This document shows positions 1 to 64,000 of a stretch of DNA of 64,000 bases, piece by piece. Below the pieces are notes generated by a model. That model was not told the origin of the DNA. It searched no databases and saw only the letters and a list, made by a program, of their open reading frames with translations. The stretch is taken from the NCBI GenBank assembly GCA_026745465.1, contig JACYXH010000785.1:97501-161500 (forward strand), read 5' to 3'. The DNA is from Lota lota. Taxonomy: Eukaryota > Chordata > Actinopteri > Gadiformes > Lotidae. Each line of letters opens with the position of its first letter. Positions within the stretch are counted from its first letter, which is position 1. The translations under genes were made by a program, and so were the position numbers.

Positions 1-134
1 TTGAACCTTTTCCTCGAAGGGCAACATAAAGCATCTCTTGAGGGCTGAAGTCTGTTGAAATCACAGCCTGTTAGGGTTAGAATTCCCCAGGATTCCCCAG
101 TCTCTCTCTGTCCAAACATCACAGAGCCCTCCTC
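1..134. other. Unique sequence, no gene seen
   Basis: Ordinary-looking unique sequence at the window edge, leading into a CT-rich tract. No splice-flanked open frame or recognisable element is visible. Confidence 0.6.
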
Positions 135-306
135 CTCTATCTCTCTTTCATCTCTCTCTCTCTCTCTCTCTCTCTCCTGTCGCTCTCTCCTGTCTCTCTC
201 TCCTGTCTCTCTCTCTCTCGCTCTCGCTCTCCTGTCTCTCGCTCTCCTGTCTCTCGCTCTCTCTCTCTCGTCTTTTGCTCTCTGGCTATCTCTGGCTATC
301 TCTCCC

Positions 307-385
<79 letters not shown>

Positions 386-394
386 GTCTGTCTG
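135..394. repeat. Compound (CT)n then (CTGT)n microsatellite
   Basis: An imperfect CT-rich stretch with interspersed CTCTCCTGT blocks runs to about 305. It passes into a nearly pure (CTGT)n tract from about 306 to 394. The 117-codon frame across it is Ser/Leu low complexity and is not a gene. Confidence 0.97.
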
Positions 395-679
395 AGGACC
401 TGGTGTAAAGGATTCCAGGGTTGGAGTCCGTGAGACATCTCTGATTCCCAGATCTCCTGCAGATCCCTCCTTAGATCCACTCTAGAGTTCTCTTCTTGAG
501 CCTACATCACCTGTGGTCCTCGGTCCTAGTCCCCCAGGAGGTGGGCCCAGACCCTGTGCAGTGAGGGGTCTTCGGGGTGTGGAGAAGACGATGGGGATTC
601 CTCTGCTCCCATAGGACTAGGAGAACTGTGAGGACCACCATCGATCAGATCAACATAGGAGTTACATAAACACCTTACT
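395..679. other. Unique sequence between microsatellites
   Basis: Unique sequence with no recognised gene or element. Frames that cross it are extensions of Arg-Glu repeat frames from the neighbouring (CT)n tract. Confidence 0.5.
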
Positions 680-808
<129 letters not shown>

Positions 809-1046
809 CGGACCCCAACGTAAACAGGTCTGCGATGGGAGGACAGATGTGAACTTGTGTCCCGGTGAAACATCTGTTTCTCCTCTGGCGCGCCGCAGCG
901 GGGACGAAGTCGGGATGGCGCGTGGCCAGCGGTCGAATTCTGCGCACACATTCTGCTCTCCATACCATAACCCTCTGTCCGAGGGCCCGGCTCTCTGGAC
1001 CACGGCGTGGGCTCCGGGTCCACTTAAAGTCCGGCGTCGGGGTGTT

Positions 1047-1357
1047 GGCGGCCTGGTGGATCTGTGATGGCGGCCTGATGGATCTGTGATGGCGGCCTGG
1101 TGGATATGTGTTGGCGGCCTGATGGATCTGTGATGGCGGCCTGGTGGATATGTGTTGGCGGCCTGATGGATCTGTGATGGTGGCCTGATGGATCTGTGAT
1201 GGCGGCCTGATGGATCTGTGATGGTGGCCTGATGGATCTGTGATGGCGGCCTGATGGATCTGTGATGGCGGCCTGATGGATCTGTGATGGCGGCCTGGTG
1301 GATCTGTGATGGCGGCCTGGTGGATCCGTGATGGCGGCGCAGGCCTGATGGATCCGT
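1047..1357. repeat. 22-bp minisatellite, about 14 copies
   Basis: Tandem units of 22 bp containing GGCGGCCTGATGGATCTG. Variants swap GATGG for GGTGG and GATCTGTGATGG for GATATGTGTTGG, and some alternate. The right end decays through a GATCCGTG variant. The flanking sequence is CpG-rich. Confidence 0.95.
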
Positions 1358-1358
1358 G

Positions 1359-2080
1359 CGTAAACAGCGGCTCGCCGGCCTGGGGTTCTAGCGGCGCTGC
1401 GCTCTGGGTTCTGCGCCCTATAAGGCGGTCTCGGGGGGGGGGGGGCCGCAGCAGCAGCACGCGGCCTGACAGACGCGTGTTTATGTACGCTCCCAGATGG
1501 ATGGAGCGCTCTCCGGTCACGAACACCAGCCGTCTCGGTACTCCCGGTGATCGAGTGTTACACTACGTGTGAAGGATTACGCTGTGCACAAGGTTTTATT
1601 CTACACGTGAATTATTATGCTTATGGCTCCTGAATTTCCCATCTGGCATGAATAAAGTCTCTTATCTCCTTATGGTATGCCCCGCTTTAGTCCGCAGCTG
1701 GGGAAGACCGTTTTAAAGTAATAGTTGGGATCCATTTAGCGTATTTAGCTTAATATCCACATACCCATCGCGAAATACATGCACATTACCGGTGTTAAAT
1801 CACCCTCGGATGATTATGACGCAATCCATTTCTGACCTCCCGTTCACTGAGCCATGAAAACATCACACGCCTTTCATCTAATCTAGGGTGTAGGTGTCAT
1901 CGTCCTTCAAATGTGGGTGAAATGTTGCTTTAACCAGCGGCCATCACATTGTGTTACTAGGATTCACCGCGAAGGGGACGCAACTATTGTTCTGTGTTCA
2001 CATGTACCAACCAGCTACTGACTAACACAACGTTCAGCCCTCTGCACGCAAATGTCCCGGAAATAAGATTAACTCTTGTA
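1359..2080. other. Mostly unique sequence, no gene
   Basis: This interval starts CpG-rich, with a 13-nt G run at 1433-1445 and a TATAAGGC string just before it, then becomes A+T-rich. Apart from a probable retroelement 3' end at 1575-1668 I see nothing that supports a gene. Confidence 0.5.
1575..1668 (+). mobile_element. Probable non-LTR retroelement 3' terminus
   Basis: The segment ends in TGAATTTCCC, a short gap, then GGCATGAATAAAGT followed by TCT/TAT-like simple sequence. This resembles a 3'-terminal motif seen repeatedly in fish genomes, usually as AATTTCCCC..GGGGATxAATAAAGT followed by TATC repeats, and attributed to LINE-type elements. Only the terminus is recognisable; no coding part is present. 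The family assignment is from memory and tentative. Confidence 0.4.
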
Positions 2081-3110
2081 AAGGGGATAGGAGAGTCTAG
2101 TGGTCAGGGGGTCGACTCCCGTCCGAACGGTCCTGGGTTCAATCCCCAATGTCCGCAGTCTAGCTGTAGGCATCTTTGAACTCACCCCTACCTGCTCCTT
2201 AATGACCTGTCTCTGTACTGTCTAACCCCTACCTGCTCCTTAATGACCTGTCTCTGTACTGTCTAACCCCTACCTGCTCCTTAATGACCTGTCTCTGTAC
2301 TGTCTAACTCCTACCTGCTCCTTAATGACCTGTCTGTACTGTCTAACCCCTACCTGCTCCTTAATGACCTGTCTCTGTACTGTCTGACCCCTACCTGCTC
2401 CTTAATGACCTGTCTATGTACTGTCTAACCCCTACCTGCTCCTTAATGACCTGTCTCTGTACTGTCTAACCCCGTCCTGCTCCTAAATGACCTGTCTCTG
2501 TACTGTCTAACCCCTACCTGCTCCTCAATGACCTGTCTCTGTACTGTCTAACCCCTACCTGCTCCTCAATGACCTGTCTCTGTACTATCTAACCCCTACC
2601 TGCTCCTTAATGACCTGTCTCTGTACTGTCTAACCCCTACCTGCTCCTTAATGACCTGTCTCTGTACTGTCTAACCCCTACCTGCTCCTTAATGACCTGT
2701 CTCTGTACTGTCTAACCCCTACCTGCTCCTTAATGACCTGTCTCTGCACTGTCTAACCCCTACCTGCTCTTTAATGACCTGTCTCTGTACTGTCTAACCC
2801 CTACCTGCTCCTTAATTACATGGATCTGTACTGTCTAACCCCTACCTGCTCCTCAAAGACATGGATCTGTACTGTCTAACCCCCTACCTGCTCCTTAATG
2901 ACCTGTCTCTGTACTGTCTAACCCCTACCTGCTCCTTAATGACCTGTCTCTGTACTGTCTAACCCCTACCTGCTCCTTAATTACCTGTCTGTACTGTCTA
3001 ACCCCTACCTGCTCCTTAACGACCTGTCTCTGTACTGTCTAACCCCTACCTGCTCCTGAATGACGTACATCTTAAAATGTAAGTCACTTTGGATAAAGTG
3101 TGCTAAATGG
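2081..3110 (+). mobile_element. tRNA-derived SINE with expanded body (copy 1)
   Basis: The head carries an A-box-like GTCTAGTGGTCAGG and a Pol III B box GGTTCAATCCC at 2136-2146, as in tRNA-derived SINEs. The body enters a 41-bp tandem array at 2185. The element ends at 3061-3110 with TGTAAGTCACTTTGGATAA then GTGCTAAATGG, the L2-type 3' tail shared by many teleost SINEs. Head and tail bracket the array, so the array grew inside one SINE. Exact ends were judged by eye. Confidence 0.85.
2185..3060 (+). repeat. 41-bp minisatellite inside SINE copy 1, ~21 units
   Basis: Units of 41 bp begin CCCCTACCTGCTCCTTAATG and continue ACCTGTCTCTGTACTGTCTAA. Most are nearly identical. A few units (about 2815-2880) read ACATGGATCTGTACTG instead, and some lack a CT. 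The same unit occurs at 4.35, 6.8 (inverted) and 33.7 kb. Confidence 0.95.
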
Positions 3111-3393
3111 CCGCAGAGTGAAAGTGTAAAAATGCCAGGCATAGTTCTGCGTACCTTGGAGACCTCGCGTGCAGATGTTGCAGATGTTGTGAGAACCGCC
3201 CTGTCCGGTTTACCAGACGACACGTGTTTCATTAGCTGAGCACCTTCGTTACTGGGCTGGCAACACCTCCGCCCGGGCCATCATGAGATGTGAGTGCAGA
3301 GTTGCTGGTGCTGGTGCTGGTGGTGCTGGTGGTGGAGGAGAGGGCTTCCAGACCCTCGGACCTCCTGAAGACCTTCTAATGCCTTCCACAGCT
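3111..3393. other. Unique spacer with short (GCTGGT)n
   Basis: Mostly unique sequence with a short GCTGGTGGTGCTGG-type run at 3300-3340. No coding evidence. Confidence 0.5.
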
Positions 3394-4300
3394 GGGCCAC
3401 GACTCGGTCTCTGGCCGGCCCTGTGGAGGTCCTAGTGGGCCACGACTCGGTCTCTGGCCGGCCCTGTGGAGGTCCTAGTGGGCCACGACTCGGTCTCTGG
3501 CCGGCCCTGTGGAGGTCCTAGTGGGCCACGACTCGGTCTCCGGCCGGCCCTGTGGAGGTCCTAGTGGGCCACGACTCGGTCTCCGGCCGGCCCTGTGGAG
3601 GTCCTAGTGGGCCACGACTCGGTCTCTGGCCGGCCCTGTGGAGGTCCTAGTGGGCCACGACTCGGTCTCCGGCCGGCCCTGTGGAGGTCCTAGTGGGCCA
3701 CGACTCGGTCTCTGGCCGGCCCTGTGGAGGTCCTAGTGGGCCACGACTCGGTCTCCGGCCGGCCCTGTGGAGGTCCTAGTGGGCCACGACTCGGTCTCTG
3801 GCCGGCCCTGTGGAGGTCCTAGTGGGCCACGACTCGGTCTCTGGCCGGCCCTGTGGAGGTCCTAGTGGGCCACGACTCGGTCTCTGGCCGGCCCTGTGGA
3901 GGTCCTAGTGGGCCACGACTCGGTCTCTGGCCGGCCCTGTGGAGGTCCTAGTGGGCCACGACTCGGTCTCTGGCCGGCCCTGTGGAGGTCCTAGTGGGCC
4001 ACGACTCGGTCTCTGGCCGGCCCTGTGGAGGTCCTAGTGGGCCACGACTCGGTCTCCGGCCGGCCCTGTGGAGGTCCTAGTGGGCCACGACTCGGTCTCT
4101 GGCCGGCCCTGTGGAGGTCCTAGTGGGCCACGACTCGGTCTCTGGCCGGCCCTGTGGAGGTCCTAGTGGGCCACGACTCGGTCTCTGGCCGGCCCTGTGG
4201 AGGTCCTAGTGGGCCACGACTCGGTCTCTGACCGGCCCTGTGGAGGTCCTAGTGGGCCACGACTCGGTCTCTGGCCGGCCCTGTGGAAGTCCTAATGGGC
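3394..4300. repeat. 43-bp minisatellite, ~21 copies
   Basis: Tandem 43-bp units start GGGCCACGACTCGGTCTC and contain GGCCGGCCCTGTGGAGGTCC. Copies are almost identical. The main variation is a single C/T site (TCTCTGG or TCTCCGG), where the C form creates CCGGCCGG. The two forms are interspersed. The last units carry GACCGG and GGAAGTCCTAAT variants. GC-rich, with no shared sequence with the adjacent SINE arrays. Confidence 0.97.
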
Positions 4301-4344
4301 CTGTTTGGTAGGAAACACTTTGGCCGTCGTCCTAAAGACTCAAG

Positions 4345-4835
4345 TAATCCTTAATGACCTGTCTCTCTACTGTCTAACCCTTACCTGCTCCTTAATGACC
4401 TGTCTCTGTACTGTCTAACCCCTACCTGCTCCTTAATGACCTGTCTCTGTACTGTCTAACCCCTACCTGCTCCTTAATGACCTGTCTCTGTACTGTCCAA
4501 CCCCTACCTGCTCCTCAATGACCTGTCTCTGTACTGTCCAACCCCTACCTGCTCCTTAATGACCTGTCTCTGTACTGTCTAACCCCTACAGTCTCCTTAA
4601 TGATATGTCTCTGTACTGTCTAACCCCTACCTGCTCCTCAATGACCTGTCTCTGTACTGTCCAACCCATACCTGCTCCTCAATGACCTGTCTCTGTACTG
4701 TCTAACCCCTACCTGCTCCTCAATGACCTGTCTCTGTACTGTCCAACCCATACCTGCTCCTTAATGACCTGTCTCTGGATTCACTGTATGTCTCTTTGCA
4801 AGCATCTGCTAAATGAATAAATGATGAATAAAATG
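4345..4835 (+). mobile_element. SINE 3' part with expanded body (copy 2, no head)
   Basis: About ten 41-bp units of the SINE body (about 4348-4775) run into a 3' tail, GGATTCACTGTATGTCTC then GCAAGCATCTGCTAAATGAA. No A/B-box head is visible; the left edge abuts a short spacer after the 43-bp array. It is either a 5'-truncated insertion or a broken part of a larger duplicated copy. Confidence 0.8.
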
Positions 4836-5645
4836 TAATGTAGGTAACATTAATCCTGTAAAGAACACAAAGTAAAGAGATTCATAATTTAATCAGAACA
4901 CTATCCAACAGGCTAGTGGTTCTTAGAAGCTCATCTCCTCATGTTCATGAGGTCGTTCAGCTGTTTGTTTTATTCATTTAAATAGTAGTATGCATACTGT
5001 TTGGTCTAAGGGACTATGTGGACGTTGTTCATTTTAAATTGATCCAGTGTTGAGGGAGAATGTTGCCGTGGTAATCTGTGAAACGAGCTGCAATGTGATC
5101 CTCTTGGAAAGTGACGCCCTGTCAGTCTGCGTCCTCTCAATGTGACCTCTGACCTCCTGAGAGTGTGTTTATACGGGTCTGACGACATTATGGAGAGGAT
5201 AATCCAACTTTATTCTTCACCTTTTGCTTGATCCGGTGTGTTTTGTTTTTGTATCTAACCAAATGCCTAAGGAAAAAGCTTCTTAGAAGTCATCCTTTGT
5301 AGTAATCCTATTATTATTACTTTCACTCTGTCGTTTTTTGTGAGAAGCGTTGTTTACAACCAGTGGCCATGTTGGGTTTGTTTAGTGTTCTGAGAATGTA
5401 AGCCACAGGAATGTTGTGGAGATAATATCGTTCCAAAATGGTTGCAGTTTAGGATCAACACATTTTTCCTGACGTGTTTAAGTGTGGCGGTGATGCTGAT
5501 AAAGTGAATTTGTGATGATTAAGACAAACTGGCGTGAAGTTTTTAAGTGTCTTGCACTTCAAAACTTGATCCGTGACCAGGAATCTACACTTTAAATGTT
5601 TTGTGATGCGGTACAACGGAAAACACAACAACTAGGCCTCTTCAT
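4836..5645. other. A+T-rich unique sequence, no gene
   Basis: About 800 bp of unique A+T-rich sequence separates a SINE from a 21-bp array. Only short open frames occur. No motif or domain recognised. Confidence 0.5.
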
Positions 5646-5649
5646 GCTA

Positions 5650-6175
5650 GCCTGATGACTGCATGAATCTGGTAGATGACTGCTTTCATCTGGTTGATGA
5701 CTGCATGATTCTGGTTGATGACTGCATGATTCTGGTTGATGACTGCATGAATCTTGTTGATGACTGCATGCATCTGGTTGATGACGGCATGAATCTGATA
5801 GATGACTGCATGATTCTGGTTGATGACTGCATGATTCTGGTTGATGACTGCATGAATCTGGTAGATGACTGCATTCATCTGGTTGATGACGGCATGATTC
5901 TGGTTGATGAGTTCATGAATCTGGTTGAGGACTGCATGATTCTGGTTGATGACTGCATGATTCTGGTTGATGACTTCATGAATCTGGTTGATGACGGCAT
6001 GATTCTGGTTGATGACTACATGAATCTGGTTTTTGACTGCATGAATCTGGTTGATGACTGCATGATTCTGGTTGATGACTGCATGATTCTGGATGATGAC
6101 TGCATTAATCTGGTTGATGACAACATGAATCTGGTAGATGACTTCATGAATCTGGTTGATGACGGCATGATTGTG
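5650..6175. repeat. 21-bp minisatellite, ~25 copies
   Basis: Tandem units of 21 bp, typically GATGACTGCATGATTCTGGTT, with many point variants (GAATCTG, TTCATG, GACGGCATG). The unit is seven codons long, so both strands stay open; the plus strand reads as repeats of Met-Ile/Asn-Leu-Val-Asp-Asp-Cys. This explains most of the 378-codon frame at 5663-6799. I treat it as non-coding. Confidence 0.95.
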
Positions 6176-6397
6176 GCTGCGGGCGTTTGGGCCAGCTCTG
6201 TACTTACGGAGTGCAGTAAAAGTAGTACATCAGCGCTGCAGTACAGAGCTGAATCCTGCCTTAGTTCCCACGAGCAGAGGGCCCAGCAGAGCCATAGACC
6301 CAGCGGTCTCCTTGTTCTGATCAAACCCATTGAGCCAGAACCACCGCCCAGGCTGGCCGCCGGTCCGGGGCTGGGCGTCCCCCTCCTGGCCCAACTG

Positions 6398-6775
6398 GAC
6401 CAGGGAAGGCCTGCTGGGACTCTGGGAGCTGGTCCACTGTTCACTACTGAGGACCAGGGAAGGCCTGCTGGGACTCTGGGAGCTGGTCCACTGTTCACTA
6501 CTGAGGACCAGGGAAGGCCTGCTGGGACTCTGGGAGCTGGTCCACTGTTCACTACTGAGGACCAGGGAAGGCCTGCTGGGACTCTGGGAGCTGGTCCACT
6601 GTTCACTACTGAGGACCAGGGAAGGTCTGCTGGGACTCTGGGAGCTGGTCCACTGTTCACTACTGAGGACCAGGGAAGGCCTGCTGGGACTCTGGGAGCT
6701 GGTCCACTGTTCACTACTGAGGACCAGGGAAGGCCTGCTGGGACTCTGGGAGCTGGTCCACTGTTCACTACTGAA
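6398..6775. repeat. 54-bp minisatellite, 7 near-identical copies
   Basis: Seven 54-bp units begin GACCAGGGAAGGCCTGCTGG. One unit differs by GGTCTG for GGCCTG. The unit is 18 codons, so frames on both strands remain open and fuse with the 21-bp array frame through an open ~220-bp linker. The near-identity suggests recent homogenisation. Confidence 0.96.
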
Positions 6776-6804
6776 GCCTTTAGCTCACGCTTCATCTGAA
6801 TTCA

Positions 6805-7570
6805 GACCCAGGTCATTAAGGAGCAGGTAGGGGTTAGACAGTACAGAGACAGGTCATTAAGGAGCAGGTAGGGGTTAGACAGTACAGAGACAGGTCATTA
6901 AGGAGCAGGTAGGGGTTAGACAGTACAGAGACAGGTCATTAAGGAGCAGGTAGGGGTTAGACAGTACAGAGACAGGTCATTAAGGAGCAGGTAGGGGTTA
7001 GACAGTACAGAGACAGGTCATTAAGGAGCAGGTAGGGGTTATACAGTACAGAGACAGGTCATTAAGGAGCAGGTAGGGGTTAGACAGTACAGAGACAGGT
7101 CATTAAGGAGCAGGTAGGGGTTAGACAGTACAGAGACAGGTCATTAAGGAGCAGGTAGGGGTTATACAGTACAGAGACAGGTCATTAAGGAGCAGGTAGG
7201 GGTTAGACTGTACAGAGACAGGTCATTAAGGAGCAGGTAGGTGTTAGACAGTACAGAGACAGGTCATTAAGGAGCAGGTAGGGGTTAGACAGTACAGATA
7301 CAGGTCATTAAGGAGCAGGTAGGGGATAGACAATACAGATTAATTCCATTAAGGGGCAGTTATGGGTTAGACAGTACAGATTAATGTAATCAAGGAGCAG
7401 GAAGGGGTTAGACAGCACAGATTAATGTTATTAAGGAGCAGGTAGGGGTTAGACAGTACAGATTAATGTCACTAAGGAGCAGGTAGGGTAGGGGTCATCT
7501 CACTCTATTAGAGGCCTACAGGTAGACTGGGGACTGTTGGGGTTGGAACGCAGAACCTTTTGATGGGAGT
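6805..7570 (-). mobile_element. SINE with expanded body, inverted (copy 3)
   Basis: Read on the minus strand, the head near 7570-7500 resembles the 23-kb SINE head (AAAAGGTTCTG then CCAACCCCAA, and later GATGACCCCTACC). About 16 of the 41-bp units follow, ending near 6811 at CTTAATGACCTGGGTCTGAA. The L2-type tail is missing, so this copy is truncated at its 3' end. Head-proximal units carry an ATTAATCTGTACTG variant unlike the distal ones. The B box is degenerate. Confidence 0.8.
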
Positions 7571-7812
7571 CAAACACCCTAATAACTGCTTATCGCTCTC
7601 TATCATCGATCATGTCTCATTCAGATGTGTGGAGGTCAGAGGTGAACGTGTTAGCTTGCGCTTGGGAGGGACGATGGTTTCTGTTTCCCAGAGACATGAG
7701 GCTCCACCCCTCACCATCAGAGGTTTCAGCGAGCCGTTAGTTCATCAAGCTTCTCCTCTTAGAGAATAACCAGACGTGAGGAGCTAAGATAGGCCTTTGA
7801 TGCCCCACTTTC
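7571..7812. other. Unique spacer
   Basis: Unique sequence, no gene recognised. Short frames only. Confidence 0.5.
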
Positions 7813-8285
7813 TCACACACACATGCACGCACGCACACACACATACACTAACACACACACGCACGCACGCACACACACACACATACACTAACACACACAC
7901 ACGCACACACACACATACACTAACATACACACACGCACGCACACATACACTAACACACACACGCACGCACACACACATACACTAACACACACACATACAC
8001 TAACACACACACATACACTAACACAAACACACACATGCACGCACACACACACACACGCACTCGCACACACATTCGCACACACTAACACACACACACATAC
8101 ACTAACACACACACACGCACGCACACATACACTAACACACACACACACGCACGCACACACACATACACTAACACACACACATACACTAACACAAACACAC
8201 ACATGCACGCACACACACACACACGCACTCGCACACACATTCACACACACTAACACACACACACACACTAACACACAAACACACA
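7813..8285. repeat. Interrupted (CA)n/(GCAC)n array
   Basis: CA-rich with regular ATACACTAACACACACAC modules and GCACGC interruptions. A block including TGCACGCACACACAC then GCACTCGCACAC occurs twice, near 8030 and 8208, indicating higher-order duplication. The Cys-Val and Thr-His frames are repeat translation. Confidence 0.96.
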
Positions 8286-8640
8286 GTAGTAATAATGCTA
8301 TTTATTTTTTCAATAAGTAAACGAAGTATTTTAAATGCACACGGCTGTATGAAATAACAAATGGATAGACAGGATAAGTACATTTTGTCTCTCTTACTTG
8401 TAACTTCATATTTGTTGATTTCTAATGCAGTCAGCTTCTGTGGCGTCCCCTGGTGGCCATCCTGGGACAAAACAGTCTGGTACAACACGAATAAGGCAAC
8501 CAAACAAAACAATATTGAATATGCATAACGATGTCTACGCTATGTAGGTATGTCTGGAGCTACGGTGAGCCAGATAGGACAATCATAAATCAGCAGGAGA
8601 AGCTGTTAGAGTAATACTGATTCAGACATGGAGGAATGTT
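8286..8640. other. Unique sequence carrying a CTCF-like motif
   Basis: A+T-rich unique sequence between the CA array and a polypurine tract. It contains the motif at 8442-8456. No coding evidence. Confidence 0.5.
8442..8456 (-). promoter_or_regulatory. CTCF-like motif 1 (minus)
   Basis: The minus strand reads CCACCAGGGGACGCC, one mismatch from the vertebrate CTCF core CCASYAGRKGGCRSY as I recall it, with TGG upstream as in the extended motif. CTCF is the insulator protein that anchors chromatin loops. Binding is inferred only from sequence. Confidence 0.5.
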
Positions 8641-8962
8641 ACGGGGGGCGAGGAGGAGGAGAGAAGGAAAGGAGGAGAGGAGGGGAGGAGGGGAGGAGGA
8701 GGAGGAGAGGAGGGGAGGAGGAGAGGAGGAGAGGAGCAGAGGAGAGGAGGAGAGGATGAGATAATGAGGGAGGAGGAGGAGGAGGGGAGGAGGAGATAAT
8801 GAGGAGGAACAGGAGGTTGAGGAGGAGGAGAGGAGGACGAGATGGAGGAGAGGAGAAGAAGAGGAGGAGGATGAAAGGAGGAGGAGGAGCAGACGGTTGA
8901 GGAGAAGAGGAGGAGGAGAGAAGGGGGGAGGGGAGGGAGGAGGAGGATGAGGGGGTCCCTCG
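8641..8962. repeat. Polypurine GGA/GAG tract, ~320 bp
   Basis: Almost pure purine on the plus strand, built from GGAGGA, GAGGAG and GGGGAGG blocks with few pyrimidines. It is able to form triplex or G-quadruplex structures. The Ser/Pro/Leu frames on the minus strand are low complexity. Confidence 0.95.
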
Positions 8963-9100
8963 AGGGTCATTCTGGAGGATGAGGTGGCGAGACGGTGTCT
9001 TCCTCTGGAGGATGAGGAGGAGTAAACTCTTCCTCACCTGGAGAGAGCTGGTTCAGATCCAGCCGGGTTTAGTGTCAGTAGAGACTCTGCAGCGTCAGAC

Positions 9101-10815
9101 TGGGTTATAACAGTGAGGTCGTGGGTCATGTGATTATAACAGTGAGGTCATGTGATTATAACAGTGAGGTCGTGGGTCATGTGATTATAACAGTGAGGTC
9201 ATGTGATTATAACAGTGAGGTCGTGTGATTATAACAGTGAGGTCGTGGGTCATGTGGTTATAACAGTGAGGTCATGGGTCATGTGATTATCACACTGAGG
9301 TCATGTGATTATAACAGTGAGGTCGTGGGTCATGTGATTATAACACTGAGGTCATGTGGTTATAACAGTGAGGTCGTGGGTCATGTGATTATAACAGTGA
9401 GGTCATGTGGTTATAACAGTGAGGTCGTGGGTCATGTGATTATAACAGTGAGGTCATGTGATTATAACAGTGAGGTCGTGGGTCATGTGGTTATAACCGT
9501 GAGGTCGTGGGTCATGTGATTATAACAGTGAGGTCGTGGGTCATGTGGTTATAACAGTGAGGTCATGTGGTTATAACAGTGAGGTCGTGGGTCATGTGGT
9601 TATAACAGTGAGGTCATGTGATTATAACAGTGAGGTCGTGGGTCATGTGGTTATAACAGTGAGGTCATGTGATTATAACAGTGAGGTCGTGGGTCATGTG
9701 GTTATAACAGTGAGGTCATGTGATTATAACAGTGAGGTCATGTGATTATTACAGTGAGGTCGTGAGTCATGTGATTATAACAGTGAGGTCATGTGATTAT
9801 AACAGTGAGGTTGTGGGTCATGTGATTATAACAGTGAGGTCGTGGGTCATGTGATTATAACAGTGAGGTCATGTGATTATAACAGTGAGGTCGTGGGTCA
9901 TGTGATTATAACAGTGAGGTCGTGGGTCATGTGATTATAACAGTGAGGTCATGTGGTTATAACAGTGAGGTCATGTGATTATAACAGTGAGGTCGTGGGT
10001 CATGTGGTTATAACAGTGAGGTCGTGGGTCATGTGATTATAACAGTGAGGTCATGTGATTATAACAGTGAGGTCGTGGGTCATGTGGTTATAACAGTGAG
10101 GTCGTGGGTCATGTGATTATAACAGTGAGGTCATGTGATTATAACAGTGAGGTCATGGGTCATGTGATTATAACAGTGAGGTCGTGGGTCATGTGATTAT
10201 AACAGTGAGGTCGTGGGTCATGTGGTTATAACAGTGAGGTCGTGGGTCATGTGGTTATAACAGTGAGGTCATGTGATTATAACAGTGAGGTCGTGGGTTG
10301 TGTGATTATAACAGTGAGGTCGTGTGATTATAACAGTGAGGTCATGTGATTATAACAGTGAGGTCATGTGATTATAACAGTGAGGTCGTGGGTTGTGTGA
10401 TTATAACAGTGAGGTCGTGTGATTATAACAGTGAGGTCGTGAGTCATGTGATTATAACAGTGAGGTCATGTGATTATAACAGTGAGGTTATGTGATTATA
10501 ACAGTGAGGTCGTGGGTCATGTGATTATAACAGTGAGGTCATGTGATTATAACAGTGAGGTCGTGGGTCATGTGATTATAACACTGAGGTCATGTGATTA
10601 TAACAGTGAGGTCGTGGGTCATGTGATTATAACAGTGAGGTCGTGGGTCATGTGGTTATAACAGTGAGGTCGTGGGTCATGTGGTTATAACAGTGAGGTC
10701 GTGGGTCATGTGGTTATAACAGTGAGGTCGTGTGATTATAACAGTGAGGTCGTGGGTCATGTGGTTATAACAGTGAGGTCGTGGGTCATGTGATTATAAC
10801 AGTGAGGTCGTGGGT
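9101..10815. repeat. 22/29-bp modular minisatellite, ~1.7 kb
   Basis: The core unit is GATTATAACAGTGAGGTC plus ATGT (22 bp). Many units add GTGGGTC to give 29 bp. The added segment is flanked by GGTC on both sides, so long and short forms can interconvert by slippage. Point variants (GGTTATAAC, CACTGAGG, GGTTGTG) are scattered. About 65 units. The Val-Ile-Thr-Val-Arg-Ser frames are repeat translation. Confidence 0.96.
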
Positions 10816-11045
10816 TGTGTGTGTGCTCGTGTTTATGTCATGGGGGTCAGCTTCATCGTGACGATGAGGACACGTCTTGTTCATTTAGAAATCAACTTTC
10901 TACTTTTTCTAGAGTCAGTAACTGAGCTGACTGGGAGCCAATCGCTGCCTTGTCTGCCCTGTGACATCACCAGTCTCTCTTCTGTGTGTTTGTTACCGTT
11001 CGCATTTATGAGATTACATCATTTACAAAATGTGTACCCCAGATT
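10816..11045. other. Unique spacer
   Basis: Unique sequence with no gene recognised. A 127-codon frame here is extended only by the following (TG)n. Confidence 0.5.
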
Positions 11046-11058
11046 ATGTGTGTGTGTA

Positions 11059-11141
<83 letters not shown>

Positions 11142-11142
11142 G
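11046..11142. repeat. (TG)n microsatellite
   Basis: TG dinucleotide run with ATGTATG near the left end. Confidence 0.98.
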
Positions 11143-11216
11143 TTGCTACTGTGTTTAGTTTGTTCAGTGATAGCTACATCTACTGCTCTATGAATATTTA
11201 GAGCAGTCACCTACAA

Positions 11217-11281
11217 CATCATCATCATCATCAGCATCATCATTATTATCATCACCATCTTCATCATCATCATTAATAATT
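11217..11281. repeat. (ATC)n/(ATT)n trinucleotide tract
   Basis: CATCATCATC passing into TTATTATC and back, about 65 bp, imperfect. Confidence 0.9.
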
Positions 11282-11765
11282 AGGCAGCGTGTCGTTTATA
11301 AATCGGATTACGTCACCAGTCATTTAAATCCGGACCGATTTCCTCACCTCTAGCGCCCTCTGCTGTTAAAAGCGTTAACATCAAGCCCCATTTGTTAAAA
11401 CCATTAAACCATTTTGTTCTTTGCGGTACGCTCTTCTGCCAATATTGCCATACAGGAATATCAAATGTACAAGCCTAAGGACATACAAATATAATGATTT
11501 AAAAAACACGATCATTTTGGTTTTAAAAGCCCCATGTCTATAAAGCCGTCTTATTATGTCTGCGTGTTGTCCTGAGTGACGTCTGGAACAGATTCAAATA
11601 TCGACTGTCTTCTAATGGTCTTCTAGTGCTCAGCCTTTAGGAGGGACGCTTTCAATATCAAGGCTTATCATTCGCCTGCTTACATTTGAAACCAACGTCA
11701 ACATTTTCTGAACCATTACAGAATTAGCCCTATTTTAGTTTCTCACTTGCTATATTAATAACAAT
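11282..11765. other. Unique sequence with CTCF-like motif
   Basis: About 480 bp of unique sequence; the left part holds the motif at 11352-11366. No long open frame. Confidence 0.5.
11352..11366 (-). promoter_or_regulatory. CTCF-like motif 2 (minus)
   Basis: The minus strand reads ACAGCAGAGGGCGCT, one mismatch at position 1 from CCASYAGRKGGCRSY, with TAGAGG after it. AGCGCCCTCTGCTG on the plus strand is a typical CTCF signature. Confidence 0.55.
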
Positions 11766-11767
11766 AA

Positions 11768-11792
11768 ATGTGTGTGTGTGTGTGTGTGAACG

Positions 11793-11845
<53 letters not shown>

Positions 11846-11898
11846 TGGGTGTGTGAACGCCGTGTGTGTGTGTGTGAGTGTGAGTGGGTGTGTGAACG

Positions 11899-11949
<51 letters not shown>

Positions 11950-11955
11950 TGTGCT
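11768..11955. repeat. (TG)n with repeated GTGAACGCC spacers
   Basis: TG tract interrupted three times by GTGAACGCC and by GAGTGGGTGTG, giving a duplicated composite structure. Confidence 0.95.
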
Positions 11956-11999
11956 TGTTCCTCACTGATGCTGTCCAGAGGGCTTGGCTGAAAATCAGA

Positions 12000-12026
12000 T
12001 CACACACACACACACACACACACAAA

Positions 12027-12085
<59 letters not shown>
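12000..12085. repeat. (CA)n microsatellite, inverted to the preceding (TG)n
   Basis: CA tract with one AAACC interruption. It lies about 45 bp after a (TG)n tract, so the two can pair as a long hairpin. Confidence 0.97.
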
Positions 12086-12171
12086 GACACACATACAGTA
12101 AATAGTTTTCTGTCCAACTGGAAAAGTTCCAGCGTGTGATATTCAGACAAGCGAGGATTAGCTAGCGGGCT

Positions 12172-12240
12172 AAATATATATATATATTTATATCATGTTT
12201 ATCTTTGTTTCTTTAGATATATATTTATATATATATACAT
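12172..12240. repeat. A+T-rich (TA)n region
   Basis: Two TATATATATT-type blocks flank a short TTGTTTCTTTAG spacer. Probable simple-sequence DNA. Confidence 0.85.
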
Positions 12241-12283
12241 TACCGTCTATCAAACTCCTCATCACGTCTAGGGACCTGTGTTA

Positions 12284-12582
12284 TCAGAGAGAGACAGAGA
12301 GTGAGGGAGACAGGGAGAGGGTGAGAGGCAGAGAGAGGAGAAAGAAAGAGAGAGAGGGAGACAGAGAGAGAGAGAAACAGGGATAGAGGGATAGAGAGAG
12401 GGGAGAGAGAGAGACAGAAATACAGAGACAGAGAGAGAGAACAATAGAGAGGGATAGAGGGAGAGAGAGAGCGAGAGGGAGAGAGGAGAAAGAAAGAGAC
12501 AGAGAGAGAACAATAGAGAGGGATAGAGGGAGAGAGAGCGAGAGGGAGAGAGGAGACAGAAAGAGACAGAGAGTGGGAGACA

Positions 12583-12626
<44 letters not shown>

Positions 12627-12734
12627 AAATAGAGGGTGAGAGAGGGAGAGAGAGATGGAGAGAGGGGAGAGAGAGAGACAGAAATACAGAGACAGAGAGA
12701 GAGAACAATAGAGAGAGAGAGAGCGAGAGAGAGA

Positions 12735-12814
<80 letters not shown>

Positions 12815-12815
12815 G
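12284..12815. repeat. Imperfect (GA)n polypurine tract, ~530 bp
   Basis: GA-rich throughout, with repeated blocks such as GACAGAGAGAGAGAACAATA and GGGATAGAGGGAGAG, ending in pure (GA)n at about 12740-12808. Duplicated sub-blocks show unit-level amplification. No gene. Confidence 0.95.
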
Positions 12816-13489
12816 ATCTCTGGGTCTTTAACTATTCTGGCAGAGAGGTCATTAAACGCGTCCCATCTCTGATTCGGCCTCAGGCGTTGGGGCCCCTGAC
12901 GTTAGGGCCGCCTCTCAATTTGTTTCTCAATCAGACGCGAAGCGTTGCACCCTGTGAGTGAAACTCCACAAGCCAAGCAAAGAACTGAACTAACCGTCCA
13001 TCAATGATCCCGTTAGTGGGATGTGTTTTCAGGGCCTGCAGCGAGAGCTCACAGAACTCTAATCTAAGATTGCTTTTCTGATTAACAACGCCTCCATTTT
13101 GCCGCCGACGTTCGCGGGCCGCCGTGTGTTTGAACCGAGAGCCGCTGACGGAGTAACGAGCCATGCGGGGCTGATCACCAGCAGCTGGTTCTTTTGTGAA
13201 GACCCTATTACGTTAAAAACCCATCTCGTCTCGGATTCCGTTTGTAGCGCGCTTACAAGGGCTAAAATGGGCGGCCGGGGTGAGTGTGTGCACACGGAAT
13301 GAGGAACGCAGAAACAGAATTAGAGGATTACTGCTCTTTGAAGACAACAAACACGTTGGAGGAACTTCGAGAGAATTCTGTTGATTTCAGATCTCATCTC
13401 AGACTCCAAAGAGCAGCGGAGTCTATGGTGGACAAATTGAACCAGTCTGCGTAACACGCCTTAGGTCCTTCTGATGATCTAACCCTAAC
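12816..13489. other. Unique sequence, GC-moderate, no gene
   Basis: About 670 bp of unique sequence with short frames only; one 77-78-codon frame on each strand around 12930-13300 has no recognised similarity. Contains ATTAACAACGCCTCCATTTT and other non-repetitive sequence. Confidence 0.5.
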
Positions 13490-13637
13490 CCCCACACACA
13501 CACGCACGCACACACACGCACACACACATACACACATACACACCACAACACGCACACGCACACCCCACACACATACACACACATACGCACACACACACAT
13601 ACATACCACAACACACACACGCACACCACACATACGC

Positions 13638-13681
<44 letters not shown>

Positions 13682-13901
13682 GCACACACACATACACATG
13701 CACACACACAAAGAATCAAGGAAGCACACACCCGCACACACACACATGCACACAAATAATCAAGGAAACACACACACACACGCACACACACATACACACA
13801 TACACACCACAACACGCACACGCACACCCCACACACATACACACACATACGCACACACACACATACATACCACAACACACACACGCACACCACACATACG
13901 C

Positions 13902-13935
<34 letters not shown>

Positions 13936-14008
13936 GCACACACACATACACATGCACACACACAAAGAATCAAGGAAGCACACACCCGCACACACACACA
14001 TGCACACC
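13490..14008. repeat. CA-rich block, tandemly duplicated (~260 bp x2)
   Basis: The CACCACAACACGCACACGCA module at about 13537 recurs at about 13801, 264 bp later. The terminal AAGAATCAAGGAAGCACACA module at 13711 recurs at 13965, 254 bp later. The whole ~260-bp CA-rich segment was therefore duplicated in tandem, with the internal CA run differing in length. Confidence 0.93.
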
Positions 14009-14826
14009 GTGCCCTATTCCAGCCAACATGAAAGCAGAGCTCGACCAATCCTTGTTGAGTTAATCTACAAATCTTTCTATCTGGTCCGGTTCCTGCTGCT
14101 GTTTTAGGTGGACTCAGATGTGTTATTAGGACACAGTTCCTCCGAACGGTTCGAGAGATGTTGGAGATCTCATCAATGAATCATGCACACGTTGCGCTCC
14201 CCCACAGCGCGAGATCTGCTTAGGGTGAGGAAAATTACATCCACATCAAAGAAACCTTCTTAAAAGAGCAACTTTAGAAAAATTAATATTTGATAATGCT
14301 GAAAGCACACAGGCCACAAGTGCCTGAAATCTCTTTAGAATATTAAAACTTCTAATACGCCATACTTAGTTGGTATTAAGGATTAAAACAGCATATAAGA
14401 TGCATTTAAAAATCGTTTTGCATATCAAAATACAATTTGTGAGCTCCGACGTAATGAAAGCTATTGAGTAGAGGTTTAATGAGGTTTTCAAAGGGCGCTT
14501 TTCCGCCACCTGGTGGTCCTGTGGTCCAACTGCAGGGTGGACGGCGGACACGCGGACCCAAGGCAACACTGCTGCTCTATCTTGTAACGGAATTTGTTCA
14601 AGTTCAGAATTTTCATTGATGTATTTCAATGCTCACAGTTTACTCTAAATATGAGTATAAAGGGAGGTTTGTTAAATGCATACATTTGACATCGACATAA
14701 ATGTGCTTACTAATAAATAAAAACATATCGTAGATGTGAAATAATTGGGGCAGCAAGCACGGAAATCCAGCCTCCAAAAATACTGCTGAGGTCAGAAGAA
14801 TCACTGCGTGAGAGAGTCCTCTGTCA
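14009..14826. other. A+T-rich unique sequence with CTCF-like motif
   Basis: About 800 bp of unique sequence. The motif lies at 14512-14526. Several ATTTAAAT-like stretches occur; no gene recognised. Confidence 0.5.
14512..14526 (-). promoter_or_regulatory. CTCF-like motif 3 (minus)
   Basis: The minus strand reads CCACCAGGTGGCGGA, matching CCASYAGRKGGCRSY except at the last position. The core CCACCTGGTGG is palindromic, but the flanks fit the minus orientation better. Confidence 0.5.
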
Positions 14827-14859
14827 GCAGAGAGAGAGAGCGAGAGAGAGAGAGAGAGA

Positions 14860-14938
<79 letters not shown>
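14827..14938. repeat. (GA)n passing into (GACA)n
   Basis: GA run to about 14893, then pure (GACA)n to 14938, followed by GATAGAGATAGACAG. Confidence 0.97.
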
Positions 14939-14939
<1 letters not shown>

Positions 14940-15005
14940 GATAGAGATAGACAGGTACAGAGAGAGAGAAAGATGGAGTCAGACATTCAGGCAGCCCCCA
15001 GTAGT

Positions 15006-15452
<447 letters not shown>

Positions 15453-15486
15453 TGATCACAACACACACACACACACACGCACACAG

Positions 15487-15568
<82 letters not shown>
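15453..15568. repeat. (CA)n microsatellite
   Basis: CA run with CGCACACAGG interruption near the left end. Confidence 0.98.
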
Positions 15569-15571
<3 letters not shown>

Positions 15572-16205
15572 TCAACCGAGCGTGTGACAGAGAAACGACG
15601 AACACGAAAGTCCACTCATGGACAAATGATGTTAAAATAGCGTGGAACAGACGCGCTGTTAGGCACGAATGAAAACCGAACCACGGAACAGAAAGACAAG
15701 GGCCATGTGTCCGAAAACTCATTTGGGGAACGTCTACAAACTGACTTCCTTCTTCTTGTTGTGTTTTCTGAAAGATAAACCGGTGAAATGACCTCTTTGG
15801 GTGTTTGACGAGGTGGTAAATAAAGTGTCCGTTGTGGTTCATTCGTTCTGGGAAGCTTTGTGTTCATCCAGACATTTAAAGTGAATATTGTTTCTAGTGG
15901 AGGAACATACTTAGTGACGACCCAAATGCAGACCTGCCGATCCTGTCTGCTCTCTGCCTCTGACCTCCTGGAAGTCCCACCTGGGACTGGTGTGACTGGT
16001 GTGACACCAGAAAAGTCTGGTACTAGGTCAGGTCTGAAATAAATATCAACACGGATGATATTGATACAACTCAAATGCTGCATTTGGGTTTTATTAATCA
16101 ATGTTTGTTAAAGTGTTGTCTGCCTTTAAGTAAAGTAAGCCTTTGATCATTTGGAAAAGTAAGAATCGCCGTGGGTTACATTGTGCCTGTGTTTTGTAAT
16201 TCGCG

Positions 16206-16220
16206 CCAGTGGGTGGCGCT
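16206..16220 (+). promoter_or_regulatory. CTCF-like motif 4 (plus)
   Basis: CCAGTGGGTGGCGCT matches CCASYAGRKGGCRSY with one mismatch (G at position 6). First plus-oriented motif of the cluster. Confidence 0.5.
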
Positions 16221-16465
16221 GTGAGTGTTTGAGTGGAAGTAAATCATTTAAAGTAATTGGGCCAGGTGTGTGGACGGGTTCGCCAGGTAACGGGAGCTCG
16301 CTGTTTCCACGCGGGACAACCGCCTACCCATCGACTGCGGTTTGATTTGTAAGACTCGAGGATGAACGTCGCGGCCTGCTGTGTTTTTAAAAAAAGATTT
16401 AATTAAAACGGAGTCCGTTACAGAGACTAAGTGTTCCTTCCAAGTATAACTTCAACCAGAATGAA

Positions 16466-16483
16466 CCCCCCCCCCCCCCCCCC
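16466..16483. repeat. Poly(C) tract of 18 nt
   Basis: Uninterrupted C run in otherwise unique sequence. Confidence 0.95.
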
Positions 16484-17580
16484 TGAGGATTCTGAGGACT
16501 AGTGGAGATGGCGACGCAGGAACGGCGAGGATCGCCAGCCATCAAACAGGTTAGAGACCGCCTCTAAAGGCCCTTTGAGCTGCGTTGTTAAAGTTGTCAA
16601 GCCTTTGGTCTTTTGAATGTAACGTCAACACATACAAATGACAGGCGACAGAGAAAGTATGTATGTATCACGTGGTTTGGTGGATGGGTTGCGCTGCGGG
16701 ACTGCGCGTCGTGGTGGTAAATATCCTGCAGCTTAAATGCATATATCTACAAATAATTACACTTAAACAAAACAGGAAAACCTCCAACAAAAGGGCAAAC
16801 TTAAGTTACCGTAGGTAGGCTCTTGACAGACGATTTATCTGTTTAAAAAAAGATTTCATTCATGTGTCATAATCCGAGACTGTATCTAATGGGTCATAAT
16901 GCTTGTAGGACAAAGCTGTCCTCCGCTAAAGCAAAGGTTTGGTGTAAAAGTCTGCCGTGTCGGTGCACAGTGTGATGCGGTCAAGTGAAATGGGAATATT
17001 ACACCATTAAAGACAATTCCCATGGATTGTGTCAAAGAATGTCAGCTCCCAGACCCTGACGGATCACATGACCTCCACTCGTGGCTAGCTCCACCTCACT
17101 TTCTGTTTCACCGGGAAACGCGTCATCAGGAGAACCAGCCTGGATGTAACGGCGTTTGAATGAGTGTGTGTGGCACAGGTTCAAAGGTCGGCTGCCATAT
17201 GTCGAGTTACTCTAACTAGGCTTCAGAGACGGGGATTATGGATCTACTATTGGGTTCTGCAGGCCCCGGTGACCCACATAATTAATGTATTGATAAGGAA
17301 ATATGACCTTGCCTGCACATCTGAGCGTTATGGATCCCACATCATACGATTTTATTAAGATGGATGTCAGCGTGTGCTCTTGATCGGCAATATGAACTTC
17401 ATGGTGTACGTTTGATGTGGAAAACCTTCTGAGCGAGCATCAACACCCACAGGTGTGGCGGAGTGGACCAGCCTGTAGGCTAAGCTAGGTCCCCTGGCTA
17501 GGCCCCAGTGCATGCTGTGTTCTTGTAGTACGCAGGACCCCACGTACATTAATGCGGCAAAGGAAGACGGAGTCAAGGTC

Positions 17581-17833
17581 CCCTTGGTCCCCCCACCCCC
17601 TCGGTCTCCCCCCCCCCCCTCCCCTGCCCTCCACCCACCCCCTCAGTCTCCCACCCCTCGGTCTCCCCCCTCCCACCCCCACCCCTCGGTCTCCCCCCCC
17701 CCCACCCCCTCCACCCACCCCCTCAGTCTCCCACCCCCCTCGGTCTCCCCCCCCTCCCCCCCACCCCCTCAGTCTCCCCCCTCCCCCCCACCCCCTCAGT
17801 CTCCCACCCCCTCGGTCTCCCCCCCTCCCAACC
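17581..17833. repeat. C-rich array with CTCGGTCTCCC modules
   Basis: Repeats of CCACCCCCTCAGTCTCCC and CCCTCGGTCTCCC separated by C runs of varying length. Opposite-strand Gly-rich and Pro-rich frames are artefacts. Confidence 0.93.
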
Positions 17834-17957
17834 CCTTCCCGCTGTGACGTCATGAGCGCAGACTAAACGCGAGAACGCTGACCCAAATGAGCGGTTGAGC
17901 TGCAGCTGCACAGCTCGGATGTATTGGCGATCAAAGCGTTTTTGGTTCACCGGAACA

Positions 17958-17981
17958 GGGGGGGGGGGGGGGGGGGGGGGG
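17958..17981. repeat. Poly(G) tract of 24 nt
   Basis: Uninterrupted G run. Confidence 0.95.
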
Positions 17982-18104
17982 CAGGTGTGTGGAACAACGT
18001 GCTGATGCTAACTGTTTTTTAAAGCGTTTCCATCTTCACGATGTTCCCAGCCGCCGGCGTCTCGCCCGCATCCAGGGTGAAATATGGTTGAAGTTTTAGT
18101 GCTG

Positions 18105-18105
<1 letters not shown>

Positions 18106-18144
<39 letters not shown>

Positions 18145-18155
18145 GTATATATATT
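18106..18155. repeat. (TG)n passing into (TA)n
   Basis: TG run followed by TATATATGTGTATATATA. Confidence 0.95.
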
Positions 18156-18699
18156 TTTTAAACAAGCCGTTTAACCCCCGTCGCATGTTTTAAACGAACC
18201 ACTGTTTTCTGTTCTAACCTACCGACTGTTCAGAGACACATTATTTATCTCTATGCCTGAACGCAGATATGATGCACATCACGCTTGACACTGTGTATAT
18301 ATTTAAATGTGTATGCATGCCTGCATGCAAGTTAAAATAGGATTATTATTGGGTTATGTTTTTCTAGCAAATTAGGGCGCAAAAGGCTGTGCGGTTTTGA
18401 GGTGCACATCGTCTGCAACACCTGAGCTCCCAGGTGTGAAACGCTCCGATGTTGGGCGGGTGTGATCACCAGTCAAATTAAATCGGAGACGTCAGTTCCC
18501 CGTGTCAGCGCGCCCCTCTCGGCACGCTGAGAGTGACAAGCTCCCCTATTGGAGGCTGGGTTCCAGCGTGTCGAGCACAAGGTGTAGCTCCTATCTTACA
18601 TGACTCCAGATGTACACGGGCGTAGCTCACGGCGTCCCCCCCCCCCCCCCCCAAAATACACATGCTGCGCTTTAGAATGTTCTTTAGAAGACTTCTACA

Positions 18700-19118
18700 A
18701 TGGGAGTTCTAGAACTTTGTGTTCTAGGTGGTGTGTGTTCTAGAGTGCAATGAGTTCTACAGTGTAATGAGTTCCAGAATGTTGTGTTTTAGATGGTGTG
18801 TGTGTGTGTGTTCTATAGTGTAATGAGTTCCAGAATGTTGTGTTCTAGATGGTGTGTGTGTTCTAGAGTGTAATGAGTTCCAGAATGTTGTGTTTTAGAT
18901 GGTGTGTGTGTTCTAGAGTGTAATGAGTTCCAGAATGTTGTGTTCTAGATGGTGTGTGTGTTCTAGAGTGTAATGAGTTTCAGAATGTTGTGTTCTAGAT
19001 GGTGTGTGTGTTCTAGAGTGTAATGAGTTTCAGAATGTTGTGTTCTAGATGGTGTGTGTGTGCTAGAGTGTAATGAGTTGTAGAATGTTGTGTTCTACAT
19101 GATGCGTTGTAGAATGTT
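18700..19118. repeat. 50-bp minisatellite, ~8 copies
   Basis: Units of about 50 bp contain GTTCTAGATGGTGTGTGTG, TTCTAGAGTGTAATGAG and TTCCAGAATGTTGT. The TG stretch varies in length, and the first and last units are degenerate. Frequent TCTAGA palindromes. Confidence 0.94.
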
Positions 19119-20565
19119 GTGAGTTGTCAGGCCGTGGGTGAAATAATCCCCTCTGCCAGTGTTCGACTAAGCGTTCCAGACACACTGCGTATCTCCGGCG
19201 TGGAGCTCTTGATGTGTGAAAGTAGGAAAGTGCAGCAGTTAGCCAGCAGCCCTCGGCCAGGAGAAATGGAAACGTACAGTTTGTGTTTCCAGCCGGCCGC
19301 TCCTCTGGGACTCTGCTTCCAAGATTTATAGCTGTTTCTTACGTCCGATCCATAAAAACCCATCGCAGGGCACAGCGCTACAAGGATTATGTTTTGAAGG
19401 AGTTTTTATCCAGACTCTCATTTTTCAAACATCAATTCTCTTCATTTATTTAAAGCATATTTTTACGTCCAACCAGCAGAATTTAAACTCTCTGGTTAAA
19501 GTTCTGCTGTGGAAAAAACATTAGACAAAATCTTATCTAAAGGATACATTTTATATCTTGTGTTTAATATGTAATTACTTAGTGACACTATAACGTCCAC
19601 ATTGAAGCAGCAGGACATTGCAATGCACCCCAGGACCATGCTGAGCTTTCTAGAAGCCAGTGGGGTGTTGAAAAGGGCGCAGATCTTCGGCTGTAACCAG
19701 GCCGCTGTATCTGATGAAAGACTGGTGACTTTCTGACGCTAGGGGCTGAAGACGACCGTGAACTAGGCCAGCTGTAGCCCATAATCAGCTGCTATGACCC
19801 GGTTCCTCCACTAAGGGGCAGTATGGGACCGCTGTTGGCTCAGAGACGCTTCTGGAGCAGGCAGGCCGAACCCTCGACCCCGTCAGCTCTACACCGCTAG
19901 CTGGCGGATATTCACACAATACACATGGTAATAATGCAAAGTAATACACATATTAATGCCTAAGAGGAGTCTTTAAAATCCTATTAGTCCTAACAGCTTT
20001 TGATTTATAATACCGATTTAGAAGTGGGAATAATTAGGAAGATCAGTGGATTAAATTATGGGCAGATATATTTTATTTGTCATTTTGTGGTGTACATTTT
20101 CGAAAAATATCGCTACATAAAATAATAGAATAAACATAATACCTGTGTTGTGCTTAGTCAGGCGTAATACTAGTTACCAGATTTATTTGATTATATTAGT
20201 GGTAGAAAGCAGGCCTAGCAGCTTAACGCTCCCGGAGTGTTCCTGCTCCTGGAACGTCTCCGTCTGGAGTACCCGGGTTGTTCTCCGCGTTACCTGGGAG
20301 ACAGCGGAACCTTTCCGGGCTGTCCGTCACACCCAGCGGTCACAACTCCCTCATTAAAGTCTCCATTTATTCTGCGGTGATATTTTAGAGCGCGCCCAGC
20401 GCGGGCCACAGGTTAGCCGCAATTATGCTGACGCGGGCCGGGCTGTGGATGTGCTGAACGGAGACGTGAAGAGCAGGATTAGAGACGCTGGAAGATACAC
20501 AGTGGTTAACCTTCATTCATATCCCCTGCCTGATCACTCCCAACACCCCGGCAGCCTCCTCATCT
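19119..20565. other. Unique block with CTCF-like motif, no gene
   Basis: About 1.4 kb of mostly unique sequence, A+T-rich around 19380-19600 and 19910-20200 and more GC-rich to either side. It carries the motif at 19808. No supported coding region. Confidence 0.5.
19808..19822 (+). promoter_or_regulatory. CTCF-like motif 5 (plus)
   Basis: CCACTAAGGGGCAGT, one mismatch from CCASYAGRKGGCRSY and close to the common variant CCACTAGGGGGCAGT. Confidence 0.55.
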
Positions 20566-20795
20566 CCCCTCGCTCCTCCTCCTCCTCTTCTTCCTCCATG
20601 TCCTCGCTCCTCCTCCTTTTCTTCCTTATCTCTCCTCCTCTTTTTCCTCATCTCTCCTCTGTCCTCTCTCCTCCTCCTCATCATCTCCCCTCTCCCTCCT
20701 CTCTCCTCTTACTCATCTCCCCTCTCCCCTCTCTCCTCCTCCTCCTCCTCCTCCTCCTCCTCCTCCTCCCTCCTCCTCCTCCTCCTCCTCTCTCC
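20566..20795. repeat. Polypyrimidine (CTC/TCC)n tract
   Basis: CTCCTCCTCC-type blocks with TCTCCTC and TTCCTC variants. The Ser/Leu/Pro and Glu/Gly frames on the two strands are low complexity. Confidence 0.94.
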
Positions 20796-21650
20796 TGGGT
20801 GACCTTGACACCACATCAAGGCCGTAGAAGCGCTGCGTTGGCCTTTCCCGGGAGATTAAATTAAGTTTAAATATGTCTGATTGCAATTTAGTCATTTAAT
20901 GTCTCCCTTTGTGTTTTGTCGGCAGCGCTGAGGCGTTGGCTAACGATGTTGTTAAACTGCTCTCTGGTCTGCCCGGGGATTTGATCCCGTCTCCTGGAAC
21001 AGGAAGTGATGCCAAGTTGTCGTCTCGTCACAATGACGACAATCCAACAGAGCTGTCCTACAGAGAGGACAGCTTCTCGTGTTGTAGACGTTCTCGTCCA
21101 CAGGTGGACATCATTGTAAAGATCAGAAAAATGCTCTTCTAGGGGGACGTGTTTGACCACTTTTTTTTGCGTAGTTGTGCGTCGTCTTCCTATAACGTGA
21201 ACGATAGCATAATGACGAGCACAGATTCTAGTGCGTGTTTTCTAGGTCCTGGTGAGTTCTAGAAATGGAGATAGAAGGTACGGGTAAAGATGTGAACCCA
21301 TCCTAGCGAATCGCTTCTGTGACGGCGTGGAGCGTTTGACGTTTGACTGCGGTTCTTCTTCAGGGCGAAACGGAGGCAGGGTTTGAGTCTGGTCCATCGT
21401 TTGTGTTATCTGTGTTGTGGCACTCCACCGAGGGAACGCACATCCACGCATGCGGACGCACGAGTCGGATTTCCCCTCCTGCTCTCCTGATGTCCGGACA
21501 AAAGGGTTGTCGTGACGACGTCACATGTAGTCCTACCTTGTAGTCCTGGGTTCGGCTCCCTCCTCCTCCTTCTCAGTCAGGGTGTTCAGGCTCTCTACCC
21601 GTACAAGCGCTGAAGGGGGAACAGTTTGTCGCGGACCGGTTGTACATTTA
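20796..21650. other. Unique sequence with paired hairpins
   Basis: Unique sequence with no recognised gene. Two adjacent perfect 8-bp-arm inverted repeats lie at 21017-21042 and 21051-21074. Confidence 0.5.
21017..21074. other. Two adjacent short inverted repeats
   Basis: TTGTCGTC (21017-21024) pairs with GACGACAA (21035-21042). AGCTGTCC (21051-21058) pairs with GGACAGCT (21067-21074) around an 8-nt loop. Both are perfect. Function unknown; two 8-bp arms so close together are only mildly unexpected. Confidence 0.6.
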
Positions 21651-22370
21651 CCCCCCCCCCCCCCTCCCCCCCCAATGGGACCTGTGGATGTGTTGCTGTG
21701 TGAAGGGAAGTACCTGAGACGGGACAGCAGGGCGTACATGGTGGAAAACACGCCGTGAGGTTTCAGAGGTGGAAGACACATGAGAGGATACAGAGGGTGG
21801 GGGTGGGGGTGTGTGTGTGTTCCAACAGTCCGGTTGAACAGGGTTCTGCTGCGTCTTCCCCAAAAGCAGGGGGACCCTGTACCTCCCTCTCCCTCCCTCC
21901 CTCCCTCCCACTCCCTCACCCCCAGACTCATCAAAAAACCACAAAAGCAGGAACATTACGGAAGCTCTTTGATTTGTTTTGATGTGGGCAGTGAGTGGTT
22001 TTTAAAATCTCCTCAACCCCCCAGGCGGGGCCTGCCTCCCACCGGGGTAATGACCCACAGACCTGGCTGGTGTGTGTCGGGGGGGGGGGGAGGGGGGGGG
22101 GGGGTCTGTGATCAGTGGCAGGGCTGAGCTGGTGGACGCCTCCATTGATAAGATTGTATTAATTGGTGTGAATAGAGGAGTCCCTGCTCTCTGCTTGTAT
22201 ACGTTCACTATTAAAGTCATTACCCCCCCCCCCCCCCCACCCCCCACCCCCAGGGAGCTGACGGCGGCTCTCGGGGGTTAGGGAGGAACTGTTAGCCTCT
22301 CCTGCGCTGCGTCCCACCCTTTGATTCGTGGGGATGAGGGAGAGAGGGCCAGTCACATGGTAATGAGACC
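21651..22370. other. Unique sequence with poly(C) and poly(G) runs
   Basis: Contains C14-T-C8 at 21651-21673, G12-A-G13 at 22079-22104 and C16 at 22223-22238. The rest is unique with no coding support. A short GGTGGGGGTGGGGGTG element is at 21797-21810. Confidence 0.55.
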
Positions 22371-22605
22371 CTACCTCCACCTCAACCTCCACCACCTCCA
22401 CCACCATCACCACCTCCTCCACCTCCTCCTCCACCACCACTACCACTACCTCCACCTCAACCTCCACCACCTCCACCACCACCTCCTCCTCCACCACCAC
22501 TACCACTACCTCAACCTCCACCTCCTCCTCCACCACCTCCACCTCCACCTCCTCCTCCACCACCACCTCCTCCTCCACCACCTCCACCTCCTCCACCTCA
22601 GAGGA
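22371..22605. repeat. (CCACCT)n/(CCA)n polypyrimidine-like array
   Basis: CCTCCACCACCACTACC-type modules repeat with internal duplications. The plus strand reads as His-Leu-rich and the minus strand as Glu-Val-rich low complexity. Confidence 0.94.
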
Positions 22606-23045
22606 AACCCACAGGTTCGTCATGGCTGATGAGACGTGTGACGGAGAGTCTGGCGCCTGCGGAGAACGACAAGTGACCCCCCCCCCCCCCCCGTCGCTTT
22701 CATCTCCTCGGTCACATGACCGCAGCTACAAAGTTGAGACCCCCCCGCCTCCCGCCTCCATCACCAACAGCGCCTTGCTTGGCGAGCGTGCACGTGATAG
22801 TTCATGCACTGCGGGAGAGGCATATGTTAATAATAACATTTAATAAAAGTCAACATCCCCCTAAATGCTCCCCCCCCCCCCCAGCTGACTGGAGGGGGGA
22901 GGGGGGGCAGGAAATGGAAATGTGCCATTTGAGTGTGCGCTGTGGCAACGCTAGAGCTAATGGAGATCCTGGCGTCTGATTGGTTGGTTTTTGGTTTCGC
23001 CGCGGTTGACGAAGAGATGGCGATGAGGTCGATGATGAGGAGGAG
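22606..23045. other. Unique sequence with poly(C) runs
   Basis: Contains C16 (22677-22692) and a C13 run near 22870. No gene recognised. Confidence 0.5.
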
Positions 23046-23210
23046 GGACGGGATAGTGTAGGGGTTAGCCAAAAGTTTCTGGGTTCGATTCCCAATGTCC
23101 ACCTGGAGGCATCCTAGAGCAAGATGACCCCTGACCCCTACCCGCTCCTCAATGATCTGGGTTCACTGTAGAGCTCTTTGGATGAGAGTGTCTGCTAGAC
23201 GACTAAATGT
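23046..23210 (+). mobile_element. tRNA-derived SINE, unexpanded (copy 4)
   Basis: Head with B box GGTTCGATTCC at 23082-23092, a body containing GACCCCTACCCGCTCCTCAA once, and an L2-type tail AGCTCTTTGGATGAGAGTG then TCTGCTAGACGACTAAATG. About 165 bp. This copy shows what the SINE looks like without the 41-bp expansion found in the other four. Confidence 0.85.
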
Positions 23211-23529
23211 GAAGAGGATGGTGATGACGAAGGCCTTTTTGGTCAGCCGTCCCTCTGCTGGTGGGAGATGTGCCTCAGCGCTGCTGGCGTGAGAAACCCC
23301 CCCCTGCCTGTTCGCCGTTGGTTTGTTCCTGCGCTGATCTGAGAAGGAGGAGCGTTTGAGACTCTGGGATGGTCCCGCTGAATACACCGAGGTGGAGTTC
23401 ACAGGTTAAAGTGTTGATGGTGGGATTCAGCCCGCTCTCGCTGGTAAAACCCTGGGGGCGGAGCTACGGTTGTGGGTGGGACCAGGGATCGCTTGAGGTC
23501 CATCAGGACCAAAACCTCTCGTCACAAGG
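23211..23529. other. Unique sequence
   Basis: No gene or element recognised. A weak CTCF-like string at about 23250 has three mismatches and is not called. Confidence 0.45.
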
Positions 23530-23812
23530 ACAGTTTTTCCCCCTCCGCCACTAGCCTTATTAACAAGGTCCGGAAACCACCCTGACTCTCTCCACACCCC
23601 ACCCCTGGCTCTACATGCCACTGTACTTAAATCTGCTCTTGTACATCTCAATTGTGTGTATATATTCATACATATATGTATACTTATTTTGTTTGTTCTA
23701 TTTAACCTGTAATAGAGAACGTGACGTGCACCTACATCACCAAGACAAATTCCTTGTATGTTTAAAAAACGTACTTGGCAATAAAGCTTTTCTGATTCTG
23801 ATTCTGATTCCT
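23530..23812 (+). mobile_element. Non-LTR retrotransposon 3' end (L2/Rex-like)
   Basis: The segment ends ACAAATTCCTTGTATGT, then ACTTGGCAATAAAGC and three GATTCT repeats, a terminus I recognise from teleost LINE families that end in a short tandem tail. Upstream CACTGTACTTAAATCTGCTC and ACCTACATCACC fit the 3' UTR of such an element. No reverse transcriptase remains, so it is a 5'-truncated copy; the 5' limit is uncertain. Confidence 0.6.
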
Positions 23813-24072
23813 GTGAGCCGTTTACTCACGGGACGTAGATCACGAACGCTTGCATTAAAAGAAACGACTTATTGAAATCAATGGAGAAATGTACACGTTG
23901 CAGTGCTTTGTACCCAGAAAGAACCGCAGCTCCCCGTGTGCTTGGCAGGGTTTACGGGCCGGTGTTGGCCTTTCCAACATGGCGGCGACGTTGACGTAGG
24001 TTTCCAAGGCCGGGGCGGCCTGCATGTGTTGATGTTGTCTACCTGAAGAAAGGAAGATGGCGCTCATTCACT
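23813..24072. other. Unique sequence with two YY1-like motifs
   Basis: Unique sequence with YY1-like CCAACATGGCGGC (23974-23986) and AAGATGGCG (24054-24062), both plus, and a CRE-like TTGACGTAGG between them. Such motifs are often just downstream of transcription starts in vertebrate promoters, but no exon is visible. Confidence 0.4.
23974..23986 (+). promoter_or_regulatory. YY1-like motif
   Basis: CCAACATGGCGGC matches the CAANATGGCGGC consensus of the zinc-finger factor YY1. Binding is inferred only. Confidence 0.45.
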
Positions 24073-24476
24073 CTAACTGGTACCCTTTACTCTCCGTATG
24101 CCCGCTCATCAGTTAAGCTAACTGGTACCCTTTACTCTCCGTATGCCCGCTCATCAGTTAAGCTAACTGGTACCCTTTACTCTCCGTATGCCCGCTCATC
24201 AGTTAAGCTAACTGGTACCCTTTACTCTCCGTATGCCCGCTCATCAGTTAAGCTAACTGGTACCCTTTACTCTCCGTATGCCCGCTCATCAGTTAAGCTA
24301 ACTGGTACCCTTTACTCTCCGTATGCCCGCTCATCAGTTAAGCTAACTGGTACCCTTTACTCTCCGTATGCCCGCTCATCAGTTAAGCTAACTGGTACCC
24401 TTTACTCTCCGTATGCCCGCTCATCAGTTAAGCTAACTGGTACCCTTTACTCTCCGTATGCCCGCTCATCAGTTAG
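24073..24476. repeat. 45-bp minisatellite, 9 identical copies
   Basis: Nine units of 45 bp begin CTAACTGGTACCCTTTACTC and contain TCCGTATGCCCGCTCATCAG. I see no differences between copies apart from the last few bases. Perfect identity implies very recent amplification, recent homogenisation or an assembly effect. Confidence 0.97.
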
Positions 24477-24597
24477 GACATGCACACACACACACAATAA
24501 CACACACACACACACACAATAACACACACACACACAATAACACACACACACACACACAATAACACACACACACACACAATAACACACACACACAAAC

Positions 24598-24628
<31 letters not shown>

Positions 24629-24668
24629 ATAACACACACACACACACACACACACAATAAACACACAC

Positions 24669-24709
<41 letters not shown>

Positions 24710-24856
24710 AACACACAATAACACACACACAATAACTCACACACACACACACACACACACAATAACACACACACAATAACACACAAACACAATAACACAC
24801 AAACACAATAACACACACACACACACACAATATAACACACACACACACACACACAC
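24477..24856. repeat. (CA)n array with AATAA interruptions
   Basis: CA runs separated by AATAACACAC at irregular intervals (about 20 interruptions). This is a compound microsatellite formed by repeated copying of the AATAA-bearing unit. Confidence 0.96.
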
Positions 24857-24969
24857 GTCCTCACCCTCTCATCACGGTTCCATAAGCGCCATCATGTCGT
24901 CACCCTCTCATCACGGTTCATGTCGTCACCCTGGGCCGGGGGGGTGGGGGGGGGGTGAGGGGGGGGAGT
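24857..24969. repeat. Short direct repeat and G-rich stretch
   Basis: CACCCTCTCATCACGGTTC occurs twice (about 24863 and 24901), followed by CATGTCGTCACCCT variants. A G-rich tract with several G6-G9 runs follows at 24935-24967. Confidence 0.85.
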
Positions 24970-25260
24970 CGTACAGCGCCGCTCTGCCGGCTCAGCCGAG
25001 CGGTAAATGACATTGTTTAGCTATCAAAAGCGCGGCGTAATTACATTTGCACCATCCAGAGGCAGGCGTGCGGCGGAGGGCAGGCAGCAGTAGCGTGATC
25101 ACAGGAGCCCGGCCCCCGGCCCCCCCGGGGGGCCAACCAGCCCATTATTATGGAAATGACCTCGGGGAGGGCTCGGATCAGGGGGATAAGAGGAGCTTGT
25201 AATCCAGCCGGCGACGCGCGGCGCGGGGACAGCCGCCACTGTAGCTTGTTAGCGTGTGTT
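24970..25260. other. Candidate conserved non-coding element
   Basis: Unique block with balanced composition and homeodomain-type sites, for example GTAAATGACATTGTTTAGC and GCGTAATTACATTTGCACC, then CCCATTATTATGGAAATGAC. This texture is typical of vertebrate enhancer-like CNEs. Conservation itself is not testable here. Confidence 0.35.
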
Positions 25261-25869
25261 AGCATGTGTTAGCAGAGGTACAGATGACACATGGGCTTCG
25301 CCGAGAGAAAGCTACAGTGTGTAGCTTTTTATTTAATCAATCGTTCTGCAGAGAACCGTGCGTAGCAGTGTGTTAGCGTGCTAGCATGTGTGCTAACATG
25401 TGTGCGAACACGTGTCAGCCGAGATGGCTACTTTGCAGCTTTTATTAAAGTAAACGTATAATATTGTAATATGGTGAGGATGGTTTGAATGTTAACCCCA
25501 CCCCCACTCAGATTTGTGTTGATCATCTTTTGATATGATTAATATTTTGTTTATTGTGAAATTAAGACGTATTGATTTATTACCAATACTTTGATGTGAC
25601 CAACGAGAGCGGCAACATGAAACCAAAAGTATTTCATATCCGGTTTCTTAAGCAGACAAGTAGGGTGATAGTAGTGTTAAGTAGTGTGATTGTGTGCTTG
25701 TGTTAGACCATTAGTATGGATGACCAGGCCTGCGTAGTTTATGGTAGGTGGGATGACTAGTCGTAGAGAAGGTTCAGGTTACTGTATTTGTAACATCCAA
25801 AACACATCCAGGTTAGTTAATGCTCCTGCCGGTGCCCTTGACCAAGGCACTAGGCAGTGCCTGGAGTTG
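25261..25869. other. Unique A+T-rich sequence
   Basis: Repeated GTGTTAGCGTG/GTGTTAGCATG words near the left edge, then unique A+T-rich sequence. No gene. Confidence 0.45.
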
Positions 25870-27295
25870 GTCCCCGGCCCACTGCTCCCAGTGCTGCTAG
25901 TGATGGTTAAATGCTCCTAGTGATGGTTAAACGCTCCCAGTGCGGCTAGTGATGGTTAAATGGTCCTAGTGATGGTTAAATGCTCCCAGTGCGGCTAGTG
26001 ATGGTTAAATGCTCCTAGTAATGGTTAAATGCTTCTAGTGATGGTTAAATGGTTTTAGTGCTGCTAGTGATGGTTAAATGTTCCTAGTGATGGTTAAATG
26101 CTCCTAGTGCTGCTAGTGATGGTTAAATGCTCCTAGTGATGGTTAAATGCTCCTAGTGCTGCTAGTGATGGTAAAATGCTCCTAGTGATGGTTAAATGTT
26201 CCTAGTGATGGTTAAATGCTCCTAGTGATGGTTAAATGCTCCTAGTGCTGCTAGTGATGGTAAAAGGCTCCTAGTGATGGTTAAATGCTCCTAGTGATGG
26301 TTAAATGGTTTTAGTGCTGCTAGTGATGGTTAAATGCTCCTAGTGCTGCTAGTGATGGTTAAATGCTCCTAGTGCTGCTAGTGATAGTTAAATGGTTTTA
26401 GTGCTGCTAGTGATGGCTAAATGCTCCTAGTGCTGCTAGTGATGGTTAAATGCTCCTAGTGATGGTTAAATGCTCCTAGTGCTGCTAGTGATGGTTAAAT
26501 GCTCCTAGTGATGGTTAAATGCTCCTAGTGCTGCTAGTGATGGTTAAATGCTCTAGTGCTGCTAGTGATGGTTAAATGCTCCTAGTGATGGTTAAATGCT
26601 CCTAGTGATGGTTAAATGCTCCTAGTGCTGCTAGTGATGGTTAAATGGTTTTAGTGCTGCTAGTGATGGTTAAATGTTCCTAGTGCTGCTAGTGATGGTT
26701 AAATGCTCCTAGTAATGGTTAAATGCTTCTAGTGATGGTTAAATGGTTTTAGTGCTGCTAGTGATGGTTAAATGCTCCTAGTGCTGCTAGTGATGGTTAA
26801 ATGCTCCTAGTGCTGCTAGTGATGGTTAAATGCTCCTAGTGCTGCTAGTGATGGTTAAATGCTCCTAGTGCTGCTAGTGATGGTTAAATGCTCCTAGTGA
26901 TGGTTAAATGGTTTTACTGCTGCTAGTGATGGTTAAATGCTCCTGGTGCTGCTAGTGATGGTTAAATGGTTTTACTGCTGCTAGTGATGGTTAAATGCTC
27001 CTAGTGCTGCTAGTGATGGTTAAATGCTACTAGTGATGGTTAAATGCTCCTAGTGCTGCTAGTGATGGTTAAATGCTCCTAGTGCTGCTAGTGATGGTTA
27101 AATGCTCCTAGTGCTGCTAGTGATGGTTAAATGCTCCTAGTGCTGCTAGTGATGGTTAAATGCTCCTAGTGATAGTTAAATGGTTTTAGTGCTGCTAGTG
27201 ATGGTTAAATGCTCCTAGTGCTGCTAGTGATGGTTAAATGCTCCTAGTGCTGCTAGTAATGGTTAAATGCTCCTAGTGCTGCTAGTGATGGTTCA
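25870..27295. repeat. 20/29-bp modular minisatellite, ~1.4 kb
   Basis: Core unit CTCCTAGTGATGGTTAAATG (20 bp). Long units add CTGCTAGTG after CTAGTG to give 29 bp, so the extra 9 bp is bounded by CTAGTG repeats. Variants include GGTTTTAGTG and GTTCCTAGTG. About 55-60 units. Early units at the left edge are degenerate (GTGCGGCTAGTG). Confidence 0.96.
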
Positions 27296-28200
27296 AAGCA
27301 GAGATCTCATTTCGTTGTACAGTACGATAGTACTACAGTGACAAATATAGAATCTTCTTCTTCTTCTACCCCGTTGGTCGATTTGGTTCGCAGTAGACGA
27401 AACATCCACCTTGACACACGCCGTAGGTTCCAGTCATGGCTCAGTCCTCTAGCACTATGAGATAAAGAAAGCGCTTCTCTGTCATCTGTGCATGTTGCTA
27501 AGACCTGTTCATCTGAGTGACGGCCGCTGGAACAAAGCTACTTTCATACAGCTTTGTTCTGCGCTTTGAGACGGCAAACCCTCGTCCAGAAGGAAGGAGC
27601 TGAACTCCGTGTGCAAAGGGTGGGTGGGTGGGGGGGGGGGGGGTGGTGTCTTTGATTTAAGGTGGAGTCAGTTACTCCGCTGACCTGGGACGCTGGCTTA
27701 AGCTTCGACCCACCCCTCGGCCAACGAGAACATTTGCCAATTGGATGCGGAGGGTTTCGGCTCGCTAAATTGTCTGAGCGGTGTGCACAGTGGGAGCGTA
27801 CCGCGGCCGTGGTGCTAGCGCAGCTAGCATTCACACGAGTAGAACCCGGGTGAGGGAACCGGCCTGTGCCGTGCGGGTTATCGGATGTGCTCCGGTGGTA
27901 CGGAGGCTGGCCTGCTGGAGCTCAGAGGCAGCGGCTCGCGGAGGATTACCGGCGTCAAGACGAATCCTCCATCGTGTTTGTTTTCTAGGCCCGGCTTTGA
28001 TGCGGCTTCACACAGTCAACCGTCGGCTTCCTACCACTTCCTGACGAACAAGTCGATGGATTCCATTAGTGGGGGGTGAGGTGGTGGGGGGGGGGGGGAG
28101 TCGAGTTGAAGAGGTACGAGGCTGCAGGCGCATGCTCCCGTGATGAGGAGAGAGGAGACGCTTTTACACCACAGAGGAAACTTCAAGTGCACTAGTCGAC
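27296..28200. other. Unique sequence with short G runs
   Basis: Unique sequence with a (TTC)n patch at 27353-27367 and G runs at 27630-27643 (14) and 28086-28098 (13). CpG-richer from 27680 to 28000. Frames of 60-96 codons are not recognisable. Confidence 0.5.
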
Positions 28201-28389
28201 AGGATGAGTAAGGTTATATATAGATCTCTTCAGCAAACGCGCCTAAATCTCGGAGATACAGGCTGGATGTATCGGTTAGCAAAACCTCCGGTCTTCTAAG
28301 AGGGTTATGTAGCGATGTCTGTGTCTCTTTAGGAAACCCCAAACTGTTGAGAGGGTTGAAATGTCGACCGGTTGTAAATATCTGCATCT
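28201..28389. repeat. Degenerate left edge of 47-bp array
   Basis: Weak, diverged relatives of the 47-bp unit: TTATATATAGATCTCTTC, GCGATGTCTGTGTCTCTTTAG and AATATCTGCATCTCTTTAG. Consistent with an older array edge decaying into unique sequence. Confidence 0.5.
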
Positions 28390-28600
28390 CTTTAGAGGAG
28401 CGTGTTTCTTAAACTGTGGGTCAGGACCCGGAATGGGTCGCGATCCAGTTGGGTCGCTACCTGACAGTAGGACCCGTGTAAGGAAGGGATTGCCTATGTG
28501 GGTGCCAGAGGGTTGTTAGTCTGCGCTGATTGGGTCCCACACACACTGACCTTGTCTTTGGGTCCCGAGATGAAAAGGCTTAAGAAGCTCTGCTTTAGAG
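28390..28600. mobile_element. hAT-type MITE with 8-bp target-site duplication
   Basis: A ~195-bp insertion (28398-28592) has inverted ends: GTTTCTTAAACTGTGGGTC at the left, and CAGAGCTTCTTAAGCC when the right end is read in reverse. The interior has GGGTCGCGATCC and GGGTCCCGAGATG, as in non-autonomous hAT elements of vertebrates. CTTTAGAG flanks both sides (28390-28397 and 28593-28600), the 8-bp duplication typical of hAT insertion. No transposase. It lies at the edge of the 47-bp array. Confidence 0.75.
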
Positions 28601-29255
28601 GGTATAGACTAGTTATATATAGATGATATAGCTGTATCTAATTAGTGGGTATAGACTAGTCATATATAGATGATATAGCTGTATCTAATTAGTGGGTATA
28701 GACTAGTCATATATAGATGATATAGCTGTATCTAATTAGTGGGTATAGACTAGTTATATATAGATGATATAGCTGTATCTAGGTAGAGGGTATAGACTAG
28801 TCATATATAGATGATATAGCTGTATCTAGGTAGAGGGTATAGACTAGTTATATATAGATGATATAGCTGTATCTAATTAGAGGGTATAGACTAGTCATAT
28901 ATAGATGATATAGCTGTATCTAGGTAGAGGGTATAGACTAGTTATATATAGATGATATAGCTGTATCTAATTAGTGGGTATAGACTAGTTATATATAGAT
29001 GATATAGCTGTATCTAGTTAGAGGGTATATACTAGTTATATATAGATGATATAGCTGTATCTAATTAGTGGGTATAGACTAGTCATATATAGATGATATA
29101 GCTGTATCTAGGTAGAGGGTATAGACTAGTTATATATAGATGATATAGCTGTATCTAGGTAGAGGGTATAGTTATATAGATTACATAGCAGTACCTCGTT
29201 AAAGTGTATGTACTGGTTATATATAGATTGATATATAGCTGTCTCTTGTTGGAGG
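28601..29255. repeat. 47-bp minisatellite, ~12 core copies plus decayed end
   Basis: Units of 47 bp contain GGGTATAGACTAGTTATATA and TAGATGATATAGCTGTATC. Variation is confined to CATATA/TATATA and the TAATTAGTG/TAGGTAGAG ends. After 29163 the units degenerate (GATTACATAGCAGTACC, GATTGATATATAGC). A+T-rich, with frequent CTAG and TATA. Confidence 0.95.
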
Positions 29256-30133
<878 letters not shown>

Positions 30134-30151
30134 GGGGGGGGGGGGGGGGGG
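30134..30151. repeat. Poly(G) tract of 18 nt
   Basis: Uninterrupted G run. Confidence 0.95.
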
Positions 30152-30360
30152 TGATGTTAGCGTGTGTCTCCCCCTCCTCCCAACAACACGGCAGCAGATG
30201 GGAGGATGAGGGGTGAGGAAGACTTTACCTCCGAGGTGGTAACAGTGAAGACCCTCATTAACACTGAATTTACCACTTCGTTAGCGCCACGCGCTTCCTG
30301 TAGCGCGCCGCGCCGCGTCGCACCCACTCCTCGGAGCATACATTACAGTCTAAATAAACC

Positions 30361-30487
30361 CTGGACTCCTCCTCCTGCTCCTCCTCCTGCTTCTCCTCCT
30401 GCTCCTGCTCCTCCTCCTCCTGCTCCTCATCCTCCTGCTCCTCCTGCTGCTCCTCCTCCTGCTCCTCCTCCTCCTGCTCCTCCTCCA
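30361..30487. repeat. (CTCCTG)n/(CTC)n polypyrimidine array
   Basis: TCCTCCTGCTCCTCC-type modules. The Glu/Gln-rich minus frame and Pro/Ala-rich plus frame are low complexity. Confidence 0.95.
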
Positions 30488-30630
30488 TCAGGCTCCCTGC
30501 GCACGTCTACCTCCTCCTCCTCGCACCAGCATGCTCCTCGTCGCCGCTGTGTTTGTCAATAAAGTTCTAACGGCTGGATGTTGCACGGAATAATCGGTGA
30601 TGAATTGTGAGGTGAAACACACACTGTATG

Positions 30631-30633
<3 letters not shown>

Positions 30634-30668
<35 letters not shown>
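30634..30668. repeat. (TG)n microsatellite
   Basis: Short TG run, followed by about 90 bp of unique sequence before a second TG run. Confidence 0.97.
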
Positions 30669-30670
<2 letters not shown>

Positions 30671-30755
30671 ACGCGTTTGTATGTGTGTCATATGCTTCAG
30701 GAAGGGTGTGTTGCCAAATTGTGGCAAAGATTGGCGCAGCGTTGCCGTGCCGACA

Positions 30756-31749
<994 letters not shown>

Positions 31750-32160
31750 CTGCTGCCTCCTCCTCCTCCTCCTACAACTCTATCACTACCCCCACTACTA
31801 CCACCATCTTTCCTCCTCCATTTACTCCTCCTCCTCCACCTCCTCCTCCTACAACTCTATCACTACCCCCACTACTACCACCATCTCTCCTCCTCCTCCT
31901 CCTACAACTCTATCACAACCCCCACTACTACCACCATCTCTCCTCCTCCTCCTCCTACAACTCTATCACAACCCCCACTACTACCACCATCTCTCCTCCT
32001 CCTCCTCCTACAACTCTATCACAACCCCCACTACTACCACCATCTCTCCTCCTCCTCCTACAACTCTGTCACTACCCCACTACTACCACCATCTTTCCTC
32101 CTCCTCCTCCTCCTACAACTCTATCACAACCCCCACTACTACCACCATCTTTCCTCCTCC
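31750..32160. repeat. 51-54-bp pyrimidine-rich minisatellite
   Basis: Units of 51-54 bp contain TCCTACAACTCTATCAC, CCCCCACTACTACCACC and ATCTCTCCTCCTCC. The (TCC)n part varies in length. About 7 copies. Confidence 0.93.
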
Positions 32161-32720
32161 TCCTCCTCCTCCTCCTCCTCCACCCCCACTACTAGAACTA
32201 CTACCATCTCACCACCACCATCACCCCCTACATATAACCACCACTTCCCCCACTGCTACCACCAACCCCACAAATCACCCCCCCTGCATATAATAACCAC
32301 CATCACCCCCACGAGCACTACTAGTACCACCTTCTCCACCACCACCCTCTCCACCACCACCACCTCCTCCTCCATCCCCTCTACTAGTACCACCTTCTCC
32401 ACCACCACCCTCTCCACCACCTCCTCCTCCATCCCCTCTACTAGGGTCACCACCACCACCCTCTCCTCCACCACCACCTCCTCCTCCATCCCCTCTACTA
32501 GTACCACCTTCTCCACCACCACCCTCTCCACCACCTCCTCCTCCATCCCCTCTACTAGGGTCACCACCACCACCTTCTCCACCACCACCACCTCCTCCTC
32601 CATCCCCTCTACTAGGGTCACCACCACCACCCTCTCCTCCACCACCACCACCACCTCCTCCTCCTCCATCCCCTCTACTAGGGTCACCACCACCACCTCC
32701 ACTGCCACCCCCATCTCCGT
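32161..32720. repeat. (CCA)/(TCC) array with CTACTAG modules
   Basis: Repeats built from CACCACCACCCTCTCC, CCTCCTCCTCCATCCCC and TCTACTAGGGTCACC or TCTACTAGTACCACC. This gives a 359-codon Ser/Thr-rich plus frame and a Val/Glu-rich minus frame. I regard both as repeat translation. Confidence 0.93.
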
Positions 32721-33660
32721 CACCGACTCCTCCACCCCTAAAGAGAAGGTGTCTGAGCTGCCTGATCCCTGGCCATCAGTGGCTGGGCTCCGACCTCATG
32801 ACCGCTGGCTAGGGCTGGACCAGTAAGGCGATGGACGACAGGACGCTGTGAACTGGTGAGCACCGTGTTTTTGAACACGGAGACGCTGAGGTTGTCGTGA
32901 CGACACTGCAGGGAGCCACTGACACACGACGCAGTAAAACGGAGGAGATGGAGCCTACACCACCTAAAATAATGATAATAATAATAAGCCCAAGATGGAG
33001 ATAACCGCTAAAACTGGCAGCGTGTTATTTAAAGGTGGCATTACCCACGCAGATAGATTACACAAACAAGTGTTTTTCCTCGTCGTGGAGTAAAGAAATT
33101 GCCAACACGTGGGCACTCTGAGCTCTGGAGTTTCACAGCGTCTCCGTGGCGACGGAGCCGACGACAGCGCCGGTGATTTTAGGAAGCACAGCAGCGTATT
33201 AATAGCACTGCGGGAAGGCTTGTAATGAGGAGAATGACCCCGAACGCGACGACGCAAGGAGCGGGAACGATGGGGCGCCGGTCGGTTCGGATTCTGCCGC
33301 GCGTTCCGAGCGTTCCAAGCGTTCCGAGCGGAACGTGCGTTCCGAGCGTTCCGAGTGGAACGTGCGGCACTCATTTCCTCCAGACGTGTGATGTATCATT
33401 TAGACGGGCATAATCAGGGGAACTACTGGAACCTTTCACAGCCTTTTATGTGCGGGGCCGTGTGGGCGTCTGCTGTGCGCCGGCGACATTGTTATTCATG
33501 TAGTGAGGAGAGGAAGACGAGGAGGAGGAGGAGGAGGAGGAAGTGATAGGGAACGATCTGGGATCACACAGCAACCGGAAGATGTGAGGATCTGCTGAGG
33601 GACCGAGCCGACCGTTAGCTGAACTGGAGATGCTTGATGGCTAGCGATTGAACACGAAAG
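32721..33660. other. Unique sequence with GCGTTCCGAG decamers
   Basis: Unique block with GC-rich patches. A short decamer repeat is at 33296-33364, a (GAG)n at 33513-33542 and TAATAATAATAA at 32968-32986. No gene recognised. Confidence 0.5.
33296..33364. repeat. Decamer GCGTTCCGAG repeat with inverted GGAACG
   Basis: GCGTTCCGAG/GCGTTCCAAG units repeat about six times and are broken twice by GGAACGTGCG, which pairs with CGCACGTTCC-type neighbours. The TTCC..GGAA spacing gives local inverted symmetry. Confidence 0.8.
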
Positions 33661-34127
33661 TGGGGGCAGCGATAGTCTGGTTGTCCAGCCTAAAGGTTCT
33701 GGGTTCGATCCCCAATGCCCCTAGCCCCTACCTGCTCCTTAATGACCTGTCTCTGTACTGTCTAACCCCTACCTGCTCCTTAATGACCTGTCTCTGTACT
33801 GTCTAACCCCTACCTGCTCCTTAATGACATGTCTCTGTACTGTTAAACCCATACCTGCTCCTTAATGACCTGTCTCTGTACTGTCTAACCCCTACCTGCT
33901 CCTTAATGACCTGTCTCTATACTGTCTAACCCCTACCTGCTCCTTAATGACCTGTCTCTGTACTGTCTAACCCCTACCTGCTCCTTAATGACCTGTCTGT
34001 ACTGTCTAACCCCTACCTGCTCCTTAATGACCTGTCTCTGTACTGTCTAACCCCTACCTGCTCCTTGATGAAATGGATCCGAAATCGCTGTATGTTGCTT
34101 TTGATAAAAGGGGTTTGCTAAATTCTT
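33661..34127 (+). mobile_element. SINE with expanded body (copy 5)
   Basis: Head with B box GGTTCGATCCC at 33702-33712. About eight 41-bp units (33725-34067) follow. The L2-type tail is TGTATGTTGCTTTTGATAAA then GGGTTTGCTAAATTC to about 34127. Same architecture as copy 1, with a shorter array. Confidence 0.85.
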
Positions 34128-35433
34128 AAAAAGTAAATATTAAAAGTTGACAGCATTTCAGACCCCTCGGCTGGATTCTGGTGGCATTATGTACATGGCA
34201 AAAAAACTATAAAGGTTTAAGTAAATGTTTTCTATGTCACACTAGAAACACTACTTGAGTTACACTTTTGGCAAACAGCCCGATGACCCTTGACCCTGTG
34301 ATAATACAAGTGATATACCGTTCCTCAACTGCCCTCCTGAAACTGGGAAAGTACGATTCCAACAGAAGGAGTTCACTGGTCTGCCTCGCTCTCCAGAAGA
34401 GAGGTTAAGATTGGCTGTTGAAGTTGGATTCTGCTGAGCCTCGGCTGGGGGCCATTCTGTGGGTTGAAGTCTTAAAGTCACACATTTTAGGGAAGTATTT
34501 GTGGATCGCTGGACAGATGATATAAAAACCCCAAATGAAAATAAAACGCTGTCACTGTTGGGCATTTTACTGGAGAGGTTAGCCAAGAGAAAATACTAAT
34601 TCTGAAGCGAAAAAATAAATAAAAAAAGAAGTTGAAGCCACAAAATGGAATGGAGGCAAGTTGTTTAGTTGCTAACTATAGGATTTTATGAGTTTTACCA
34701 TGAACAAAAAGTATATACAGTTCTTCCCAAAGGACACAGGATTAAATCAATAAGTCAGTGGTAGTTTTACTTCCCCACTGATTCATACCAGGGCGGCTCA
34801 GAATAACACTTCACGTTAATTGAATGCATGGAACGACCACAAAGGACCTTTGGAAATGGACATTAAAAAGTAATGGATGGTTTTATTGTGCAGTTGGACG
34901 CCGCTCCGTTTGGTCCAGTCTGTTGTTTAATGCGCGTCCAAATCGCCTATCAATGCCACAGTAAAGGAACTTGATACAGGCTTCAAAATAAAAGTGCACG
35001 TTGGCTTTGTGGAAAATAACTTGTAATTCACATGAGTCCATAATATGCTAATTCTGTTATTCCTTTATACGGATTTTCTAAACAATTTTAATCAGTAAAA
35101 TGTTGCTAGCTGTATCTTTGTAAATCAATGTATTCATATTAAATCTATAGCATGTTATTTTCCTATAATGTAGTGCGCTAGAGATGCAGGGTTTTGTAAA
35201 CATGTCGAGAAGGCCCTTTATTGCAGAACTTAAATATAAATATACACACTGCCTTAAATGAAGTAAATACATATATCTTTAAAATATACAACATTTGTCT
35301 CCAGTCAAAATAACCTAGTCAAAGACTTTCAGGTTTATTTTGAAAAACCTTTATTGCACCACTTGACTTTCTAGTGAAAAAATAAATAGATTGAAGAGTA
35401 GAATATTGACGGCTGCTGGAAGCTCACACTCTG

Positions 35434-35436
<3 letters not shown>
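34128..35436. other. ~1.3-kb A+T-rich unique block, nature unknown
   Basis: The largest A+T-rich unique block in the window. AATAAA occurs on both strands (for example AAAATAAAACG near 34540 and, on the minus strand, two near 35340-35355), so it could be an untranslated exon or regulatory DNA. The best open frame (minus, 34260-34586, 108 codons) has no recognisable domain. The sequence alone does not settle it. Confidence 0.4.

Positions 35437-35471
<35 letters not shown>
35437..35471. repeat. (TG)n microsatellite
   Basis: Short TG run. Confidence 0.96.
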
Positions 35472-35476
<5 letters not shown>

Positions 35477-36095
35477 TCCCTGAAGACTGACTGACTGAGA
35501 TTGTGTTAAACACCACCAATCACACGTCGCAGTGGCGAAGGAAAAACACATCCTGGAAACGCCGAGCAGACGGAGGAAGAGTTTAGAGCACGCAGGGAAT
35601 CGCAGCTTTGCTTCTTGGTCTCCGTAAACAGTTTTAAACTCCTACCTGCCTGCCTGTGTTACCTTAAGTCCTCGAAGGAGTTGCCTAATCATCTGCAAAA
35701 CTGTCGGAAATTCACATAACGATCGTTCCTATTCACTCAGATTTGCTTTAGCAAGTCAAATATGGAGCCGAGGGAACGTAGGACTTCCCACGCTGCTGCA
35801 GGCAGGAAAGGGACTGCAGATGTATTAGATCTATCATTGTCCCTTTTAATCGTCCAATACCAGCCACCGTGTCACTTCATCCTTTGAAGTCCAGCAGTTT
35901 GCACTATTTGTATTTGCTCTTTCTACAACAGTATTACAGTGGTATATCCCTTGGCATCCTTATAGTTCTATCGGTACATCGTATCCGTTTTATTTTCACA
36001 TGTTGGACGGTTGAGGGTGTCTGAAATGCAAGCGTTTCCTGGCCATGAACGGCTTCTACTCGTTCTTTAATTAAACTAAAGTAGAAACCTGGACA
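35472..36095. other. Unique sequence
   Basis: Unique sequence with no recognised gene or element. Confidence 0.5.
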
Positions 36096-36487
36096 CACTG
36101 AGTAGGACCAGTAGAGCTCTGAACACTGAGTAGGACCAGTAGAGCTCTGAACACTGAGTAGGACCAGTAGAGCTCTGAACACTGTGAGTAGGACCAGTAG
36201 AGCTCTGAACACTGAGTAGGACCAGTAGAGCTCTGAACACTGTGAGTAGGACCAGTAGAGCTCTGAACACTGAGTAGGACCAGTAGAGCTCTGAACACTG
36301 AGTAGGACCAGTAGAGCTCTGAACACTGAGTAGGACCAGTAGAGCTCTGAACACTGAGTAGGACCAGTAGAGCTCTGAACACTGAGTAGGACCAGTAGAG
36401 CTCTGAACACTGAGTAGGACCAGTAGAGCTCTGAACACTGAGTAGGACCAGTAGAGCTCTGAACACTGAGTAGGACCAGTAGAGCTC
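36096..36487. repeat. 28-bp minisatellite, ~14 copies
   Basis: Units of 28 bp contain GAACACTGAGTAGGACCAGT and AGAGCTCT. Two units carry an extra TG (ACTGTGAG). No minus-strand frame of the unit contains a stop, so frames run through all three phases, giving 143-167-codon artefacts. Confidence 0.97.
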
Positions 36488-36577
36488 CTGTTCCTCAGGA
36501 GAAACACAATTTGAAACGTATGTTCTTGACGTTATTTCCGTGAGTGTTTGACGTCTCCAACACGCAGCGGCCATGTG

Positions 36578-36591
36578 CCCCCCCCCCCCCC
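36578..36591. repeat. Poly(C) tract of 14 nt
   Basis: C14, followed by CACCCCCC. Confidence 0.95.
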
Positions 36592-36599
36592 ACCCCCCT

Positions 36600-36790
36600 C
36601 CTACTTACCAGTGGCAAGAGGGTTCAACCCCTTAGTTTATCAGGGGCGGTGATCAGACGCCCATCAAAGCTGTGCACCCCTCCCCCCATCTCCCTGGGGG
36701 ATGGGGAAGGACATTAATTTGGCTTCTCTGGGAAATAATTGTGTCTCTCTGTGACTTCATTAGGGTCTCCTGGCCATGTGAAAGAACTTC
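36600..36790. other. Candidate conserved non-coding element
   Basis: Unique block with GGACATTAATTTGGCTTC and GGGAAATAATTGTGTCTC, AT-core motifs in a moderate-GC setting, followed by CA and G runs. CNE status is inferred from texture only. Confidence 0.35.
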
Positions 36791-36807
36791 TCCCTGGAGG
36801 ACACCCC

Positions 36808-36886
36808 CCCCCACACACACGCACGCACACACACACACACCACGTCGCTGTAGACAGGGTCCCGGGGGTGGGGGGGGGGGGGGGGG
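36808..36886. repeat. (CA)n and 17-nt poly(G)
   Basis: A CA run with GCACGC interruption at 36808-36842; a G17 run at 36870-36886. Confidence 0.93.
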
Positions 36887-37150
36887 CGATCGAGAGGAAA
36901 AGAGAGATTATAATGAGATTGGCTTAGCATGACCCGGACCAGCCCTTTATTATTATAAGGGAGGGAGGGTGATGAGAGAAGGGGAGGGAGGGGGGGAAGG
37001 AGGGGCGCTGTATTAGGACCTGTGCTTACCATCTGCTACATTATGCAGCTACCGCATGGTTAGCATGTTTAGCATGTTTAGCATTAGCCACGGCCATCAA
37101 CAGGGCCTCTCCAGAGAGCGCTGCTCTGAACCGTAAATGTCAGCGTCTGG
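36887..37150. other. Candidate regulatory sequence, then GGGA-rich patch
   Basis: GATTATAATGAGATTGGC and CCTTTATTATTATAAGG (partly palindromic) lie left of a GGGAGGGAGGG patch (36960-37010). Repeated TTAGCATG words follow at 37055-37085. Confidence 0.35.
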
Positions 37151-37270
37151 CACGCACACACACAGACACACGCACGCACACACACAGACGCACACACACA
37201 GACACACGCACAGACACACGCACACATACACACAGACACACGCACGCACACACACACGCACGCACACACA
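37151..37270. repeat. (CA)n with ACAGACACACGCACGC modules
   Basis: CA-rich tract with regularly spaced CAGACA and GCACGC interruptions. Confidence 0.95.
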
Positions 37271-37545
37271 GACCTGTCTGAAGCAACAACAACAGAATGA
37301 GAATGAATTTAAACCTGCTCAATCATAACAAACGAATTACAATATCTACATATCTGTGTGAGATGGGGGTGTTGTGCTTTTTAGTTTCAGAGGAAGTCGT
37401 TTTTAGTTTTAGAGAAGTGGAATCTGAACTTCCACGTGTGACGTCCACAAATCCCATTTGTGTTGTCAGGTTTATTAATTATTTACTTGAGGGTTGACAT
37501 TTGACCCCTGGCAGCGATGACCCCACATCAACACTGTTGATCCTG
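37271..37545. other. Unique A+T-rich sequence
   Basis: No gene recognised. A TTTTTAGTTT word occurs twice near 37380-37410. Confidence 0.45.
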
Positions 37546-37703
37546 ACCTCTTCTCATCCTGTCCTCTCTTTCCTCCTCTCCTCTTTTCCCCTCTTCCTTC
37601 CTCTCTCCTTTCTCATCTCTCCTTTCCTGACCTCTACGGGCCTCTTCCCCTCTCCTCCTCTCTCCTCCTCTCCTCTCCTCTCCTCTCCTCTCCTCTCCTC
37701 TCC
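37546..37703. repeat. Polypyrimidine CT/TCC tract
   Basis: CTCCTCTCC-type sequence ending in (CTCCT)n at 37660-37700, interrupted by TGACCTCTACGGGCC. Confidence 0.93.
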
Positions 37704-38022
37704 ATGGGGCCATGGAAGTGCAGGAGAGGAAATCGCTGGGTTGCTATGATGTGTTCGTTGCCATGTCACCTGCCTGTCAGGCTCCTGTTGTCGAGGCCGC
37801 GTCGCCGCGACAACAGGCCGAACACTCTGACAGTCTCTGGGAACACGGTGCTACACACATTTACACTTCAAGCAGCTGTCGGAGGAGGGGGGAGGGGGGG
37901 GGGGGGCGAAGGGCGCAAGGCCCTGGCCTCGGGGTGTGTGTTGGGGTGGTGGGGGTTAGTGTAGCTCAGCCCTGAGAATGCTTTTATCCTCCTCTATTAA
38001 ATATTTAGCTCTGGTTACCCTA
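37704..38022. other. Unique sequence with G-rich patch
   Basis: Contains a G-rich run at 37885-37907 and CTATTAAATATTTAGC near 37996. No gene. Confidence 0.45.
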
Positions 38023-38051
38023 CCCCCCCCCCCCCCCCCCCCCCCCCCCCC
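38023..38051. repeat. Poly(C) tract of 29 nt
   Basis: Uninterrupted C run. Confidence 0.95.
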
Positions 38052-39235
38052 ACCGGACACAGGGCCTGTCACATCTAGAATCATACATCTATAGTCATAT
38101 ATAGTACATCACATCTGTCACATCTAGAATCATACATCTATAGTGATAGTGCATCACATCTATGTCGCATCTAAAAATCTAGAATCATCGATCGCATATC
38201 TAAATCATATCACATAATCATAAGATCAGTGTCACAATTATCATCAAATACTAGGAACAAAATGTTAATGCAATAGCAGAACTCCTCTTCAAACATATTC
38301 ATTTCGATAAAACATAAATTAACAAATATATATATTTACACAAATATTTAATGTAACGGTATTCTTGTAATACCGTTATTTCTGTCAACTAAGATGTTGG
38401 TATTAGCTTAAGCTTTGACATTAGCATCAGCCCTTAGCTTTAGCATTAGCCTTTGGCTTATGGCCTCAGCATTAGCCTGCTGACGGCCGGAGAGCAGGAG
38501 TGAGGAAGACATCAAGACGTGTGCGGATCGATGCGTTTGGACAAGGATAGAAAGTGGTTTCGATGGAACATGTCAGAGCTCCCCAAACCCCTCCCCCTCT
38601 CGTGTGATTGGCCCTGCCTCGCTTGCTCTCACTTCCTGACTTTGTGGACTTTGACCTTTTTAGAACAGTACGGGTTGTTTCTCATGGTGCGCAGGGCGGG
38701 GAGATGCTGTTTGAGCCTGTTCTACCCGAACAGACACCAAGTCAGGAGGCCTCTTGTGAGAAATATGATGTGGTAAACCAGCAAGGCCTAACTCAGGCTG
38801 AAGCAGGTAGCGTTCAACAGTTACACCTGAACATTAAACAGGACTCCAACATCGAGCCATAGAGCATTATATCATGATTATTATTATAATAATATCCTAC
38901 TGACCCAGGCAATAGGAACATAATGTAATAATAACAATGAGGGTAGTAATAATGGTAATAATTAATAATTTCCTAATAATAATGGCCTACATACCCAGGC
39001 AGAAGTACGTTATGTAAATATATAAATAATAATATATATAGCTTATGTAATATTAATATAAACCGTATGATGAGATTTCCCATGATTCTGCAGCCTGATA
39101 AAACATACGTACGAGTATTTATTGATGCTCTTCCGGCTACAATGAAAAGGGATTGTTTGTTTTCGTTACTTAATAAAATGGAAATTACAGGCCAATATCA
39201 ACCAACCAACCAACAGTTTTCAATTCGACAAGCGA
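38052..39235. other. A+T-rich unique block with short duplications
   Basis: CACATCTAGAATCATACATC occurs twice (from about 38070 and 38117) with intervening TAGTCATATATAGT variants. TTAGCATTAGCC words repeat at 38400-38480. TAATAATAATA stretches lie at 38880-39060. No gene recognised. Confidence 0.45.
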
Positions 39236-39254
39236 CCCCCCCCCCCCCCCCCCC
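39236..39254. repeat. Poly(C) tract of 19 nt
   Basis: Uninterrupted C run. Confidence 0.95.
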
Positions 39255-39405
39255 ATGCTGTCCGTCCGGCCCTGATGAGCGCCTAGTCCAGGTTAATACG
39301 CTGACACGGTTTAGCTAGCACGGGTCATGTTGCGCAACACGCACGACTGGTTCCGTTCACCGCAGCAGCTGACGAGTCCCGGAGGCACAGGGGATTTTAA
39401 TTACA

Positions 39406-40841
<1,436 letters not shown>

Positions 40842-41322
40842 AGCAGTGATTTAGAAACACATGGTGTAATTCTGTCTGCGGACGCCAGGGGTCGCTGCTC
40901 CTTTCCTTCAGTGAGGCGGGGGTGGCCAGTAGGGATTGCAAATTAAGCGGATTTCATTAAGTATTTATAAATTAAAATAAAGCAGATAATTGGCTGTTGC
41001 AGTAATTATTCTAATTGTATTATACGAGGGAATATTCCTCATCGTTGGATAAGCTGAATTAATTTAAGTTCACGCAAATAATATTCATTTCGCCTTGAGC
41101 TCTTAAATGTTACAAACCACAACAGTGGAAGAAAACGGGCTTTTTATATTTCTAATGTACTTCAAATCGTTTAAATACAAGTTGAACGTCAGTTTACGTC
41201 GGTTGTTAGCAGCGGTCTTCCCCTACGGTCATGCAGCACATTGTAAAACAGATGTGATGGAGAGAGTGGAGAGTGGGTGTACGGCGCGCGTCCTTGATGC
41301 AGATGAGGCCGCTTGTGCTCAA
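40842..41322. other. Unique A+T-rich sequence
   Basis: A weak CTCF-like string is at 40882-40896 (three mismatches). GCAGTAATTATTCTAATTG and GAATTAATTTAAG are AT motifs. No gene. Confidence 0.4.
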
Positions 41323-41348
41323 CCCCCCCCCCCCCCCCCCCCCCCCCC
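41323..41348. repeat. Poly(C) tract of 26 nt
   Basis: Uninterrupted C run. Confidence 0.95.
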
Positions 41349-43184
<1,836 letters not shown>

Positions 43185-43610
43185 CTGGTCTGGTCTGGGT
43201 AAGGTCTAATTTGGGCATGGCGTTAGGTCTGGGTTATGTTTGGTTTAGCTCTGGGTTACATCTAGTGTAGGTCTGATTTAGATCTGGTATAAGGTCTGGA
43301 TTAGGTCTAGTGTAGGTCTGGGATGAGGTCTGGTCTAGTGTCGGTCTGATTTAGATCTGGTATAAGGTCTGGATTAGGTCTAGTGTTGGTCTGATTTAGA
43401 TCTGGTATAAGGTCTGGATTAGGTCTAGTGTTGGTCTGATTTAGATCTGGTATAAGGTCTGGATTAGGTCTAGTGTTGGTCTGATTTAGATCTGGTATAA
43501 GGTCTGGATTAGGTCTAGTGTTGGTCTGATTTAGATCTGGTATAATGTCTGGATTAGGTCTGGTTTAGCTCTAGGTGAGGTCTGGTTTAGCTCTGGTCTG
43601 ATATAGTAAG
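43185..43610. repeat. Nested GGTCTG repeat with 45-bp units
   Basis: The region is built from GGTCTGG/GGTCTAG words. The core (about 43270-43570) is a 45-bp unit containing GATTTAGATCTGGTATAAGG and GGATTAGGTCTAGTGTTGG, about 6 copies. The edges are irregular. Confidence 0.92.
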
Positions 43611-45265
<1,655 letters not shown>

Positions 45266-45640
45266 ATTGCTAGCTAGCTTCCCGCCCATACTTGCTGTCT
45301 TGGCTAGCATCAGTTATCGTTTCCTTTTCTTTAGCATGAGTAGAGCCGCAGCCATATCACACTAACTAGCTAGTTGGCGTCTCTCGGCAGCCTGCTACAC
45401 TGGCTAGCATGTGTTAGCCTGTCCATTCTTTAAGGTAAATAGAGCTACGGCGCCAGCTACCTAGCTAGCATCCCTTGGCCGACCACTACTCTGTCAAGCG
45501 TGTGTTAGCCTGTCTTATCAATAAGAAGGACTGGGGGCGCCGCTGTATGGCGCTAACTAGCTAGCTAGCTAGCGCCGCTGTATGGCGCTAACTAGCTAAC
45601 TAGCGTCCCTCATGCGGCTGACGTGTCGTTTGACACGCTA
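45266..45640. repeat. Degenerate ~100-bp repeat rich in CTAGCTAG
   Basis: Loosely repeated blocks share GGCTAGCATxxGTTAGCC, ACTAACTAGCTAG and GCGCCGCTGTATGGCGCTAA (the last duplicated exactly). Around 3-4 diverged units. Similar GCTAGCTA-bearing words recur at 48.0-48.6 kb. Confidence 0.7.
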
Positions 45641-45915
45641 GAAAATGTTCAGTTCCTTTGTTGCCATGTTTTACCGCCAGCGCGGGCGGTGATTCCAGAG
45701 AACACACACACTACACACACCGCCCCCGACATCAAAGACGCACTGCTGTCACACACACCGTGTGTGTGTGTGTGTGTACTCGCACATCACTGAGCGGATG
45801 AGGCGTGTGTTGGGTGTGTACCTGTGCTTGGTGATACTAGGTGTGCATGCTTGTGTGTGTGTGCGCTCCTACAGAAAAGCATTCCAGACAGAATGTAAAA
45901 ACATGCAGGCCTTCG
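45641..45915. other. Unique spacer with short TG run
   Basis: Includes a short (TG)n at 45758-45777. No gene recognised. Confidence 0.45.
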
Positions 45916-46612
<697 letters not shown>

Positions 46613-46817
46613 AAGAGGCCTCTGGTTTGTAAATACCTGCTGGAGATGTTTAATTCATGTCTGATTGGTCCGCTTCTGTTTGATCTGGCAGAGACACTAC
46701 CACCCAACGCTTTGGTCGTGCGTGTTTTGAACTCGGAACAAAATAATTCCTTCTTGTGTTTTGCCACATATTCCCCTGTTTGTCCACAGCGTAAAGCCGT
46801 CCGTCTATTTTAATGGG
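46613..46817. repeat. Diverged duplicated element, copy A
   Basis: Similar to 48099-48292 in the same orientation. Shared anchors in order: AGGCCTCTG, AAATACC, GATTGGTCCGCTTCTGTTTGATC (B: GATTGATCCACTTCTGTTGGATC) in pieces, GTGTTTTGAACT, CTTGTGTTTTGCCA (B: CTTGTTTTGCCA) and TATTTTAATG. Identity looks to be around two thirds. The minus strand of both copies is open for about 60 codons but in partly different frames. It may be an old duplicated or mobile sequence of unknown family. Confidence 0.65.
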
Positions 46818-47114
46818 CTTCCCTTTGATTCCAAACGCCAATAAATCCACGACTGCAGAGTGAGACGGTTCTAACTAAAGGGAATATATGCATCAAATGA
46901 AAAGCGGAGGAATAATCAGTGATTATGTCCTTGATTGGGCTAAGTGCTTCCCTGCCAGCGTGGCAGTCTGTTGGCACAGCCTGCTCCAAGAACCCTTCAC
47001 GACCGCGCCATCCACGACACGCCACTTCCCTCAGATCCACCGCCAGGACACCCCCCCCCACCCTAACACCACCTCCAGTACCCCTACCTCCACCCTGAGC
47101 CCCCATGCCCTCCA
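46818..47114. other. Candidate CNE
   Basis: GGGAATATATGCATCAAATG and GGAATAATCAGTGATTATG (imperfect palindrome) are followed by CTTGATTGGGCTAAGTGC. POU/homeodomain-like content. Then C-rich sequence. No gene. Confidence 0.38.
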
Positions 47115-47136
47115 CCCCCCCCCCCCCCCCCCCCCC
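47115..47136. repeat. Poly(C) tract of 22 nt
   Basis: Uninterrupted C run. Confidence 0.95.
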
Positions 47137-47219
47137 GGTTAGCTGAGGCTCTTCAACTCTATTTCCTCTTTCTGTCTTTTTTGCAATCTTTCTCCCCCGT
47201 TTTATTTTCTCTCAGCCAC

Positions 47220-47247
47220 TCCCCCTCTCCCCACCTCATCCATCCCC

Positions 47248-47313
<66 letters not shown>

Positions 47314-47620
47314 CCCAACCCCTCTCTCTCTTCACCTCCACTCCCTCTCTCTCCTCCTCCCCCTCCCTCTCTCTCTCTCCACCTCCACTCCCCTCTCTCC
47401 TTCTCCCCCTCCCTCCCTCTCTCTCCACCTCCACTCCCCTCTCTTCTCCCCCACCCCCTCTCTCTCCTTCTCCCCCTCTCTCTCTTCACCTCCACTCCCT
47501 CTCTCTCCTCCTCCCCCTCCCTCCCTCTCCCTCTCTCTCCACCTCCACTCCCCTCTCTCCACCCCCACCCCCTCTCTCTCCACCCCCACCCCCTCTCTCC
47601 TCTCTCTCTGTCCCAGATAA
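47220..47620. repeat. (CT)n then C/T-rich array with CACCTCCACTCCC modules
   Basis: Pure (CT)n at about 47252-47310 is followed by repeated CTCTCTCCACCTCCACTCCC and CTCCTTCTCCCCCTC blocks. The frames up to 257 codons are low complexity. Confidence 0.95.
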
Positions 47621-47665
47621 CGGAGCTCTCCTGGGTAGGCTGGGGGCTGCCTGGAGTAATGACAT

Positions 47666-47698
<33 letters not shown>
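47666..47698. repeat. Poly(G) tract of 33 nt
   Basis: Uninterrupted G run, about 45 bp after the CT-rich array. Confidence 0.95.
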
Positions 47699-47699
<1 letters not shown>

Positions 47700-47826
47700 C
47701 TTCCCGACACCCAGAGTGTAATCCTGCCTCCAGCCACGGGCAAAGTAGACCCCGGGGGTCAATTTTTAAATACTTTTATGTTTTACACCTTGGCTAGCCC
47801 ACATTTGTTTTTATATCACAGCTCGT

Positions 47827-47828
<2 letters not shown>

Positions 47829-47911
<83 letters not shown>
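47829..47911. repeat. (CA)n microsatellite
   Basis: Uninterrupted CA run. Confidence 0.98.
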
Positions 47912-47915
<4 letters not shown>

Positions 47916-48901
47916 GGGCAGGGAGACAAACAGAGGGACATCATCTGGACCTGAACGCCTTTCCTCTGAATAAGATGTGGCTTCGCTAGGAACCGCTAGG
48001 GAACCACACCAGCGGCGCCTCACAGAGCTAGCTTCTTGTGCAGAAACGGCACTGCCACAGCTGTTCCTAGCCAGCTAGCTAATATTTACAGCAGACAGCC
48101 AGGCCTCTGCTTTTGAAATACCAAATACTTTTAATGGATGGCTAATTGATCCACTTCTGTTGGATCTTGAAGTATTAGCACATAAAGGTTGGGCTTGGTG
48201 TGTGTTTTGAACTTGATCTCTTGTTTTGCCAAATATTTTTTGACTTTGTCTTGCCAGAGCAAAGGGTCAAGCTGTCCACCCATTTTAATGAAAGAACCGG
48301 TACTTGCTAACCTTGACAAAAAAAACTGCTGCTAATGCTGTTCCTAGCTAATCCACACCTCCTTCACAACACACAGTGCTAGTGGAGCTGGTCCTAGTTA
48401 GCCAGTTAGCAAAGCTACAGTTCATTCAGAAACGACGCTGCTTGTGCTATTGATGGCTAGCTAGCATCCAATTCTGAGGAAACGGTTCTAGTGCTTTTCC
48501 TAGCGAGCTAGAACCTTGTCATTGAGAAGAAAGTGTAGCGCTGCTTTTCCTGCTCGGCTCTCGTTGAGCAGAAACAGCACTGGCTCGTGCCGGTCCCATC
48601 CACACCATTCAGCTAGCGGCGGAAGCTATCGTTCTGGATGAAGTGTGATCGAGGTCGTTGAGGAGAGTGAACGAGGCACGTGTCTGAAGGCTATCGTCCT
48701 CCACATCAAAACAGCACGCAAAACGCTCACCGGGGGGCAACGGGGAAATCACCTGCCAATGAAAGCCTTCCTCTAATAGGTTAATTGAAACAAAAGCGCC
48801 GGGGTCTCGGCCCATCGAACAGGGGTTCGCTCTGCGAGGCTCACCCCCTGCAGGGCCAGAGAAGGTCTGTCAGCTGTTAAATGGTTCCTCCAACCAACAC
48901 T
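47912..48901. other. Degenerate GCTAGCTA-rich repeat field with inserted element B
   Basis: Loosely related blocks share AGAAACGGCACTGCC, GCTGTTCCTAGCCAGCTAG and TTTTCCTAGCGAGCTAG, suggesting an old ~75-bp tandem repeat. The duplicated element B (48099-48292) interrupts this field. No gene recognised. Confidence 0.45.
48099..48292. repeat. Diverged duplicated element, copy B
   Basis: Partner of copy A. It begins CAGGCCTCTGCTTTTGAAAT and ends CACCCATTTTAATG. Its minus strand has a 62-codon frame (48131-48319) that covers most of the homology but starts just outside it. No domain recognised. Confidence 0.65.
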
Positions 48902-48929
48902 CCCCCCCCCCCCCCCCCCCCCCCCCCCC
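48902..48929. repeat. Poly(C) tract of 28 nt
   Basis: Uninterrupted C run. Confidence 0.95.
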
Positions 48930-49500
48930 GACACCCCAACACCCCACAATCAATGCACATCCTCGGGGCGTATGGGAACCTACAGATTTGACCTCGCCGG
49001 CTGCATCTTTTGTTCCCCACCTCGGTGTCTTGAAAGAGGGATTATTAAACTGCTGGGAGAGAATGGTTGCGTCTTGGTTTTACGTGGGAAGCGACCGTTG
49101 AAGTGTTTTTCAGCGTAAGTGAAAGAAAATGTGTCTTTTCTCTCTCTGTCTCAGGCAGACTCGCAGGATACGATTCACAGATGTGTGCGGCAAAACAGCA
49201 AACAATTTGTAGATTGAAAACGGATTCATCGTTTCACATATTTCATATTTCATTGAACATCTGCATTGTTCATCTCTGCGCCGTCAATTAATAAGCATGA
49301 ATTCTAATTAGTCGAATGCCCTTCTATAGCGTACAGGCTTTTCCAGTCTTGGGTGATTTGCACTGGACGTGTATGTGCATGTATACCATGATACCGCAGG
49401 ACGTGAGATAGCTAACTCTGACCAGAAGCCAGCAGGTGATTTAGACCTAGACGGGGTTTACTGTTTTATTAGCGAAATATCACAGCACCCTATGACCACA
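48930..49500. other. Candidate CNE block
   Basis: GAGGGATTATTAAACTGCTG near 49035 and CGTCAATTAATAAGCATG then TTCTAATTAGTCGAATGCC near 49280-49320 give AT-core sites. No supported gene. Confidence 0.38.
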
Positions 49501-49504
49501 CTAC

Positions 49505-49727
49505 TATCCTGGGGCCCTCACTGGGGCCCTCACTGGGGCCCTCACTGGGGCCCTCACTGGAGCCCTCACTGGGCCCACACTGGAGCCCTCACTGGGCCCC
49601 TCACTGGGCCCTCACTGGGGCCCTCGCTGAGCCCTCACTGGGCCCTCACTGGGCCCCTCACTGGAGCCCTCACTTGGCCCTCACTGAGCCCTCACTGGGG
49701 CCCTCACTGGGCCCTCACTGGGATACT
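49505..49727. repeat. 12-13-bp GGGCCCTCACTG array
   Basis: Variants of GGGGCCCTCACT, GGGCCCCTCACT and GGAGCCCTCACT repeat about 18 times; one unit has CACACT. GGGCCC is self-complementary, so the array has many local palindromes. Confidence 0.94.
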
Positions 49728-49969
49728 ACACGTATGAAAACATATTCATCACACGTCACCCAGGGTTATGAACGACTTCTTACGTCAAATATTGATTGGT
49801 TCAGCAGCGACATCGCTCGGCTTAAAGCGAACGTCCATAATCGATGAAATCCTCTGCTCTACACTTTCCATTTTTGTTTGACTGGCGGAAACGTGTGTTT
49901 CCGTATTCCCCGAAGAACGGACATGCGGCACGGAGGTCCAGCGCTCAATACGACTCCGGTTAGGAGCAG
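49728..49969. other. Unique spacer
   Basis: Unique sequence, no gene recognised. Confidence 0.45.
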
Positions 49970-50221
49970 AAACAAGCTTCCAAGCTGCTGGGAGACACTG
50001 GGCTGCTGGGGAAACAAGCTTCCAAGCTGCTGGGAGACACTGGGCTGCTGGGGAAACAAGCTTCCAAGCTGCTGGGAGACACTGGGCTGCTGGGGAAACA
50101 AGCTTCCAAGCTGCTGGGAGACACTGGGCTGCTGGGGAAACAAGCTTCCAAGCTGCTGGGAGACACTGGGCTGCTGGGGAAACAAGCTTCCAAGCTGCTG
50201 GGAGACACTGGGCTGCTGGGG
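49970..50221. repeat. 42-bp minisatellite, 6 identical copies
   Basis: Six 42-bp units contain AAACAAGCTTCCAAGCTGCT and GGGAGACACTGGGCTGCTGG. I see no differences between copies. The unit is 14 codons, so the plus frame (49878-50333) reads 14-residue repeats rich in Cys and Trp; I consider this incidental. Confidence 0.97.
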
Positions 50222-50655
50222 AAATCTGGCGTTGTTACCAGCGTTACCGAAAGAAAGGAAAACACTCTGGAATCTGAAGTCTTTTCACAATAGCCCCCGA
50301 AACGCCAAATGTGGTGCAGCTCTTAGGGTGTAGCTGGCTTCTATTATGGGATGCATTTCCTGGTACAACAGGATGTGAGGTCAGACCATGGAGTACCTGC
50401 TGCTTGCTTTAAAGGTAGATCGTCATTATTTCTGAGGTCATAATAAATAATTGAATAGCAAAGGTGAATAGAAATGACAAAATAAACGTTGTGTTGTGCT
50501 GAATACCTAATCGATGCAGAAAATCGATAAAGAAAGATGACGTAAAGGATCAATCTTTGGGACTATTTGAATGGATGCGCTTGTTCCGTCCTCTCCTGTC
50601 ATCTGTGAAGCACACCTTCCACCTGAGAACCATGGCGAACTGAAGAGCCAGCTCA
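50222..50655. other. Unique sequence
   Basis: A+T-rich unique sequence with no recognised gene. Confidence 0.45.
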
Positions 50656-50669
50656 GACCGCTGGCCTGG

Positions 50670-51474
50670 TTCCTCTTAGAGACCCCTGGCAGGAGAACCA
50701 GTAGGCCCTGGTTCCTCTTAGAGACCCCTGGCAGTAGAACCAGTAGGCCCTGGTTCCTCTTAGAGACCCCTGGCAGGAGAACCAGTAGGCCCTGGTTCCT
50801 CTTAGAGACCCCTGGCAGGAGAACCAGTAGGCCCTGGTTCCTCTTAGAGACCCCTGGCAGGAGAACCAGTAGGCCCTGGTTCCTCTTAGAGACCCCTGGC
50901 AGTAGGCCCTGGTTCCTCTTAGAGACCCCTGGCAGTAGAACCAGTAGGCCCTGGTTCCTCTTAGAGACCCCTGGCAGTAGGCCCTGGTTCCTCTTAGAGA
51001 CCCCTGGCAGGAGAACCAGTAGGCCCTGGTTCCTCTTAGAGACCCCTGGCAGGAGAACCAGTAGGCCCTGGTTCCTCTTAGAGACCCCTGGCAGTAGGCC
51101 CTGGTTCCTCTTAGAGACCCCTGGCAGTAGAACCAGTAGGCCCTGGTTCCTCTTAGAGACCCCTGGCAGTAGGCCCTGGTTCCTCTTAGAGACCCCTGGC
51201 AGTAGAACCAGTAGGCCCTTGTTCCTCTTAGAGACCCCTGGCAGTAGGCCCTGGTTCCTCTTAGAGACCCCTGGCAGGAGAACCAGTAGGCCCTGGTTCC
51301 TCTTAGAGACCCCTGGCAGTAGAACCAGTAGGCCCTGGTTCCTCTTAGAGACCCCTGGCAGTAGAACCAGTAGGCCCTGGTTCCTCTTAGAGACCCCTGG
51401 CAGGAGAACCAGTAGGCCCTGGTTCCTCTTAGAGACCCCTGGCAGTAGAACCAGTAGGCCCTGGTTCCTCTTTA
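50670..51474. repeat. 42/33-bp modular minisatellite, ~20 units
   Basis: Long units (42 bp) contain CCTGGTTCCTCTTAGAGACC and CCTGGCAGGAGAACCAGTAG. Short units (33 bp) lack 9 bp between two CAGTAG copies. By translation the order is five long, then short-long-short-long-long-short-long-short-long-short, then five long. The first base of the long-unit AGT/AGG site gives a second polymorphism. Both lengths are multiples of three, hence long frames on both strands. Confidence 0.95.
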
Positions 51475-52525
<1,051 letters not shown>

Positions 52526-52695
52526 ACACACACACACACGCACACGCACACGCACTCGCATACGCACACACACACACACACACACTGGCATACGCACACG
52601 CACGCACACACACACACACACACACACACTCGCATACGCACACACACACACACACACGCACACGCACACACACTCATACATACACAAACACACAG
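52526..52695. repeat. (CA)n with CGCATACGCA modules
   Basis: CA tract with CTCGCATACGCACAC and GGCATACGCACACGCACG blocks repeated. Confidence 0.95.
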
Positions 52696-52716
52696 AAACA
52701 ATGCAGCAGTCATCAC

Positions 52717-52858
52717 TAGAGGGAGGGAGAGGGAGAGGGAGTGAGAAGGAGAGGCAGGGAGAGGAGAGAAACAGGGAGACAGAGATGGAGGGGCAAAGAG
52801 AGAGGGGGGAGAGAGAGAGAGAGAGAGGGAGAGCGGGAGGGAGGGGAGAGATAAAGAG
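52717..52858. repeat. GA-rich polypurine tract
   Basis: GGGAGAGGGAGAG-type blocks, almost all purine on the plus strand. Confidence 0.93.
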
Positions 52859-53062
52859 GGACTGACTGATCTCTGGAGGGCATCTGACTCTAACCCTCTG
52901 TCCTCGGAGCATTGAAGTGAACAGTAATTAGGCTTTGATACTCTGGCAAATGAACAGTAATTAGAGAGTCTGCTGCACATTGAATATTCACACCGCTGTC
53001 GAACCCTGAGACGCTCACCACCACACACTAGCAGGACGGCTACGGGCCACGCAGATGGTCCT
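52859..53062. other. CNE candidate with duplicated homeodomain site
   Basis: TGAACAGTAATTAG occurs at 52918-52931 and again at 52951-52964, exactly 33 bp apart, followed by CACATTGAATATTCAC. The repeated TAATTA with constant flanks suggests a paired binding site. Surrounding sequence is unique. Confidence 0.42.
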
Positions 53063-53080
53063 GGGGGGGGGGGGGGGGGG
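53063..53080. repeat. Poly(G) tract of 18 nt
   Basis: Uninterrupted G run directly before the purine array. Confidence 0.95.
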
Positions 53081-53635
53081 AGGGAGAGGGAGGGAGAGAT
53101 GGATAGTGAGGGAGAGAGGAAGGGATGGAGATAGAGGGAGAGAGCGAAAGAGGCGCAGAGGATGGAGAGATGGATGGAAGAAGAGAGAGTGGAAGGGAGG
53201 GAGGGATGGAGAGGGGGAGGGAGAGGAAGGGAGAGATGGATAGTGAGGGAGGGAGGAAGGGATGGAGAGAGAGGGAGAGAGCGAAAGAGGCGCAGAGGAT
53301 GGAGAGATGGATGGAGGAAGAGAGAGTGGAAGGGAGGGAGGGATGGAGAGGGGGAGGGAGAGGAAGGGAGAGATGGATAGTGAGGGAGGGAGGAAGGGAT
53401 GGAGATAGAGGGAGAGAGCGAAAGAGGCGCAGAGGATGGAGAGATGGATGGAAGAAGAGAGTGGAAGGGAGGGAGGGATGGAGAGGGGGAGGGAGAGGAA
53501 GGGAGAGATGGATAGTGAGGGAGGGAGGAAGGGATGGAGAGAGAGGGAGAGAGCGAAAGAGGCGCAGAGGATGGAGAGATGGATGGAGGAAGAGAGAGTG
53601 GAAGGGAGGGAGAGATGGAGAGAGGGAGAGGCAGG
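53081..53635. repeat. 137-bp purine-rich higher-order repeat, ~4 copies
   Basis: GAGAGATGGATAGTGAGGG recurs at 53094, 53231, 53368 and 53503 (steps of 137, 137 and 135 bp). Each unit also has GCGAAAGAGGCGCAGAGG. Internal GGGA/GAGA sub-repeats. Copies differ at only a few sites (GATAGAG or GAGAGAG; GAAGAAGAG or GAGGAAGAG). Arg/Glu/Gly frames are artefacts. Confidence 0.95.
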
Positions 53636-53665
53636 TCAACCCGAGCCCGTCTCCCCCCTCAGAGT

Positions 53666-53698
<33 letters not shown>
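53666..53698. repeat. Poly(G) tract of 33 nt
   Basis: Uninterrupted G run after the purine array. Confidence 0.95.
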
Positions 53699-53700
<2 letters not shown>

Positions 53701-53966
53701 GGTTATTAGATCCTCGCCAGATCATGGGCCAATTATAAAGAAAAGTGTCAGTCAGGGGGAAGTGGCGGTGTGATTACCGCGGAGAGAGGCTGAATCAGGT
53801 GAGGAGTGCGCCTGGGTCCGCAGGCGGCTTTGGTTTGCTAATCAGAGCGGCCGCCCCAGCTGCAGGGCTGCTTGGCTCCTCGTTCTCCCCTGACCTTCTC
53901 AGCTCGACCGGTCTAATCCTGGCCCCGGCAGGGGACGCCACGACGGCTCTCTGAGGGGCCGGGGGT
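53699..53966. other. Candidate CNE
   Basis: GGTTATTAGATCCTCGCC, GGGCCAATTATAAAG and GTGTGATTACCGCGG, then TTTGGTTTGCTAATCAGAGC. Unique, moderate GC, no long natural frame. Confidence 0.38.
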
Positions 53967-53982
53967 GGGGGGGGGGGGGGGG
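53967..53982. repeat. Poly(G) tract of 16 nt
   Basis: G16 following GGGGGT. Confidence 0.95.
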
Positions 53983-54432
53983 TCCACTGTCCGGGCCCCC
54001 AATGAGGCACCAGGGGGTTAGCCACCAGAAGAGGGAGATGAAGAAGAAGAAGGGGGGGGGGGGGGCATGGAGGAGAGCTAGGCCCGGTCGCCCGGGCGAC
54101 GTGAGTAATCAAAGAGTTCCTCCGGCGCCGCGGGGGCGCAAGCGTTAGCCTAATTACGCTAATAGTTTTAAAGGCACTCCCTCGCGCGCCGCCGCGGATG
54201 CTTGAAGAAGAAAAAAAAGAAAGAACACAAGACGCACACTCGGAGAAGGAGGAAGCCGCGGTGTGATGGGCGCAGAGAGGGGATGAAAGGGAGGCGGGGG
54301 CAACGCTTGTCTCTGGAAAACGGAGCGAAGGAAGGTCCTCTTTTGCTCCCTAATTTCTAAAAAAAGGCCGCGACAGAGCATCCTAATTTACTGGCTGCCG
54401 ACCGGGGCCCGACACAGGGGGGGTGTGCCCTG
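53983..54432. other. Unique block, part GC-rich
   Basis: GAGTAATCAAAGAGTTCC and TTAGCCTAATTACGC then TAATAGTTTTAAAGGCACTC near 54105-54175 look CNE-like. The rest holds GAAGAAGAAG and AGAAAAAAAAGAAAG patches. Confidence 0.38.
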
Positions 54433-54455
54433 CCCCCCCCCCCCCCCCCCCCCCC
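54433..54455. repeat. Poly(C) tract of 23 nt
   Basis: Uninterrupted C run. Confidence 0.95.
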
Positions 54456-54735
54456 TCGGTCTCCCTCACCCTCTCCCCCCCACCCCTGCAGCTGTGCGTT
54501 GAGGCTGGGGAAGAGAGGAAGGAGAGGAGCGAGGCGGGCGCTATAATGAAGCGAGCTCAGCGCTAGCCCTGACAGCTCTGGCAGCTGATGCAGGAGCGCC
54601 ATGCTAATTCCTCAGCTAGCCGGTGATGGATCCTGAAACCCTCACCACACATCCCATTAGCCCCTGTCTGGGACAGCAGAATAAAGACGGGGTGGGGGGG
54701 GGAACGGCGAAGGAGAAATTCTCCGGGAGAGATGG
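54456..54735. other. Candidate CNE
   Basis: GCCATGCTAATTCCTCAGC near 54600 and ACATCCCATTAGCCCC near 54650 within unique sequence. No gene. Confidence 0.35.
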
Positions 54736-54912
54736 GAGGAGGAGGAGGAGGAGGAGGGTGGTGGTGGTGTGGAGCTGGTGGCTGTGGTGGTGCCGTTGGT
54801 TGTGGGGTGGAGAAGCCGGTCCTGGAGGAAGCGGTGATGGAGTGTGGTTGGGTGGAGGGGGGTGTCTGGGCGATGTTTGGGTGGAGGGAGTGGGGGAGGG
54901 GGGGGGGACACA
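54736..54912. repeat. (GGA)n and (GGT)n G-rich patch
   Basis: GAGGAGGAGGAGG passes into GGTGGTGGTGTGG and GTGGAGGGGGG-type sequence with a terminal G run; G-quadruplex candidate. Confidence 0.85.
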
Positions 54913-55285
54913 GGAGAGGATCCAGTCAGAGGACGTTATGCAAGCGTGCGTCTCCCGGCGTGCCGTTCCTCCTCCAGAGTTATTGATGACTTAACCTCCA
55001 GGGACGGGGTCAGGCCTGATGGATACGGCGCGAGGGGGAGCGGGATAACAAGGCACCCGGTGAATCACCCGCCCCGCCGCGGCTGATAAAAATAGAGTGT
55101 GACACGCTCGCACGGCCGCGCAGCCACACACCGCATTCCGCGGGGGGGGGCCGGAAATAGATTGGGGGGGCGCCGGAAATAGATTAGCCCGGGTCCCGGC
55201 TCTCCTCCGTCTGCACCGGCCCTCAAGACTGCGTCGTCGTGGCGGCGCTACGGAGCGAGCGGCCTGTTTATTAGGCTTTTCCGCC
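54913..55285. other. Candidate CNE, CpG-rich
   Basis: GAGTTATTGATGACTTAACC and GGCTGATAAAAATAGAGTG in a CpG-rich setting. CGCCGGAAATAGATTxxxC occurs twice (55151 and 55174 region). Confidence 0.36.
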
Positions 55286-55370
55286 ACGCACACGCACACA
55301 CGCACACGTGCACGCACACGCACGCACGCACGCACACGCACGCACACGCACACACACGCACACGCGCGCG
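55286..55370. repeat. (CA)n/(CGCA)n tract
   Basis: CACGCACACGCACG with frequent CG interruptions. Confidence 0.93.
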
Positions 55371-55563
55371 CCTCTCAGGAGCGAGGAACGGAATGATAAT
55401 GAAGCGCAGGCTCCGGGAAGCCATCAAGCGCTCAGGTGTGTTTACCACGTGCCTTTTGTCTCGGCGCGCCCTGCTAGCGCCAGATATAAATGACCCTCTC
55501 GCCGTACAAATAGGGAGAAGAGGCAGCGCCGCGGTGCTAGCCGCCGCCGCCCCCCACCCCCCA
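55371..55563. other. Candidate CNE
   Basis: GGAATGATAATGAAGCGC, GTGTGTTTACCACGTGCC and GCCAGATATAAATGACCC then GTACAAATAGGGAG. Unique sequence. Confidence 0.36.
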
Positions 55564-55584
55564 CCCCCCCCCCCCCCCCCCCCC
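55564..55584. repeat. Poly(C) tract of 21 nt
   Basis: Uninterrupted C run. Confidence 0.95.
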
Positions 55585-55984
55585 ACACCGAATCCGTCCC
55601 CCCCCCCGTCCCCGCTCGGGTTGACAAATAGCAGGGAGTGAGTTCCAGGGGAAGCGGAGAGGTTACCCTGACAGACAAGGAGCACAATTATCACACCATG
55701 ATGAAGGAGCCGGGCCGGACGCCTGGCGCCGTTAATTACCGGGGGGGGTGGGGGGGAAACACGCCGTGACAAGTGTGTAAAAGAGCAGGCACTAAATTAC
55801 TGTCAGGGAAAAGTAAACGGAGGACGGGCCGGCGGTGATGTACGGGGGCCATTACTCAGCCGGCCCCGCGGAGATGCTGAGGACAGCACTGCACACTCTG
55901 GCAGCGCAGGGAGGGGGAGAGAGCACCTTAATGCCCCGCCCACACTGCAACCAAACACCCTTCCCAAAGACGGCCTGGGTGGGT
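55585..55984. other. Candidate CNE
   Basis: GGAGCACAATTATCACACC, GGCGCCGTTAATTACC and CACTAAATTACTGTCAGGG. A G-rich run separates two halves (55740-55755). Confidence 0.38.
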
Positions 55985-55999
55985 GGGGGGGGGGGGGGG
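55985..55999. repeat. Poly(G) tract of 15 nt
   Basis: Uninterrupted G run. Confidence 0.94.
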
Positions 56000-56155
56000 C
56001 ATCGCAGCGCGCTCCTGGCTGGGTGACCTTTGTTTGGCAACGGGCCGCTTTCAAACTTTTCATTGATTTTTCGGCGCCGTGGATACAGAGATGCTCGGCA
56101 AAGAACGCTCGAGACTCGTAGCGTAGCGGCGCGCTGTACCGCGTAAAGGGAAGCG
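56000..56155. other. Unique spacer
   Basis: Unique sequence, with TTTTCATTGATTTTTCGGCG near 56055. No gene. Confidence 0.4.
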
Positions 56156-56318
<163 letters not shown>

Positions 56319-56474
56319 GTGTGAGCACACAGGAGCCAAGCTAACATAACAAACAGAGTGTTAGATGAAGTGAGGTCATGTGTTGCTAACACTGCGTCAG
56401 GATGATACGGCATCAGGAGCCATCAGTAGAGTGCTTCAGTCGTCACACGTCCATGTGTGATGTTGGCCATCTGA
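56319..56474. other. Unique spacer
   Basis: Unique sequence, no gene recognised. Confidence 0.4.
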
Positions 56475-56540
56475 GCCCCCCCCCCCCCTCCTCCCTTCCA
56501 CCCTCCTCCCCCCTCCCCCTCCCCCTCCCCCTCCCCCCTC
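56475..56540. repeat. C-rich (CCCCCT)n tract
   Basis: C runs separated by T, ending in CCCCCTCCCCCTCC modules. Confidence 0.93.
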
Positions 56541-57195
56541 CAAGCTGTAATGGCTTTAATTGTTTTCTAAACGTGACGCAGGCCCAGTTTACAGCCCGCC
56601 CGTCTCAAGGCGTGTTTCGGATTTATTTTGTGATGCGTTCAAACGGCGCCGCCGACAGCAGGCCGGCTTCCCGCCGTCGTCTGTCCCTCACACTTCCTGT
56701 CTGCCGCCGGACAACGCGTCTCTTCGCCGCACGCCCGGAAACACCTGCTGTACTTTTAAAGAAAGGAGCGAACCTCTGGGAATACGCCCATGTGCCTGCA
56801 CAAGGGGAAAGCTCATTGGCTCGTAATGGCGGACGTGACACCTCACGTCACGTCGGTTTTGTTAATTTCGCTTCTTCCGAGCCGTTGAGCGAGCCGCGGC
56901 GGTCTCGGGGGAAATGGACGCTGACGACGGGCGGTTGGCGGAGCCGCCGTGAGTCCTCCTGTTCTGGATTTGTCACATCGGGTGATGTCTCTCAGATGAG
57001 TTGGGGAGAAAGAGCTGGAGCCAGAGCCCTGCAAGGCATTTTAAAACACGCCCCAAACATTAGCGTGAAAGCCATACAAATACCCGCGTGACATCATCAA
57101 ACCAACGCTGAACAAAGACAAATCAAAATACTGCACACAAGTTTTTAGTGTACTGAATTGAGACATTGTGCTACTGATGACAATAATAATATAAC
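56541..57195. other. CpG-rich unique block with long open frame
   Basis: The left part has TAATGGCTTTAATTGTTTTC. A CpG-dense middle (56590-56960) carries AATGGCGGACGTGACACC and CACGTCACGTCGG, promoter-type YY1/CRE-like words. The 229-codon plus frame at 56402-57091 covers about 185 codons of this non-repetitive sequence. No domain recognised; high GC makes long frames likelier. Confidence 0.4.
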
Positions 57196-57199
57196 TCTG

Positions 57200-58415
57200 C
57201 TTTCTTATACTACAACTGTACTGCCTGCTGTACTATAACTATACTAGCTGGTGTACTATAACTATACTAGCTGCTGTACTATAACTATACTAGCTGCTGT
57301 ACTATAACTATACTAGCCGCTGTACTATAACTACTAGCTGCTGTACTATAACTATACTAGCTGCTGTACTATAACTATACTAGCCGCTGTACTATAACTA
57401 CTAGCTGCTGTACTATAACTGTACTAGCTGCTGTACTATAACTATACTAGCTGCTGTACTATAACTACTAGCTGCTGTACTATAACTGTACTAGCTGCTG
57501 TACTATAACTATACTAGCTGCTGTACTATAACTATACTAGCTGCTGTACTATAACTATACTAGCTGCTGTACTATAACTATACTAGCTGCTGTACTATAA
57601 CTATACTGGCTGCTGTACTATAACTATACTGGCTGCTGTACTATAACTATACTAGCTGCTGTACTATAACTGTACAAGCTGCTGTACTATAACTATACTA
57701 GCTGCTGTACTATAACTATACTAGCTGCTGTACTATAACTATACTAGCTTTTGTACTATAACTATACTAGCTGCTGTACTATAACTATACTAGCTTTTGT
57801 ACTATAACTATACTAGCTGCTGTACTATAACTATACTAGCTTTTGTACTATAACTATACTAGCTGCTGTACTATAACTGTACTAGCTGCTGTACTATAAC
57901 TATACTAGCTGCTGTACTATAACTATACTAGCTGCTGTACTATAACTATACTAGCTTTTGTACTATAACTATACTAGCTGCTGTACTATAACTACTAGAT
58001 GCTGTACTATAACTATACTAGCCGCTGTACCATAACTATACTAGCTGCTGTACTATAACTATATTAGCTGCTGTACCATAACTACTAGCTGCTGTACTAT
58101 AACTATACTAGCTGCTGTACCATAACTATACTAGCTGCTGTACCATAACTATACTAGCTGCTGTACTATAACTATACTAGCTGCTGTACTATAACTATAC
58201 TAGCTGCTGTACCATAACTACTAGCTGCTGTACCATAACTATACTAGCTGCTGTACTATAACTATACTAGCTGCTGTACCATAACTATACTAGCTGCTGT
58301 ACTATAACTATACTAGCTGCTGTACTATAACTATACTAGCTGCTGTACTATAACTATACTAGCTGCTGTACTATAACTGTACTATAACTATACTAGCTGC
58401 TGTACTATAACTAGA
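57200..58415. repeat. 23/21-bp minisatellite, ~1.2 kb
   Basis: Core unit CTGCTGTACTATAACTATACTAG (written in pieces: CTGCTGTACTATAAC and TATACTAG), 23 bp. Some units lack an AT (ACTACTAG) to give 21 bp. CTTTTGTAC, GCCGCTGTAC and TACCATAAC variants cluster in parts of the array. About 53 units. Confidence 0.96.
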
Positions 58416-58890
58416 CTGAAGACCAAGCAGGACAGCAATATGGAGCACATCAGCGTTTAATCTGCCTTGTCATTTTATTCTCATATGCATGTTTAAACGA
58501 CGCGTTCCACATGAATAGTAGGACAATACCAACAGGGTTGATGGGAGAGGTGTGTGTGGGTGGGGGTGGGGGGGGGCTGTCTCCCAGTAGCAGCCAGAGA
58601 CTGCGTTTGATTTCCAGGTCAGTGGCCTTGAGCATGCTTGGTTACAGCTGTCTACTGCGTCCTCATTGGCCGAGGTGCCGCAAGACGGCGTTCCAAGGGG
58701 CCATCGGGGGTGTGGAGGGGGCGGGCCATATGCATGTCCGCCGTTGCACTTCCTCCCTGAGGCCCTTCCCCCGGACGCACAACTTCCTCCTGCTGTCCGC
58801 TCACCGCTTGCTGTGATTGGTCGGTTTTCAGACGAGGACTTGTAAGACGCAGGAGAGAAAACACAGCTGTTAGAGGACATCTTGGAAACA
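58416..58890. other. Unique sequence, GC-moderate
   Basis: Unique sequence after the array. A 136-codon minus frame (58470-58880) and an overlapping 101-codon plus frame have no recognised domain. A G-rich patch is at 58556-58575. Confidence 0.4.
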
Positions 58891-59860
58891 TGGGAGTTGT
58901 TTACTACCTTTTAGCCCATAGCCCCGCAGGTTTGAGTGTCTGCTCAGCACCACTTCAAATTAAGTGCCACATTTGAAATTAAGTGCCACATTTAATTACA
59001 AAGTATTTTACACTTCATTTCTTTTTTATATAAAATGTAATGCCAGATTGTATTTCTAAGGTGATGCAGTTTGATTTATTTTACATGAATATAAAGTTTC
59101 TCAAATTATAACATAACGTCCTCATCTTCAAATGATGCCAATATATTACAGATTTGACAGAACATGTGTTTGACTACAATACTGCAATAGATACATAACA
59201 AATATGTCATGTATCTACAAATGCTCAAATTGCACATTTGACAGACTGGGTACACATTCTCAGAAAATACTGTATATCCATAATGTACACGCAAGTAACT
59301 TATATACGAGGAGGGGAACTTCCTGTGTATTTCTATCATTTGAAAACCTTCTGCACAAACCTTTTGGCATCGGACGTCCTGAGACTAGGTGTCCTGCCTG
59401 GTCATGCTCAGAACACAGCTCCTCTGGAATCTCATTCAAATGAAATCTGGTTAAATAACATTGAAATGCATCGATTATTGACATCGTTAGCATCAGCATA
59501 ACATTTGGTCAATCGTGCGTGCCGATCAAACAAAACCGTTCAGTGAAGACGTATTTCTCGATGTGTATATTTCTATGTCTGTGGTCTATGTCCGTGAACA
59601 CGACATATTCTTCATTAAAACACATTAATATCGACAATCATAGATAAAATCATGACCCTTCCCCACCCTGGCTTCCACACACAATCGTTTTGTTTAAACA
59701 CGCCGTCCAATCTTCTGAAATACCTAATCGGCTGTTCTTCATCAAATGTTTCCCTCATCCTCGGTGCCGACTCTCCCCTCTCCTCAGCACCAGAACCCCG
59801 AAGAGGCCGAGTGTGCGTGACGATGAGGCTTATTTATTTATAATAATATAATTTATATAT
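58891..59860. other. A+T-rich unique block with tandem Nkx2-like sites
   Basis: AAATTAAGTGCCACATTT occurs at 58957-58974 and 58976-58993 (19-bp period). Later sequence is A+T-rich with frames under 90 codons. On the minus strand AATAAA occurs, so a 3' UTR cannot be excluded. Confidence 0.4.
58951..58993. promoter_or_regulatory. Cluster of Nkx2-like sites
   Basis: TTAAGTG matches the NK2-class consensus TNAAGTG and occurs twice in a 19-bp tandem repeat. CACTTCA, the reverse-complement type, is just upstream (58953-58959). Confidence 0.35.
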
Positions 59861-60540
59861 TATTAACGGCCACAGAGAGGGGGGAGGAGAGGGTGGGGGG
59901 GGGGTGTAAGAAATAGCATCCATGAATCAATATGTGTAATGGTGGAAGGCCAGTTGTAATAAATAATCCAGTAAGTCGAGTAAGTAATGAGGCGCAGGAT
60001 GCACCCGGGGAGGAAGACCGGGTAATAATCCTCCTCGCCGGTGGATGATGAAGGGCTGCCACCAGGCAACACCTGTGCAATTAAAACAGGCGCTTTGGTC
60101 GGTACAATAATTCAGCCCTTTCCAAAGAGCCCCGGTGAGCAGGCTAATAATGTGGTCTACTTGACTCCGTGTCTGGCCCAAAAAAGGCCGTCTAATTAGG
60201 CAAATGTAATTAATTAGCGCTAAACGATGCTAATCAGCGGCCGTTAGCGCGCCTAGCTTCGCGGCGTTAAGACGCCGGCGTCCTCCTGCGCTGTCATTGG
60301 CTGGGGGCCGCGGTGTGTGGCCGCGGGTGAACAGGAGGAAGGATATGTTTTTAATGGCTGTGATGCTGGACGCCCGGGCTCTGTTCCTCCTCTAATGACG
60401 CTGGTAACGGCTTTATGAAACCAGTAATGGACCAGCGCGCGGCGGGCGCTAGCGGGGGGGCGGAACTGTGGTTTCCGCGGACAACGGGGTCGTGAGGGGT
60501 CGGACGTGTTCGCGGGAACCAACACAGCGAACACGAGAAG
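59861..60540. other. Strong CNE candidate
   Basis: Dense AT-core motifs: CCAGTAAGTCGAGTAAGTAA, GTGCAATTAAAACAGGCG, GGCTAATAATGTGGTC and TAATTAGGCAAATGTAATTA then ATTAGCGCTAAACGATGC. Moderate GC, unique, no natural frame. Among the clearest enhancer-like blocks. Confidence 0.43.
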
Positions 60541-60837
60541 AACTTAAAGAAAGAGTTGAATGCTCAGATGTAGGGATGTAGATCCCACCTCCACCTGAAG
60601 TGGAGGTGGTCGTTATGGCGGATCTCTCTTAGCACGGAGAGGGACAGCTCGCAGCAAACAAAGCATTAACATTAGCCAATCACCATCCTGGTTTCAGGCA
60701 AAGTCCCCCAAGACAAATGGTGAAGCGGTCTTTTGTAATTGGAATATGAAAGGTGGGCTTGATGAGCAGAATGAAAGGGGGGCCGGGTTCCTCTGCTGTA
60801 TCTCCGCTCATGTTACCTATCATGTCCAATATCAGCA
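60541..60837. other. Unique sequence
   Basis: ATTAACATTAGCCAATCACC and TTTTGTAATTGGAATATG are mild CNE-like words. No gene. Confidence 0.38.
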
Positions 60838-60858
60838 CCCCCCCCCCCCCCCCCCCCC
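60838..60858. repeat. Poly(C) tract of 21 nt
   Basis: Uninterrupted C run. Confidence 0.95.
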
Positions 60859-62300
<1,442 letters not shown>

Positions 62301-62307
62301 GCGGCGC

Positions 62308-62338
<31 letters not shown>

Positions 62339-62629
62339 GAAGATGAGTGTCATCATTTTGTGCACTTTAAAGACGTTCATATTAGCCTATTAGTGGAGAG
62401 TGTTGCGTTATAATCATGCCTTTATCAGCGCATGTCTGTGCTGAAGAGAGGCGAGAGTTGTGTGAGGCGAGTGTTGTGTGAGGCGAGTGTTGTGTGAGGA
62501 GAGAGTGTTGTGCGTCCTCGTAGCTGGAGACACAAGCATGCATCCTGACAGCAACTTTCCTCTTGGGTTGAAACATAAGCCATCGTTTTCCCTGTTTTCA
62601 CTGCATCTTATTATGGTATGGATGAGGAA
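62301..62629. other. Unique sequence with GTGTTGTGTGAGG repeat
   Basis: A short (TG)n is at 62308-62337; GAGTGTTGTGTGAGGCG words repeat about three times at 62450-62515. No gene. Confidence 0.5.
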
Positions 62630-62631
62630 AC

Positions 62632-62666
<35 letters not shown>

Positions 62667-62723
62667 ATGAGTATGTCAGAGTGTGATTGGGTGGGCGTGT
62701 TGGGAGGTCTAACTGGTTGTGAT

Positions 62724-62763
<40 letters not shown>

Positions 62764-62890
62764 TGTTTATGAGTGAGGACTGTGTTGTGAGTGATTGGGT
62801 GGGCATGTTGGGCGATCCAACTGGTAGGGGTGTGTGTGTATGAGTGGCAGGCCTGAGGCATGTGTGTGTCTGTGTGTGGGGGGGGGGGGG
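62630..62890. repeat. Two (TG)n runs with duplicated ~115-bp segment
   Basis: GTGATTGGGTGGGCGTGTTGG then TCTAACTGGT (62682-62716, split here) recurs as TGATTGGGTGGGCATGTTGG and TCCAACTGGT (62794-62827). A TG run precedes each copy. Ends in a 13-nt G run (62878-62890). Confidence 0.88.
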
Positions 62891-62977
62891 TCTTGTCAAA
62901 GAGCTGAAATAGCCATGCCGTTGTTCTCCTGGTAAATGCAATCACTTTAAATAATGTGAGTGGCATGCTGCCGGGTG

Positions 62978-63150
62978 CTGGGGGGTGGGTGCTGGGGGGG
63001 TGGGGGGGGGGGGGGTGGTTACTGGGTGCTGGGTGCTGGGTGAGGGGTGCTGGGTACTGGGGGCTGGGTGGGGGGTGCTGGGTACTGGGTGCGGGGTGGG
63101 GGGTGCTGGGGATGGGTGCTGGGGGATGGGTGCTGGGGGGGGGCAGCAGT
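62978..63150. repeat. GGGTGCTGGG-type G-rich repeat
   Basis: About a dozen GGGTGCTGGG/GGGTACTGGG units with G runs. High G-quadruplex potential on the plus strand. Confidence 0.92.
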
Positions 63151-63245
63151 ATGTAGGCCAGGGTGCTGTGTGATCCAGGCAGTCTGGCCCCACTCTTCCC
63201 TTTCATTAGAGATGAGCAGCCCCGGGTGGCGGGGGTCTGTAGGGC

Positions 63246-63264
63246 GGGGGGGGGGGGGGGGGGG
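63246..63264. repeat. Poly(G) tract of 19 nt
   Basis: Uninterrupted G run. Confidence 0.95.
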
Positions 63265-63489
63265 AGAGGGTGAGAGGGGGTGGGGGAGGCGGTGAGCAGT
63301 CAGCCGGAGCGAGAGGCGGGTGGTGTCGGACTGGAAGTGGTGAGTGGGATTATAACGGGGCGTTCTGTGTGTGGCCTGGAAGACGGTTGTTGTGGATGTT
63401 TTATCACCAGTGCCAGGATCTCCCCCCCCTCCCCCTGTCTCCCCCTCCCCTCCCCTCCCCTCAGTCTCTGGCCCTGTGAAATCCCTCGC

Positions 63490-63758
63490 CGTTTTTCTTT
63501 TTCGCAAACAAGTGTTGGTGTTTGTGAGAGCGAGGAGAGCCGGAGAGGAGGGGAGTAGGATGAGAGAGAGGGGAGTAGGAGGAGAGAGGAGAGGAGGGGA
63601 GTAGGAGAGAGAGAGAGTGAGGGGAGTAGGAGGAGAGAGGAGGGGAGGAGAGGGAGGGGAGTAGGAGGAGAGAGGAGGGGAGGGGAGGAGAGGAGAAAGA
63701 GTAGGAGGAGAGAGAGGAGGGGAATAGGAGGAGAGAGGAGAGGGAGGGGAGTAGGAGG
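63490..63758. repeat. Polypurine GGGGAGTAGGAGGAGAGA array
   Basis: GGGGAGTAGGAGGAGAGAGG-type units of 20-30 bp repeat with length variation. Almost all purine. Confidence 0.92.
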
Positions 63759-63930
63759 ATGTAGCGCTGCTCTCTGCGCTGCAGAGATGCATGGTGAACT
63801 CTCGACTCTTAAACGCTGAGATGCGACTGATTTGGGCTGATAATGGGCCGTCTAATGGAAGCTGATCGGCCACAATGTCTGCCAGTCCTGCAGCATGCTG
63901 CCGTAATGCAATGTGAGCCGACAGTTAGGA
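63759..63930. other. Candidate CNE
   Basis: GATTTGGGCTGATAATGGGC then CGTCTAATGGAAGCTGATCG and GCTGCCGTAATGCAATGTG. Unique short block between purine tracts. Confidence 0.4.
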
Positions 63931-64000
63931 GAGAGGAGGAGGAGGGGAGGAGGAAGAGAGGAGGGAGGGGAGGAGGAGGAAGGGGGGGGAAGGGAGGGAG
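63931..64000. repeat. GA/GGA polypurine tract, runs off window
   Basis: GAGGAGGAGGGGAGGAGG-type purine sequence, continuing past the window end. Confidence 0.92.

Follow-up and report, generated by a model that had tools for sequence, protein, structure and literature searches.

Four copies of a tRNA-headed, L2-tailed SINE in the window (the whole 64,000-nucleotide stretch of DNA that was analysed) carry tandem arrays of the same 41-bp piece of the SINE body. We put at roughly 55% the probability that these arrays form a SINE-derived minisatellite family, in which SINEs of one lineage dispersed with their body already duplicated, the arrays expanded locally, and all the loci were homogenised towards a young unit variant. 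This explanation implies no host function.

Results

We refer to the SINE copies as A (2.1 kb), B (4.3 kb), C (6.8-7.6 kb, minus strand), D (33.7 kb) and E (23 kb). Using TRF, we found four or more tandem units at four loci (8.6 to 21.6): 21.6 copies of the unit in A (2184..3064, plus strand), 10.5 in B (4348..4777, plus strand), 16.6 in C (6809..7488, minus strand) and 8.6 in D (33721..34071, plus strand). Delimited against the SINE ends, the arrays span 2184..3064 in A (21 complete units plus a partial), 4348..4786 in B (10 complete units), 6812..7496 in C (16 complete units) and 33722..34075 in D (8 complete units, partial at both ends), and all counts of complete units leave out the partial ones at array ends. 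Copy E (23050..23205, plus strand) consists of a head, a single unexpanded segment and a tail; the segment, at about 23134-23170, matches the unit at 30 of 34 aligned bases, plus a 3-base gap. TRF and alignment thus agree with the original prediction that four of the five copies carry arrays while the 23-kb copy has the segment once. The repeat unit is a portion of the SINE, as it matches the body segment of copy E and a SINE head and/or tail adjoins the arrays; nothing we saw suggested that the arrays are unrelated to the SINE body from which they had been proposed to derive. The consensus unit matches 44 places in the whole window with up to three mismatches, and chance was rejected as their source (0 matches in 100 shuffled windows). 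Only these 4 of the 19 minisatellite arrays in the window that passed our filter have a common unit. At E-values up to 1e-3 and with low-complexity filtering, 13 of the remaining 15 units match nothing beyond their own array and 2 match only the adjoining stretch. Ten of the 86 listed open frames in the window were compared with Pfam, and none of the ten had a match.

The heads of A (2084..2183, plus strand), C (7497..7605, minus strand), D (33668..33721, plus strand) and E are mutually similar; no head match was found at the 4.3-kb copy B, whose array starts mid-unit. L2-type tails were found at A (3065..3115), B (4787..4850) and D (34076..34127), all on the plus strand, and at E, and these four also match one another. 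Copies A and D are therefore flanked by both ends and B is headless, as first described. The inverted copy had been called tailless, and indeed it has no clear tail; an uncertain, possibly decayed remnant lies at 6779..6811 (minus strand), a weak match (of 300 shuffles, 7 did as well with the tail of A, 28 with that of B, 77 with that of D and 38 with that of E). Between head and array, A and E retain about 30-35 bp that copy D lacks. The Pol III B-box pattern GGTTCRANYCC occurs in three of the four heads, at 2136 (the B-box-like GGTTCAATCCC of copy A), 23082 and 33702; the B box of copy C is off-pattern. The pattern occurs a fourth time at 36621, beyond any recognised copy. A consensus of L2-type tails matched four of the five copies and nothing else, with individually weak E-values (0.0009, 0.06, 0.08 and 1.3). 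ARAGORN and Rfam returned no tRNA or other hit in the window, perhaps because decay has put the heads beyond both tools; it is the B box alone that suggests their tRNA origin.

The consensus unit is the same at 41 of 41 positions in all four loci, and the arrays agree in their 41-bp period, in phase and in the join, ACTGT followed by CTAACCCC. This single consensus and single join indicate that the initial 41-bp duplication most likely occurred once. Twenty-two of the 55 complete units, drawn from all four loci, are identical, and the between-locus unit distance is 0.077 (0.052 for the A-D pair). A tree of the units, on which clustering by locus had been expected to mark independent expansion and clustering by array position retroposition of expanded copies, gave a mixed answer. 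Judged by distance, the units do not cluster significantly by locus (P 0.18). The tree has 15 locus changes against 20.0 in shuffles, a figure as low in 1 of 200; the signal comes mainly from the inverted array C (5 vs 9.3), and every branch is poorly supported. Array-position labels likewise gave 15 changes, a figure without a shuffle control. The order of unit variants was no better than shuffled in any of the six locus pairs (P 0.5 or more), so array order was rejected as a sign of copied arrays, although this comparison is uninformative if the units of a master were all identical. Nor did minor variants common to several loci exceed chance (8 vs 9.9 expected, P 0.89, substitutions only), and they were rejected as evidence for either exchange or a polymorphic master.

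Copy C holds units of two age classes. The older, diverged ones are units 2-5, on the head side, while units 6-17 are young and nearly identical; with the types defined after inspection of the data, private changes number 13/164 in the older type and 6/492 in the young type (Fisher P 6e-5). Units 16 and 17 of the array in copy A are also of the older type.

With the SINE's own ends bracketing the arrays, insertion and repeat can be dated against each other at a single locus, and homogenisation among dispersed short arrays thereby becomes testable. Between loci, transversions affect 33 of 235 positions (14.0%) in heads and tails and 4.3% in units (naive P 4e-9; halving the counts to allow for non-independence gives about 5e-5). 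Once CpG-affected columns are excluded, the ends differ at 32 of 207 positions (15.5%) and the units at 7.1% (naive P 3e-5; halved 0.0025). These end alignments are short (15-76 bp) and trimmed to their best part, and they leave out copy E, the possible tail of C and, from the head comparisons, the headless B. The A-D pair shows no age gap, its CpG-cleaned ends differing at 4 of 55 positions (1/26 in the head, 3/29 in the tail). The units are hence more homogeneous than the SINE copies for pooled pairs and whole alignments, but not for A-D alone. The repeats appear younger and more alike than the SINE copies bearing them.

We compared the 1.5-kb flanks outside the SINE on the same strand and found in common only simple repeats, classed as such from their coordinates, and, for the adjacent loci A and B, a stretch with neighbouring arrays that falls in the flanks of both. 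The longest common flank stretches measure 6, 7, 5 and 5 bases for A, B, C and D, lengths that 17.5%, 3.3%, 48% and 51% of random pairs equal. Target-site duplications, which the original prediction proposed to look for around the full arrays, were thus not above chance around A, C and D. Copy B has a weak candidate, TAATCCT at 4345..4351, overlapping the first array bases, and at 4851..4857 (both plus strand), and copy E has another weak one. No TTAGGG run (18 bases, up to two mismatches) was present in the window.

We also simulated the arrays. Without exchange, at a per-lineage divergence of 0.08 or 0.12, none of 32 settings gave a between-locus unit distance below 0.12. With a simple exchange model at a divergence of 0.15, three rates were tried, and four equal consensuses resulted in only 0, 5 and 25% of 40 runs. 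At a divergence of 0.03, with little turnover and no exchange, all four consensuses agreed in 74% of 150 runs. Starting from ten units, with homology-dependent turnover, a divergence of 0.05 and isolated loci, they agreed in 75% of 12 runs, with fitting distances (0.077 within, 0.084 between loci) and arrays averaging 27 units. If the per-lineage divergence of the flanks were only about 0.05, isolated ten-unit loci could, in these models, reproduce the data, and so could a divergence of 0.03 with little turnover; both count against the explanation that we prefer.

Discussion

In the explanation that we prefer, the 41-bp body segment of a tRNA-headed, L2-tailed SINE would have been duplicated in tandem once, leaving the observed common join and period, and SINE copies with the duplicated body would then have dispersed by retroposition. 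Unequal exchange or slippage may afterwards have lengthened and shortened the arrays in place, as the differing unit numbers and the two classes of unit age in copy C lead us to infer. At all four loci the older units would have been displaced or outgrown by a young variant carrying CCTGTCTCTG mid-unit. Across loci the units resemble each other more than the SINE ends do, which suggests such a spread; its simplest explanation would be gene conversion between arrays or the reinsertion of array DNA. Several points weigh against this: the A-D pair is without an age gap, no exchanged tract was seen, there is some locus clustering on the tree, variant order is not conserved, the simple exchange model rarely gave equal consensuses, and the flank alignments are short. 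We give appreciably less credence to a reading in which old SINE copies served as dispersed landing pads for a young minisatellite derived from the SINE body, which would have spread from locus to locus through homology with that segment, by gene conversion or by reinsertion of circular array DNA, and would have invaded copies long dead as retroposons.

The main rival is a recent spread of pre-expanded copies, in which a master SINE holding about ten or more identical units retroposed fairly recently and the arrays have since changed little, with no exchange. We regard it as a tentative possibility, well behind the preferred explanation. Star-like units with one consensus fit the low turnover of the 0.03 runs, the ten-unit runs at 0.05 fit the distances even though their arrays average 27 units, and the A-D pair would be as expected. 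Copy B, with its mid-unit start and candidate 7-bp duplication, is in keeping with it, as is the lack of a TTTT stop in A, B, C and E, D having one close to its end. Against it, the heads and tails of the pooled pairs differ between loci 2-3 times more than the units, A, C and D have no convincing target-site duplication, and older and young units stand side by side in C. The divergence of units and ends and the two age classes of C thus count against retroposition of an array that stayed as it was afterwards. If several masters with already diverged ends had acquired one expanded body in common, through recombination or template switching, before each retroposed recently, no exchange after insertion would be needed to explain young units flanked by ends that look old. 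We think this improbable, since more than one master is required and recent insertions should have target-site duplications, of which three of the four array copies show none above chance.

Independent expansion of the segment in each SINE copy after insertion is less probable still. SINE segments can seed minisatellites in place, as with human Alu (PMC3389668), and unit numbers vary among our loci; however, differing joins or periods would be expected and none were found. The same period and join would have to arise four times, yet the ends of the copy E segment have only about 3 bases of similarity (judged by inspection, and approximate given that E is diverged). By formula, if the segment had expanded late and locally from units diverged by 0.05, identical consensuses would arise with a probability of about 2e-4. 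The common join, period and consensus of the arrays thus argue against independent origins. We attach the least weight of all to segmental duplication of a single event or an assembly artefact. Arrays A, B and C do lie within 5.5 kb, but one array is inverted and every locus has its own diverged SINE ends; as no sequence is common outside the SINE beyond the flank matches described above, the four loci are not segmental duplicates, in line with the original prediction. That prediction offered a choice between a pre-expanded master and repeated expansion after insertion; the origin in the SINE body stands, while the choice was too narrow.

It also called this an unusual route from SINE to satellite DNA, which is too strong, as SINE-derived satellites (sSats) of squamate reptiles are already published (Vassetzky et al., 2023; PMC10702118). 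There, as in our window, part of a tRNA SINE has been repeated in tandem at many loci, and most of the arrays adjoin a SINE end; units number from a few to hundreds and are more alike than the SINEs (89% vs 64% in a cobra sample of 45 loci), and we count the alternating subvariants of some loci as a further likeness (PMC10702118). The squamate satellites differ in deriving from Squam1-3 SINEs with units of about 67-290 nt, against 41 bp and an L2-tailed SINE here, in usually having one SINE end, both being uncommon, against both ends in two of our four arrays, and in preferring subtelomeres (PMC10702118). PcH-sat of limpets, related to Nin-SINE, likewise has a monomer that includes a SINE segment, but this satellite is 179 bp, mainly pericentromeric and about 10% of the genome (PMC11121367). 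Human minisatellites derived from transposable elements, many of them from Alu (PMC3389668, citing Jurka and Gentles), resemble ours in that a piece of a SINE became a minisatellite growing by local duplication; only 185 of 5,932 clusters are multilocus there, and in five of five long Alu arrays examined the units were closest to their own array (PMC3389668). The units described here, unlike those of the human Alu arrays, are about equally close to units of other loci.

SVA is a further transposable element with internal tandem repeats in its consensus. In LTR12 and L1PA, a tandem array inside the element is copied along with it (PMC3389668). The repeats of LTR12, L1PA and SVA belong to the element consensus, whereas retroposition of an array is only a candidate here. 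Titles from our literature searches included no teleost SINE-derived minisatellite, which is not proof of absence in print, and exact-pattern scans of viral and prokaryotic contig collections gave 0 matches, which says little given those taxa. The squamate authors left open whether SINE-derived satellites are restricted to squamates (PMC10702118). The 41-bp arrays, probably a fish-type counterpart of these reptile satellites, place tandem repeats of SINE origin in what is probably a fish-type genome as well.

Results

Tandem Repeats Finder placed the same 41-bp unit in four arrays of the window, each in a copy of one SINE: copy A (2184-3064, 21.6 copies of the unit), copy B (4348-4777, 10.5 copies), copy C (6809-7488, unit on the minus strand, 16.6 copies) and copy D (33721-34071, 8.6 copies). 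The unit consensus has 44 matches in the window at up to three mismatches and 0 in 100 shuffled windows. Copies A and D keep both the tRNA-related head and the tail, copy B has the tail and no head, and copy C has the head and at best a weak remnant of the tail; copy E, at 23 kb, is a complete SINE that carries the segment once. The whole analysis is based on these five SINE copies within one 64-kb window. In copy E the unit aligns to the central part that separates head from tail; the alignment has one 3-base gap and matches at 30 of its 34 aligned bases. All six pairs among the heads of A, C, D and E score above every one of 300 shuffles, as do five of the six pairs among the tails of A, B, D and E, the remaining pair (D-E) being equalled by 2 of 300. 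The B-box-like pattern GGTTCRANYCC is present in three of the four heads and absent from that of copy C, and a search of the window with ARAGORN and Rfam found no tRNA. We take the tails to be of the L2 type on the basis of an L2-type tail consensus, which gave four nhmmer matches in the window (E-values 0.0009, 0.06, 0.08 and 1.3) and none elsewhere.

All four arrays have an equal period and an equal join, ACTGT followed by CTAACCCC. By inspection, the ends of the segment in copy E have only about three bases in common, an approximate figure as this copy has diverged; with so few shared bases, four separate duplications making exactly that join would be unlikely. Segmental duplication of the loci was also considered and rejected: in a same-strand comparison of 1.5 kb to either side, the loci have in common only simple repeats (judged from coordinates) and, for the adjacent copies A and B, the stretch around them.

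The consensus of the unit is the same at 41 of 41 positions in all four loci. Among the 55 complete units (partial units were excluded), those identical to the consensus number 9 of 21 in A, 2 of 10 in B, 8 of 16 in C and 3 of 8 in D, and the mean distance between units of different loci is 0.077, or 0.052 once six older-type units are dropped. Over whole alignments, copy E included, the heads are 59-73% identical and the tails, which contain part of a unit, 58-71%. Restricting the comparison to the best local alignments among copies with an array, a choice that favours the flanks, gave between-locus transversions of 33 in 235 (14.0%) for the ends and 4.3% for the units (naive P 4e-9, rising to about 5e-5 when the counts are halved because copies recur in several pairs). 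After exclusion of CpG-affected columns, 32 of 207 end columns differ (15.5%), and unit differences stand at 7.1% (naive P 3e-5, or 0.0025 with halving). On pooled data, then, the SINE copies look two to three times older than the units inside them. The flank alignments behind this contrast are short, and the contrast is contributed by pairs involving B and C; the exception is the A-D pair, in which differences affect 4 of the 55 flank columns left after cleaning, about the A-D unit distance of 0.052.

Within the arrays, units 2-5 of copy C, which adjoin the head, have a local motif in common and hold 13 private changes in 164 bases, versus 6 in 492 bases in units 6-17 (Fisher P 6e-5, for a grouping chosen after the units were seen). 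Older-type units persist inside the array of copy A (units 16 and 17), and the final partial unit of copy D looks older. Clustering of units by locus is mixed: the test on unit distances falls short of significance (P 0.18 with all units, 0.086 with the 49 young ones), while a unit tree of 41 columns, without any starred branch, requires 15 locus changes versus 20.0 in shuffles, a value as low being reached in 1 of 200, with copy C driving the effect.

Copy B begins inside a unit and has TAATCCT on both sides (4345-4351 and 4851-4857), which, given that a match of that length arises in 3.3% of random pairs, is a hint of a 5′-truncated insertion starting within an array. No such bracketing repeat was found at A, C or D. 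Copy B is preceded, at a distance of 46 bp, by a 43-bp array at 3393-4301 (21 copies with 98% matches), which might have replaced the missing head.

Nineteen minisatellite arrays pass the filter in the window. Besides the four SINE-body arrays there are 15: the units of 13 have no match outside their own array, and those of the remaining two match only a directly adjoining stretch. This indicates that many minisatellites have been made in the region and that the SINE-body one alone has dispersed within the window. Tandem repeats make up 33.7% of the window (TRF), 12.9% at periods of up to 10 and 19.2% complex, at periods of at least 18. A 54-bp array at 6397-6774 (7 copies, 99% matches) comes to within about 37 bp of the copy C array, and a 45-bp array at 24073-24475 (9.0 copies) has 100% matches and is therefore very recent or converted. 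A run of 84 consecutive G at 15059-15142, directly after a GT repeat, is possibly real or a sequencing or assembly effect.

Discussion

Our main reading is a SINE-derived minisatellite that grew in place and whose young variant was homogenised across loci; its main rival is the recent retroposition of a master SINE already expanded. The TTTT pol III stop is absent from copies A, B, C and E and occurs once near the 3′ end of D, so that passage of pol III through an array would at least not be blocked. A common order of unit variants was found in none of the six locus pairs, but a master of identical units would have no order to pass on.

Simulations of isolated loci with neutral turnover at divergences of 0.10-0.20 never made the four consensuses equal (60 runs at each of 12 settings). 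When turnover was switched off, the consensuses agreed in 93-100% of runs, with within-locus unit distances of 0.18-0.31; those observed (0.05-0.09) are far below. Homology-dependent turnover at divergences of 0.08 or 0.12 gave a between-locus distance below 0.12 at none of 32 settings (12 runs each). With little turnover, the unit data were reproduced at a divergence of 0.05 from a ten-unit start (75% of 12 runs, with a mean array length of 27 units) and at 0.03 (74% of 150 runs). Since isolated loci fit the units at these values, the case for exchange hinges on flanks older than 0.03-0.05 divergence, and the comparison of ends with units, on its short alignments, supports such an age. The exchange model itself gave equal consensuses in just 0, 5 and 25% of 40 runs, and variants common to several loci are not in excess of chance, so we only infer that units were exchanged between loci.

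The tail type suggests a teleost host. The tandem-repeat third of the window is reminiscent of codfishes, which are noted for a high density of short tandem repeats (PMC5894186), a likeness that serves only as a lead. In human, TE-derived minisatellite clusters are mostly single-locus (185 of 5,932 are multilocus), and the five long Alu arrays examined all had units closest to their own array, unlike the 41-bp arrays (PMC3389668). The nearest known case is that of the SINE-derived satellites of squamates, in which units are 89% alike versus 64% for the SINEs (45 cobra loci sampled), arrays lie next to SINE ends and a handful of variants become dominant (PMC10702118). The model proposed there starts from a library of short duplications, which then undergo amplification and homogenisation; the authors call the restriction of such satellites to squamates uncertain. 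The window likewise combines arrays adjoining SINE ends with units much more similar to one another than the SINEs are; the 41-bp arrays are best filed with this kind of SINE-derived satellite, as a member that comes from another SINE and has a shorter unit.
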